64,000 nucleotides of DNA, taken from contig CM026431.1 in the NCBI GenBank assembly GCA_014871385.1, forward strand, positions 1,682,464 to 1,746,463. Direction: 5' to 3'. Positions within the stretch are counted from its first letter, which is position 1. The number at the start of each line of letters is the position of its first letter. Positions 1 through 64,000 of the stretch are shown here, piece by piece. The position numbers and the translations under genes were made by a program. This DNA is from Ceratodon purpureus (Eukaryota > Streptophyta > Bryopsida > Pseudoditrichales > Ditrichaceae). The notes below the pieces were generated by a model. It was not told where the DNA came from and did no database searches. It saw only the letters and a list, made by a program, of their open reading frames with translations.

Positions 1-865
1 TTCCATCTCATTGATTCTAGTGAAATTTCAATACACTTATGTTCAAGTTTAGGTTCACAAGGAGGCACTTTCTGGTCAAAAAGTAGGAGGCAGGAATGGG
101 TCGCTGGCATGAATGGGTACTGCTACCTTACTAGTTTTTTATTTGATGTGAGATCGCAACTTTTATAGGATACGCTCAGTAAAACGAGCTTTGAGTAAAA
201 GCTTGGCTAGCGTGAGAGGGAAACTATTGGGAACTGTGAATATTGAGTAAATTAATCATGAATTTTTGTATTCGTACTCAGTTTCAAGAGTGGGGTTTCT
301 GAGAAGATTACGTCGAGTGACTTACATTATCTTAGAGCTTGCAGAATTCACATATTCAATAACCGGATGGTGGTTGTATGCACTTCTATGTGTTGATAGG
401 TGACAGCAAGTGCTTCATTATGCATTTATGAGTCTTTTCTTAACATTTCTAAGGGTTTTACATCTGCATTGACTGAGTCGTCCTTTGCCAACGTCCTGGG
501 TACTTCTTGGCCTATGACCCTCCATCAACTCAAGGTGAACCGAGTCAGTTTCATTATGCACTTACTTGATTTGGGTGTTTTAAATTCATGCTCTCTTTCG
601 ATTTTGATACTTGACTTGGAAGTGAAGCCTAGGAAAATTTGCGAGTATTCTGACGAGGTTTGCTTGCTGCTTGTCTCCAATAATCTGTTTTTGAGTTCCT
701 AGCTCTGAATATGCTCTGACTTCTGGCGTTCGAGAGTTATCAAGACTCGCAAATTGTTTTAGGTGATTGCGGAATAATATTCTTGAATCCGGGCAATCTC
801 TAATAGCTTAGACGTGGTGGTCCGGTGTAGAGATGCAGAAGGCGTTACGTTAACCTCATAATTGC
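1..865. other. Intergenic, no gene recognised
   Basis: Mixed-composition sequence with only short open frames that show no recognisable domain or codon pattern. It ends at the 3' tail of the minus-strand LINE fragment. Confidence 0.5.
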
Positions 866-1287
866 ATTCGCAAATGAACGATCTTCATTGCCAAAGAGGA
901 GAATACAACCTCATCGGACCGAAGTCCAGGGGGGAGAACCAGACAGACTTCTGAACGTAACAAAGCTCACAAGGTTCGCGATTACAACCCCGGGAGGCAA
1001 TGAGTTCCATCTTACAGTCAATCCTATTCTTGAACCAAAGATTTCCCGGGTCATCCATTTGGAATCGAAAGACTTGAGTGTATCCTGAATCTGGGCTTCA
1101 CGCCTGATTTTCCTAAATGCATTAAGAGTGCGTTTCCAGTCCATCCGCCAGTAATTTAGTAAGGAGTCCCAAATGAAGAGTCTGATCCTTTGCGCAGGCC
1201 AGCACTCGTTGTCGGTATTCTTTGCTGTTCCGGCTAGCCACACAAACCATAATCCAATAACGACAACGCTGAGATGGCATTCTAAGG
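866..1287 (-). mobile_element. L1-like LINE, 3' end fragment
   Basis: Read on the minus strand, 911-1287 encodes the C-terminal end of a plant L1-type ORF2. The blocks GLWFVW, IRLFIWDSLLNYWRMDW, SFDSKW and VRWNSLPPG line up with GLWKIW, VRHFIWESMLDYGRIDS, AFDSKC and VRWKLIPRG in the LINE at 48035-51340. Below 911 the 3'UTR continues to the shared tail GCAATGAA-gatcg-TTCATTTGC (about 869-890). No clear poly(A) remains. The 5' side is cut off at a MITE starting at 1288, so only the last 420 bp survive. It belongs to the same family as the longer copy and cannot move by itself. Confidence 0.8.
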
Positions 1288-1592
1288 TGAAATCACCTAT
1301 CAGCGGGCACCACCCCATGGGCGTGCCCTAAGATTCTTGCCTTTATAAAGATAAAACCTCCCTTGCATGTACTTCATGCATACATAAATAGGGTGCCCGC
1401 TTATAGGTTTCCACTTCTTAAGGCTTTGAAAATCTGTACTTAATTATGTGTGTAATTTAAAATATCAAAAAAATAGGGAAAACTTATCTTTTCCTATTCC
1501 TAATCCCTGAAAAATAGTAACCCACTCATTTCATCACCCCAGAATATAGATTCCTGACATAATCCTTAAATGCCCGCTTATAGGTGGTTTCA
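1288..1592. mobile_element. MITE, family 1 (copy A)
   Basis: A 305-bp element with terminal inverted repeats: left TGAAATCACCTATCAGCGGG, right the complement of TGAAACCACCTATAAGCGGG. A second copy lies inverted at 62420-62713, and the two align end to end at an estimated 90% by eye. It has no coding capacity. It sits exactly at the 5' edge of the LINE fragment, so it probably inserted into the LINE or next to it. I see no convincing target-site duplication, so the superfamily is undecided. Confidence 0.75.
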
Positions 1593-2298
1593 ATTCGCTT
1601 ACCTTATCTTACGAATAGGAACTTCAAGTTGTTCTTGCCTCAGCCGAAACGAGTACTTTGTGAAAATTCTTTCTAAAGAATGGATTTCTGACATACTTTT
1701 TGACTAGGCGTTGCATGACTGCACCCTCAAATAATGAGGCTGATCACATGCAGACTAAGCTGCTGTCATGACTACTGCAGAGCCCTAACTTAATTTAACG
1801 GAGCATTGGGTTTTAGAAACTAATTACAGCGTCAGACAGCGCACACTGAGCGGCTTCTGTCCTGCGCCAGACGAGCCTGCCAAACACCTAGTCGCTCGCT
1901 TTCAATAATCCCACCATGAGTGTCTGTACGAAGCTAAATGGTGTCTGTACGTGTTGCTGAACTCGAAGGCACATCGCTCTCGGTGTTGCTCAGAAGTCCC
2001 TTCGCTATCTCAGCACAAGGATACTGGACATTAATTTACAACACAGTCAACACTAGCGCATCACCTTACCTGCTGTAGTAGCCACGCGCGGAGGTAGAGT
2101 TGGGCGTTGATCCGTGCAGGCTGAGCAGATGTAAGTTGCTCCTTGCAATTGTCTTTTCAGTACAGCTCTCCGATCGTAGTCGCCCGGGATGTTTCAGGTG
2201 CATTGACGTTGCTGCTGCAGTTGTTGATTAGGTATCAGGTGGCGAGCTCCGGCAGTGGCGGTGTGTGCAGTGTTGCATGCGCCGAGCTAGGTCCGATC
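1593..2298 (+). other. Upstream region / 5'UTR of the LRR receptor kinase
   Basis: No gene is seen. GC content rises from about 1840. A pyrimidine-rich tract ending in AG (about 2152-2160) could be the acceptor of a 5'UTR intron. The kinase frame is open upstream of 2299 but has no earlier in-frame ATG, so this stretch is read as leader sequence. Confidence 0.4.
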
Positions 2299-5200
2299 AT
2301 GGCGCCTGCTGCGAGTATATTGATCCATGTAGCTCGCAACAGGATTGAGCTGCAAGGGTTTGCGGTAGCTCTTTTGCTCTGGTTTCCCTGCGTACTTGCC
2401 GGTGTGGACTCGGAGGATGTGAATCTCTCCATGGAAGAGAGTACGTCAACTTTCCCTTTCCGGGGTTACTAGATGCATGCTCGAGAAACAGCATGTCGTG
2501 GATCAGATTTCGTTGCCTGACCTCAAAGTGGATCCATCTTTCTCACTTTGGTTATGTTGCCTTGTCAATCTTGCCATGGTTGATATTATACTTTCTGGAT
2601 AAAGGTCAAATATTATACCGGAGAGATAATTTTCTATACACTAACCTCACGGGTGGAAGTAGTGGATGGATTGCAGGCCCTTTGGAAGGCGTTTAGTGTC
2701 AAAACCCCTGACCCAGACAGACGCCTCCTCAACTGGAGGAATGGCTCTCATCCTTGCGGATTTTCTTCTCCCAATACCTATCGCCGTATGGATTCCAGCG
2801 CCTGGATGGGGCTGACTTGCCAATTTCACAACGACACCAACTACACTTGGGTTGATGGAGTAACGGTCACCCGACTGTAAGAATTCTGCTCTGAGCTTCA
2901 ATACTCTCAGATACATAATAGCAGATTGTTTTTAATTCCAGTTCTGGCAGATGAACTAGGGTCCTCACAGTTAACTTCATGGAATCGATGAGATTTTATT
3001 TCAGGCTGCTATCCTTCAAAACTTTGCATTTGGTATCGTTTGCCACTGGTCCTAGGTATCAAGAGCCTGGCCTTGTGCAGTTATGTTTTTCTTGCAATCA
3101 ATGAATCTGTTCATTGCTAAAAGTTCAACCTATTCTTACTTGGTGGCGTATATTGTAGCACTAATTTATATTGGAGGGACCAAATATGACATTTGAATCA
3201 ATGCTGCTATGAGTTACTGGAAATGCACTATCTGTAAATCAACTAATAACGTTTTCGGTGCAAAATGCAATTCTTGTTCACTTCAGAAAGCCCTCAGAAA
3301 AGGTTGGCACAATTATAGTCATCATTCTTTTTCTTCCAGTGTTCAAATAGCAGTGCTCACCAAATAAGAGTTAATTGTATCGCTGAGATCCTAATGCACA
3401 GCCTCTCATCATAGTACCTCATCACTTGAAAGCCAAACAAGAGATGAATAGAAACATGATCAATTTGGTTCAATTCTCAGGGATCTCGTGGATACTGGGG
3501 TGGTGGGGGTTGTTCCACCTGAAGTGTCCAAGCTGCGCAACCTTGAAAGAATGTAAGTACTTCATACAATGTACATGTTGGCAACTGTATGGTGGACCGT
3601 GGTGTTACATATCCACGGTTTTTATTCCAGTGGATGAGCGCATTTAGAGACTGAAACCAGGTTCCCTTGTTAAGACGCAGATTCTACAGTATGCAAGTAG
3701 AGTTGGATCTTGCTGAGAGGCTACTAGAGTATGCAAGGATTATCAGTAAAAGGAACTTAGAAGAACCCAATTATAATGTTCATCCGTTAAAGCTCAGATG
3801 TTTAGATGGACTTGTTTCTTGTTTTGTTGAAAGTGAACCCATTAAAATGAATTCAGAATGTAGGTCCGTTGGCTAAAACCGGATGAACCACTTAGACATA
3901 TCTTGAACCAACATTCTGGATTATCGACTTGAAGAATATTCTTGTACACTTACAAGACTTGCAAATATCGTAACTTGATGAATGATTTTTGAGGAGTATA
4001 TTTTGTACAAGCAATGAGCATGTATCTAATGTATTACAGTTACGTGAAAATGGACTAAATTATCTCATGGTGCAGCTCCACTGATGGAGGTTTCATCGTG
4101 TGCAATTGATCAAAGTCTGCTTGTTGCATTGAAATTCTTGATTTTTATCCAAATAAATGATAACAATACCTCCTGGTTTAAACTAAAAACATTTTGGAAT
4201 TGGCTATGATCTTTAAGGTATGGTGGATGTTAGCTAAAATGGTGTCATAATGGAGAAGCTGTGTGCTGATACTAGTTTTGTTACAGAGGTAAATATTTCT
4301 ACTAGACTACTACCTAGGTAAACACACTAAAAAACTCATAGTCTGTTTCGAGATGAGTTAAGCATATCATCATAGAAAAAACTCTTCAAATAGTTCCTAA
4401 CTTATCATCATTATCAACACTCAGCTCTAATGTCCTGTTCCATTTGAACAATATCCTGCGTGCCAACTCCCTTAGCGGCAACTTCCCATTCAGGTCACTC
4501 ATCAACACGTCCAATTTGACCGTTCTGGATCTCTCATACAACAACTACGATGGAACAATCGCAGAGGATGCTTTTCAGAATCTAGGACAGCTTCAATGGT
4601 TGTAAGTACCACAACTCTCATCTAAAAGTTCCACTTACGTCCTCTATGTGCTATATAATTCGACTATTAGATTCATGTTCGAATGAAGACTTTGCATTAT
4701 TATCGTTCAAGGCACTTTACTATATTCATCAAGATTAAGTTAGTCAGTGATTCATTGATTCACTAATTCATGTTCAAAAAAGAACCAGTTGGTGCGGTCC
4801 TGGTCCTGTGTGACAGGTTTGTCCAAATAAATGTGCTATGAGTATGTGACATGACAATTTGATAGAGGGTTATCTCTGCCCTAATGAATCTCCGTGGAAC
4901 TCATTATCTGTGTAATTGCATTCTCCATCTAATCTTGCTGCAGAGCTCTCGGAGGAAATAATTTCTCAGGTCAAATACCAGATACTTCTTCCTTGCAAGA
5001 AAACTTGACTATACTGTAAGTGTAATCACACCTATTTAATTGCTTGGCCACAAGTATTTAATTGCTCCAGGCTCCAACTTTGATCTGGTTTATTGGAACA
5101 TTACTTCATAGAGGCCTGCTTACTTCACGATTCACTTGAATTAGAGAGGAAAGTATGGCCAAGCTCATTGCATCGTGATTTCCATATTTTGATGGTGCTG

Positions 5201-8200
5201 TAGAGATCTGTTCTACAACAAATTTACAGGCAGAGCACCAGATGTTTCCAATTTCTCACAATTACATAGTTTGTGAGTAACATTATCCTCCCTTCCTGTT
5301 ACCGTAGTACTATGTTTGAGAATGAACTCTCTCTTTTGTGGGCTGTTAGTCAGGGAAGTAAAAATTGATGATCTCCAGTTCATTACTGGTTAATAGATAC
5401 AACTCTAGGATGCATCGTTCTTCACTTGGGCTGTAGTGACATGTATGGGCTGATTTCTATCTCCAAGTGAACAATTGTTCACGATGAATCTTGATGTAGG
5501 GATATCCTTCCTTGAATGAACTTTCAATTTATGGCCAGTGATGGGTACTAGGGTAAGAATATAATGGTCTAGAATCTTGTAGTGAGATCGATTAAATGTA
5601 TCTACAACCAATACGAGGCTCTCTGCCAGAAGTTGTTGTGACCCTCGACCCCTACATCATTCCCTGTGGATGGTTAAATTGTTTACTCCTCAGCTAACTG
5701 ACAAGTCTGCAAACTGCTCACATAACTCTGTTGTAGGGATTTATCACGGAACAAGTTTACAGACGAAGCACCGGATGTTTCCAACTTATCAAATGTGTCC
5801 ACTCTGTAAGTACCATCGTGTTCATATTGGTCCTCACTGATAAATAGATTTACTAATCTCTGACTCAGTTGGCTCACTCTGACTTGATGAGTTAGCCAGT
5901 AGAGTGATCACTGGCCTGTGCTTCATTCCCTAGACATGGCCATCTTTTGCTTTGCATCGTATTCTCTTTCTTGAAAATCTTTCCGACTTTAGAGTTGGAC
6001 TTCTTCCCTCAGAATTTCTGTCTTCAAGACTGTAACAGACTAATGATTTACGTGAGCCTTGCCACAGGGATCTGTCTGACAACAAATTAACAGGCCAAGC
6101 ACCAGATGTTTCCAATTTGTCGCAGTTGCAAAACCTATGAGTGTCAACATTCCTCTGTGTTACATGATGGAGTTCTTCACTGAAGTTACTCTGAATGTCC
6201 TTGAGGTTAAGCAGCATTAGTCGTACTTATGTTGTAGTGCTTGCGTCTTGCTGCAGGAATATGTCGTGGAACAACTTCACAGGCCAAGCACCAAATCTTT
6301 CTAAGTTGACACAATTGGACTGGCTGTGAGTTTATTCATATCAAGTTTCCCTCGCCATTGATCATATAACTCAGTAACTGCACTAAATAGATTGAACTTC
6401 CCTAGCCATAGATGGGAGATACTGGTGATGAGTCACCCTGCATTCGTGAGGCATTAACGAGTGGTACCCCAATTTCGAAACTCTTGAAATTTTGTGCAGT
6501 TTGTGGTTTTGCAAATATCTTTCTCCAAAGAAACAAATGGTTTGCATGAATCCTGTTCACAGATCTTTCTAGAAACAATGTTCAAGGCCCTCCTCCAGAT
6601 ATTTGCTCTTGCTTAGATTATATATGTCAGTGCAATCATTTAAACCGTATACCAACATTTAGGAATCTGAATCTTGGTAGAACTTGAAACATCAAGAAAG
6701 CCAAGGCAGTTACATTATGCAGGTTTGACGTGAAATCACCTTTGTGAATAAAGGGATCTATAATAGAGAAGTATTCAACAGTGAAATTCTTGTTGGAAGT
6801 ATGTTCAATATTGACTCAATGTGCTTAATAACTCCAGTTTCCATGTCAACAAGTGGTTTGGATGTATTCTTCGCAGAGATCTCTCTTCGAACAACTTCAC
6901 AGGGTCTCTTTCCGAACTTCCTGAATCCAATGCATCTCTTTATTATGTGTAAGTGCTATCCCAACTTGTACATCATATACAGTTCTGAATCTATGGTACT
7001 TAGTACACAATAACATGGTAATGCAATCACATCGTTGGTTCTAGCTTGACCTGCGAAGTTGACTCTACGCAGAAACATATCAAACAACAAGTTTACAGGT
7101 TCAGTCTCCAGCCTCCTGTCCAGCCTCGCCGGAGCTACAGCCTTGACTTCTTTGTGAGTGACTCAAAGCCACTTCTTGTCAGTTGCATACGCTTCTCAAA
7201 AATTATGCAGCATGTTTTAGTACATCCCAGACTTACCTGGCCTTCATGAATTCATCTTATTGCCAAAAATATATTTGTTTTGTAAACCTAAGTTTTTCAA
7301 TGCCATGCCTTCCACTTTTGCAACGCAGAGATTTATCCAACAACAAAGTCGGAGGCCCATTGCCAGACCTACGCGACTTAAGCAGCTTGGAAACCTTGTG
7401 AGTTCTCAGCAAATCCTTGTCACTTTTTGGTCTTAAAAATAGCAGTTCTTTCGATCGCCATTGATCAGGAAGTTGTGCTTGTCTGATGGTCAGCTCCTGA
7501 CTACAAGCAGTTTCAGACTTGTAGGGATGTTATGTCATGAATGGAGTCTGAGCGGAGTTTTTTTTTTTTAAATCAGAATTCCAAGAACAAGGTTGGTTGC
7601 CAAAACTTGCAACGTTGCTCACTATTCATAGAGTATGTCCACAAAATTTAGCCATCAAATGGAAGTAAAAGTACATCTTCTTCAAATCCGTGCTGCAGAA
7701 ATTTGAGTTCAAACAATTTCGTAGGGCTGTCAAACAATGTAACTTTTTTCCTCAGTACACTTCCCCAACAGCTGCGCGTCCTTGATATCTCAAACCTTGA
7801 TATTGGTGGCCCTGTTCCCCACTGGGCCAACAACAACATATCTCACCTGCAACTATCAGAACTGTGAGCAACTTTCAACTAAATCATACCGCTCCTCAGA
7901 CTTGATTAGGAATACATAAATCACATTGATCTTTGTCTGATTTTTCTCCCGATATATAATGTCAGAATCTGTGCATTTGAGAAGATAGGGCATGGCTTGT
8001 TGAATGATTCAGCTTCGTGTTGAAAATGGGTACCTTCAATCCGGAGACTGAATTATTGAACTCTTTGACCCCCATAGTTGGTGTGCTACTTACTCTGATT
8101 TGATAAACTTCTTTTCCAGATATCTTGACAAGAACAACTTTACCGGGACTCTGAACATTTCAGCATTTGCCACGACCAATATCAGCAAGAGGCTGAAAGT

Positions 8201-11200
8201 ATTGAGCCTCACAGACAACATGATCACGGATGTTGTGACTTCTGAGGGCCTTGTACTAGCAGCTGCTTTAACTGCAATCAAGTGAGTTTGTACTAAATCT
8301 TCCCGATCCATTAAGCTCAGGTTAATTTGGACCTCAACATGGGAGGCACTTGTTTTTGAGCTTGCCATGTTGAAGTCCTGCCTGTTCGAAGTAGAGCTAA
8401 GGCACGCGGAAGGGTTTAACCAACAAAATGTTGTGTGTGTATTCGGTTGTACGGTGAGACATAAAATATTCAGTTAGATTGTCCGCTGTGATTTGGAGTA
8501 GTAGTTACCCGAATAATTTGACAGGTTGTGAGGGTACATGGGAGGATATTCAAGACGCATTCGTACTTCAATCTTTCCAAGCCGGAAACATAGCCATCTT
8601 CAAGAATTGTCTGTCCGAGCTCTAAAACGAACCGAGGACAAGTAATTTAGTCATGATTAGGAAATTGACAAGCTGTACATGAGCAACAGCGTGCAGGGAA
8701 ACCCCTATTGCAACAAGCGTTGGACTTCAGAAGATGACTCACAAAGATGTACTTTCTACTGTCGGCAGCCCTGCATCTACTTGTCGCCAAGTAAGAACCT
8801 TATCAGAAATATCATCAATACTGTTTTAACACAAGTAGAACTATCAACGTCACTGATTCTGTTTTCTGGTCCGCGTACATGCATGCACGACTACTTGCAC
8901 TAACTTATAAGTCACTACACGATTTTGCAGAGTCTAACAACATGGGCTGGAAGGTCATTACACTGGCCACTTCCATAAGTTCTGCGGTGGTTGTGTTGGT
9001 TATCCTGGGCTTTGCCGTAATCCTCCGACGAAAGCAAAAGCATATACGAGATCTTCAGAAAAGTAAGTATTGGTACCATCAGAAATATATCTAAAGTACG
9101 ACAATCAGATTCACAAGCTAATTACTTCCTTGAGCATTGCAGACCTGTTGTTTCGTTCAGTCACGTCCGGAGTGCACGTGAACGACGTTAGCATGGAAGA
9201 AAATCATAGTTCGCTCCTACTTTCAACTTATGATTTCAACTCACAGACCTAGTTAGCACTTAGCACTACTTTGCATGCTAGTGTAAGGGCTCAAGTTGCA
9301 CTTTAACTCACAATTCGCCGCCCTTCTCCTGCAGAAATCAAAGACGCTGATATCAGCGCTAAGAGGCTTGAATACAGTGAACTTCGAGTTGCCACAAAAA
9401 ACTTTGCTTCAGAGATGAAACTGGGTGAAGGAGCCTATGGGGCTGTGTACAAGGTCAGAACTTTGATTGAGTTCTCACTCCCATTACCTGAGTCACTTCC
9501 ACATCCCATTACCTTGATTAGGTTTTACTGTCGGGCTTAGTGCTGTGGCTCTTGCTCGCATATTGTATCCGTGAACTTGAGAGCTCATTGAGTTAAACGT
9601 TACGCTTCAAATGTCAAATTCCACGCAGGGCATCCTGGGGAACAACCTCGAGGTTGCAGTGAAGCAGCTGTTCTTGGAAACAAACAAGGGCAGGGATGAC
9701 TTCCTCAACGAGGTTCTGCTGATTTCCAACCTTCAGCATCGGAACCTCGTGACCCTCAAAGGCTACTGCCTGCACGGCAAACAGACGCTTCTGGTCTACG
9801 AATACGTGGACAACTGCGATCTCGACAAGCTTCTTCTGTGTATGTGGGCTGAACTTCCTCCATCGTCTAAAGTTTTTGAGTGGAGATTGGACTCCATAGA
9901 AAGTGTCAGAAAATGAAGTTCACTGACGGAGCTATTACGTCCATCCTATACTGATTATTATGGTAATTTAATTCTCATCTGCTTGCTAGGTCGACATCGC
10001 TCCACAGACTGCACTTCCGATGGCACGCAATCGGTGTTGAATTGGCAGGCGCGACTGAACGTTTGCCAAGGCGTGGCGCAGGGCTTGTACTATCTGCACG
10101 CATCATCCCAGTCCCGAATAATCCATCGAGACATCAAAGCCAGCAACATCTTGCTGGACAAGAACCTCCAGCCGAAGATTGCAGATTTCGGATTAGCCCG
10201 GCCAATTGAAGACGCGCGGAGCGTCATCCTGACGCAGCAATGTGCTGGAACACTGTGTGTATTCCAGTCCTTGATCAATCTTATCTCCCAAATGTCACAA
10301 CGGCCCCTACTCCTCTAAGATTCATGTGCAGCTTTCAGATGCATTTAATATGCTTTCGGAGTTTAGCATTAGAGGAAGACATCGGATAAGTTGTTGTGTT
10401 GTGAAGAAAAATATTTAGCGCGACATAAAATCATTTCTTCGTGCATGCTTGAGATAATCAGTCTCATTGTGCAGTACTCAAGCTCACATATGCTCTAAAT
10501 GTCGTGCAGTGGATACTTAGCACCGGAGTACATGTGCCATGGCCAGCTGAGTGACAAGGCAGACGTGTACAGCTTCGGGGTTCTACTTTTGAAGATTGTT
10601 AGTGGGAAGAGGAATAGAGACCTCTCCATGCCAGAAGATGAAGTGTATCTACCCAACTGGGTATGTTTCCAATCGACCAGACATTTTCCACGATCATTGG
10701 CTTTGTTGTGGGTTTGCACATAGTAGAAGTAAACTGTACGATATAAACGCCGATCATGTCTTCCTAATTTGAGAGTATCTATTTGTCCCTGCATTTTTGT
10801 TTTCAACTTTAATGCAAAATTTATTGAAATGAATCCAGGGCAAGGACACGTCGTGAATGAGCCATCCTTTACAATCAAACGAACAGCTGAGATATGGTGA
10901 TAACACTAAGCACTGGGAGAAGTTTCTGAACTACGGATGTGTGCTCAAATTACATTCTGTTGTGGCGCAGGCATGGAAGTTGCACAAAGAAAGCCGGCTC
11001 CTGGACATGAAGGACCCGTCGCTAGTGCTGGGCGAGGATGAAGGTGAGGAGGTGCAGCGAGTGCTGGAGACGGCGGTGGTGTGTGTGCAGACCGCTCCCG
11101 AGAAGCGTCCGTCCATGTTTCTGGTGGCGGCAATGCTGGCAGGGCAGGGCAGGGCAGGCGAATGTGGATGCACTTCCGTCAGTCGAAGAGGCCCACGAGA

Positions 11201-11261
11201 GCTGGCTGCACTGAGGGCATTACTTTGGAAGAATGTTCTGACGACGGAATTCCCATGTTGA
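2299..11261 (+). CDS. LRR receptor-like Ser/Thr kinase (LRR-VIII-like)
   Basis: Predicted plasma-membrane receptor kinase, about 905 aa. Exons: 2299-2440, 2660-2876, 3481-3552, 4425-4601, 4944-5015, 5204-5272, 5737-5805, 6068-6136, 6257-6325, 6877-6948, 7073-7153, 7329-7397, 7756-7863, 8120-8281, 8690-8790, 8931-9062, 9335-9453, 9629-9839, 9990-10254, 10510-10660, 10971-11261. Order: signal peptide; LRR N-cap with WMGLTC; about 13 LRRs, mostly one per phase-2 exon of 66-81 nt; transmembrane helix near residues 523-548; kinase domain. The kinase has [10 protein letters not shown] (591), VAVK lysine 612, HRDIKASN (716), DFG (736) and APEY, so it is an intact RD kinase. ATG 2299 is the first in frame. 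Oddities: AT instead of GT as donor after 6136, a decayed LRR exon at 6561-6627, and a frame-shifted C-terminus. The kinase class is known from family resemblance; the ligand is unknown. Exon joins are my reading without transcripts. Confidence 0.85.
6561..6627 (+). pseudogene. Decayed LRR exon inside a kinase intron
   Basis: The bases read as [21 protein letters not shown], clearly one leucine-rich repeat like the neighbouring 69-nt exons, and a donor-like GTCAGT follows. The acceptor does not fit: the only AG (6561-6562) lies inside the expected first codon, and splicing there would put a stop in frame at once. Skipping it joins 6325 to 6877 in the same phase, so its loss does not disturb the gene. 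Confidence 0.6.
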
Positions 11262-11709
11262 TGAGTTCTTCAGCTTTGAATCCGGCTTGTGTCGGAGGCC
11301 CGTTTTCAAATGACGTACAGTGCTACAATTTCGTTACAGCTCACTCAACCTCACAAGCTTCACAACAAGCTTTTATCGACGCTTCTTCAGATAATTTTTT
11401 AAATGCCTGGCTGTACGAAACTATTTTGAGTTCGTTCCGGTTGCTTCAGTTGAAGCACACTGTTGTGTCTAGTTTACGAAATCTGTACTCTCTGTGAGTG
11501 GGTTTGATGTTGTCATTCTGATATCATTAATATTAAATTACGAAGAATTAAGAAGAATTAAGACTTGATTTGTCTACGGGTTTTAATGTGAACAAACAAT
11601 GTCACATGTGTCACATGTGAAAGACTTGTTTCCATCCATGCAGAGTATTTGGCAAGGGACTTAGTAATGTGAGAGCAGTCTCCTGTTTATGCTATGAGAG
11701 GGTGCAGAG
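11262..11709. other. 3' flank of the receptor kinase
   Basis: Mixed then AT-rich sequence with no gene. It probably holds the kinase 3'UTR, and ends at a TTAA element. Confidence 0.4.
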
Positions 11710-12555
11710 TTAAACCTTTAGTGCCCAGACCAGTTTTCCATGGAACTCACTTTTCATTAGGTGTTTCGAGATGGGTGCCATTTTTGCATAAATGGATTGC
11801 TTTAAAAAAATCCAACCATACTAAATTGAGCGTACTTCAATTTCACTTGTTCTGTTAAAAGCTCATGTAGATCCGACCGTTCTTTTGCAAAAGTATGGCT
11901 TGTATACAAAGTCATACTTGTATTGCCATTGAATGTGTAGACAAACCTCTCTTTGTTGAACTTCATTTCAAATTTTTGATGTTTTTTTTTTTCTTTCTTT
12001 CAAAAACTTGGAAGTGACTTGCAGCTTCAATACCTTGTAGGAAAAATTCTCCATACCACTATTTGATGATTATAAAAAATTTCAAAGGATTTCAAAGTCC
12101 ACATATGAGGTTTGCATACAAATTCTGAAATAAAAGCTCATGTAGATCCGACCGTTCTGTAAGATTATAACGTTCAAAGTTTACTGTTTTTTTTTTTTTT
12201 TCTTTGTGCAAAAGACATACTCTAAATGGTGCCTTGATTATTGTTACTTCAAACATTGAGGTTCTGGCTTCAACTGTGGCAGGTGGGATCAAGTTTTCAT
12301 TTCTCACACAATTTTCGTCACTTATAACTTAGTTCAATGTAGTATACTAGTCAATAGGTGGTCTACATTCTGGTAAAGATCCAACCGTTGAAATTTGACA
12401 TGGTATCAGTGCAGGTAGCAAGGTTTAAGATCTTACGGTTGGATGTATCAAAAAGGTAAAAAATTAAGAATCATACTTCAACTTCTACAAGGTTGTCAAA
12501 AATCACAGTTTCTGGTTTTGGAGGCCCAAAAACGGCTTGAACCTTTAGGGGTTAA
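11710..12555. mobile_element. TTAA element 1 (piggyBac-like, non-autonomous)
   Basis: An 846-bp element bounded by TTAA. Its left end (TTAAACCTTTAGTGCCC) is diverged and its right end (CCTTTAGGGGTTAA) is canonical. The subterminal block AGATCTTACGGTT lies about 120 bp from the right end, as in elements 4, 5, 8 and 9. It has no coding capacity. Confidence 0.65.
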
Positions 12556-14727
12556 AAAGTAAAAATTAATTTGATTGATTGGATCAAGTGATTATTTATT
12601 GATGAATGATTTTATATAAATGGTCTTTTGCATCTTAATTCTTTGATTTTGATAAGTTCTTAGAGTTTATGTACTTTTAACATTATTTTGATGATAAAAT
12701 AAGGGCTATAAAACCCAAAATCTGATGAGATCAACTCTAGCTACCCCGTAATCATTGTTTTGAGTGAACCCTAAGACTTAACGTACAACACATCATACTG
12801 AAGCAATTGTCTTTATTCAAACCCTTCTTGCTTTGCTCGATTGATTAAAAAGCCTTATATTATTTATACAATTTTATAAGAAATATGCATTTTTTTTACA
12901 AAAATTAATTTAATTCATTAATTTTTTGTTTATTTTCATAATTTTTTCTTAAAAGAATAGTAACAATAAACAATTCAAACTGTATATTTCATTCAACCCC
13001 ATACAAAACCTGTTTTCATCTCCCTCCATTATTTGTTCAGTATCTTTCAATGGGACTTTAAACCTCTCAGTTGACATGTCGTCAGACACCCTAAAGGACC
13101 CACTCCTAAAAACTGTCCTAACATTGATTCAAGATCGGATAATATACACTAATGGAACATGAACAAGAGAACACAATTTGGGGGAAAAATAAAATAAAAT
13201 AAAATTCTTTAAATTTTTTTTTTTAAAAATCCAAACTTCCAAACATAAGGAATATTGCATAGTTCATATGTTGTATTTGTAAGTATTTTCTATATTTTGA
13301 GGTATTTGGAGTATTTTTGTTTTGTACATAAGTAATTTGATAGCTTCACAACTCCAAATAAAAAAATAAAAAAATAAAAAAAAATAAAAATTATTAGATG
13401 CATATCCGCTCTTCAAACAACCAAGTCCAATTCACAACAGATGTGGAGCTATATTGAAAAAACAGCACACAGCGACCAATTTCTGGTCACCTTCAATGTA
13501 AAGGGTTAAAATTAAGAAACACCATATCTACAAGAAGTCGTTGGTTAAGTTTGAAATTTAATATTTTTTCCCATTTTATAGCCTATGTTCTTGAGTGACA
13601 TGTTTTATGCTGTGTGGATAAAATTGCATTTTAAATGGCAAATTTAGGAGATTCAATGTATTGCCTACATCAATCCCAATTATAATTTATTGCAAAGTTG
13701 CAGTTCTAAACACCAAGTTTATGCGTGAAAAGTCAAATGGGTTTGTATTTATTTATTGAAGTGATTTTTATTATCAACTAGAAAAGTGATGTCTTATCTA
13801 TCTTAAAAGGATAACTTATAAGTGTATTAAGTACATACTATATTTTAGATTTAATATTGCGGTAATATTATTGTGTGAGATTTTGAAATACTATGTAATC
13901 TTTAAAAAAATTGTAATAAAATATTGACAAAATTTTAAATCATGCTTAAAAAGGCCTTTATACTAATTATATGTTTCAATAACTATGACCATAATCATGG
14001 TGGATGAAATTCATATATTTTCAGTAAATATAATAATTGGACAATGTCACAATCCTATGTGGTATAAGATCTATACTTGTAATTGCAATAAAAATCTCAT
14101 ATTTGAGCATTTTTTAGTATATGAAATAAAATAGAAATGAAATTAAAATGCTTTGGTTTTGTTATGTAGGCTTTAATTTAAAAGAGATTATTTAAATGAC
14201 CAAATTAAATTCAGTAGTTAAAAGCCAGAATTGCCAATTAAATATACATTCTATTTTAGATTTCACACTCGGATATTTCTTGTTAAAAATATTCATTAAG
14301 ACCTTCATATTAAATTTGTGATTCTTACACATGTATATACTTTTATTAGCTTTCCATACAATTCTCATTGTTTGAAGAACACCTTGCAACAATAAGTTTT
14401 TGAAATCTAGTTAAAACCTTAAAAGATTTAACTTAAAATATTTATGAGCTTGAGCAAATCCTAGCTTTACAACGTTTTTTCCTATAAAAATCTATTGAAA
14501 ATTTGAAAACCCTACTAGATTACATTTAAATTCTTTTATACTAAGATATATAAAAGATTTATATCTAGGATGTACCGCGTTACTTATAGTTGTTTCTTGC
14601 TTCAAACTTCTATAATAGTAACACATCTAATTTACTAGTATTATTGGAAAAAAATCAAAGAATTTTCCCAAATTCTAGTTTTAATATGTTTCTCACTCTA
14701 AAAAAATCTAGTGCAACTTTTAGAATC
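12556..14727. other. AT-rich spacer between TTAA elements
   Basis: Very AT-rich DNA with long A and T runs (12890-12960, 13190-13220, 13362-13392). No gene, RNA gene or terminal repeat was recognised. It may be old transposon sequence. Confidence 0.5.
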
Positions 14728-15654
14728 TTAACCCCTAAATTTCCTTGTGTTTTTGAGAGCTTGAATCCTCAAAACTGTGATTTTTTACTACTATGCCCTC
14801 CCGAGGATATGAAACAAATTTTTTTATCATTTTTTGGAAATTCAACCGTAAGATCTTGTACCTAACCCTACTTGGAAGAACTGATTCAAATTTCAACCGT
14901 TGGGTGTTTTTCATTAGTGAGATCGTAGTGTTCAAAGTTTCAGCAGATATTTTTTTGGAGAGGCATGGTGCAAATGGGCCAAAGGGAGACTTGATGATTA
15001 TTACTTCAAACATTTTGGTCACATTTTTTTCCATGTAGCTAACTAGGTTAGGTATGCTCAAACAAAAATTTAGGCCAAAAAACGCTTTTTAGACCTTCAT
15101 AAAAATTATTTTCTATAAGAAGGTATAAAATTGACAAAATAGTAAAACATGCATTACAAAAACAATTTGTGAGCTAAAGAAAAATTGAACGGTGAGTAGG
15201 TACCTTCATAAATTTGTGACTTTCAGAAGAAAAAAAAATTCAAAAATTCAAAAATCTCGAATTTGGACAAATTTTTAAAGGAAAAATTCAAAAATTACTA
15301 AAAATTTTGAAGCTTGTCTTTGTAAGTTTTGGAGGCTGCCCTTGTAAAATTGGTAAACTTTTTGACTTGGGTCACTATGGAATTTAAATAGTGATTTGGT
15401 TACGAACATATTTCAATTTTTGTTTTTGTAAAAAGACCTAATTTTAGACTGCCCGTTTTGGATTTGAAACCTAAAATTTCTAGATGAAGGTTCTAAAATT
15501 GGAATTTGGCTTCAAAATTTTTACTACATAGACCTTACCGTAAAGGGAGCTTCCAGTAAAAATCTTGAAAAAAAATATTACTTTTAACCCCTCCATCTGG
15601 GCTGCCCGAAAGTGCAAAAATCCATTTTGGATTTTAAGGATAGTTAGGGGTTAA
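14728..15654. mobile_element. TTAA element 2 (piggyBac-like, non-autonomous)
   Basis: A 927-bp element. Left end TTAACCCCTAAATTTCC, right end GTTAGGGGTTAA. The subterminal block, here CCGTAAGATCTTGTACC, is near the left end, so it lies in the opposite orientation to element 1. No coding capacity. Confidence 0.75.
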
Positions 15655-16145
15655 GGTAAGAAGTCCTTATTTGATATTTGAATATAACATATATGTTATT
15701 TATATTGATTTAATATGTGTTTTTTAGGCTTTTATAATAGTATTATTTCTATCCACATGGACTAAAATTCAAATGGATGTTGATTTTATAATAAAATACA
15801 TTGATTTTGGTTTTGTTTTTTTTATTTTTTATTTTTTTATTTTTTTAAATTTTTAATATATATAAATAGCTTAGACTTACTACTTGAACATATTTAGCAT
15901 TAGTTTTTTATTGTTCATTGTAGCTATGAAATTAGTTTTTTTCATGGTTTTATCTTAAAAATTTGATGTTGGAGGAAATCTTTAAGACGAATTTAATTGA
16001 AAATTAAAAAATAGTATTGAATTAAAACTACAATATAATAGATTTTATTGCATATTAGTGTTTGATAACCTCATATATCCTAATTGTTCATAAAAAAATT
16101 GGAATTTCTTTTTTTAATTCTTATCTTTCTTCTGAGAAACTTACC
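15655..16145. other. AT-rich spacer
   Basis: AT-rich sequence between two TTAA elements, with a small palindrome (TAACATATATGTTA near 15690). No gene seen. Confidence 0.5.
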
Positions 16146-16714
16146 TTAACCCCTAAGCGTCCTCACCCATGTCCATTTTAGGCAGTTCTGTAAAGATGCA
16201 TTATAAAATGCAATCAATATGAATGTTTAGAACTTGATGTATAAATAAAAGTCATACATCTTGAATTTTAGATTCTATCTCTACGGTTAGATCTATGACT
16301 GCTTTTATTAAATCTTTTTATATAGATTTTGAAATATAAAATAAAAAATTATTTTGTAATTCAATTACGAATAAGATATTGACAATAAGTGGATGAAATT
16401 TGTTGTGATGGATTATAATGTAGTACTTTAGGTGTACTGGTTTTTGGAGATTTTTGGGATGCTTGATTTTATGAGTTTATTTTTTCAAGAACATTTTTAG
16501 ACTAAAATTTTGGATGGAACACAGCAACACAAAATGAAGCATAATTTCTTCAAAAATTGTTTCCTTTTCGATCGGATGACACATACAAGAAGCTAACTTT
16601 CCATAGAAAATTCAATAAAAAAATCAGACCACAAAAAGTGCATGACGGATGAGAAAATGTGGATGGTATCTGTGCATCAGGCCAAAATGGTCTGCTTAGG
16701 CAATTAGGGGTTAA
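16146..16714. mobile_element. TTAA element 3 (short copy)
   Basis: At 569 bp this is the shortest member. Left end TTAACCCCTAAGCGTCC, right end CAATTAGGGGTTAA. A partial subterminal block (CTCTACGGTTAGATC) lies about 130 bp from the left end. It looks like an internally deleted copy. Confidence 0.7.
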
Positions 16715-17151
16715 TTTGATATTTCTGTTTTTAGTATCAAAGTCTTTCCAAGATTCTCAATTCCATGTGGAGTAGAAAGATATTTTAAATAAATACAAAA
16801 AATAATGTTAGATCCTTATATATAATTATTTGATATCCACATGATCATTCTTCCATGCTTAGTAACATTATTTTATGTTTTATTGGTACCCTCTACATAC
16901 TTTAGCAATACGTAGGTGATACTTGAATATGAATAAAAAATATAATAAAATTGTTGCCTATTCAAGAAAGGATCCCAAAACCTACAACATGGTATATTAC
17001 ACTTGGCATTAGCAACTATGGGAGAGGAAAGAATTTTTTTCTCAATTAGAGAAATTGACATATTAGCTCATTTTGTAACTCTTCTCTAAAATTGAAATTA
17101 TGCTAAAACATAGAAAGTTTTGCTACATTTTAAGGTGTTGTATCAACCACT
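16715..17151. other. AT-rich spacer
   Basis: No gene or terminal repeat seen between TTAA elements 3 and 4. Confidence 0.5.
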
Positions 17152-18338
17152 TTAACCCCTAAAGGCCATTGAAACCCGATTTAGGTCGCATCACTGCTAG
17201 GCACTCTATTCGGAATTTTATTATTTTTTTGAAATTCACATTCCATGTAGCTCTCAACGATAGCTTTTCAATGGCGTGAATTTCAAAGCATTTGGAGTTA
17301 CGATGCAAAAGTTATGAATTTTAGAAGAATTGGCTCTAAACTGGGCAGCCAACAACCAATGCAAATCTCCCATTTTCTGCCCAAGTTGCTCGTCATTCAA
17401 TAGGGCAGAAAGTAACAAGACAAATTCTCAAAGGGTGGGCACTTGCAAAATAACGGGCCCAATTTTTTTTCATCCATATACATTTATGACGGTTATCATC
17501 CAATAGAAAATTTTCATCTAATCAACCATTTTCATCTAAAAGGTTGCTGATTTTTTCATCTAGATGACAATTATCATCCAAAGTTTAGTTTTCATCCAAA
17601 ATTCCATTTTTTATCCATATAAATTTTTTCATCCTATATTCATTTTTCATCTAAGCTTAATAAATTTCATCCAATATCTATGACGTGGCAGGGGTTCCAT
17701 CCATAGGACCCTCTTTTACCAAAACTGCCGTTTGAAATAAAAGGGAAATATATAATTTACACTTCAAAATTTTTTAGAAACTTGAGACCTACTCCAATTG
17801 CATTGAAACTTGAGACCTACGTTCTTTTCTCCATTGACTTCAACATATCTACTGTTTGGATTTCCAATTGGACATTTTTAGACTACCCTTTAAGTAGTTT
17901 TAATTTTGGAGAATGTAAGGCAATTTCAGCACACCCCCTTTCACAAAATCAAGGATTTTTTTGCCTTCCAAAGCCCGTATCATGTATGAGGCTCAAACTT
18001 TGTGAGCGTATACCTAACTTTCATACCTAAAAGAAATGATGATTCTCTGTAAATCAAATGTGTTTGCAAAGTATAGTTTTTGGGCATCTAAACTTTGGTA
18101 TACTCACGAGGCAGTGTCAAAAAATTCTTTTGCAGGGACTTCAAACATTATAATCTCGCAATCTATACAGTGGATTGTCCTCAAAATTGGTATACACCTT
18201 TTTTATAAAGTAGTTATAAGATCCTACAATCAAATATTCAATTTAATGTCTTAATTTAGAAATCAATAGATTTCTATCACTAGGGGTATGTCTCTGGCTG
18301 TTTTGGCTCCAAAAACATGAAGGGCCTTTAGGGGTTAA
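17152..18338. mobile_element. TTAA element 4 (long copy with CATC repeats)
   Basis: At 1187 bp this is the longest member. Ends: TTAACCCCTAAAGGCC and GGCCTTTAGGGGTTAA, a near-perfect 16-bp inverted pair. Inside, 17465-17690 is a degenerate array in which TTTTCATCYAA recurs about every 20 bp. The subterminal block, here AAGATCCTACAATC, lies about 125 bp from the right end. A C-rich tract follows immediately outside. Confidence 0.8.
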
Positions 18339-18398
18339 TCACCTCCCCCCCTCCCCCGTCCCAAGCGTAGAATTGTATAAAAGACTTGGCCAACTGTG

Positions 18399-18657
18399 GT
18401 AACACCATAGCAGGTTTGGTCTTCGCGAAATGAATAATTATTTATTTTGAAAAATTAAGGTTCGTTTCTAAAATATCGAATTTCTCAATTTTTGTTTTTT
18501 TTACCAAAAATCAGTCAAATGACCTTAAAGGTCTAGAAATAACAAAATATTGCAAAAAATAATTTATTCTCTTTTTGATCTTATATTTTCATTATTTTAT
18601 TTTATTTTTGTTTTTTATATTTCAAATTATTTAAAAACAAACCTGCTATGGTATTAC
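18399..18657. mobile_element. MITE, family 2 (copy A)
   Basis: A 259-bp AT-rich element with 20-bp terminal inverted repeats: GTAACACCATAGCAGGTTTG at the left and its complement with one mismatch at the right. A related element lies at 53265-53510. No coding capacity and no clear target duplication. Confidence 0.65.
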
Positions 18658-19656
18658 GATATTGTGTATTTGGCCTGTGGTGGTGACGGGGTGACCGGTG
18701 CCCCCGATCTCCCCTCCCGTTCTTTGGTTTTGTTTCCTTCAAACTTTAACCGCGCTGGGGTCTTTAAACTAGTAGTGCCCGCATCAATACCAAGGTTACC
18801 TCCCTGTTTCCAAATTTGGAGTCAAAAGATCTTGAACTACTCCTGTGATTCATTCAAAACTTCTGAGAGACGTAGAGAGACCTCACATGATTAGGGTTCC
18901 AAATGGTGCAGAGTCTGTCCCCGCCTAATATACCCGGACACCCGATTTAAGAATCGTGCAAAGACTCCATCCCCAACTCGAACCTCCACGTGGGAACGCA
19001 GCATCGGCATAACCGGAGCTTCCAAGTCCCATGAACGCGACGACCACGAACGAAAACAAGCCACGACAAACGATAAGAAAAGAACGAACGAACAAAGTCA
19101 AACGAACGAATGGGAACGAACGAACGAACGAGGTGGAAACGAAACGGTGGACGAGGGGTGGTGGGCGGCGGCCCTCCGTTGCCTGGCGTGGCCGTCACGA
19201 GACTGCAGCTCCTCCCGAAGCCTGCCTCCCTCCCTCCGACATTGCGCCCCTGCCCCTGCCCTGCCCTCGCATGCCATGCCATGGCAACACAGCACAACTC
19301 AACACAGCACTTCCACACAGTCACAATCCCAAATCATCGCAGCGTCACTCCGCTGTTCCATTTTCCCTAGGTTCGCATTCTCTCCCGCATTATCGCTCCC
19401 AATTCTGCTCCCTGGGACGGCATTTTCCTTCCTTGTGCTGTTGTTATGAATTTCGTTTCCTTTGGTTTGGGAGAAGGGTGGTTGGGATTTTTTGTGTTTT
19501 GGGGTTAGGTTTTGGGTTTTGAGGGGTGTGTGGGAGGTTTTGGTGCAGGAGGTGGATGTGAGATGGATTGGTGAGGATTGCCGGGACGTCGACGTGGAGG
19601 AGTTGAGTGGGAGGAGGAGGGGTTGAGGGTTTTTGAGGGTTTTTGGAGATTTTGCG
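18658..19656 (+). other. Promoter and 5' leader region of ATAD3
   Basis: Composition rises from AT-rich to GC-rich toward the gene. A degenerate GAAC/CGAA tetranucleotide microsatellite lies at about 19078-19135. The many overlapping open frames on both strands at 19000-19930 disagree with each other and are compositional. The G/T-rich run at 19450-19650 directly before the ATG is probably 5'UTR. Confidence 0.5.
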
Positions 19657-22600
19657 ATGGCGACCAGTGCGGCGGTGGTGAAAGTGGGGGGTTTGGCGGG
19701 TGCGATCGCGTCGGCGTCGTTTGTGCTGGCTGGGAATCCTGCGTTTGCTGATAAAACCCTAGACCCTGGATCGTTCTTCTCCGGCTCGTCGTCTGCTGCG
19801 CCAGCGGCGCCCGCGGCGCCAACTCCTTTGAAGGAGCAGGAGAAGCCGCGGAACGATGCTCCGCGCACTTCTGCTGTCGGGTTCGACCCCGAGGCGTTGG
19901 AGAGGGGTGCCAAAGCGCTTCGGGAAATCAATGCGTCGAATCATGCGAAGAAGGTGATTGAGCTTTGTCATCGGAGGAATTGATTTTTTTACGTGAATTT
20001 CTTTCGTTTGGCCGGTGTTTAATTCTGTGAGGAGGAAAAATAAGTGGTATTCACATTCTATGCACCAAGGACGGTGTTCGAGTTTTCAAGAGCATGTGTA
20101 TTCTCCTGCTTCTTGACTCGGTTTACGTTAAACCCTAACGAGGGTTTAAGGTTTCGGTGGCCGAACGTTCATGAGATATTTTCTCGTATAGTATGAAAAT
20201 TACTCCAGGTAGGGTTTAAGGTCCCAGACCCGAAATTTGTAAATGTGAAGTTTAGTGTTGTTTTGATGACTTACATTATGTCATTTGCAGGTGTTTGAGT
20301 TGATGAAGAAGCAGGAAGATACCCGGCAAGCAGAGGAAAATGCTCGTAAAGCCGAATATCAAGCTATGCAGGCTCAACACGAAACGGTATTGTGCTTCTC
20401 TATCACGCTTTTGAAATTGGCCCACTTTGATAGTATCAGTTTTATCGAGTGAACCTAACTCCAATGCCCTAATCAGTTTTAGGAAGTCTTGTATGAGTAG
20501 ATTTTTCTGTTAGAATGATTGAAATACACCATTCAAGTTGAAAATACCCCAAAGGATACAATCGTTACATCGGAGTACTCGCCACGGAATTTCTATTTCG
20601 ATGATGTCGTATTCCCTGCATCACTACGTAAGGTTGCAATTTAGATTGAGGTTTACGTGTGGACGATAAATAATTCTGAAAATTGGAGAGAAATTTGTAA
20701 GTCCTATGTTTATTCGTGCATACTAAATAATTTTTTAACCAGGTAAAAGTAAGTATTAATGCTTGCCAAATCTTTGGATATTTTGGTGATGAATTACATG
20801 ATGTTTATGCTAATAATGGACGCAGCTATTTGTGCTTCACATAGGTGCACATGCTTTCTGCACCAAACAAAATCAAAGAAAAAATATTCTGTGACCTAGC
20901 AAGTTGTGAGACTGGTCATTTTGGGATGCATCGAACTGTAAGTATACAACGTTGTAAGATTCTGCGTTCACTAATATCTATGGCTATCAAATAGGAGAGG
21001 CAAAGGGTCATGTACGAGGAGCAGAGGAAATTGGTTCAGCAACAAGCTCAGACCAAGGCCCAGCTGGCTCGCTATGAAGATGAACTTACACGCAAGCGGA
21101 TGCAGGTAATTTTGAACTCTGCTGGTTTACGTGTCTATCCCTTTTACATAGGTGGAGGTGAGCATTGTGATGTCTTAATGGTAGTGCAGTCCTTCACTGA
21201 ATCTAAACTCGCATTGAGCAGGAATGGAAACACCGATAATCACAATCAATAAAGCAACAACATTACATGAATTGTTTCTCAAGTGCACTTAGATTGATGT
21301 GTTTTGGAAATAAAATCAGAGTATAGTGAAAGAAGTTGTTTCTTATAACCTGGGTTGCTGCTTTTCAGGCTGAGCATGAATCGAATAGGCAACGAAATCA
21401 AGAATTAGTGAGGATGCAAGAAGAGGCAGCAGTTCGACAGGAGCAGATTCGTAGGAATACAGAAGAACAAATTCAAGCGCAGAGGCGCCAAACAGAGAAA
21501 GAGAGGGCTGAGATTGAGAGGGAAACTATTCGAGTAAAGGCAATGGCCGAGGCTGAAGGGCGAGCCCATGAGGCTAAGATGGCTGAGGACGTGAATAGAA
21601 GACTTTTGGTTGATCGTGCTAACATGGAGAAGGACAAGTGGCTTGCTGCTATCAACACAACATTTAGTCATATTGGAGGTAATATTGCTGTCTTTGTTTT
21701 ATTTTTGAACTTCGTATGCTCTAATTTTTATTTTCACATCAGAATTCAACTAAGTACATCATCTGTTTGCACTTGGCCTGGACAATAACATTGTGTCTTC
21801 TTCTGGCTGCAGGCGGAATTTATGCAATACTCACCGACCAGAACAAGCTTGTTGTTGCTGTTGGAGGAGCTACTGCCCTAGCAGCCGGAGTGTACACCAC
21901 CAGGTATTAGGCTTCGTTTGTGGTTTTTATTATTGTATTTGTCTTACAGAATTTGTAGATGGAATGGTGGACTATGCTAAAATTTGATCATCTTCCAATA
22001 TGTTACGACCTGTTTTAGCGTTCTAACTTAGGTTTGTCGCTTTTCAGAGAGGGAGCTCGTGTAGTGTGGAGCCACATCGATCGAATATTAGGGCAGCCGT
22101 CTCTAGTCAGAGAATCATCACGAGGCAAGTATCCGTGGTCAAATATTATAAGCCGCAAAAGCAGCTCTCTTGCAGGAGCCGGTGGCACCCCAGCTGTTGG
22201 TGGGACAGCTGAAAGGACACAGGCTATGAAGAGTGGGCAAGGGTTTGGAGATGTAATTCTCCGTCCGTCGTTACACAGTAGGATTCGGCAACTAGCTTCC
22301 GTAACTGCCAACACAAAATTGCATGCTGCTCCCTATCGCAATATGCTGTTTTATGGGCCACCAGGAACTGGAAAGACCATGGCAGCCAAAGTACTTGCTC
22401 AAGAATCGGTGAGTTTCTTTACGGATTTCTTGTCATTTAGGTGAATGGTCTTGTTTTATCTCTTGTACCTGTGACATTACTACTCCCTGGTACATTGGTT
22501 TGTCTGGAATCCCAACTGCTGTCATGTTACTTCCAACCTTTATGGCTTTCCAGTTAAAAAATTTAAAGTATGGTTTTGAGTCGCAATTTGGGAAGGTATG

Positions 22601-23940
22601 GATGCGAGGCAGAACTATCATTAAGTTTTGACTGGTACTCTTACTTCAAATTTGCAGTTAGATGCTCACTGACTGCAAGCACCAGTTAGACTACTTCGTA
22701 GTGTTAGAGCCAGTTAATTTGGCGAAGATGATGGCAAGTTGCTTAGATACGGTGGCACTTTGATGATTAGTGTAGCTGAATATTAAGAGTTTTTCCAGGC
22801 CATTCTGCATTGTGACACATTAGTTTCGCTGAGTATTTAATGTGAATGTGCAGGGCTTGGATTATGCATTGATGACAGGTGGTGACGTGGCTCCATTAGG
22901 TGCCAACGCGGTGACAAAAATTCATGAACTGTTTAATTGGGCTGGTCGAAGCAAGAAGGGTCTCCTCCTTTTCATTGATGAAGCTGATGCTTTTCTGTGC
23001 GAGTAAGAATCCCAAACTCCTCTTACACCAATTTGTAACCTTCCCTGATCTATTGACGTTGTATTATGGTAATTACTGAAGTTGGTATTATCCTAACCTG
23101 AGAAAGTGATGTAGGCGAAACAAGACGAACATGAGCGAGTCTCAGCGTAGTGCTTTGAATGCGTTGCTCTATCGCACTGGAGATCAATCGCGAGACATAG
23201 TCATGGTTCTGGCCACAAATCGACCAAGTGATCTAGATTCTGCTGTGCTGGACCGTGTAGATGAGGCCTTGGAATTTCCACTTCCTGGAGAAGAAGAACG
23301 CCTTAAACTTCTGAATCTGTATTTAGAGAAATACATTGCCCAAGCTGGGAGCCATTCTCGGGGTTGGCGGAGTTGGCTGCGAGGCCAACAAGACAAAATT
23401 GAGATTAAGGGAATCACTGAAGATGTCTTGAGGGAGGCTGCTCAGAAAACCGAGGGTTTCTCTGGTCGTGAGATTGCAAAGCTGATGGCCAGTGTTCAGG
23501 TACTGTCTTGCACAAGTTTTGTACGTATTTATTCTGTGAGCAACGATCATGTGAATGTTGCCTGCTTTCTTTGTAAGATTGTGCTTTGAGTAGTAAATAA
23601 TTTTGAATTATAGAATTTAAATTTTATCCAACTCAAGCTACAAACTTTTATTGAAAAATTTGGCGTATATTCACCTTGCTGTGTCCATGCAGTTTCTAGA
23701 TATATTCTGTTCAACAATGACTGCTTTACCTGGACTACCGAAATACTAATTTAATTTTTTGTTCTGTTTGTTGACTGGATGCAGGGTGCTGTCTACGGAA
23801 GTCAAAGGAGCGTTCTGGATGCAGATACGTTTAGGGAGGTTGTTGACTACAAGGTAGCTGAGCATAGGCAGCGACGTATCCTCACAGGAAGGGACGAAGA
23901 GAAAGAGGGAGAAGAGGGATTGAAGGGATTGTTACACTAA
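19657..23940 (+). CDS. ATAD3: ATAD3-type mitochondrial AAA ATPase
   Basis: Nine exons: 19657-19953, 20291-20386, 20995-21105, 21369-21678, 21813-21903, 22048-22408, 22854-23002, 23115-23499, 23785-23940. All joins are GT-AG and in frame, giving about 651 aa, usual for plant ATAD3. Order: Ala/Pro-rich N-terminus; a long charged coiled coil (exons 2-4, rich in E, R, Q and K); a Gly/Ala-rich hydrophobic stretch in exon 5 that fits the inner-membrane segment; one AAA domain with Walker A GPPGTGKT (405-412), Walker [10 protein letters not shown] (D464, E465) and a sensor-1 stretch, ATNRPSDLD; and a charged C-terminal tail. ATAD3 is known as an inner-membrane ATPase that supports nucleoid organisation and membrane contacts. 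The second exon 8 arginine region ([11 protein letters not shown]) also matches the family. The start is the only ATG that keeps the complete N-terminus. No defect is seen. Confidence 0.93.
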
Positions 23941-24861
23941 AGTTTTGGCCTGTCAACCACCTCTGATTTTTGCCTCGCGTCAACCCCATATCAATGTGGG
24001 TGACGTTTCAGTGCGGATCTTGGGGTTGTTATCGGAGATTCGAATGCGCTGAAGAGTCCAGTTCGAATGCGAATCTTTTTGTGCAGATTTGCAAGCGGAC
24101 TTTATTGTAGGAAGGAAAGTATTTATCTTTGAGAGTTAATTCTGGCAGAGGTGGGGTAGCAAGCCTCACAGAGGACATAGTTTCAGTTTCAAGGAGACTC
24201 ATTTATTTGAGAGCCTTGACAGCGAAAGCCCAAGATCGTACTGACCAGTTTCACCTGACTTTAGTTTCAAATTAGTGTAGACTTTCTAGCGTAACTGTTA
24301 CACATTTCAGGCCAAACAGCAAGATCTAGTGAAAATTCCATTATTCTTACTTGGTATGTAACATGAGGCAACATGCCAATTTTTTTGCTACAAACTATCC
24401 CAGAGGGGCTAATCATTAATCTGGTCTCTTTCCACTTCAGTTACTGTATATAAGGAAACTTTCATGGAGAGTTGCAATGTTCACCTCGATATGCGTCTAG
24501 ACCCGTCCTGAACCTAATTTGCCATTTTAGTTGCATATCTATCTTCGAATGCAACTTTGCCCTTAAACGTTTTTCATGACCCGAGGGGCTCGGTTTCCAG
24601 AGAATCTTCTCTGTAGCTCTTACTGAACTCAACTTTTCACTTATTTTTTTATATCATTCTAATCACCTTCTCATTGTGCATTCTCAAAGTGAAATTTTAC
24701 AATTCAACCCACAATTTGCATGAGTGATTTGTGCTTTGAAAGGATTATGGTAGGTAGGTAGAGGTTGCACATAGGTTGCAAGCTCATCATTGATTGGTTC
24801 ATTCATGATGCCCAAGTTCAAAAAATGCACTATTCATGATGCCCAAGCTCAAAAGATGCCG
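23941..24861. other. 3' flank of ATAD3
   Basis: Probable 3'UTR followed by spacer. A direct repeat of about 26 bp (TTCATGATGCCCAAG core, near 24803 and 24833) lies just before the LTR remnant. No gene seen. Confidence 0.45.
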
Positions 24862-25382
24862 TGATCCAATTTCGGGCTGCCCGAGACACACCGTGACTAA
24901 GGTGGCACCCCGGAGTAGTGACCGGGACTTAGTAGGATGGTGGTTCACCCTGGAGTGGGTGAGCAATGACTAGGTTGACGCCGGTTGGGATGACCCTTGT
25001 TGGGGTCGGCGGGCGGACCTTGGCCGTTGGCCTAAAGCGGACTAGGCGTCACGAGTGAGTGACGAATGGTTGAGGTGGGAGCTTGTTAAGGTCCCGGAGC
25101 TAGACAAGAGCGGGTCTTGGCTAGCGAAGGCTTAAGGCGCCTCACTCGCACCCGGGAGTTGTCTCTTAGGCGGGTCGCGAGGGTTAGACTTAGTTAGTCT
25201 TAGAGAGTCTGGCTAAGTGAGTAAGTGCCGTGAGGGAGTTGAACGCCGGGGTTCGTTGGAGTGCACCCCGGAGTAAACTAACTCGTGGGACTTGTTGTTT
25301 TGTAGGTAAATAGGAGCACCGCGACGGACTTGGACTCGTGAGGAACGAGCGACTAAGTTTGGAGCGTGACACGTGGTATCAG
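24862..25382 (+). mobile_element. LTR retrotransposon remnant (LTR plus primer-binding site)
   Basis: A GC-rich block of about 510 bp begins TGATCC and ends GTGACA, the TG...CA form of a plant LTR. Two bases later comes TGGTATCAG (25374-25382), which matches the initiator tRNA-Met primer-binding site used by many plant LTR elements. No gag or pol coding sequence follows, and a second LTR is not seen, so this is a broken fossil fragment. The LTR end resembles Ty3/Gypsy types, but the family is uncertain. Age cannot be estimated from one LTR. Confidence 0.6.
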
Positions 25383-26007
25383 CCAGACATCAAAATGACG
25401 TTTAAGGGTTAGATGCACCTACAGTAAAGCGCATGACTATGTTCAGTGTTGATGTAAACTTACAATTTGAAGCAACATTTATAATGCACCCTCTTTGGAG
25501 CATACAGATCAATGAAACGACCATAGATGGATCCATTAGATTTACGTTCCTTCAGGGCGGAAGCTCGCTTCTGGATGGATGTTTCGAGGGAGCAAAGTCT
25601 ACGAGAGCAACGCTCGACAAAACATAAGCGTCTGTGTTTTTGAGGGCGAGGCTGTGGACGTGGGAATGGAGTTGAGATGATTTTTATACGAGACTTTTTA
25701 ACAAAATAACAAAATTGGAAGAAACGAAGGAACTTTCTCTTTGAACTGTATATCTAAACCCATGCTACTTAAAAACTACACTGATTTGGTTAAGAACTGT
25801 TGGCCATGCTACATGCCACTGTCCTCGAACAGCGAAAATTGTTGAAAATAGTGTGGCCAACACTTATGAACCAAAAAAGTGTAGCCAGTGATGTAGTAAA
25901 GTGTGGAACTCATAATTATACAAGGGGATCACCCTATAATTTAGATCAAGCTAATTTGTGCACATCCTATCCTAGTCAGAATACCGTAGTAGAATTACAA
26001 CACCTTT
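25383..26007. other. Spacer; 3' flank of the LRR receptor-like protein
   Basis: No gene recognised. The part next to 26008 is probably the 3'UTR of the minus-strand LRR protein gene. Confidence 0.45.
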
Positions 26008-29000
26008 CTAAGAGGGTGACTTTCGGGGATGCCACAATCCTCTACTTAATGCCTCCTCGTTACTGGCGTAGACGAATTGCTGGGCTGGCTTCCAAGACAG
26101 GAATAATAATGCTATCATGAAGAAGCCAGCAAGGAAACCCACTATGAAACCAGGAGTAGCAAACAGATCATTAAAGGAGTTTCCAAGTGACTCGTTGCAA
26201 GAGTATTTAGAAGGGTCAAGTGGAGGCCCGCAAAGATCAGGGTTGCCAGGATGCCAGAATGAATCATTTGTAAAGGTCAGCATTTGTCCTCCGGTAGGAA
26301 TTTTACCAGACAGAAGGTTGTTGGCAAGGAAGAGCTGTTGCAGCTGGGATATATAGGTCATGGACTCCGGAATTTCCCCAGAAAGGATATTGTTGGACAG
26401 ATCCAGTTTTTGCAGAGAATCCAGGGAACCAATATTGAAAGGAATTGCACCTGTGAAGGAGTTCCATGACAAGTCGAGAAACTTCATCTTCTCCAGCTTG
26501 GTGATATCGGCAGGAATCGCACCTGAGAGTTGATTGTGTGATAACGACATGGAAATAACGAAATTGACATCAGTAGTGTAAGTAACATCTGACCCGCTGA
26601 CGGTAATTGAAACGCTCGGAATGTAAGTGTCTGAGGATCCATCAGTTACATTAAGGCCTGCATCTGCAACTGAGGAATTGATATATCCCTGAAGATTACT
26701 GAAGTTGCCCAACAACTGCCCGGTGAAACTATTGTTCTTCAGTTCGAGCAGTTGCAGCTTCGGGAGGCTCCAAATCCATTCGGGGATTGAACCCTGCAGC
26801 TTGTTGTTTCCTAGCAGCAACACCTTCAGGTTATCCAATTTCGTCACATCAAATGAGGCTGGAATTGTTCCAGTGAGCTCGTTCGAAGTGAAATCCACTC
26901 CCGTCAAGTTGATCGCTGAGTTGAGCGTAGTGAGGGCTTGAAATATATCTCCTGTGATGTTGTTGTTGCTCGCTGAAACCGATGTCAATTTGATCATTTT
27001 GCTCATATCCAAAGAAAACTCTCCTGACAGTTGGTTCTTGTTCAGAACGATGGTTTTCAAAGACGAACAGTTCTGCAGAGAACTTGGAATGGACCCAGTT
27101 AGTTGATTCATAGAAAGATCGAGACTGGTTAACTGGGAGCAGTTGCTGAGACTGCCCGGAATTGATCCTTCAATTTTGTTCCCTGACAAAATCAAGTAGA
27201 TCAAGTTCGAGCAGTTGCCAAGAGTGGTTGGAATGGTTCCGCTCAGTGTGTTGTTGTTGAGGACAAGGTACTTGAGGCTGGCACAGTTTCCAAGCGATGG
27301 CGGAATTACACCGGAGACTTTTGTGTTGAAGATCACCAAGTTTTCCAGATTCGTCAAGTTTCCGAACTCCGGGGGTATGCTACCTGATAGCAAGGGATTA
27401 TCCATCAAATGCAATTGTTTCAACGCCGTTAAGTTCGAAAACGAACTCGGAATCGTTCCAGAGAAATTGTTGTTTTGGAAATACATGATATGGATAGTCG
27501 TCCCCCATCTGCTAAATTCCGAAGGGATGATACCAGTGAATTTGTTGTGGTCTACCTGGAAATTCTCCATGCGAACACATTTACTGAACTCCTTTGGAAT
27601 TGTGCCGTTCAATTTGTTCCAGCTGACTCCAATGTTTTCCAAAACTGGGCAGTTGGCCAAGGTTGCCGGAAGCCCACCTGTGAAGTTGTTGCCTGATACA
27701 AAGAGATGCGTCAAGAAGGAACAATTCTTCCCAAAGAATCTCGGAAGCGGCCCCTCCAAATGATTGTTCTCCCCATGAATCTGCCACATTGCCTCGACAG
27801 GCTCCAGGAAATCAAGCCGTCCGGTAAGATGGTTATCATTGAAGTACACAATGCTCAACTTCTGCAACTTTGCAAACCCCTGTGGAAGCGGCCCTGTGAG
27901 GTTGTTGAAACTAACCAGAAACCCCTGCAACTCCGGACAATTTGCCAAGGTTGCCGGAATCTCTCCATCCAAATGGTTGTTTCTCAGATCAAAGCTTGCA
28001 AGCTTGGAGCAGTTTCCAAAGCTTGCAGGGATGCTACCAGTGAGCTGGTTGAATTTGGCAAGAAATTTCGTCAAGTTTGTCAAGGTGCCAAAAGCAGGAT
28101 CAATTATCCCTTGGAAATTATTGCTGGACACATCTATTTCCATCAAACCTTTACAATTCGTGGCTAGCCCAGGTGGTATTGTACCTGTCAGATTGTTGTT
28201 ACCCAGATCGAATTGCTCAAGGTTTGCACAGAAGGAAGCTTGATAGAGCTCCAAGGGGATGGGTCCTGAAAAGTTATTGCCATGCAGGATTAGTCCCTTC
28301 AATTGCTTCAGGTTCGCCACCTCTGTTGCAATTGGGCCGGAAAGGAAGTTTCCCATTACATTCAGCCTCTCCAGGAATGAGAGTTTCCCCAGGTCTGGAG
28401 GAATACCGCCGGTCAGGTTGTTGTCCTTCAAATCAAGTTCCACCAGAGAGGTAAGGTTCCCCAACTCCACAGGAATAGTGCCGGTCAGCTGGTTTGTTTC
28501 AAGACTAAGGCTCCTCAATCTAGTGAGTTTCCCCAACTCCCCAGGAATAGGGCCGCTTAAGTTGTTTTGCCTGAGCTCAAGTCCCACAAGAGATGAGAGT
28601 TGCCCTAATGATCCAGGAATAGTTCCACTTAGGAAGTGTTGCGAAAGCGTGAGGTTCAGAAGGGAGGAGAGTAACGAGATGTTCGGCGAGATTTCACCCA
28701 CCAGACTAGCGTTGGCAGTACCTGCAACAAGAGCAGACAGATATCAACCCTTAGAATTCTTCAACGTTGAGTAAAAAAATTCCGTGATGATTTAATCGTG
28801 ATGGTCAATTAGTTGAGTTGCAGAGCAGGCTGTTTAGAACACTGCTTCTGAAATCACACCGCCGTAGAAGAAGGACCTCTAACTTCCTTTCAGAATATAC
28901 TTTTGAAGGGCTTCCAAAGTACAGGAATAGATAGTCAAGACTGAAATGGAATGATAACACCAAATCAATGGATGCTAAGTACCTGTTATGTTTAAATAAA

Positions 29001-29557
29001 CCACTCGCCGAATTGTGGTGTTGCTACAGGTCACACCAGTCCAATTGCAGTGATTTGCATTCAGCCTTGTATCCCAATCCCGGAGAGTACCATTAGGATC
29101 TCTAAGTCCTTGCTTGAACTGCAGCAGCGCATTCTGGTCGTTGATGCTTGCGTTGAGTGCTTGGAGTAGCCTTCGACCTCTGCGCTCCGTAAACTCATCC
29201 TCCTCGAAACTACTGAGATGTCCGGTGTCCTCTACAGGGTCGGTGTCCTGATTCAGTAAGAGAGGATAGTTGGTTTGTCAATTTGTACACAAATCATAAT
29301 AAACCCCTATGTAGTGATGTTTTTCTTATTCATTTAGAGTTGGTGGACCGTTGGAATTTTTAGTAACAAACCTGTTAGCAGATAATCCACCAAAAACATT
29401 TTAGTTTTGAACAGTGAGAGAGTTACAGATCTGTGAAACTAACCTTTACATTTATCTCGCTTGCCTCAGACCACAGCTCCTCCACAGAGATCACCGGGTT
29501 GGGGAAAGATGCCCCAATCATGAAGCAAACCCCGAGCAAAAGCATGATTGTCTTCAT
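26008..29557 (-). CDS. LRR receptor-like protein (no kinase), about 1030 aa
   Basis: Three exons on the minus strand: 29557-29444, 29247-28983, 28721-26008. Joins are GT-AG and in frame. Order: signal peptide (MKTIMLLLGVCFMIGASFP); LRR N-cap with HCNWTGVTC; about 28-30 plant-type LRRs (LxGxIPxxLGNLxxL) rich in N-glycosylation sites; a non-LRR island near residues 805-850 that includes SITVSGSDVTYTTDV; four more LRRs; a C-cap (NPDLCGPPL); one transmembrane helix (FIVGFLAGFFMIALLFL); a short cytoplasmic tail ending RKSPS. The island followed by four LRRs is typical of receptor-like proteins and PSKR/BRI1-type ectodomains. With no kinase it is expected to signal through a co-receptor such as SOBIR1 or BAK1-type kinases (family knowledge). 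The ligand is unknown. The long open frames on the opposite strand are shadows of the repeats. Confidence 0.92.
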
Positions 29558-31717
29558 TATGCCACTCACAGAGTTCTACAAAGACAAAGTTCAGATCAAC
29601 ATCAGCGCCTGCATTCGAGCTTCCAAGATTTCTGACGACGAATATTTCAACCATCCCAAGCGAAGCACACACTTCCCTACAGTTTGAGATCCAACACTCT
29701 AACATAGGTCGAATCTCTTTCTAAATGGAGAAATCTCGGCTCTCCAAGTAGCTCTGTTACACTACAAATTATAACCTCGGATACAACACAACCAAATTTC
29801 TACCACAAGTCCCAACTTGACAAACCCTTCATCTTTCAGCTGGCAGCCCTGCCCTAATCTCGACATATTTTCTCTTCCACAGAACGAGCTAAGAAGCTCA
29901 TGAAGCCAACGTAAATAGATTAAAGAGAAGATTGTACACTGACCTGTCACGTCAGCTGCAGAATTTCCAAAATGTGCACGTTGCGCTAGCAAATTCAATT
30001 CCAGACAAGTTGCTAAGTCGGCTTGAAGAAAATACTTCAGAATCAAGTCATCTGTGTATCTCTAACCGTGGAGCCATCTGGACAAACTACAATAACTTCA
30101 CTCACAGAAATCCACCTCAAACGCGAGTCCCCTTCACAACACCGTCGCTGATCCAAGCTCACCCATCTCTCTGAGCAAGAAAACCTTCTCCCAATCTCGA
30201 GCCCGAATCTGCACACTTCAAATACAAGCTACTCCTATTTCACCCATTGAGCTCTCCAACTCATCACTGGATATCAGCCTGCACCTTCACCAACAACAGG
30301 ACTGTCCACTCAAGCAAAAAAAATCATCTGATTACCACCATTCTCCCACTTGATCACGTGGGATTCGCCTATCTCTTTTCCATGAAATAACTCCCAGATA
30401 AGCCCCCACTTCCAGGAATAGACCAATTCAATTCCTTGCATATGCCGTTCTTTTTTCTTTTCTACTACTTTGCAGTATGCAAGTGGCTGTCATGTTTCAT
30501 AGGAGTACTGTATATGGCACTTGAAGACCCCATGAGGCCATTCTCTCAGAGGGCACTTGCCAGAACGGTAAAGTACAGTGGGAGGCTCATGGCCAGAGTG
30601 AGCACGCGAACATTGTGAATGAGTGGTATCGTCTGTATGATACCGACTGGGCCCTGCTATCATAGGTGTGACTGTGCAGCGTGTGCACAATTGCAACACG
30701 TTATGTAAACCGAGTACAGTAACTAGGAGTAGCTTTTGTGAGGTATCCTGGTAGAATGGTACTGTACCAAACAGTACGACTGTAACTTTATGATAAGCAT
30801 GGTTTGCACAACTAAACAGAATTTCATGTCTCTAATCACTCTTCTTTTCATGCAAACCGATCAGATGGGATTTAGAAGAATCATTCGGTGAAATGGCATG
30901 GAGAAGTCGGCTTGCTTGTCTTTGAAGGTGGAATAAGTTAAGTGGAAACTAAGGGGGTGCTTGAACCAACACTGGCGCTTTAACTCTATCTATTGTAAGC
31001 TCCAACTGGGCATTAATCAGAAATTTTACCTCAATCTCTTGGTAATGGCAAGCCTGGGATGAAGTTTCCAATGTAATTCTACTTCTTTTTGGGTAACTTT
31101 ACCTCACCGCAGGAATGGTTTCCAATGTATTTTAAGTTGAAAAAGGAACTCAGGCCCTGAATTTGAGGCCGGACATGTTGAAAACTTCTGACGAAGTGAC
31201 GACTCGGGTCAGCCGAGTTGATAACAAAATGATAAAACAATTCAAAGGACCTGTCTCCGCAGCAACTACGGAGGAACAAAGTATCAGGCTCGGTTACCAA
31301 CATACCATATTGCATGCTAGACTTTAAAACTCATTCTGTAGAATGAATTCACACGCACAGTGGCCTTCATTTGCAGCTTTTTTTTTATTTCAGTTCACTT
31401 TTGTCCACGCCTCAACCAGAAATTCCGCCGCTCATCCTGGTTTCGTTCCCACCTTCCGAAACGCCCGCCCATGCATTTGTCTGGATTGACCTTTCATTTT
31501 TTTATCAATTTTAATGAAACCAAATGGACCTTTATTTCTTGCCTGGATTAGGTGAGATTCCTGTTTGATTCTGGAAGTTTTATGTAGTTCTGAAGGGAGA
31601 GTGCAAAGTCTTGGGTTTGGAAAACTCGGCATTAAAATATACCAAGTGAAGCATGTGGGCTATCATAGTACAATTTAATCAATGATGAAATTTGAGAGAC
31701 TTTCAATTTATCATGTA
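29558..31717. other. Promoter side of the LRR receptor-like protein; intergenic
   Basis: It includes the probable 5'UTR of the minus-strand LRR protein next to 29557. A G-box-like CACGTG lies near 30355. No further gene is supported; the short frames at 29932, 30436 and 31079 have no recognisable content. Confidence 0.45.
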
Positions 31718-31933
31718 CTCCCTCCGTCTCACTAAAAGAGCATGGTTTGCTAAAAATAGAAGATTTAAGGATAGTTATAAATTTAGAAACAACTTGATCA
31801 AATTTAGAAACAAGTTGCCAAATTTAGAAACAATGGCCAAATTTAGAATCAAGTTGCCTAAATTTAGAAATAATTTGGCCAAATTTAGAAACCACTCTCT
31901 TTTAACCATGCTCTTTTAGTGAGACGGAGGAAG
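31718..31933. mobile_element. Stowaway-like MITE (copy 1)
   Basis: A 216-bp element flanked by TA on both sides. Its inverted ends begin CTCCCTCCGTCTCACTAAAA, the terminal motif of Stowaway (Tc1/mariner-type) MITEs. The interior is a tandem array of about six units of roughly 20 bp built on AAATTTAGAAACAA. Confidence 0.88.
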
Positions 31934-32175
31934 TAATATGGTATCTTGGTAGTGGAGTGTGATGCTTTATTCTTCCGTAGTTGTTGAACAAAGTAAACAA
32001 TGGATGAACAAAAGACATATGCATTTTGTAGTTCTTTGGAAGGACAAGGCCTAGATAGCTTTACATCTGGAAACCTCGGGTTATTAGGAAAAGTTGACTA
32101 AGTTCTTAGAAATCAAATGTTATGAGTTCTATTGCATAGGATATCACTAGATTTATATAGTGTGGATTAAAAATA

Positions 32176-32333
32176 CTCCCTCCATCTCACTACAAGACCG
32201 TTGTTTGCTAATAATATCAGATTTAAGGGCAATTTTAAATTTAGAAAAAAAGCTAACCAAATTTAGAAACAACGATCTTATTTAGAGATAGATTTTTTGA
32301 GCAATCAAAGGTCTTTTATTGAGACGGAGGGAG
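32176..32333. mobile_element. Stowaway-like MITE (copy 2)
   Basis: A 158-bp element flanked by TA, with ends CTCCCTCCATCTCAC and GAGACGGAGGGAG. It shares the AAATTTAGAAA interior motif with copy 1 but has only two or three units. Confidence 0.87.
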
Positions 32334-32504
32334 TAATATGGATGTTTTACACTAATTTACATCTAGTACATGTGTTTCAATTTTTAAGTCGCTATCTGTT
32401 CTCAAATACTTACATGTTTTTGTCAAATCACATTTAATATTTTGATTTATGTAGAAATTTAGATAACTTTGGCTTATACTATATAAAAAGATACTGTAGT
32501 GATA

Positions 32505-33448
32505 TCAACCTCTAAAGGACTGAGAGGAACAAAACGATCCTCTATCATCTACAGATTTTGGACATGTACATGTGTTGCAGTGTTTCATCCAAAATTTTGA
32601 AGATTTTAGTTTAAAAGTGTTTTTGAAAAAATAAACTCATAAAATCAATTTCATAAATTCTGATCAATGCTAGAAAGGTTATGAGGTTTTTAAGATTTTA
32701 GCCCAAATGAGGGCAGCAAGGGCGGGGCTGAAAATTTTCTCAAATCATTTTTTAGATTTTCTTTTTTAAAAGAATCATATTGTGTAGGTTTTTAAGAATG
32801 GAGGAAGCTTTTATTCATTGCATTATGATAAGTCAAGCAAATGATACAAAAAGTCATGTTTTGTGAATTTTGTTGACATAAAATATATAATATCAATTCC
32901 AACGGTGAGAGTGTTTTAGGAATCAATTGTAACATTTTCCTTTTTTATTATTTAAGAATCAACAAAATTGAATTTAAGATGAGACTTCAAGGTTCTTTTT
33001 GTTAAGACTTTTGGCAAGTGCCAGAGATTAATGTTTTACTCTCATTTTATGCTTCAATCCACCTTATATTCTTTTGAAAGGCAAGTAGCGAGGTTCCTTA
33101 TTTTGAATTTTTTCTAGGTGAATCATCATGTCATTCACCTATTACAATACCAAAATCCTCAATTGAGAAGATAAAGTCATGACATTTTGAAAATTAAAGA
33201 CATATAAATTTTCAACTTTAACAAGGAATGAAAATAACTTCTTCGTGGTGTTTCGAGGCTAAGATCTTATAAACTTTTTTGTTTATAAGTCTAAATATTG
33301 GAAAGGAAGTTCTTTACTATGTAAACTATAAGATCCTACAATTAAATTTATTTAAAAATGTCACAATGTCAAAAGAAGTAGCGTCCTTTATCAAAAGGTT
33401 TTAAATGATAGTTTTGAGGAAAAACAATTCTAGTCCTTTAGGGGTTAA
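32505..33448. mobile_element. TTAA element 5
   Basis: A 944-bp element. Left end TCAACCTCTAAAGGAC, right end GTCCTTTAGGGGTTAA, with the left TTAA mutated to TCAA. The subterminal block, here AAGATCCTACAATT, lies about 117 bp from the right end. Confidence 0.72.
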
Positions 33449-36079
33449 TCAACCATTGTAAGGGAATCAAATTGTCAACCATTCATTGAGATATTGTATC
33501 TCTGCTTTCCAACTCAAGGACCTCAAAAGATTCAAGATTGCAATAAAAATGAGCCACTCAAAATAAAAATTACTATAGATTTCAGCTATAGAAATGTTAT
33601 CTCAAAGTAAAGGTCCTCCAACTCTCAAGATTTTTACAAATCAGCTTTCAACTTATCTTGTACTCCCTATACCCAACATGCATTATTCAGAAAGACCAAC
33701 AATTGGCAAAATTAGACCTCTATTAATTAACCATGATGGTACTAGTTTTTCACTCCCATGTTCTATGTTAGTATGTCATCATTGGCCTATTAATCCTTGA
33801 ACCATCATTGTTTTTATAGCCAACTAGTGACATTTATATAAACAACTATTCATCAATTATTGACACACATTATCATTAGACCTCAAAAATTCATAAAAAT
33901 TCAATACAAGTCCAAAAAAAATATTCTTGTTTCTTTTATTCATATTTTTTGTGTCTACCAGACCTTTGTGTATTTTTATCACACCTCATGTGCCATTTAA
34001 TTTGGTTGGTTTTGGATTCCTTTACCTTATTAGTTAAATCATGCAACATATTGCTATAAACAACCCACCTTTCACGAAGAAAAACTATGGATCTAATTGT
34101 TTTACAGTTAATTACACATGATCATCATGCCCCCTCATCAGGTCTTGTGATGGGTTCCATGAGTCTCTTTAATGTAGTAGGACCAGTTTCCGAGCAGGTC
34201 CAATTCACGACCCTTACTGTTTGGGGGTTGGGTGTCAGAAACTAGCCAGCCTAGTTTGAGAAAGTGTCCGAGATGATTCTAATTATGTCCATGTTTGGGA
34301 AAATTGTGAGTTTCTTGATTGGTTTGGATTGATGCCAAAACAATCTATTTTCAAAATCCAATCTCTCATAAATACCAAGATTATAGTGAACAGTTAATAG
34401 TCACTCTAAGCCTTCAGACTTAAAAATTCATAGAACGTTGTAGAAATGCTCAAAAAATGTTTTTTTGGGGAGATGCCTTTGCAATAGCTTTGTGGATCAT
34501 CCAAAAATTATAATTTTCTCTTCCACAAGTCTATTAAGTATGCAAATCTAAAATTCAGTCGAGAATTGGTCCCACTACCTTAATAACATTGTAGTAGGTA
34601 AATATTTGAAAAAAACTCGGACTATACCTCTGTCAATTGCTCCATAATTTGTATCACAAGTATGATTTGCTACTAAACAAGTATGTCATACCGCCAGATT
34701 CATACTTGGAGTCTGGGTGCAAGAATCTTTGTAGATTGATTGAATGAGCGCTCCTCAATGATGTATGACATGTACTTCTCAAATTTTCACCAAGTTTTCA
34801 AGCTCTCATGGCAGCATCATGTAGATTGTTGATGTTCTGATTCAGTAGTTACTAGTGGGTCTTGCCGGTTAACAAGCTTATCATCTACGTTTCGGACAGC
34901 ATCCTTGATGAATAGAATCGAGAATGAACTCAGGTAGTGCACACTCTTAAGCTTTGTTAATATTGAAGTTCAGAAGGCAAGTGATAGATTATGTGGTAGT
35001 TGTATCGCATCCAAGCTTCTGGGATTCTAGCTACTGGGCTGGTACAGTACAGCTAACAAGCCTCAGTAATATGAGACAGCTTGTGTTTCTGAACCTTGTA
35101 CAAACTTGGTTTTAGGGCGATCTGTAGGGATGCATTCGAAATGTAGATATTGACAAGCTTTGCATCAGCATACGAAGTCTTGATCAAGTCTGGCATTCCC
35201 ATCATATGGCAATAATAATTCTCTCAACTCATCAACCTTCAACATTATTACCAAAATATTTTCGTAACAGAATCTGCACTTTCAAACCTGACTGAGGAAA
35301 CCACGTTAAATCGGCTAATCTTTGATGTTGCCTTTCATTGCCCAAATTAATGACTAATTAAATAAGTAAATGTCATCCTACAAGTGTTGCAGTGTGTCTA
35401 CATGGAGGTCACTAAATATGTGTATTTCAGTTGGACCATTATAACCATCATCACTGAGGACATGTGGATAGAGTTTGGCACTAAATTGCAGCTATTGTTG
35501 CTGGAAGTTGTCACACTTCAGTATATGTGGAGGGCAACTGATGGAAGTTTCTGGCCCGTTTAACGAAAAGAATTTTGTTCAGTCTTCATGTTTCTCGAGA
35601 GAGGTGTAACTGCTGTTCAATCCCACCTCGCTTAAGTTGTTGTTTTTGCAATTGGATATGAGTGGCTCAGGGTTTCAAATATGTGTAACTCAGCAATTCG
35701 GTGCTCGATAAATTTGCTGGTGTAATAGGCCACAAGCAGCAACATATTTGATCTATTTCAGCAATTGCACCAGCTCCTGAAATAAGCCTCGAGTCGGGGG
35801 ATGAAGCCGGTGCGGACACTGTTTGGGGATTAAAAAGTGGACCTCGGCAACAATTTCGTACCCACACTAGTCAAGAGCATTTCCCTTCCTCACGGCCGCA
35901 TCTTCTACACCAGGGCACACGATGGCGGATTCACTGATTGTTGTGTGCTGTTGCTGATAGTTTATTGACCTTGACCTTGGGATTGGACCTAAGCAGCGCT
36001 TTCTGGACTTCGCAAGCAGGATACAAGATTTTTCATATTCTCCTGTTTTCTTCCAATTCACGGCCTTCTGATTAGATTG
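33449..36079. other. Intergenic, no gene recognised
   Basis: AT-rich to mixed sequence. Short frames are present (33594, 35667, 35867) but have no domain. The last 500 bp may contain further decayed parts of the LRR pseudogene (GGATATGAGTGGCTCAGG near 35656), but I cannot support this. Confidence 0.4.
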
Positions 36080-37830
36080 GGTATATCTGGAAAACCGGTT
36101 CAATGGAACGATATTCGAGCTTGATGCTTTTCGGAATCTGACAACTCACAGAGTTATAAGCTTCAAAATTCCCCTTTTTGAAGTTTTATCTGCGTCCTCT
36201 GTATTAAATTTCTGGATTATATGTCTGTTAGTTCCATATTCTATTTATGTGAAGAGCAATTATCCTGGAAAGAGAATAAAGATTGCATCGTGATTTCACA
36301 ATCTCCACGAAGGCATGCTTCTAAGTTCCATTCAAGGTTGCTTGCACACTGATATTGAGTTAGTCTCAGATGCCGTATGATTTGTTGTTCAATGTTTGCA
36401 GCGCATTGACTATGAGAAACTTAGTAGAAGCAGTTGTCTTCGATACACCAAGCAACTTAGTAGAAGCACACTTGTCTGTGCCACACCATGTGTTCTGCAT
36501 AGAATGTGTTGGTAAACTATGAACTTCAAAAACTGTATTAGAACCAAAATTAATCAAATCAAATTCCACAGCCAGGCTAGGTCTGTGCCCCATCACCCAC
36601 GAGCTATGCACAATATCGAGGGTAAGAATGTAAGACCTAGACTATTATCATGTCACGTACTTTGAAATTGTGTTACTTTCCTAGCTCATAATCACATTGA
36701 CTGTTACATAAAATCCTGCGAATCAATATGCAGGACAAGTACCACATGTTTCTCCCTTGCATCTGAACAACTTGCGACCCTGTAAATGAAATCATGATCT
36801 CCAGTGACCACTGCCAACAAGTACATCCTACAATTTGGATTTCAATATTAGATCATGATAGCGGTGATCCAAGGGATCTGCATTCCTTACGCTTGAGGTG
36901 AATGTAATTATTTGCCTGAGTACGGTCAAGCTGATTGCACAAGTTTCTCCATACAGTTCCAAAATTTGATCATGCTGTTTCACAGAATTTTAGCCGAGAA
37001 CAAGTTCGCAGGCCAAGCACCAGATGTTTACAAGCTCAATCTGAGTTATCTGTGAGTGCCATCATTCCCTACCATCATTCTCCCCTAACCTTGCACGGCT
37101 AATCATGAAAATGAATTCTGAATTCAGTGGATAGTCAGCTGACAGTTACCAGAACTGAGTCACTGCCCTCTGCAATTTTGTCCATTGAGGTATGAATTTT
37201 TTGCTATACATGATTTTTCAGGCTTGGAACGTATGTCTATACTTGGGCTAAACGCAGCTGGTCTCCAAGTCCACAAACATAATGGTCTTGTTGTGGACAG
37301 GTCTCTGTCCTGCAACGAGTTCACAGGCCGAGCTCCAGAGGTTTCCAAGTAATCACGGCTGTATAGTCTGTGAGTGATAATATTCCTCCCTATCTGATTG
37401 CACCTCACTGATTTAGTGATTTCAGAATCCAGTTATTAATGAATCAATCAGAGTGTTCAAGCCAATCTCTTTTTTAATGGACGAACAGAATATATGTGAC
37501 ACATGAGTTCAGGAATATATCGCGTAACAAGTTCACAGGCCCCGCACCAAATATTTTTTAGTTGACCAATTTGCAGTATCTATGAGTACCAACAAATTTC
37601 GCCTTCTTACACTCGTTCTTGAACACTAAATGAAATTTTGTCAAGATTTCTGTAGCCCATGGAATTTGTAGTCCACGTATGAGATAGGTTAGAGCTACCA
37701 ATATTAATTACAGTAATGTGACTCCGTTCAATAAGAATCTTTGGGTCAAATGAGCCTCAAAGACAACATGATCACCCGTCTAATCACTTCTGATGCCCTC
37801 GTCAATATTGTCGCAGCTGGCAATTTGTGG
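36080..37830 (+). pseudogene. LRR ectodomain pseudogene related to the kinase at 2299
   Basis: Several LRR exons are recognisable in order: about 36083-36150 (YLENRFNGTIFELDAFRNL, like the 4425 exon), about 36733-36782 (partial), 36986-37051, 37301-37369, 37513-37581, and about 37748-37820 (SLKDNMITRLITSDALV, like the 8120 exon). The single-LRR exons keep 66-69 nt length and splice sites, but 37301-37369 and 37513-37581 each contain an in-frame stop, and the exon ending at 37581 has AT where the donor GT should be. No transmembrane or kinase exon follows. This is a decayed paralogue of the ectodomain. Confidence 0.8.
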
Positions 37831-39662
37831 CTTGTGCTTCTAGAAATTGTAAATGTGAGGAGAAGCAAATTAAGCGTATTGTCAGATCGCACATCGTCCT
37901 TCTTACAAACTTTTTTGTTTACCGTGGATGAAGTTTGTGCTTGTTTGACTATTCGATGTGGTATGTGTAGTATTGATATGATTCTAACACACAACTGGAC
38001 TACACAGCCTTGCAATTCAACCATTGTTAGGACTTCAGTGGATTTCTGTGATATAATGATATTTCAAGTCACCGAGGTAGATTTGTGCATTTTTCAATCA
38101 GCAGTAGAAATGCTTTCAGACCCTGAAGGTGTAAACTAATCTCTCATTTTCCAGCTACGGAAGCTGGACAAAGAGAACGTAATCTTAGTTATGAAAGGCC
38201 CAACGCAACGCTTTAACTTAGCGAGGGGTTGCAATGAGAGATAGCCCTGTCGTAGGTGCAGGTTGCCCCGGAGAGGCGCCCCTCAATGTCTCAAGTAGCG
38301 GCAATGCCAGCAGGCGATGCAAACATTGATGTCGATGTTGATGTTGCCCTCGCACATCGCTTGCCCCCACGATAGTTGTTCCACGAGGGAATTACTGGAC
38401 GAATCTGGCCGGGTAAAGAATATTTACTCCCCTCTCTATCTTCTGCTCCAAGTGTAAGGAGCCTCCTTAGAAATGGCAGTGTATTCACTAAAACTGGCAC
38501 GTCGCAGTATGAGAGCATGGTAACCAGCAGACATGGCAAGACTTGAAGGTGCAGTGCATACATGGACGAAACTGCTCGAGTGACCTGGCGTTGAGGGACA
38601 ATGTGAACAATATTTCTTTCAACAGATTTCCAGTGTAGCAGAAACTTTACATGTATAGCAGAGATTTGGCAAATATGTTGATGACCAAGAGAACATTGTT
38701 CCAAGCATAGGATTGTACAAGCCGCTTTCAACTCGTTGTTTCCCTGATACACTATTTGCCCGAAAACCACTATCTAGAATAGAAAAAATATGGATTATAT
38801 GAAGACAAAATTTGCAGAATAAGACATAGGAGAGTAAAAGAACCACGAATTCACAATATATTACAAAATGCCGCATATTAGGAGTACGTCAAAATCATCA
38901 TGTCCGCAATTCATGCTCCACATCTTGAGAGTGTGCATATCCCTCCAAAACAAACTCAGGCCTAAATCTCCATGTGATTGACAAGCCAATTTGTTCATCC
39001 ACCAGAACATCCACTTGCAAGCTCCACCAATCGACAATTTTGCATATAATACATGCACGTATCAAATAAACACGGAATCTTGCACAGCAGGTTTGTTGCG
39101 CACTTTGACTAGCCCTGTGCGAACTGCTAAACTCACTTCCTTGAATGCAATAACCTACTCGACACTTCCTCGGATACATCTCCTCGGATACTTGCAGCAT
39201 CTCTTTCCGCTCCGACGTGAACAAAACAGCTCCAGAAATTTTCTTGGCCTCTCCATGAAACATAAAAAAACACTTGCAAAACGTGCTCCCCTTCGACCCT
39301 GCTTTGGCTTCGCAACGGGTACTAAAAACAAAACTGTTGTGGTTTATGATCTCTTCCCACCATTGTCCACGGATTTACATCTCTGCAGCCAAGCACGCTA
39401 TTCGTGTCCTATGTCACGTGAAGGTATAATGCAAGGAAAAGGGACAAGCTAAAAGCAATGAAGTATCTCGAGGTCTGCATAAACTCGTGCCTGTTGAGGC
39501 AGATAGCTAGGTATCTTCGAGGTGAAGATTAAGTCTACTGTTAGTAAGCAGGTGCGGTCCTCACCGCAAGCACTTCAACGGGCAGTGCTGGGTTTCGCTG
39601 AGCTGCATACAGGAACCGTAGAGGGGATAAAATGGTTAAGGGCCTTAAGAATCAACGCCAGT
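37831..39662. other. Intergenic; possible 3'UTR of the GT14 gene
   Basis: Open frames of 120-160 codons lie on both strands (for example 38291-38770 minus, 38991-39452 plus), but they overlap, lack recognisable domains and are not supported as genes. The part next to 39663 is probably GT14 3'UTR. Confidence 0.4.
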
Positions 39663-41934
39663 TCAAATTGCAACACACTGCTGTGATCGGAAGCTTTCCG
39701 GTGACAAGAGTCGAACAACAAGCTCTTCCAACCTTCGTGCACCTGGGCCAGGTCTCAACAACGAGTACTCTCCCCGAACTCCACATGGGTCGTTATCTGA
39801 CCCTACACACCAGCCACCAGGAGTAAACTTGTTCTTTCCCCGTTTGAGAAGCTCCTGGTCAATCTTATCCAGCACTGGATCTTCCTTCTCGAACTTCCGG
39901 GCAAATGCGGCACCACTCATGGTCATGTTTTCGAAGAAATTCAGCGTGAGAGCCAGTGGATGTTGCTTGGGAGGGTTGTCCCATGCAATGAAGTGAAGGT
40001 CATGGTTTACGGTTGTGTTGCGAAATTCCTGGCTGTTGCAAAGCACAGTATGAAAGTAGCCTTCGGGCGACGAAACGAAGTTTGCGTAGTACATAAGCAG
40101 TGTACGTGGGAGGTTGTCCCAACCCGAATTGCAATAATCCATGAAGGAGCGCGTCAATACGACCCAAGCTGAACCTATTGTCCCAAAACCCAGCACAGCC
40201 GTCAGGTTTCCTGCCTGATAGGTACAAACTCCTCATATGGCACCGCCGTGGTTAGCGAAACAGCCCGAACTTACGAAAAGCCTGATAAAGCTACAAGAAA
40301 TGCCATGTCCACTTCTAACAGTATGGAATAAAGTCTACTATATGTGTGTAAAACTACTCCGATGTCCAGTAACGATAGCGCCATGCATGCGAGAGTTTAC
40401 TTTTAAAGAAGGAAAACCAACAGGAATGAGCAGATTTACCTGTAAACAAACGAAATTTAGTTGGCACAGCTCGCCTCTGTGTCATCCAATAGATGTCAGT
40501 CTTCTTGTCCTGATACAGTCCAGGGTCGATGATGATTGGCTTTACCCGCTGTTCCCTGCCATACATATGAATGCGTAGATCGCCTATTAGATTTTACGCA
40601 GATCACACTAGTGAAGTTTTACAATCGAGAGTTAACTAAGAGATCAACAAGGAATTACGCTGAAAGCACAATATGGTGTCTTTATAAACAAGAATTTCGC
40701 AAAATCTTATTGCAAAGGCTGTACTTGCGAACAGGACTGTCGCACAAGCGAATGTAAGAAGAATTGAACAATTCGGACACCCAGCGGAAAGCTGAAACAA
40801 GATTCAGTACTCAACCGACAATCTTCTGAGCCAAATCACCGTACTAAATCTAGTAGACCAACAATTCCAGATCCGAATCAGGGAGGTTTAGCTTACTCTT
40901 TCCAAGTAGCGATGTCGCTGGTGTGCTCAATAAAATTGAGATCCTTCGGCAAATATGAGAAAACATGAAGAAGATCTGCACTACCAGAGTAGACAAATTC
41001 AACCAGAATCTTCATAACGCTAGCATCACCAAATAAAGAACAAAATACTACCATGAAGTAGTACTCACAGGCAAACACAGAAACTGTTGGTTTCCTATTC
41101 AAGTCGTGTACATCAAGACTACAAACCTTTCCACTAATCACACACATCACTGAAGGAAATGCATAATGAATAATGGGCACATGAAAGACAAGACGGAACA
41201 CCAAAGTAATTAGAACACCACCCACCATCTTGGGTTACGAGAGGGTAATCAGAGGCGCTCAGATTAATGAACCAATCCCAATCCTTCGCTTTCCTCAACA
41301 AAATAGCCGCCCCGTGCAACGTCGCAGCGATCATGGTCGGCCCTTTGTAAGTAACCAAATTGGCCTTACCTACCACAAACACATTGCCCGCCTCTTGAAA
41401 AGCAGCCTCTTTCTTCACAAACCGCGCTAAATCCATACGCTCAGCCTCGGGCGCTTCGAGATCCAAATGGAGAAGGTAATAATTGTGTGGGTGGTACAAC
41501 GCTTGCACCAACCGTTGCATCTGCATACCATCACCTATGGTACCCGAAATCAAGTACGCAAACTTGGGAGGGCGCGGCAGGCCAGCTATGGGCCCCTCAT
41601 CGGTAATCCGCTGCACATTCTCGGGCTGGTTAGAATCTCGCGCGGTGTTCACTGCAATAACAGGGCGATGGCCGCGGTATCCCAAACTAAGAGTAGCGAC
41701 GAGCAACAGCACAATTGATATCATAGTACTGGCGAGCAATGGTGACAGCCACTTGCGTTCCATGGTGGCCAACGAGAACGGCACTTGCATCAGCTTCTTC
41801 ATCCCGTCCTCCGCGGCGCTCAAAGCCCGTCGAGACAACCGAGAGCGCGTGGGCGACTCGCTCTGCGGCAGAGAGCCCCGCATCATCATCACCACCACCA
41901 CCACCACCACCACCACCTCCCCGGGGCGGTTCAA
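39663..41934 (-). CDS. GT14 family beta-glucuronosyltransferase (GlcAT14-like)
   Basis: Four exons on the minus strand: 41934-41226, 40975-40897, 40555-40440, 40174-39663; all GT-AG and in frame; 471 aa from 41934. It is a type II Golgi membrane protein with a transmembrane anchor (LLASTMISIVLLLVATLSL) and a GT14 catalytic domain carrying FAYLISGTIGDG, DWDWFINLSASDYPL, DLLHVFSYLPKDLNFIEHTS, KPIIIDPGLY, SAWVVLTRSFMDYC, YYANFVSSPEGYFHTV, HDLHFIAWDNPPKQHP and FTPGGWC. Plant GlcAT14 enzymes add glucuronic acid to type II arabinogalactan of arabinogalactan proteins. The start is uncertain: 41934 gives an N-terminus with nine valines and three methionines from a GTG/ATG repeat. Internal ATGs at 41889, 41802 (MKKLMQVP, the more family-like start, 427 aa) and 41763 are alternatives. 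Nothing in the catalytic part looks damaged. Confidence 0.9.
41881..41918. repeat. Trinucleotide microsatellite in the GT14 first exon
   Basis: (CAT)3 followed by about nine ACC units on the plus strand. On the coding strand it reads as a valine run and three methionines near the N-terminus, if translation starts at 41934. Confidence 0.9.
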
Positions 41935-44737
41935 CTGGGAATGGCCCGGCTCAACTCAATGATCTACACACCACCTCGCAGCTGTTGTACTACCACGCAG
42001 TGCTACCCATAAACGCACGCACCCACCAAACTCCCGAGTCGTCGTCAGAGATGGCGAAACCAAGTCATCAGGCTCCAGCTTCCCAGGCGGACTTCCCGTG
42101 TAATCAGTTTCATCCGAAGTCACTGTGCGCGGGTGGCACCGATGGGAGCGCCACTAAGTGCACATTCACAACCCTCTCACCAAACTCCTGCATCGACCTC
42201 CGCGCGACGCCAGACCCACCAATCCAATATCTTCTCCTTTCCAACCCACCCCACGACCTAATTAACCCACGATCTAACCCCTTCTAAACACCACACCGCG
42301 TCCGCTGACCCAAATCCTCCTCTCGCCCGTGCAACCACGATTCAACCCCCAAGCTCAACCCATAGATTCCACCCCTCCCGGTGGGAAATCCTCCCCAGAC
42401 AACCCTACCAGATCTCACCTCCTGTACCATTAGAATGAGCACCCCCTCCCACCAAAGTACACCATCCTGTCCTCCACTACCTCGTCAATTCTACAGCCTC
42501 CTCCGAGGTTGCACCCAGTCAAGTGCACCCGATAGGGTTTCCCTGTCGCACATTCCAGTCCCAGAAAAAAAGCCAACAGTTAACCACCATCACCTCCACC
42601 TACCCCACACCTCAAGGCTCAAACCCACATCATCCCTCACCATAGCCACCACTCACAAACACATGACCTGACATATCCCAAACTCACCTACTCCCATGTC
42701 ATATCATTCGCATCACATGACAGCACAAGCAACATAAGAGATCACACATGCAAGATGACTGATCTGCAAAGTCCAAAGAAAGCAAATGGCTTCGTGAGCT
42801 GCCACAAACGCACACAAAGCCTAAACAGCATGAGCTCCACTGGCAGGGATAGGGACAAACTGCGACACCTGGGCCGAATGGGGACCAAATCGGGCGAGAG
42901 AGGTACCAATGGAAAGCGCAGGAGCTCCTCTACGCGGCGATGCAGCTGGAGATTGCAGGTTCGGGGCGGAGCTCGGTGCAATCTGCGATGGAAGATGGGG
43001 GGGTGAGGGTGGGGGTGAGGGAGGGAGAGGGTCGCATGATTGGGGGCCAATCAGGGGCGTCCCAGTCGGATGTCCACGTCAGCGGATGGGGTGCCCACGC
43101 AGCGCGCGTTTCGTGGGCTATGAATCCCGGGTGGCTATTATTACAAGGTTCCAGGTGAATATTGAATGTTGGTTTGGCAGTTTCCTTGGAAAGCCGAGTC
43201 ATTAGTTTTGCTTATCTTCTGGGTGGAATCCGCCCTCCTGTGATGACTCTACATGAACATGGTTTGCTGACAACCCACGCTGCTGTGACATGATGACATC
43301 TCAGTTGTTTCGGGATTTTTTGGATTGGGTGAACAAGTGTTCAAGGGAGGGGTGCTGATGCCGGATGTGAAGAATCGGAAGTTGTGCATGATATTGAGTG
43401 ATTGAACTTTTGGAGGGTTTGTGGTTGAAATTTGTGGTTTTTGTGCTGGTTGGGTTGGACTTTGAATGTGGGTTGCGTGCCTTTTTTTTTTCTTCTGTGG
43501 GAAAGTTTCTAGGAGTTCAATGTATGTAGTATGTTGAGGGTCTGCGGGTGATTTATTTGCAATGATTTTGCTTTTACCGATGATGGAGGGAGTTTATTCG
43601 AGGAAGGATGATAATTGACCATGATGTTGAAAGGCAACAACTTCCAGCTGCATGACAGTGTGCCCATCCACCAACAATTCAGTGGGACTATCTTACCATT
43701 TAGAGAACTGTACCACATTGGGAAGGCTAACACCTGCACTCCAATTTTATTCTTTCTGAGGACTTGTTTGAAGGGATGTATGATATGTGGTAGTTTGGCA
43801 TTGTTCCACAAGCAATTGCATGTCTGTAGACTCGTAGAGTATTACACCAACCAACAATGCAGCTGTGTGATAGAAGACGAGTACTTTGAGTGCTAACAAA
43901 ATAAAGTGGTCTTACCTACTAAAACTTTTTTGATTTTTATGGTGAATCTTGTGGTTGTAGAAGAAATTGACAATTTTATTTTATTTTGTGGAGGAGATTC
44001 AGACATAGAAAGATGACTAGCTATGGTATTGATGTCTGCAAAGGTGTTCTAAATGGAACATTTGAGTATTTTAAATTTATCATATAGTTGCTTCATTGTA
44101 GGTATATGTAGAACAACTTTTGCTCAAGCAATTATGACTATGTGTGGATCATTCTTACTGTAAATTCTTGAAGCTAAAAAAAATAGGTATAATATGTAAA
44201 TTCAATAATTTGAATGGTAAGATCAAAGTTTATATTTGTCACTGGCATGTTTTGGTACAACAATCCTTTGATACATTGTAGCCATGAAGGAGTTGTATTT
44301 TTTGTAAATTATTAATGAAAGTACTTGTATCTACAAAGATATTGCAAGTGGATTTATTTGAAGAAACAAGAAATCTTCTAACTTTCCAAAAGGTTATATT
44401 GTGGGATTGGATGTCAAATGCATGTTTGTGGTATTCTTTGGATGTAAATAAAAATACATCTAATCTTGTTGAGTTACATATGGAACATGCAACGGAGGAA
44501 TATGATTTTCCTGGAAGTAGCTCACGTGACCTATATATTAGTTGTTTTTGAAATTTAACAAGGCACATTTTTTGAGAGTCTAAAATTGTAGGATTCTCCT
44601 TCAGTTCATTAAAGAATTCATCATAAATATCTTTAGTTCTTGTTTTTTTGTTTATCTTGTGTAATTCCTTGGCAAAGAATTATAGGATTCAAAAATAATG
44701 AATAAAAAATTCATTGATGATTCCAAAAACCACCAAG
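41935..44737 (-). other. GC-rich leader and promoter region of GT14, then spacer
   Basis: From 41935 to about 43130 the DNA is C-rich on the plus strand and carries numerous overlapping frames without domain content. I read this as the 5'UTR and promoter of the minus-strand GT14 gene. From 43130 to 44737 the sequence becomes AT-rich, and no gene is recognised. Confidence 0.45.
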
Positions 44738-45841
44738 TTTACCCCCAAACGCCCAAGGGTGTTTTTTATCAAAACTGCCTGAAAACAGCCCCTCTTCAAA
44801 GCAAGGTGAATTTTGCAAACTTGGGGTCTTAATTAGTACATCTTGTAGCTAACTTCTATGTCTACATGTCCACCAAATCTTACACACTCATTCCTCACCA
44901 ATTGCAAGATCATAACGTTCAAAGTTGAAAAACAAGTTTTTTTTCGTGCGCAAAAAGGGATCAGCAAAGTTTTGAAGGCCCAAATAACCATTTTTTTGCA
45001 TTATGGATTTTGAGAGTTTTGATGCACGTCAAAGAAGACTGAGTTAGATAATTGTGTCAAAAAAAATCATATTCAAAAAAGTTGTGGAAGGTTGCCAAAA
45101 AATCATTTTCCGCTAGGGGGTATACTGAAATTTACAAACAAAGGCCGTTTTTTGACAATAAAAATAGCATATGAAAAAAAATTGGATTGAAAATCGGAAC
45201 GGTAGGAACATGCTCTACTGCCTTCTCTATACATAGAAATTTTTATTTTTGAATTTCTCAATTTCTCAAAATCTCAATTTCTGGTGGAATTTCAAAGTTT
45301 TTTTTTTTTTTTTTGAAGCAAATGGCAACTTTATTCCATCGCCAAATCAAACAAAGCATCGCCGCGCAACCTGGCAGGATCGAACCGTGCCGGCAATACC
45401 AATTTAAAGTTTTAATTACCTGATGATACCTATACCTAAGAACCTGCTTCTACTCTGGATAAACATATGTTAAGTCACAAACGGAGCCGCTAATAATTCC
45501 AATGAAGTCGTCGCTCATCGGAGGTAAAGAAGAGCCCGTCAAAATCCCAGGTCGCGAAGAAGGCCATGTATGCACTTGGGATACCTTGGGGTTGGCGCTT
45601 GATGCACTAGCCTACGAATTTCAAAGTTTTGGCTTTTGGTAGATTTTGGTAGATTTTGGCAATTTTGGGCAGTTTTGGGCAGTTTTGGGCAGAATTTGCT
45701 GCATTGACAGTGGCTGTGAGGTTGCCCGAAGTTTGGCTTAATGCAGCTTTTGACACTCCAAACCCCGTAACTTTTTTTCAGTATGTTAAAAAAAAAAAAA
45801 ATTAAAAATCCATTCCAGGACAATGGGCCTTTTGGGGTTAA
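44738..45841. mobile_element. TTAA element 6, interrupted by a retroposon
   Basis: 1104 bp including a nested insertion, about 775 bp without it. Left end TTTACCCCCAAACGCCC (diverged), right end GGCCTTTTGGGGTTAA. The interior matches element 9 in inverted orientation through a long stretch, including CAATAAAAATAGCATATGAA and the TGGGCAG triplet repeat at 45660-45695. Confidence 0.72.
45301..45615 (-). mobile_element. Short retroposon (SINE or LINE 3' tail) in TTAA element 6
   Basis: About 315 bp on the minus strand with a poly(A) tail (T run at 45298-45314). It is flanked by the direct repeat GAATTTCAAAGTTT (45287-45300 and 45616-45629), a 14-bp target duplication. The end before the tail is GATGG-aataaagttg-CCAT, a hairpin like that of the LINE. 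It contains GGTTCGATCC, which resembles a Pol III B box, but that box lies near the 3' end, so a tRNA-derived SINE is unproven. Confidence 0.75.
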
Positions 45842-46690
45842 GGACTAATTATATTAGTGCGAGGTTAAACATATAAATTTATATGACACAATAAATGTTG
45901 ATAATTATTTTCATAACATATACTTTAGAAATTTTGAACTTTAACTTCCAATTATTTAAACATCTGCATTTTTAGAATAAAAATGATTGAGATAGTTAGA
46001 ATATATATGTTATCATGAAAGAAATAATTTCAAATAAATCATTTATTTATTTGAAATGATTCATTTAAAATTATTTCTTTTATGATAAATTTCTATCATT
46101 TAGAATTTGATAGTTTTTTGACCATGAGTATTGTGGTCACTTTCAAAGTTCAATTACATCTACTTTTCAAATTTCAATTACATCCGCTTTACATGAAAGG
46201 TCAAGACTAATTTGGAGTTGTCACATGCTTAAATCCTTATATTCAATTTGTTTGATTCATGAAATTAATCTCAAGGCTTTTAAACAAAAGAGTGAAGGCC
46301 ACTTTATGAAATTCATATTCTAATGGGCTAAAGTAATATTTTAATGCACTAAAAACAAAATTTGAGATGACTTTTAGGAAAGTGAATTGTTCTTGAGCAA
46401 AAAAGGAATCCAATTTGCTTCCCTCATGCCATCTAAGAGCTTTCTCCTTTTTCAACTAAGCCAATATTTGATGTGAATTGACTTCAAATTTAATTGGCCT
46501 TTGGCACCTTCTGTTAGTGGACTTTATTCAATTAACAAAGTTGGAACGGTTTGGTTCAATTAGACAATCACATATTTTACTGTGTTCGCGCGGTCACTTG
46601 CTCATGTCTCCCTCCCTCATCTATTGTACAGTAGGGTCCAACATGGAATGTCGTTTTTGCAATTCCAGTGATGGTGTCCGAAACTACTGC
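45842..46690. other. AT-rich spacer with an inverted repeat
   Basis: No gene. A nested palindrome at about 46014-46087 (AGAAATAATTTCAAATAAAT against its complement) could fold into a long hairpin. It may be a small MITE relic. Confidence 0.5.
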
Positions 46691-47152
46691 CAACTTTGAC
46701 ACCCTCCACAGGACTAAACAATTGTTATTTTACCTTGAAAATTTTGGGAAAACATCATCTCTATGTTGAGAATATGCATACCAATTTTCAAGTCTACGGT
46801 ACTTATGAAACAAAAGTTATCAAAGATTAACCACCATGGGATAGCTGTGTGAAAAGTTTCACAACTGCCAAATTTGACACCCTCCCAAGGATTGAGGAAT
46901 TTTTTTTTACCTATGGAAATTTTGGAGTGGAAACAACTTCATGTTGATTACATGTGTGAAAAATTTCAAGTCCAAAAGACCCACACAAAAAATGATATTC
47001 CAAATCTACCAATAGGCGTAGTTGTGAAAAACAAAGAGGAAAATCGTCTCACAACTTTGATAGCCTCCCTAGAGTGGAGTATTTGTCATGTCAACATGAA
47101 ATTTTTGGCACAAAATCTTTTTTTAGTTGATAACACGTGTGAATGTGGGTAG
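46691..47152. repeat. Degenerate tandem repeat, unit about 180 bp
   Basis: The block TTTGACACCCTCC followed by a T-rich run, ATTTTGG and ATGTTGA recurs at about 46695, 46873 and (weaker) 47056. That is two and a half copies spaced 178 and 183 bp. Identity is modest. Confidence 0.55.
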
Positions 47153-48023
47153 GCTGTCCTAGCCTTGGGCTTTGTGTTATTCGCGTGGGCCCAGCGGTGG
47201 ACCCTCGCTGTCAGGTTACCCAGCCCATGCGTGAGTAGATGCAAGCGTTGACTAGTTTGGCGTTTGCTTGGCGTGTTGAAAATGTCTCCCGTCATATTGA
47301 GAAAATTTGACGTGACCGGGGCTGTATGGCGGGGTCACGCTAGGATAGCGTGGAGAATGGAGAGTCTATTGGGGCCTTTTTTTTTTAGCGGCTCGGTATA
47401 TTGCGTTAGTGTGGGTGTATGGCGCCCGATTGGGGATGCTCTAAGGATGTCATGGTCTCGCAATGCAACCACTGAACTCGGCATTTTGCAAAATAGACAA
47501 ATCAAATGCAAGAGGGCTTGTTACTTTTTATTTTGCAATGAATCACTTCATTTGCCTCAAAAAAAAACAAATTGAATGCAAGATAAGACAAAATAAACAT
47601 GAACTTAATAGTTACACTCAACTTCAACAACTTTGCATTTTTATGAATGGAATTCTCTCACAAGGCTTTTGTACAATTGCTTACATTTAGAAATGTTAAC
47701 ATTTATATATTACTCCAAAAAGTGATTTCATAATTGTTAACTGTTAACACCTCTATAAATGTTAACTTTTCTCTACTCCCTAGGATTAACATTTATAGAG
47801 GGTGGGCTGTAATTGATTGGAAATCCCATAATTTGCATGCATGGGCAGGGTAAACATTACAATGGCAAGACAAAATATTTTCCTCCATTATCAATCAACC
47901 ACAGCCTGTACTGTGGGTGTTTGTATTCTGTCTGATAAAATTGAATATGGAATACATGTCAAAGCTAGAAAAAAGAAAAAATGATACTGTTGCTTACTCT
48001 AAGTTACAACTTCGTTGGAATTT
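47153..48023. other. Spacer with a micro-insertion of a LINE tail
   Basis: No gene recognised. GC-richer to 47460, then AT-rich. It holds the 54-bp LINE tail at 47513-47566. Confidence 0.45.
47513..47566 (+). mobile_element. Extremely 5'-truncated LINE tail (54 bp)
   Basis: It consists only of the LINE 3' end: GCAATGAA-tcac-TTCATTTGC and an A run. It is flanked by ACAAATCAAATGCAAG (47497-47512) and ACAAATTGAATGCAAG (47567-47582), a 16-bp target duplication with two differences. Confidence 0.75.
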
Positions 48024-51000
48024 TTTACAGCTTCCAGTATCCAAAGAGGGATTAGACAAGGATGTCCCCTAGCCCCCTCTCTTTTCATTATAGTAGTTGA
48101 AGACTTTAACATACTAATTAAAAAGGCCACAAGCAATGGTGAGATTAAAGGTATTAGTCTTCCCCATTTTACTAAAACCCAAGTCATATCCCAGTTTGCA
48201 GATGACACATCTATGACTCTAAACATTAGTAACCCTGATAGTATTAGAAACCTCATATCCATACTAGAAACCTTTAGATGTGTCTCAAATTTAACTCCTA
48301 ATGTCAAATGCCCTCAAAATTGCTTAAAACCCTAAAAATTGCCCTCTTTAAATGCAAGGTATAAATTTTTTAATTTTTGATGTATTTTTTAGTATGCAAT
48401 CGTAAGAACTTGTACCTAACTTGTATGTGCATATGTATGTCAAATCTTAAATTCAAATTCCTTATCAATTGTGAGATCGAAATGTTTAAAGATGAAATTT
48501 TTTAATTTATTTTTTGCTTGTTGGAAAAAGGGTAACTAGTTTTTTGAGGGCCAAAAAAACCATTTTTGGTAGAAAATTTGATATGAGGCTCTCCAAATTC
48601 TTGTTTTTAGGTGAGTTAGGAACATGCTTTTGCAATTTTTACCCTCATACGACCTATAAAACCTAAAGAAATGCTTGATAATTCACATAGAAGTATGCTG
48701 AAATTCAACTACAAAGGCCAATCTTTGACAATAAAAAAGGCATGTGAAGAATAATTGGATTGAAAATCCAAATAGTGAGATCATGCCTTAAAACTTATTT
48801 ACTTGAACAAAAGACAAACTTGAAGAAAAGAAAAATCTCAAATTTTGGTGAATTTTTGAAGTTTCTACAATTTAATTGATTTTGGACAGTTTTTGAAAAT
48901 AAATGAGCAATTTGGGTAGTTTTGGGCAGATTTCAAATAGTATTTTCTAAATTTTATTGGAATATCTCCTAAAGTATGAGGAATTTTGAAGAATGAGATG
49001 ACTTTTCAAAAAGGTATGAAAAAACTCTACAATCTGCCAAAAGAAGCAACTTCATTTGATCTAAATTTAGTAACTGAGAGCCTGACCGGACCAAAATCGA
49101 CCCAGATCGAGTTGATTTCAACATTAGGGGTTAAAGATTAATTGACACAAGAGTCATGCTTACCGATTGAACTCAACTAGTAAACATAGGTGGCTTGACA
49201 ACTTTGGGTGGGAGTGGGCAAATGGACAAATGAGACAAATCTTCTAAAACTATTAGAAATCCCTTTTGGAATAGACCCATCTACAGAAAGTCTAGACAAG
49301 TTTCTACTAGATAGATTTGTCAAGAAACTAGCATATTGGACATCTCAAAGGTTATCCTTAGTAGGCAGGACCATGATTGTTAAACAAATTCACCTATCCT
49401 CCTTATGATACTTTGTATCTATTTGGCAAGGATCTGTCAAAGTACTTGCCAAAATCAGAAGGCTACTTAGGAAATACCTATGGTCAGGAAAGCAACACAC
49501 TGCTAGGACTAGAGTGAGTTAGGAGGACTGTTGTGCCAAGATGAAAGTTGGAGGACTAAGCTTAGTTGATCCCCAAGAAGTTACCACTACTCTTTTGTAT
49601 AAGTGGGTTGTAGTGGCTTATCGACCTGGAGAATTTAATTTACAGATATTGTTGCATAGCAAGTTATGGAGATGCCAGCCTTGCAAGGAAGGATATTGGC
49701 CCCTAAACCCCTAGTGGAGGTTGATGGAGGGACACACATTAGTACCAGGATCTAAATGTTCGAGCAAAATACAGCTTGCATGGAAAAAAATAAACAAAAG
49801 GATATGTGGTTGCTTCCTTGATTTCCCATGATTACCCAACAAAAGCCATGTCATCGTCCTTATGCTGGGACCATAGGTATAAGGGAGGTCAGCTCAACAT
49901 CTCTAAGAACCAAGCTTGTTTACTATATTGGATAGGAGTGAGACCAGTAAGAGATGTGTGGAATAGTGGTGAAAAATGAAGAGTTAAATATGTAGATGAG
50001 ATGATAAATGATTTTCAACTTACAGAAGAGGAGGATTAGTACTTAGACAACTTCTGTTAGAAGTGAAAGATAAATTGGGACAAACACTAAGATCATCAGA
50101 TGAAGTCCTTAGACTTGGCCAGTGGATAGGGGCCTTTTCAGATAGTGAGAACCAAAACTCTGAGTTGATTATGAGGACCTCTTCTGAGTGGGACTTAGCT
50201 ACCTCAACAAATAGACAGAGTGTTAAAAATCCCCGAGAGCCCATACCCATATTCTTATTAGGTCCAAGATCTCGCATGCTATATGAGCTGGACATGGAAG
50301 AAGGTATGCAGAAGCTAGCTAATTGGTCAAGCAGATTTAGGAGGTTAAGGGTTGCCGCAGATTGACCAGCATAAATCATCTAAGTTTAAGTACTTTCTTT
50401 ACTATGGTATCCCAAGATAGTTAACAGATATAGACCCATCATTGTGGAAGTGGACATGTGGCACCACTTTACCATGTACAGTTCTAAGAAAGGAAAGGAG
50501 ATGCTATCCAACATGGAGCTCTCAACAGATCAATTCAGGATAAATAGAAACATGAGGAGAGCATTTCATTTGTCGCATAGTGGAAAGAGGTTTGGAAGGT
50601 CAATAAGAGCAAGAAGGAAGCAGGATTCATGTGGTCAATTTGGCATCAAGCTGTAGCCACTAATTCATGAAGGGACAAGTATAATCCAAACATTGAAAAA
50701 TCATGCTAGATTTGCCCACTCAAGCCTGAGGAGTCATACATTCACTGTTTCTATGACTGCATCAAACTATTACTTTTATTTAATGCACATATTCCAAAAG
50801 GGAAGATGCAACCTATCTCCCCCATAGAATATGACCTTTTCCTTGTGCCTATTTGATCATGTTGTAAGATTTAGACATAGAGGATTTGTGAAGTTATTGT
50901 CCTGGCTGAGAATAGTGGGATTATGGAAAATTTGGAGAAGCCGTATGAGCCAAGTGTTTGAGGGTGCAAGATGGACATCTACTCAAGTCAGACACTTCAT

Positions 51001-51351
51001 TTGGGAATCAATGCTGGATTATGGAAGGATTGACTCGAGACGCAATTAATAGAGCACAGTCAAAAGCACAGATTTAGAGTGCACTTAGAGCATTTGACTC
51101 TAAATGCCTAAATAGACATATATTTAGTCACAAAACATGTCTTATAGTCAGATGGAAACTAATCCCTCGAGGTGGTATAATTCCTAACTGGTTGTGATAT
51201 TTCCTCTTTTTACATGGTTCAGAAGTTGCCCTGGACATTTTTACGTTGCCCTGGACATTTGTTTGATGAGGGTTGTACTTTAAATTCTTTGCAATGAAAT
51301 TCGTTCATTTGCTCCAAAACAAAAATAAAAATAAAAATAAATTTACAGCTT
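48024..51351 (+). mobile_element. L1-like LINE, 5'-truncated, interrupted by TTAA element 7
   Basis: Flanked by a duplication TTTACAGCTT (48025-48034 and 51342-51351). The copy starts inside the reverse transcriptase (GIRQGCPLAPSLFI, then QFADDT with the catalytic aspartates), is split by the TTAA element at 48291-49134, and resumes with the palm-thumb C-terminal part (LEIPFGID, KLAYWTSQRLSLVGR, IRRLLRKYLWSG, KVGGLSLVDP), a cysteine/histidine knuckle near 50705 (CPLKPEESYIHCFYDC) and the tail domain (GLWKIW, VRHFIWESMLDYGRI). Stops and shifts show it is dead. The 3' end is GCAATGAA-attcg-TTCATTTGC, then A-rich AAAATAAAAATAAA. Without the insertion the copy is about 2.46 kb. Confidence 0.9.
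48291..49134. mobile_element. TTAA element 7, inserted in the LINE
   Basis: An 844-bp element with left end TTAACTCCTAATG and right end CATTAGGGGTTAA. Its subterminal block near the left end is ATCGTAAGAACTTGTACC. Deleting it with one TTAA rejoins the LINE codons as SNL-KIN, the expected reverse transcriptase motif, which proves the boundaries and the TTAA duplication. Confidence 0.92.
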
Positions 51352-53264
51352 GATTGACACCAAGTTCCATAGGCTGGTACGATATAAGGTAGAAGGCTCA
51401 ATAAGCGCTCATCTAAGGGTTGGTTGGCCTTTTTCATGTATTTCCTTAGGTGGGAATATTTTTAGCTCATTTTTCAAGCAAAGAGGAATTGATGAAGAAT
51501 CTATCCCAAGTAGTTTTATATTTTTCCAAAGAATTTGAATTACTTATGAATTTTCAAACGAGTTGGGTTGTAGGTCCCTATTTGTGTCCCTAGGTCTTTC
51601 ATAAACTGTTCACTTGCAATTCTAAATAAAAATGAGGAAAACAAAGAGAATGATTGGCTCATTTCCTTTTTTCCTTGGTTCATTCACTAACTGTACTAGT
51701 CAATTTCAGAACCAACTCATGTCCATTTCACTCTTAATGCCCAAACTGTTGATCTCGAGCCTTCTACCTTACAGTCTGCCAGAGGGACATCGCTATTGAC
51801 GTGTTATCCATGTGATACCTCTGCAACCACTGCAGCTGATGATGACCAATTCAGCTCTACTCAAATAAAGCCTCTAACTCATACCTTGGCTATGCTCTAT
51901 TACATGTTCTGCACTCTCTGCCTTTGTATCCACGACAGAATAATGGTACAACTTAGTTGCAAGGCGTTCCAATCCAACATAGGTTTTAAACGAGCTCCCT
52001 TCCTGTAGCGCAACAATATTTGCAGGGTTTGATTGTCAAAACAGGGCACTTTGCATTTGTAGTAGTAGGCATCTGCAACTGCTTATTGCATTTTACATCA
52101 AATTGTTGGTATCAAAAACGTAAGACAGGTTTCGTAGTTGATTTAAACTGAATTCTCCTCTCCACCTCGAATCTCCTCTATCACTGAAGTGCTGTAAATT
52201 ACTGGCACTTTGACGACACTGGAACAATGCCTTACCGTCTTCTCTCACATCATATGTGGCAAGTTGGCAAGTACTAAAAATGCCTGGTGCACGATTGGGT
52301 GTATGGCTCGACTCTCGGCCATTCTCTGTGCATGCATATTGCACAGATGAAGCCTGAAATCCAAAATCTATCTGCATCTCATCCACACAATCAAACATAT
52401 CATTGATTAACCCTGGTGAGGCGGAAGCAGTTGGCAGAAAACTAGGTGCAAATCTCCTGACATTCTTGTAGTCAAAACATGAGCTCAAAAACAATCTTCA
52501 ATCTCCCATTTTCAATGAGAATGATGGACTTTTCTGCCATGCCATGCCCGCAAGCCACTCGACGTCCATGACAAAAAATGAGTAAAATCCTTCACTAGTT
52601 CTTATTCCACCATCAGCAAGAGCTATGGTCAGCACCAACTGCCTCACTTAACGATATGAAACCGTACTCACGTTCCAAGCGAGCAGCTAAACGGCACACT
52701 TCGTGCAGATTATTGTGAAAGCAGTGTTAAGCATAGAGTGGAAGGTATCTCTACATCTGCAAGGCCTGCTTTGACAAAGCAACGGCAATTTTCACTAGTA
52801 TCAGAGATAGACCTGCTTCTCACCATTGCATTCATCTCCATAAGTTCTACATTTTAATTTAGTTGCTACTCAGCTTGTGTGCAAGACAATATGAACAAAT
52901 TGGTATTTTCCATTATCTGGTGAACCAGGTTCGGATGTCAATTTAGGCTGTGCGTTGTGAAAATGAATGGTTCTTCTGTGAGTACCGTTTGCACTCCACA
53001 GCTCCAGTGTACCTCAACCTAGCACCATTTCAAACATTCCAACAGATCATTATTCACAGATAAACTGGGCGAAGATTTTAGACTGTCTTGCTAAAAAACA
53101 CGGAAGATCAAAAAGTTTGGAAGGGTAAGTTTCTACTCATGATCATGGTGTATGTTGGCTCTTCGCTAGGTTGTGAACAGCTGGATTCGCAATAGAAGTA
53201 TGATAAAAAAATAAATTATTCACAGTCCACTTCTATGATTGCAAGTTATTTGTAAAAGACTGCC
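51352..53264. other. Intergenic, no gene recognised
   Basis: Mixed composition. A 133-codon minus frame (52093-52494) has no recognisable domain and no neighbour evidence, so I do not call it a gene. Confidence 0.4.
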
Positions 53265-53510
53265 GTACGTCGATAGCAGGTTTGCTCACCCTTAAACAAA
53301 TACTTTTTTTTAGAAAAAGAAGGTTTGTCTCCAAAAAATTCAATATTTCAGTTTTTTCATTTTTCAAACAGTACATTGTAAATAGTCTTAAATGGATTAA
53401 AATAATTAATATCACATAAAAGAATTTCTCTTATTTTTGTTTTTTTCGACTTCAAAAGTTCATTTTTTAATTTTTAGAATTACTTATGAATAAACATGCT
53501 ATTGACGTAC
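53265..53510. mobile_element. MITE, family 2 (copy B, diverged)
   Basis: 246 bp with inverted ends GTACGTCGATAGCAGGTTT and the complement of GTACGTCAATAGCATGTTT. Ends and interior (a T-rich run after AGGTTTGTCTCCAAAAAATTC) resemble 18399-18657. No coding capacity. Confidence 0.6.
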
Positions 53511-54256
53511 AATACGCATACACATCAATCACATGTGGAACCAATCACATATTTAAGAGGTGCATGAGATAAGCTCTTAGTCTGTAGTTTAAACTGCTAG
53601 CTTAGTGTGTTAGGATCATTTTTGCTTTGAGGAAAGGTTAAAGTCTAGTGAAAGTTAAACCGGGGTACATGTCTTTATAACTGAGTGACAGTAACTCTCT
53701 GGCGTTTGTAACCCTAATCCTGTGAAGGCTCTCCACCACTCTTGGATTTCTTGTCCAATACCATGTGCAATCAAGCTACATTTGATTCTATGAATAGAGT
53801 AATTTGAAGCAACTCCTTGTCTGCACTCTGGACTTCTGCTTTAATCAAGTCCTATAGAAATTGTATGCCCCCTAACAGTTTATGATCCTGTAATTCTGCG
53901 AGGATTCTTTAGGGACCTCAGTCCAGGCTTCCAGCAATCTAAAGGATGACCAAACTCAGTTGAAACTGGTCAGCCCCTTTGAGGTCAATGTGCAGAGCTT
54001 CAAAACAAACATCGCTTGACATTCCAGCAAGCCCTCTAACTTACTGATTCAATATTGTACTAGCCTACAGCAGCATCACTGGCCAGATTTGGAGTGTAAC
54101 TTATCACAAGACATTGAAGCAATGGCCTGCAGTGGGCACTGGGCTCTGGCTGGATCGCAGAAAACTCCTCCCCAGCTCTCGCGCCAATCATTTGATTGAC
54201 GTTCCACAACAGACTTGCTGGTGCAATATCTGAGTCATGAAAACGTCAGTTGACTT
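53511..54256. other. Intergenic, no gene recognised
   Basis: Mixed composition without a supported gene or repeat. Confidence 0.4.
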
Positions 54257-54487
54257 GAACCATGTCCAACCCCCCGTGTGGGATCTTTAGGTGATTTGCT
54301 TAGGTATTACCAGATCAGGTGATTCAGGTCCGCTGCACTTCGTGGTGGTCTTGAAGGTTTAGATTGGTATGGTTTCCAGTTTCTTCTCGCCCGTAAGTGA
54401 GTCTTCCTTGGTTCGCGATGGTGTTGTACTTTAATTTTGCAGTGGAATAAACGCCATTTGTCTCCAAAAAAAATAAAATTAAAAATG
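54257..54487 (+). mobile_element. Short retroposon (SINE or LINE 3' tail)
   Basis: About 230 bp, with an A-rich tail at 54467-54487. It is flanked by a perfect 16-bp direct repeat AAACGTCAGTTGACTT (54241-54256 and 54488-54503). Before the tail it carries GCAGTGG-aataaacg-CCATTTG, the same 3' hairpin type as the retroposon at 45301. No Pol III A box seen. Confidence 0.8.
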
Positions 54488-54503
54488 AAACGTCAGTTGA
54501 CTT

Positions 54504-55182
54504 AACATGGTATATGTTTATACAAGTCAAACTTTGTTGGAGGGTCCTCTCCGCTCGGTCCCCTTGTTTCTTCTCAACAAGTGTGGCTTGGATGGCAGGC
54601 TCAGGTGGGTCCATTTTTCTGGCCCTCCTCATTTTGGGGTTCTAAAGTTTTTTTTTGGGCCAAATTTGGGGCTTGCAATTCCGATTTATCAAAGAAATTT
54701 CTCCTTAAGAGATCTGAAGGGTCCCACTAAAACATATTAATAAGGGCAAAGATTCACCCCCCCCTCCCCCCTCCCCCCAAAAAAAAAACCTTGGATCCGA
54801 TCTATACTAAATGGAGAGATTTAGACAGTTCCGAGGATTATGGACAAATTTGATTCAACATTGAAAATAATGTGGAGGTATTAGTTCTAAGACATTTCTA
54901 AACTAGAAGAGCTCGTATTTAAAGTAAGGATAGTCCATTCTCATTTGAAACCTAGGCTTATGATCCTTTTAAGCCTCCCTATGCTCCAATACTTTAAGAC
55001 AAAGAATCAAACAACACTGGCTTACTACAAGGATTAGCTTTTCTATAAGTATGAAAATGGGCTCCACTACTCTTGAATGAATTTTATAAGATATGACATA
55101 CTTTAAAAGTATGCAGAGCTAGTGTTACATACGGATATGCTTCAAACTCACATTTGGTTGGATGAAGCTTTCATACTTTGTC
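54504..55182. other. Intergenic with a C-rich tract
   Basis: No gene. A C-rich run with a few T at about 54756-54778 is followed by an A run. Confidence 0.45.
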
Positions 55183-56102
55183 TTAACCCCTAAAGGACAA
55201 TAATCCTAGAATGGGCTTTTTTAGAATTCAGGCATGTACCTGTGACTTCAATTGAAGTCAAGATTTTTTGAAACTTTTTGTGAATACAGGCCATAACAAG
55301 AACTTTGAGGGATTTTTTTTTTCAATTGGACATTTATAAAAATAGTTCTGGTACCCAAAGTGGAAAAAGTTGCTCGATGGGTAATTTGGGCAGTCATGCT
55401 AAATATATCAATTACCTATGAGAATATTTCTATAAATACTTCATGATGTCATCTTTGAGTTTTCCAAAAAATTATACAACTTTAAGTGCATAATGTTCAC
55501 TCCACAAAATATCAAAGTTTTATGACTGTTTCGGGCAGTGTACTAAAAAAACTTCGTCTTTCCTTCATAAAAGTTAGAAAAAGTATTATTTTAGGTTTTT
55601 TCTTTTTTTCAGTGAAAGTATGGACATCAATCTTTACCGTGATCGTTTGGATTGGGACTTTATTATATAATGAAATTTCTAGGAAAGAAATAAGATTTAG
55701 CATTCTTGTGTATTCAACTTAATAAAAAATATTGTTTTCAACATGCTAAACTTGAATTTTGAGAGTAATTTTTTAATACAATTAGCTAACTTAGTCTTCT
55801 TTGACATGCATCAAAACCTCTAAATCTATAATGCCAAAAACCTAAAAAAAATAAAATCTGACTGTGTCAACCTAGTAAAAAATCATAAAAGTTTGTTTTC
55901 ATATTTCAATTGCTATAATCTTCTAATCTCTACGGTCAATTATATTGAATTTTTTTGAGCTGTCTATCACAATAATCTAGTTGAAGATCTTACGGTTTGA
56001 GTTAGAAAAAAATGATTGTTAAGTCATTCATGCTTTTAACATTAGAAATGGCAGTTTTGGAGCATTTTTGGTAAAACATAGTCAAGGAACTTTAGGGGTT
56101 AA
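55183..56102. mobile_element. TTAA element 8
   Basis: A 920-bp element. Left end TTAACCCCTAAAGGAC, right end GAACTTTAGGGGTTAA. The first 45 bp share TCCTAGAATGGGC with element 9. The subterminal block AAGATCTTACGGTTTGA lies about 115 bp from the right end. TTAA is intact at both ends. Confidence 0.85.
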
Positions 56103-58464
56103 CTCCATCATTGCAAACCAACCCCATCTCCAAAATAAAAATTTCAGAACATTTGGGTCCCTTTAACCTTAGAAATGGCAACTTCATACTTTGTTTAAAT
56201 GAGCCTCAATTTTGTGGCTCGATTGATGATGGCCTAGAGGCTTGTTAAAGGTACTGAAGTACATAACAATACAAGAATGTTGAACACATGACCCCATTTT
56301 CCGAAACAATAACGTGCTCATAGCTGACGTGGTGATTCAAGTTGTTCTCACGGGCCTCTGAGAGAAGCCCACCTCGGACGAATTGAGCACAACAACAGTA
56401 TGATCCACTAAATTCAAGTGGTTTCTCTGGTATGTTGCTAATTTCAATCAACCAAGTTGAAACATTTCCTGTTGCCGAAACCACTGTTCTCCGAAAAGCA
56501 TGCCCCGAATCGCATTGCCAAATCGGTTGGGTTAATTTAGCCAAGGGTTACGCAGAAAAGATTACTATGATTGGATACATGGTTTGAGATCTACTAAGAT
56601 TACTACTTGTGTTCCCAAAAAATAAAATAAAAGACCACTAAGAATAACTTCCACGACCAGGATGAAATGAAACGCACAACATGAGTTGCATCACTGTGAC
56701 GATACGTAAGCAACGAAATTCATCATCGCCACCTCAATGATTCACAAGGAATTTAATAGAAAATGTAATGTGTAACCAATTTTCTAGCTGCCCTGCACGA
56801 TGTGGGATGTGTCTACTGTTCCAAGTTACTCTCCAGTGCATCGACAGCCGATGCCGGGAATAAGATGGCTGGAAGCTCATAAAGAGGAAGAGGAGTCGGA
56901 GCATCAAGCTATTAATACTGGACGGCATGCATGCATGGAAGCTCATAAACCAGGATCCATGGTCCCACTTTGCTACAGTAAAATCGGTACAGCATGTGAA
57001 ACGCCGATCGATCGATCGATCGCTCGAAGGTGGCAAAAGTACAAAGGTGGCTTTTTTTCCCTTCGCCAGGACGATATCATACGGTGTTGTACTTGCGATG
57101 AAAGATATATACGCACCAGTTTAAGCTGCCGATCTGCCACTGCCGTGGTGGTTCTGTATTATTGCTCATCATTGTAGCCATTATTGCGCCATTGTTGTGT
57201 AGTCTTTGTTTCTGCGGCAGGGCCTGGAAAGACACATTCTCTCATACAGTTCACACAATTAGCAAACGTCGTTCGTGGTTGGTTGCTTCCCGGAGGATTG
57301 CGATGTGTATAATGGCAATGGTGGTCGTGGATTCTCAATCACCTAGTGAAAGTGACCGTGCCAACGTAATATTTCAGCTGCTCGTGTGCTGGTATAATTG
57401 CTCCTTGCTGCACAGAACGTGACGCATCGGTTGTTCGAACAGAATATGGCAAAAAGCAAAGGTGAACGTGGAGCACGAAGGGCGGTGGTACGGGACGAGT
57501 ACAGGCACACCAATTGAAATACATCATGGAATCCAGATGACAACATCGAGTGCACGGCGTCTCATGCGTCGAATTACGCTTGAGTAACAATAAATCTTGT
57601 CTTTACGTACAGAACCTCTTCTCTCGCATTCCAATGCCAAAACGAAAGACATTAAAAGAGCACCGAACCGACCAAATCTCAGTGATGCACATAAGGAGGG
57701 ATTTCCAAATCAAACCCACAAGTTTCCAATCCAAGTTTCCGCCCTCTTCATACATCGCTGTAGGCTAAAATGACCGACATTCCTATCGCATAATCCTGCT
57801 CAAATTCTCAAAAACCTAAAGTGACTGCTAATCTATACTCGAAAGGCTATTAAGCCAAACAAACTCACCAGCACAACTGAAGATCATAACAAAACCTGTG
57901 GTTGTAAGCAGATTGTTAAGAAATTCCGAAGCACATCGCGTGCTGCATATCAAACCCACATTCGCATGATTACAATAATACGAAACTAAACAGGCAATAT
58001 CATCAACAGAAGTGCAAAATAAACGCGTGATCTTTGGAGTAAATGAGCAAACACACCGACAACCAAAAAAGCACATAAGCCGAAGCAAAAAAAATTGACA
58101 GGTGCAACCGATGCGAGACAGCACATGACTGGGAGAAGCGAACGGCACACGATCTTGCAAGGCTCGGCGCGAGACAAGACGCGTGCGCGAGCGCAAGCGC
58201 TCACGCGCAATGTTAGGATCTGCGTTAGGGTTCCGCAATCATAGGGCAAAATCGCAGTCATACCCATGCCATACCCTATGTGCGGGGCCCCTGCAACCCG
58301 ACCGCTCCTTGAGTGCTTCCCTCCCATCATAAGATACAAACCTCACCCATCTCTCCTCTGCGGGCAACATCATTCTCTCCCTGCAGCCACTCTGCAGCTC
58401 TCTGCAGCCTCTGTGCACCCGCCGAGCACCCCACAGAGGTCGTCAGGGGCAGCTTCTCTGTCAG
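56103..58464 (+). other. Spacer and promoter/leader region of RHM
   Basis: No gene is supported; a 99-codon minus frame (56245-56544) is unrecognised. A (GATC)5 microsatellite lies at about 57004-57023. From about 58130 the sequence becomes GC-rich and leads into the non-coding first exon of RHM. Confidence 0.45.
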
Positions 58465-58822
58465 GTACGCACCGCCGTTTCATTCCTGTGAGGTTTGCGC
58501 ATCTGGAATGTGAGATCTAGGTTTTTGGCATGGGAGATCATGTGTGCGAGTTGGGTTTGATGTATGTGAAGTAGCGGATGTGTTATGTGTGAGTGAGGTG
58601 GAGAGATCTGATTGTGAGATCTTTGTGACATGGAGTGAGATCGCCATGTGGGGAGATCGTGAGCTTTAGGTGACTTTTTTGTGCTTTATGGAGGCGAGGG
58701 GGTTTAGGGCGTTTGGTGTGAGGAGAAGGTGGATGTTTTTGGATCTGCGAGTGGAAGGGTAAGTGTTGCTTAGCTGATAAGGTTTGTGGTGGTGGTTTTA
58801 ATTTTCCTTGGGCGTCTTGCAG
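58465..58822 (+). other. 5'UTR intron of the RHM gene
   Basis: The donor GTACGC follows CTGTCAG at 58464, and the acceptor CTTGCAG ends at 58822; the intervening sequence is T/G-rich with no ATG-led frame joined to the CDS. Leader introns are common in highly expressed plant genes. Inferred without transcripts. Confidence 0.55.
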
Positions 58823-58889
58823 AGTAGGGTATATATTTTCCTGCTGCGGAGTGCATTTAGTGGTTGGATCTGTCGAGGAGGTTGAGGCG

Positions 58890-61118
58890 ATGGGGAACCC
58901 AGGTGATAGCGCGGCCTATGTGCCGAAGAACATTCTTATCACGGGCGCTGCGGGGTTCATCGCGTCGCATGTGGCCAACCGGCTGATCCGCAACTACCCG
59001 GATTACAAGATCGTGGTGTTGGACAAGCTTGACTACTGCTCGAATTTGAAGAACTTGTTCCCCTCGAAGGCGTCGAAGAATTTCAAGTTCGTAAAGGGTG
59101 ACATTGCGAGCGCGGATCTGGTGAACTACCTTCTAATCACTGAGGGTATTGATACTATTATGCACTTTGCAGCGCAGACTCACGTCGATAACTCGTTTGG
59201 CAACAGTTTTGAGTTTACGAAGAACAACATCTACGGAACCCATGTGCTCCTCGAGGCTTGCAAGGTTACGGGCCAGATCAAGCGGTTCATTCATGTGAGC
59301 ACAGACGAAGTGTACGGGGAGACGGAGGCCGAGGCCATCGTGGGAAACCACGAGGCGTCGCAATTGTTGCCTACGAACCCCTACTCTGCTACCAAGGCTG
59401 GTGCGGAGATGCTCGTGATGGCCTACGGGCGCTCCTATGGACTGCCCTGCATCACCACTCGTGGGAACAACGTCTACGGGCCGAACCAGTTCCCGGAGAA
59501 GCTGATCCCCAAGTTCATCCTGCTCGCAATGCAGGGTAAGCCATTGCCGATCCACGGTGACGGATCCAATGTGCGCAGCTACCTCTACTGCGAGGATGTG
59601 GCCGAGGCTTTCGAGTGCGTTCTCCACAAGGGTGTTGTCGGCCATGTGTACAACATCGGAACGAAGAAAGAGCGTCGTGTGTTAGATGTTGCCAAGGACA
59701 TCTGCGAGCTGTTCAACCTTGACTATAAGAAGTCTATTAAGATGGTGGACAACCGACCCTTCAACGACCAGCGTTACTTCCTCGACGATCAGAAGCTCGT
59801 CAGTCTGGGATGGCAGGAAAGAACCAGCTGGGTGGATGGTCTGCAGAAGACCAAGGATTGGTACATGAGCAACCCCGACTGGTGGGGCGATGTGTCTGGC
59901 GCTCTTGTGCCTCATCCCAGAGCGCTCACCATGCCCGGTGTGGAGAAGCTCGCGGAGATGCAGCGAGGTGAGCAGGTGGTTGAGGTGGCGCCTGAGGAGG
60001 CGCCCAAGGCCACCAATGGCCACACCGAGGGAATAGTCAATGGGATCGTTTCGAAGGTGATGTCTCCTCTCAAGAACGTCACCAGAGATCCCAGCTATAA
60101 GTTTTTGATCTACGGGCGTACCGGGTGGCTCGGGGGCCTGCTGGGGAAACTGTGCGAGAAGCAGGGCATCGCGTACGAGTATGGATCTGGGCGCTTGGAG
60201 AACAGGAGCTCGCTGGAGGCGGACGTGGCCGCGGTGAAGCCCACGCATGTGTTTAACGCCGCGGGCGTCACCGGGCGGCCCAATGTGGACTGGTGCGAGA
60301 GCCACAAGGTGGAGACGATCCGCGCCAATGTGGTGGGCACTCTGACTCTGGCCGATGTGTGCAAGCAGAACGGGCTGGTGTTGATGAACTACGCGACGGG
60401 ATGCATCTTCGAGTACGACGAGAAGCACCCGCTGGGTAGCGGTGTGGGATTCAAGGAGGAGGACACGCCCAACTTCGCTGGGTCGTACTACTCGAAGACC
60501 AAGGCCATGGTGGGTGATGTGCAATGTGGGATTGTTGGTTGAATTTGGGTCGGTTTGGGAATGTTGGTGGATGTGGTGGTGTTGGGATTGGAAGGGGTCG
60601 GCAATGTGAGGATGTATGCAATGTGGGTTAGCTGATTGTGGGGGACTGCGATGTGGGGGGTGTAGGTGGAGGACCTGTTGAAGGAGTTCGACAACGTGTG
60701 CACGCTGCGAGTGCGGATGCCGATCTCGTCGGACCTGCAGAACCCGCGGAACTTCATCTCGAAGATCGTGCGGTACCAGAAGATCGTGAACATTCCGAAC
60801 AGCATGACGATTTTGGACGAGCTGCTGCCGATCTCGATCGAGATGGCGAAGCGGAACCTGACGGGGATCTGGAACTTCACGAACCCGGGCGTGGTGAGCC
60901 ATAACGAGATCATGGAGATGTACAAGGAGTACATCGACCCGGAGCTGTCGTGGGTGAACTTCACGATCGAGGAGCAGGCGAAGGTGATCGTGGCAGCTCG
61001 GAGCAACAACGAGATGGACGCATCGAAGTTGGCGAAGGAGTTTCCGGAGATGCTGGGGATCAAGGAGTCGCTGAAGAAGTTCGTGTTCGAGCCCAACAGG
61101 AAGACCCCCGCCAAGTAG
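58890..61118 (+). CDS. RHM: UDP-L-rhamnose synthase (trifunctional RHM)
   Basis: Two coding exons, 58890-60509 and 60666-61118, join GT-AG in phase 0 to give 690 aa. The cytosolic enzyme converts UDP-glucose to UDP-L-rhamnose for pectin, glycosides and flavonoids. The N-terminal dehydratase domain has GAAGFIAS (about 19-26), HVSTDEVYGE, the catalytic YSATK (Y165, K169) and RGNNVYGPNQFPEKLIP. A linker follows (about 370-400). The C-terminal 3,5-epimerase/4-keto-reductase domain has GRTGWLGGL (409), NAAGVTGRPNVDWCE, YATGCIFEYD, YYSKTK (Y534, K538) and WNFTNPGVVSHNE. The first in-frame ATG is 58890 after the leader intron. The coding GC content is far above its surroundings, which is normal for such genes. 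The complete domain set and length match RHM. Confidence 0.96.
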
Positions 61119-62419
61119 ATCGATAGTTCTCGATTAACATTATTCTTCGTGTAATTCTCTGTTGGAAGGAGTCAGGTGGATTTGCGGATTGTAGGAGTAG
61201 TATGATTTAAGGTTAAACTCACACATTGAGTGGCAGTTCCGATCGTGTAGGTAGCTGGGCGGGATTCGAGGAGAGTTCTCGTGTAGTACAGAATACTGGA
61301 ATGGAACGGTACGTTATAGTTGCGGAGCAATTTTGCTTGATATAGGCGATTCTTTAAATAAGGACTACATATTTGTAAAGGCCTATTTCGAGCATTGAAA
61401 TTTAGTTCGAAAATGGATAACATGATCTTATTCTGGGAATTGTGCATTAGTGTCGGGCCGATGATGGTCTGATATATTGTGGAGCAAGTGTCTGATTGTT
61501 ATATTCTGACCCTTCTGTCATTGTTTGCTATCTTTTGATTTGCAGTCATGCACGCACTGCCTTTGTTTAGTTGTCCTTTAATTGGAGACAGTTCTGAACT
61601 CTGGCCTTGTAGAGTACACTAGGCGCTCCGCATCATGTGCAATTTAATTGGCCATTTTATCGAAGGTGAGAATTGTCAATGCAGTTCAGTTTTGTTCACT
61701 TCCTCGTCGGTTGGGATATACTGTTCGGTTAGGAACGAGGTAGACACTGGAAAATATGTGTTAGATGGACCTTATGCTTGTCCAACACTTCTTAAAAACA
61801 GGCGTTACGATCTGAAACACTGTTTGTACTTGGTGAAGAACAGGACTCCGTGGCTTTCTTCACTGAACAAGTTCATGACTTCAATATCCTGTTGAACTGT
61901 TAACGTCGGAGATTGACTTCAGCATTTGACTTGATGGCTGCATTCACCATGGAAAGATGAAGACTTTGGTTTTTGTTTTCACACCTGTGTTCAGTTCATA
62001 AATTTGTCTTAAGGCATCCATTTATTATGATAGGAAAATACCGAAGGAATATAACTCAACATACTCAATCGAAATTTTACATACAAATCATAAAAGCTTT
62101 GAGGGCCATGAATTTTCATGCAGAGGAATCTGTAATGAAAGAAAAGGGCCATGAATGATGTAAAGGTCCATAAATGACTGGCACAGACAAGTCTAAGGGG
62201 CACAAGGCTGGCAAATGATTTTTCGAGCATCATGTTTCTACTGATTCAAGCAACCACCGTCAGGGTCCACACCCCCACACGTCCACACCTGGTTTACACT
62301 CTGCATTCCATATGTCCATATTGCTGTAGCTTCCAAGCAGCTTGGGTTACAGCTTGCTCCCTATGGACCATGGTAGGAGCACTCAATTCCGAAACAGCCC
62401 CTTGAACCAAGTGGTATGG
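61119..62419. other. 3' flank of RHM, no further gene
   Basis: Probable RHM 3'UTR next to the stop codon, then AT-rich sequence. Short frames only. Confidence 0.45.
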
Positions 62420-62713
62420 TGAAACCACTGATAAGCGGGCATTTAAAGATTATGTAAGGAATCTATATTCTTGGGTGATGAAATGAGTGGGTTACTATTT
62501 TTCAGGGATAAGGAATAGGAAAAGACAAACTTTCCCTATTTTTTTGATATTTTAAAGCACACACATAATTAAGTACAAATTTTAGAAGTGAAAACCTATA
62601 AGCGGGCACCCTATTTATGTACGCATGAGGTACATGCAAGGGAGGTTATATCTTTATAAAGGCAAGAATCTAGGGTGCACTCATGGGGTGGTGCCCTCTA
62701 ATAGGTGGTTTCA
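62420..62713. mobile_element. MITE, family 1 (copy B)
   Basis: 294 bp, inverted relative to the copy at 1288-1592. Ends TGAAACCACTGATAAGCGGG and CTAATAGGTGGTTTCA. The interior, including CTTTATAAAG and ACCCACTCATTTCATCACCC on the complement, matches copy A throughout with scattered differences. No coding capacity. Confidence 0.78.
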
Positions 62714-62889
62714 ACTTAGACTCACCAAGCCGTAGTTGCAAGCAGGACCCATTTTTGTGAGTTTTTTTTGGTATTTGAATTAAGGCCGCAAATAATGTAA
62801 TTCAACCTATTACCACCAAGTTAAGAAGTTCAGATATTCCGAGTGCCCGAGGATGAGATTTTTTATTGTTCACATGTAGGCAGTAAGGT

Positions 62890-63747
62890 TTAACCCCTAA
62901 TTGGCCAAAGTCCTAGAATGGGCATTTTTGAAATTTGGGCAGATTCCTAAAAATTCAAATTTACTTGAAATTTTTTGAAGTTTTTTGTGAAAAAAGGTTT
63001 TTCAAAAGATTTATGGGGATATTTTTTATATGTTTTTTGGATGAAGTGAGCAAAAGTTATGCTCCTCTGAGCTTAAAACGCCCTTCCTCGGGCAGGCTCT
63101 CAGCCACTGTGAATGCAACAATTTTTGCCCGAAACTGCCCTAAACTGCCCAAATCTGCCCAAATCTACCTAAAGACGAAACTTTGAAATTCCACCAAAAA
63201 TCGAGATTTTATTCTTTCCGAAAAACAAAAATTCCTATATGTAGAAGAGCTACTAGAGCATGTTTCCACCGTTTGGATTTTCAATCCAAGAATGTTTCAT
63301 ATGCTATTTTTATTGTTAAAAAACTGCCTTTGTATGTGAATTTCAGCATACCCCCTTGTGAAAATAGATGATTTTTTTTCAAGGTTCTACACCTTGCATG
63401 GGTATGACATTTTGTGGACATGTACCTAACTCACCTAGAAACAAGAATCTAAAGAGGTGCCATCCAAAACTACTCAAAAAAATGGTTTTTTTTTACCCCG
63501 AAATACTGCTTTCCTCTTTTTGCAAGGTAAAAAAACTTTTTTTTCAACTTTGAATGTTACGATCTCTCAAATGGTAAGGTATGAGAGTGTGAGATTTGAC
63601 AGGCACAAAGACAAATAAGTTAGATACAAGATCTTACGGTTAGATATACCAAAATTGATTTTAATTTTGCACTATCCAGCTTGCTTTCAAAAAAGACTAT
63701 TTGGTGGCAGTTTTGAGCAAAAACACCCTTGGCCATTTAGGGGTTAA
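62890..63747. mobile_element. TTAA element 9
   Basis: 858 bp. Left end TTAACCCCTAATTGGCC, right end GGCCATTTAGGGGTTAA. Its interior matches element 6 in inverted orientation and carries the GCCCRAAACTGCCC repeat (63128-63170). The subterminal block AAGATCTTACGGTTAGA is about 114 bp from the right end. TTAA is intact on both sides. Confidence 0.88.
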
Positions 63748-64000
63748 GGAAGAACAAAACTTAAAACATATTTTTGGGACCCTATTTGAAATTTCTTAGA
63801 TTCAGGAAATCTAATTTTTATCTTAAGGATCCTACAATCTCAATAATTGCAGATGTGACTCTGCAATTTTATCAACTTTGGAGTGATTGAATTCAATGAT
63901 TAGCAGCTGCTACTTTACACATGTCGACAATATCATTCATACGTTCCCATTTTAACGGTTTATCAATTTTCCTTGTCATATTTTCTACACCCTCACTCTT
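63748..64000. other. Spacer at window end
   Basis: No gene or repeat recognised. Confidence 0.4.

Follow-up and report, generated by a model that had tools for sequence, protein, structure and literature searches.

Miniature elements of probable piggyBac type, with a candidate one-sided internal box, in the moss Ceratodon purpureus

The piggyBac group of transposons is best known from animals, and for insect piggyBac it has been shown by others that the element is excised through TTAA hairpins and reinserted into TTAA. In Trichoplusia ni piggyBac (PDB 6x67), as far as the available part of PMC7351741 describes it, a 19-bp palindromic repeat lies near the tip of both ends. Myotis lucifugus piggyBat (PDB 9c0f), in the portion of PMC11707139 that deals with its ends, has its palindromic sites confined to the end called "left", as three repeated sites with a 44-bp period, of which the innermost occupies bp 107-120. 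Land plants also have records, at least in the extracts available of three papers: PiggyBac is listed for angiosperm MITEs (PMC10004981), 1,230 PiggyBac copies are given for a fern (PMC6890710), and PiggyBac is among the superfamilies present in all groups studied (PMC4438587). The view from which this work started, that piggyBac is little known in land plants, therefore has to be qualified for angiosperms and a fern. These extracts give a superfamily name or a repeat-masking count only, whereas in the moss described here complete elements carry a transposase and share their ends with the miniatures. Literature combining piggyBac with Ceratodon yielded just "expression piggybacking" in the retrieved portion of PMC10619864; the genome paper of Carey et al. 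2021 may mention piggyBac.

The window is a 64,000-nucleotide stretch of Ceratodon purpureus contig CM026431.1, in which a preliminary description had noted nine segments bounded by inverted copies of one end sequence (Table 1; segments are named by their first position). When scanned for TTAACCCCTAAAGG with up to 3 mismatches, the window gives 20 matches against 6.2 expected, a number that none of 100 shuffles reaches. These matches include 17 of the 18 claimed ends, each with 0-3 mismatches; the three remaining ones fall outside all nine segments. Inverted end copies of the TTAACCCC type thus stand on both sides of eight of the nine segments, and the claim is unsupported for the left end of 11710-12555, which reads TTAAACCTTTAGTG, has 5 mismatches by eye and is absent from the 20 matches. 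Recognisable pieces of that segment occur only within 12150-12555, one of them inverted relative to the nearest relative, L007. Because its left end is unmatched and no related element aligns there, the left boundary at 11710 lacks support and the segment is taken as a right end whose left limit is uncertain. Summed over the nine claimed segments the length is 8,199 bp, in agreement with the 8.2 kb first reported. Several of the window ends are mutated.

Table 1. Positions of the miniature elements and of their boxes in the window
Feature	Position	Strand	Remarks
partial or rearranged miniature	11710..12555		right end TTAACCCCTAAAGG exact; left end at 11710 unsupported
box AACCGTAAGATCTT	12427..12440	-	116 bp from right end of 11710 segment
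miniature piggyBac element	14728..15654		927 bp; group of L007/L032c/L067/L073/L075
box AACCGTAAGATCTT	14844..14857	+	117 bp from left end of 14728 element
miniature piggyBac-type element	16146..16714		569 bp; relative L072; no box found
miniature piggyBac-type element	17152..18338		1,187 bp; both ends exact; no relatives among the 38 compared
diverged box, 4 mismatches	18218..18231	-	108 bp from right end of 17152 element
miniature piggyBac-type element	32505..33448		944 bp; left end TCAACCTCTAAAGG, decayed
diverged box	33330..33343	-	106 bp from right end of 32505 element
miniature piggyBac element	44738..45841		1,104 bp; group of 62890/48291; no box found
miniature piggyBac element	48291..49134		844 bp; group of 44738/62890
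box, 2 mismatches	48398..48411	+	108 bp from left end of 48291 element
miniature piggyBac element	55183..56102		920 bp; ends related to complete element L029
box AACCGTAAGATCTT	55984..55997	-	106 bp from right end of 55183 element
miniature piggyBac element	62890..63747		858 bp; group of 44738/48291; end related to complete element L031
box AACCGTAAGATCTT	63628..63641	-	107 bp from right end of 62890 element

Genome-wide, TTAACCCCTAA has 11,489 occurrences and its reversed control 269; for an exact 14-mer of the end the counts are 2,843 and 2. The elements have the end structure TTAA+CCCCTAAA, and both termini of the consensus of the 55183 family carry the identical 13 bases TTAACCCCTAAAG, inverted and with CCC following TTAA. 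The telomere-like letters CCCTAAA within the end were considered and set aside, as piggyBac ends begin CCCTA anyway. Insertion goes with duplication of TTAA: paralogous empty sites were recovered at five insertions in six alignments, some of them just 70-76% identical, of which two show a single exact TTAA and four are one base off; by empty sites alone, a TA duplication within a TTAA target would look no different. For the 55183 element, of which 40 copies were scored genome-wide with itself counted, an alignment of 30 copies keeps TTAA in 29-30 of 30 per position, and the flanks are unconserved.

The nine segments had been described as a family. Thirty-eight elements were compared and grouped where an alignment spanned over half the length of the shorter one, and by this rule the nine fall into a group of 44738, 48291 and 62890, separate groups for 14728 and for 16146, and the singletons 11710, 17152, 32505 and 55183. 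A single family of nine is accordingly rejected in favor of several families with common ends. At its right end, 11710 is similar to the 14728 group.

As far as tested, no segment encodes a transposase, as had been proposed: the best tblastn match of two genome transposases in the window has E = 1.3. A source element had been expected elsewhere in the genome, and the suggested search for longer copies with a DDE_Tnp_1_7 (piggyBac-type) transposase, which we ran, recovered complete elements that bear this domain and have the same ends. Genome-wide, 116 DDE_Tnp_1_7 domains were scored, all above cut-off, and by our own count 93 of them contain no internal stop. Wide flanks on either side were read for three of these loci, and a fourth locus was read as well. 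Coding sequence is conserved ahead of the first Met, which implies that the transposase has an upstream exon. In the complete elements L029 and L031 (5,337 and 5,871 bp), the ends of the window miniatures flank transposase frames of 1,023 and 1,050 codons, and DDE_Tnp_1_7 is the sole Pfam match at E 0.001 in both; at this threshold neither matches a PIF/Harbinger or Tc1/mariner transposase. The transposase P0002 aligns with the solved transposases of piggyBac (PDB 6x67) and piggyBat (PDB 9c0f), with D656, D743 and D860 inside stretches aligned with 6x67. The same motifs locate D607, D694 and D811 in P0001. We take these three aspartates to be catalytic. Both proteins have, by pattern, a cysteine-rich stretch at the C-terminal end, with no match to a Pfam zinc domain. 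Six peptide patterns of P0002, sensitive to close relatives only, found no match in viral contigs. The assignment to piggyBac, first made from the TTAA target and a C-rich terminus, is thus supported by transposases, empty sites and end consensus, and the window segments are very probably miniature, non-autonomous elements of this superfamily.

Among the nine window elements, just 55183 and 62890 match a complete element over a long stretch: L029 shares 158 bp of end with 55183 at 75%, and L031 shares 191 bp with 62890 at 80%. Matches of 44738 to complete elements do not exceed 38 bp, and for the six remaining elements nothing was found at E 1e-4. By analogy with insect piggyBac, we infer that the complete elements cross-mobilise miniatures: their transposase would bind miniature ends in trans and cut the miniatures out through TTAA hairpins, and the excised DNA would be reinserted into TTAA. 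A box present on one side, perhaps bound by the cysteine-rich tail, may make the two ends different.

This box, AACCGTARGATCTT, sits some 107 bp inside one of the two ends, and wherever the orientation is known this is the transposase-downstream end. The genome has 4,065 copies of the box, and 2,453 of them follow TTAACCCCTAA at that distance, whereas shifted spacings give counts of 37 and 9; since many of these copies are related to one another, common descent explains part of the excess. A single spacing is kept among non-coding miniatures with otherwise unrelated interiors, and the core AACCGTA occupies the same place in a transposase lineage that is just 38% identical and has a different end sequence. 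In one group the spacing is 116-117 bp, roughly one helical turn further. The box is missing from 5 of 37 elements and present on both ends in one, and in L014 the motif ACCGT departs from the pattern by standing at 131. Boxes on both sides were rejected as the general arrangement: none of four loci with inward-facing box pairs (L083-L086) shows both element ends within the stretch, and in L071, which looks like such a pair, one box stands 107 bp from its end, while the second copy is internal, 331 bp away from the opposite end. We regard the box as a putative internal transposase binding site.

The moss elements have in common with T. ni piggyBac the TTAA target, DDE_Tnp_1_7 with aligned aspartates, a tail that is cysteine-rich by pattern, short inverted ends and two unlike ends. 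They differ from it in their frames, which exceed 1,000 codons and include a long N-terminal part, and in having a different box, about 107 bp in and on one end. Restriction to one end recalls piggyBat, whose innermost site is close in position to the moss box (103-116, TTAA uncounted); yet in the moss elements a single conserved site was recognised, of another sequence and on the transposase-downstream end.

That the ends are a chance or low-complexity product of AT-rich DNA is scarcely credible; window shuffles still yield 6.2 weak matches, and the left end of 11710 is such a case, but the genome-wide excess over the reversed control and the scored copies of the 55183 element are not explained in this way. 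Another superfamily that prefers TTAA, either a mariner type duplicating TA or a PIF/Harbinger type duplicating TAA/TTA, is very improbable: the empty sites alone cannot separate a TA duplication inside TTAA from a TTAA duplication, but 29-30 of the 30 aligned copies retain the outermost T and A, and the complete elements hold no Pfam domain other than DDE_Tnp_1_7. It is rather unlikely, though a good deal less so, that the miniatures are piggyBac-derived relics in a genome that no longer has any transposase able to move them. In the 55183 family the best-scoring copies diverge from the consensus by 4-7%, several window ends have decayed, and the support for movement comes from sequence; against this, one trio differs by just 1.0-2.5%, and the stop-free domains and long open frames speak for transposases that are still intact.

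The box could instead be a leftover of common ancestry, or could act as a signal in the element's transcription, a reading that we hold possible but doubtful. It would suit a position on the transposase-downstream end, where a transcript may end, and kinship among the counted copies feeds part of the excess; it fits less well with one spacing in non-coding miniatures of unrelated interiors, or with retention in the 38% identical lineage despite another end sequence. Returning to the box as a transposase site, we give about even chances to the full proposal that moss piggyBac is a large, recently active group of several lineages, in which one AACCGTA-core box, about 107 bp (116-117 bp in one group) from the transposase-downstream end, is a candidate polar synapsis site that tells the ends apart and lets unrelated miniatures be mobilised, an end organisation not previously recorded.

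Transposons of piggyBac type appear to thrive in a land plant. PiggyBac is one of the main tools for footprint-free gene transfer and has mostly been studied in animals, and abundant, apparently intact plant elements would provide a system native to plants. With its thousands of divergent miniatures, the genome offers a natural mutagenesis experiment on the ends, and the features that most of them keep, namely TTAA, CCCCTAAA and the one-sided box at about 107 bp, are a direct, testable prediction of what the transposase needs.

A search of the Ceratodon purpureus genome for the DDE_Tnp_1_7 domain (PF13843) gave 998 candidates, of which 116 were scored, all of them above the cut-off; as counted from the listing, the matched stretch was free of stops in 93. 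Of four stretches examined together with wide flanking sequence, two were chosen for an exact 14-mer upstream of a transposase, one (L031) for a transposase alone and the fourth because two ends lay 7 kb from each other. Two loci hold complete elements, namely L029 (5,337 bp, ends TTAACCCCTAAAGG and TTAACCCCTAAAGT, an open frame of 1,023 codons) and L031 (5,871 bp, TTAACCCCTAAACGGCCAT at both ends, a frame of 1,050 codons). In L030 the main open frame is preceded, at a distance of ~1.7 kb, by a single exact end, with no second end found within the stretch read, and L032 holds three miniatures, with no long open frame found in the stretch read. In the transposases of L029 and L031 (P0001 and P0002, respectively), DDE_Tnp_1_7 is the sole Pfam match at E 0.001, and both show the expected motifs, with their three aspartates, and a C-terminal stretch rich in cysteines. 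P0002, the one protein searched against solved structures, aligned to the transposases of piggyBac (E 7e-28) and piggyBat (E 2.7e-27). Its first methionine is residue 233, and because the residues before it resemble P0001, an upstream exon in this gene is likely. Within the N-terminal 450 residues both proteins have long regions that are acidic or glycine-rich and contain short tandem repeats (GMGVGGA in P0001, GGGHGDV in P0002); these regions differ between the two elements.

Within the window, 20 matches to TTAACCCCTAAAGG were found at up to 3 mismatches, as against 6.2 expected, and none of 100 shuffles reached 20. These matches include 17 of the 18 ends of the nine segments that the preliminary description had delimited; the left end of the first is missing, and its relatives align solely to pieces inside 12150-12555. 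The proposal of a single family of nine was not borne out, the elements falling into several groups and singletons, and the absence of a transposase from them held up, in that tblastn of the window finds no remnant (best E 1.3). Window elements without a long match to the complete ones share the end motif and mostly an internal box as well. Outside the window, L030 matches the miniature locus L004 over 209 bp at 79%.

Window miniatures (by left coordinate), their grouping among 38 elements compared and their matches to complete elements (E 1e-4), with one duplicated element on contig C1
Feature	Location	Grouping	Match to complete elements
11710	11710-12555	singleton; second-group likeness at right end	none
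14728	14728	second group	none
16146	16146	third group	none
17152	17152	singleton	none
32505	32505	singleton	none
44738	44738	group one	at most 38 bp
48291	48291	group one	none
55183	55183	singleton	L029: 158 bp at 75% one end, ~200 bp at 67% other end
62890	62890	group one	L031: 191 bp at 80%
L063	C1:8620-9799	same element and flanks as L064	
L064	C1:65291-66469	opposite orientation, ~57 kb from L063	

The target site was examined by bringing the best 30 of 40 scored 55183-family copies into the same orientation and aligning them. TTAA is retained in 29-30 of the 30 at every position and at both ends, and the bases outside it are unconserved. When the flanks of 47 elements were joined at one TTAA and compared with the window and the loci then available, six alignments at five insertions spanned the junction, with TTAA exact in two and TTAC, TCAA, TTGA and CTAA in the others. 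The sites thus had one TTAA before insertion and two after. Duplication of TA inside a TTAA would give the same picture, and it is the transposase that decides between the two, in favour of piggyBac. In one junction alignment, the flanks of the L046 element match L004 sequence that has an element end on either side, and here one miniature seems to have inserted into another. The flanks of L035 and L036, two members of the 55183 family, agree on either side right up to the TTAA; the cause is either segment duplication or a repeat that took an insertion twice at the same site. The aligned copies, which are those closest to 55183 rather than the whole spread of the family, lie 4.0-7.3% (mean 5.4%) from their consensus, and one trio lies 1.0-2.5% apart; some of the movement looks fairly recent, although undated.

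The box, AAGATCTTACGGTT, was spotted by eye near the ends in several alignments, and its reverse complement AACCGTAAGATCTT was tested at up to 3 mismatches in 37 elements with both ends (L030 omitted), which are not independent, many being relatives and L063 and L064 being an inverted segmental duplication near the start of C1. The best match lies 97-122 bp in at one end in 31 of the 37, at both ends in one (L079) and at neither in five; the 97-bp spacing is that of L082, whose sequence is 10 bp short. In both complete elements it is at the transposase-downstream end, and seven of the nine window elements have it, one with 4 mismatches. Genome-wide, in counts that take in related copies, AACCGTARGATCT occurs 4,065 times (control, 28), and behind TTAACCCCTAA it occurs 2,453 times at gaps of 88-112, 37 times at 62-86 and nine times at 114-138. 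Among the first 100 matches listed, all on C1, 62 have the box starting at 106-108 and 33 at 115-117, which leaves five at other positions. Many copies contain the palindrome AAGATCTT; a second lineage is without it.

That lineage emerged when 20 transposase loci were compared, the L009-L011 domain being 35-40% identical to the other 17 (38% to L017 and L018, loci of complete elements). Downstream ends at L009-L011 are TTAACCCCCTAACGTCC, with AACCGTA starting at 107 in all three, and a genome search allowing spacings of 95-119 gave 19 matches including these, every one at 106-108. L087, a wider stretch around L011, holds a candidate 4.6-kb element with an upstream TTAACCACATAACGTCC end and a 506-codon frame. 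L028, which shares 60-65% identity with the main clade, has GACCGTAAGATCTT at 107; in L014, ACCGT is at 131, off the pattern. Since neither end nor box was found in 12 of the 20 within the 1.5 kb downstream examined, and three have the box without an end there, this comparison across lineages covers five loci and the complete elements.

The assembly comprises 362.5 Mb in 151 contigs. The window is on C11, and among its open frames are those of a nucleotide-sugar enzyme and of a long protein with leucine-rich repeats (both named by eye). The exact 14-mer occurs 1,399 + 1,444 times (reversed control, 0 + 2) and the 11-mer TTAACCCCTAA 5,697 + 5,792 times (control, 141 + 128). If the share of window ends with the exact 11-mer, 13 of 18, is assumed to apply genome-wide, there would be roughly 15,000 ends or 7,000-8,000 elements, perhaps 2% of the genome. 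Contig C6 (110,524,308 bases, 30.5% of the genome) may be a sex chromosome, for which a size of 110.5 Mb has been published (PMC9273592). Among the matches listed it carries 19/116 transposases (p 0.0008), 4/40 members of the 55183 family (p 0.003) and 4/37 TTAACCCCTAA-box matches at gaps of 62-86 (p 0.007), and for the second transposase lineage there is no significant deficit (4/19, p 0.46); this under-representation of the best-scoring elements is only a hint.

By the features tested, the moss elements belong to the piggyBac superfamily; their ends, target and enzyme, and the ends that miniatures share with complete elements, are shown here. The most likely mechanism would follow that of T. 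ni piggyBac (PMC7351741), with cleavage at the CCCC tips by way of TTAA hairpins, seamless repair of the vacated site and integration at a TTAA. We infer that the moss transposase acts in trans on the miniatures and that the box is a putative internal binding site which makes the two ends unlike. One precedent is T. ni piggyBac, whose cysteine-rich domain binds a palindromic repeat of 19 bp (PMC7351741). Another, for one-sided internal sites, is piggyBat, with palindromes reported on the left end only and the innermost at bp 107-120 (PMC11707139); the moss box is likewise one-sided and ~107 bp in. In the sources consulted PiggyBac is already known as a label in plants, and the literature searched, whose scope excluded the Ceratodon genome paper, yielded no description of complete piggyBac elements in a moss. 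What is most novel is that the box sits on one side, at a constant distance from the element end.
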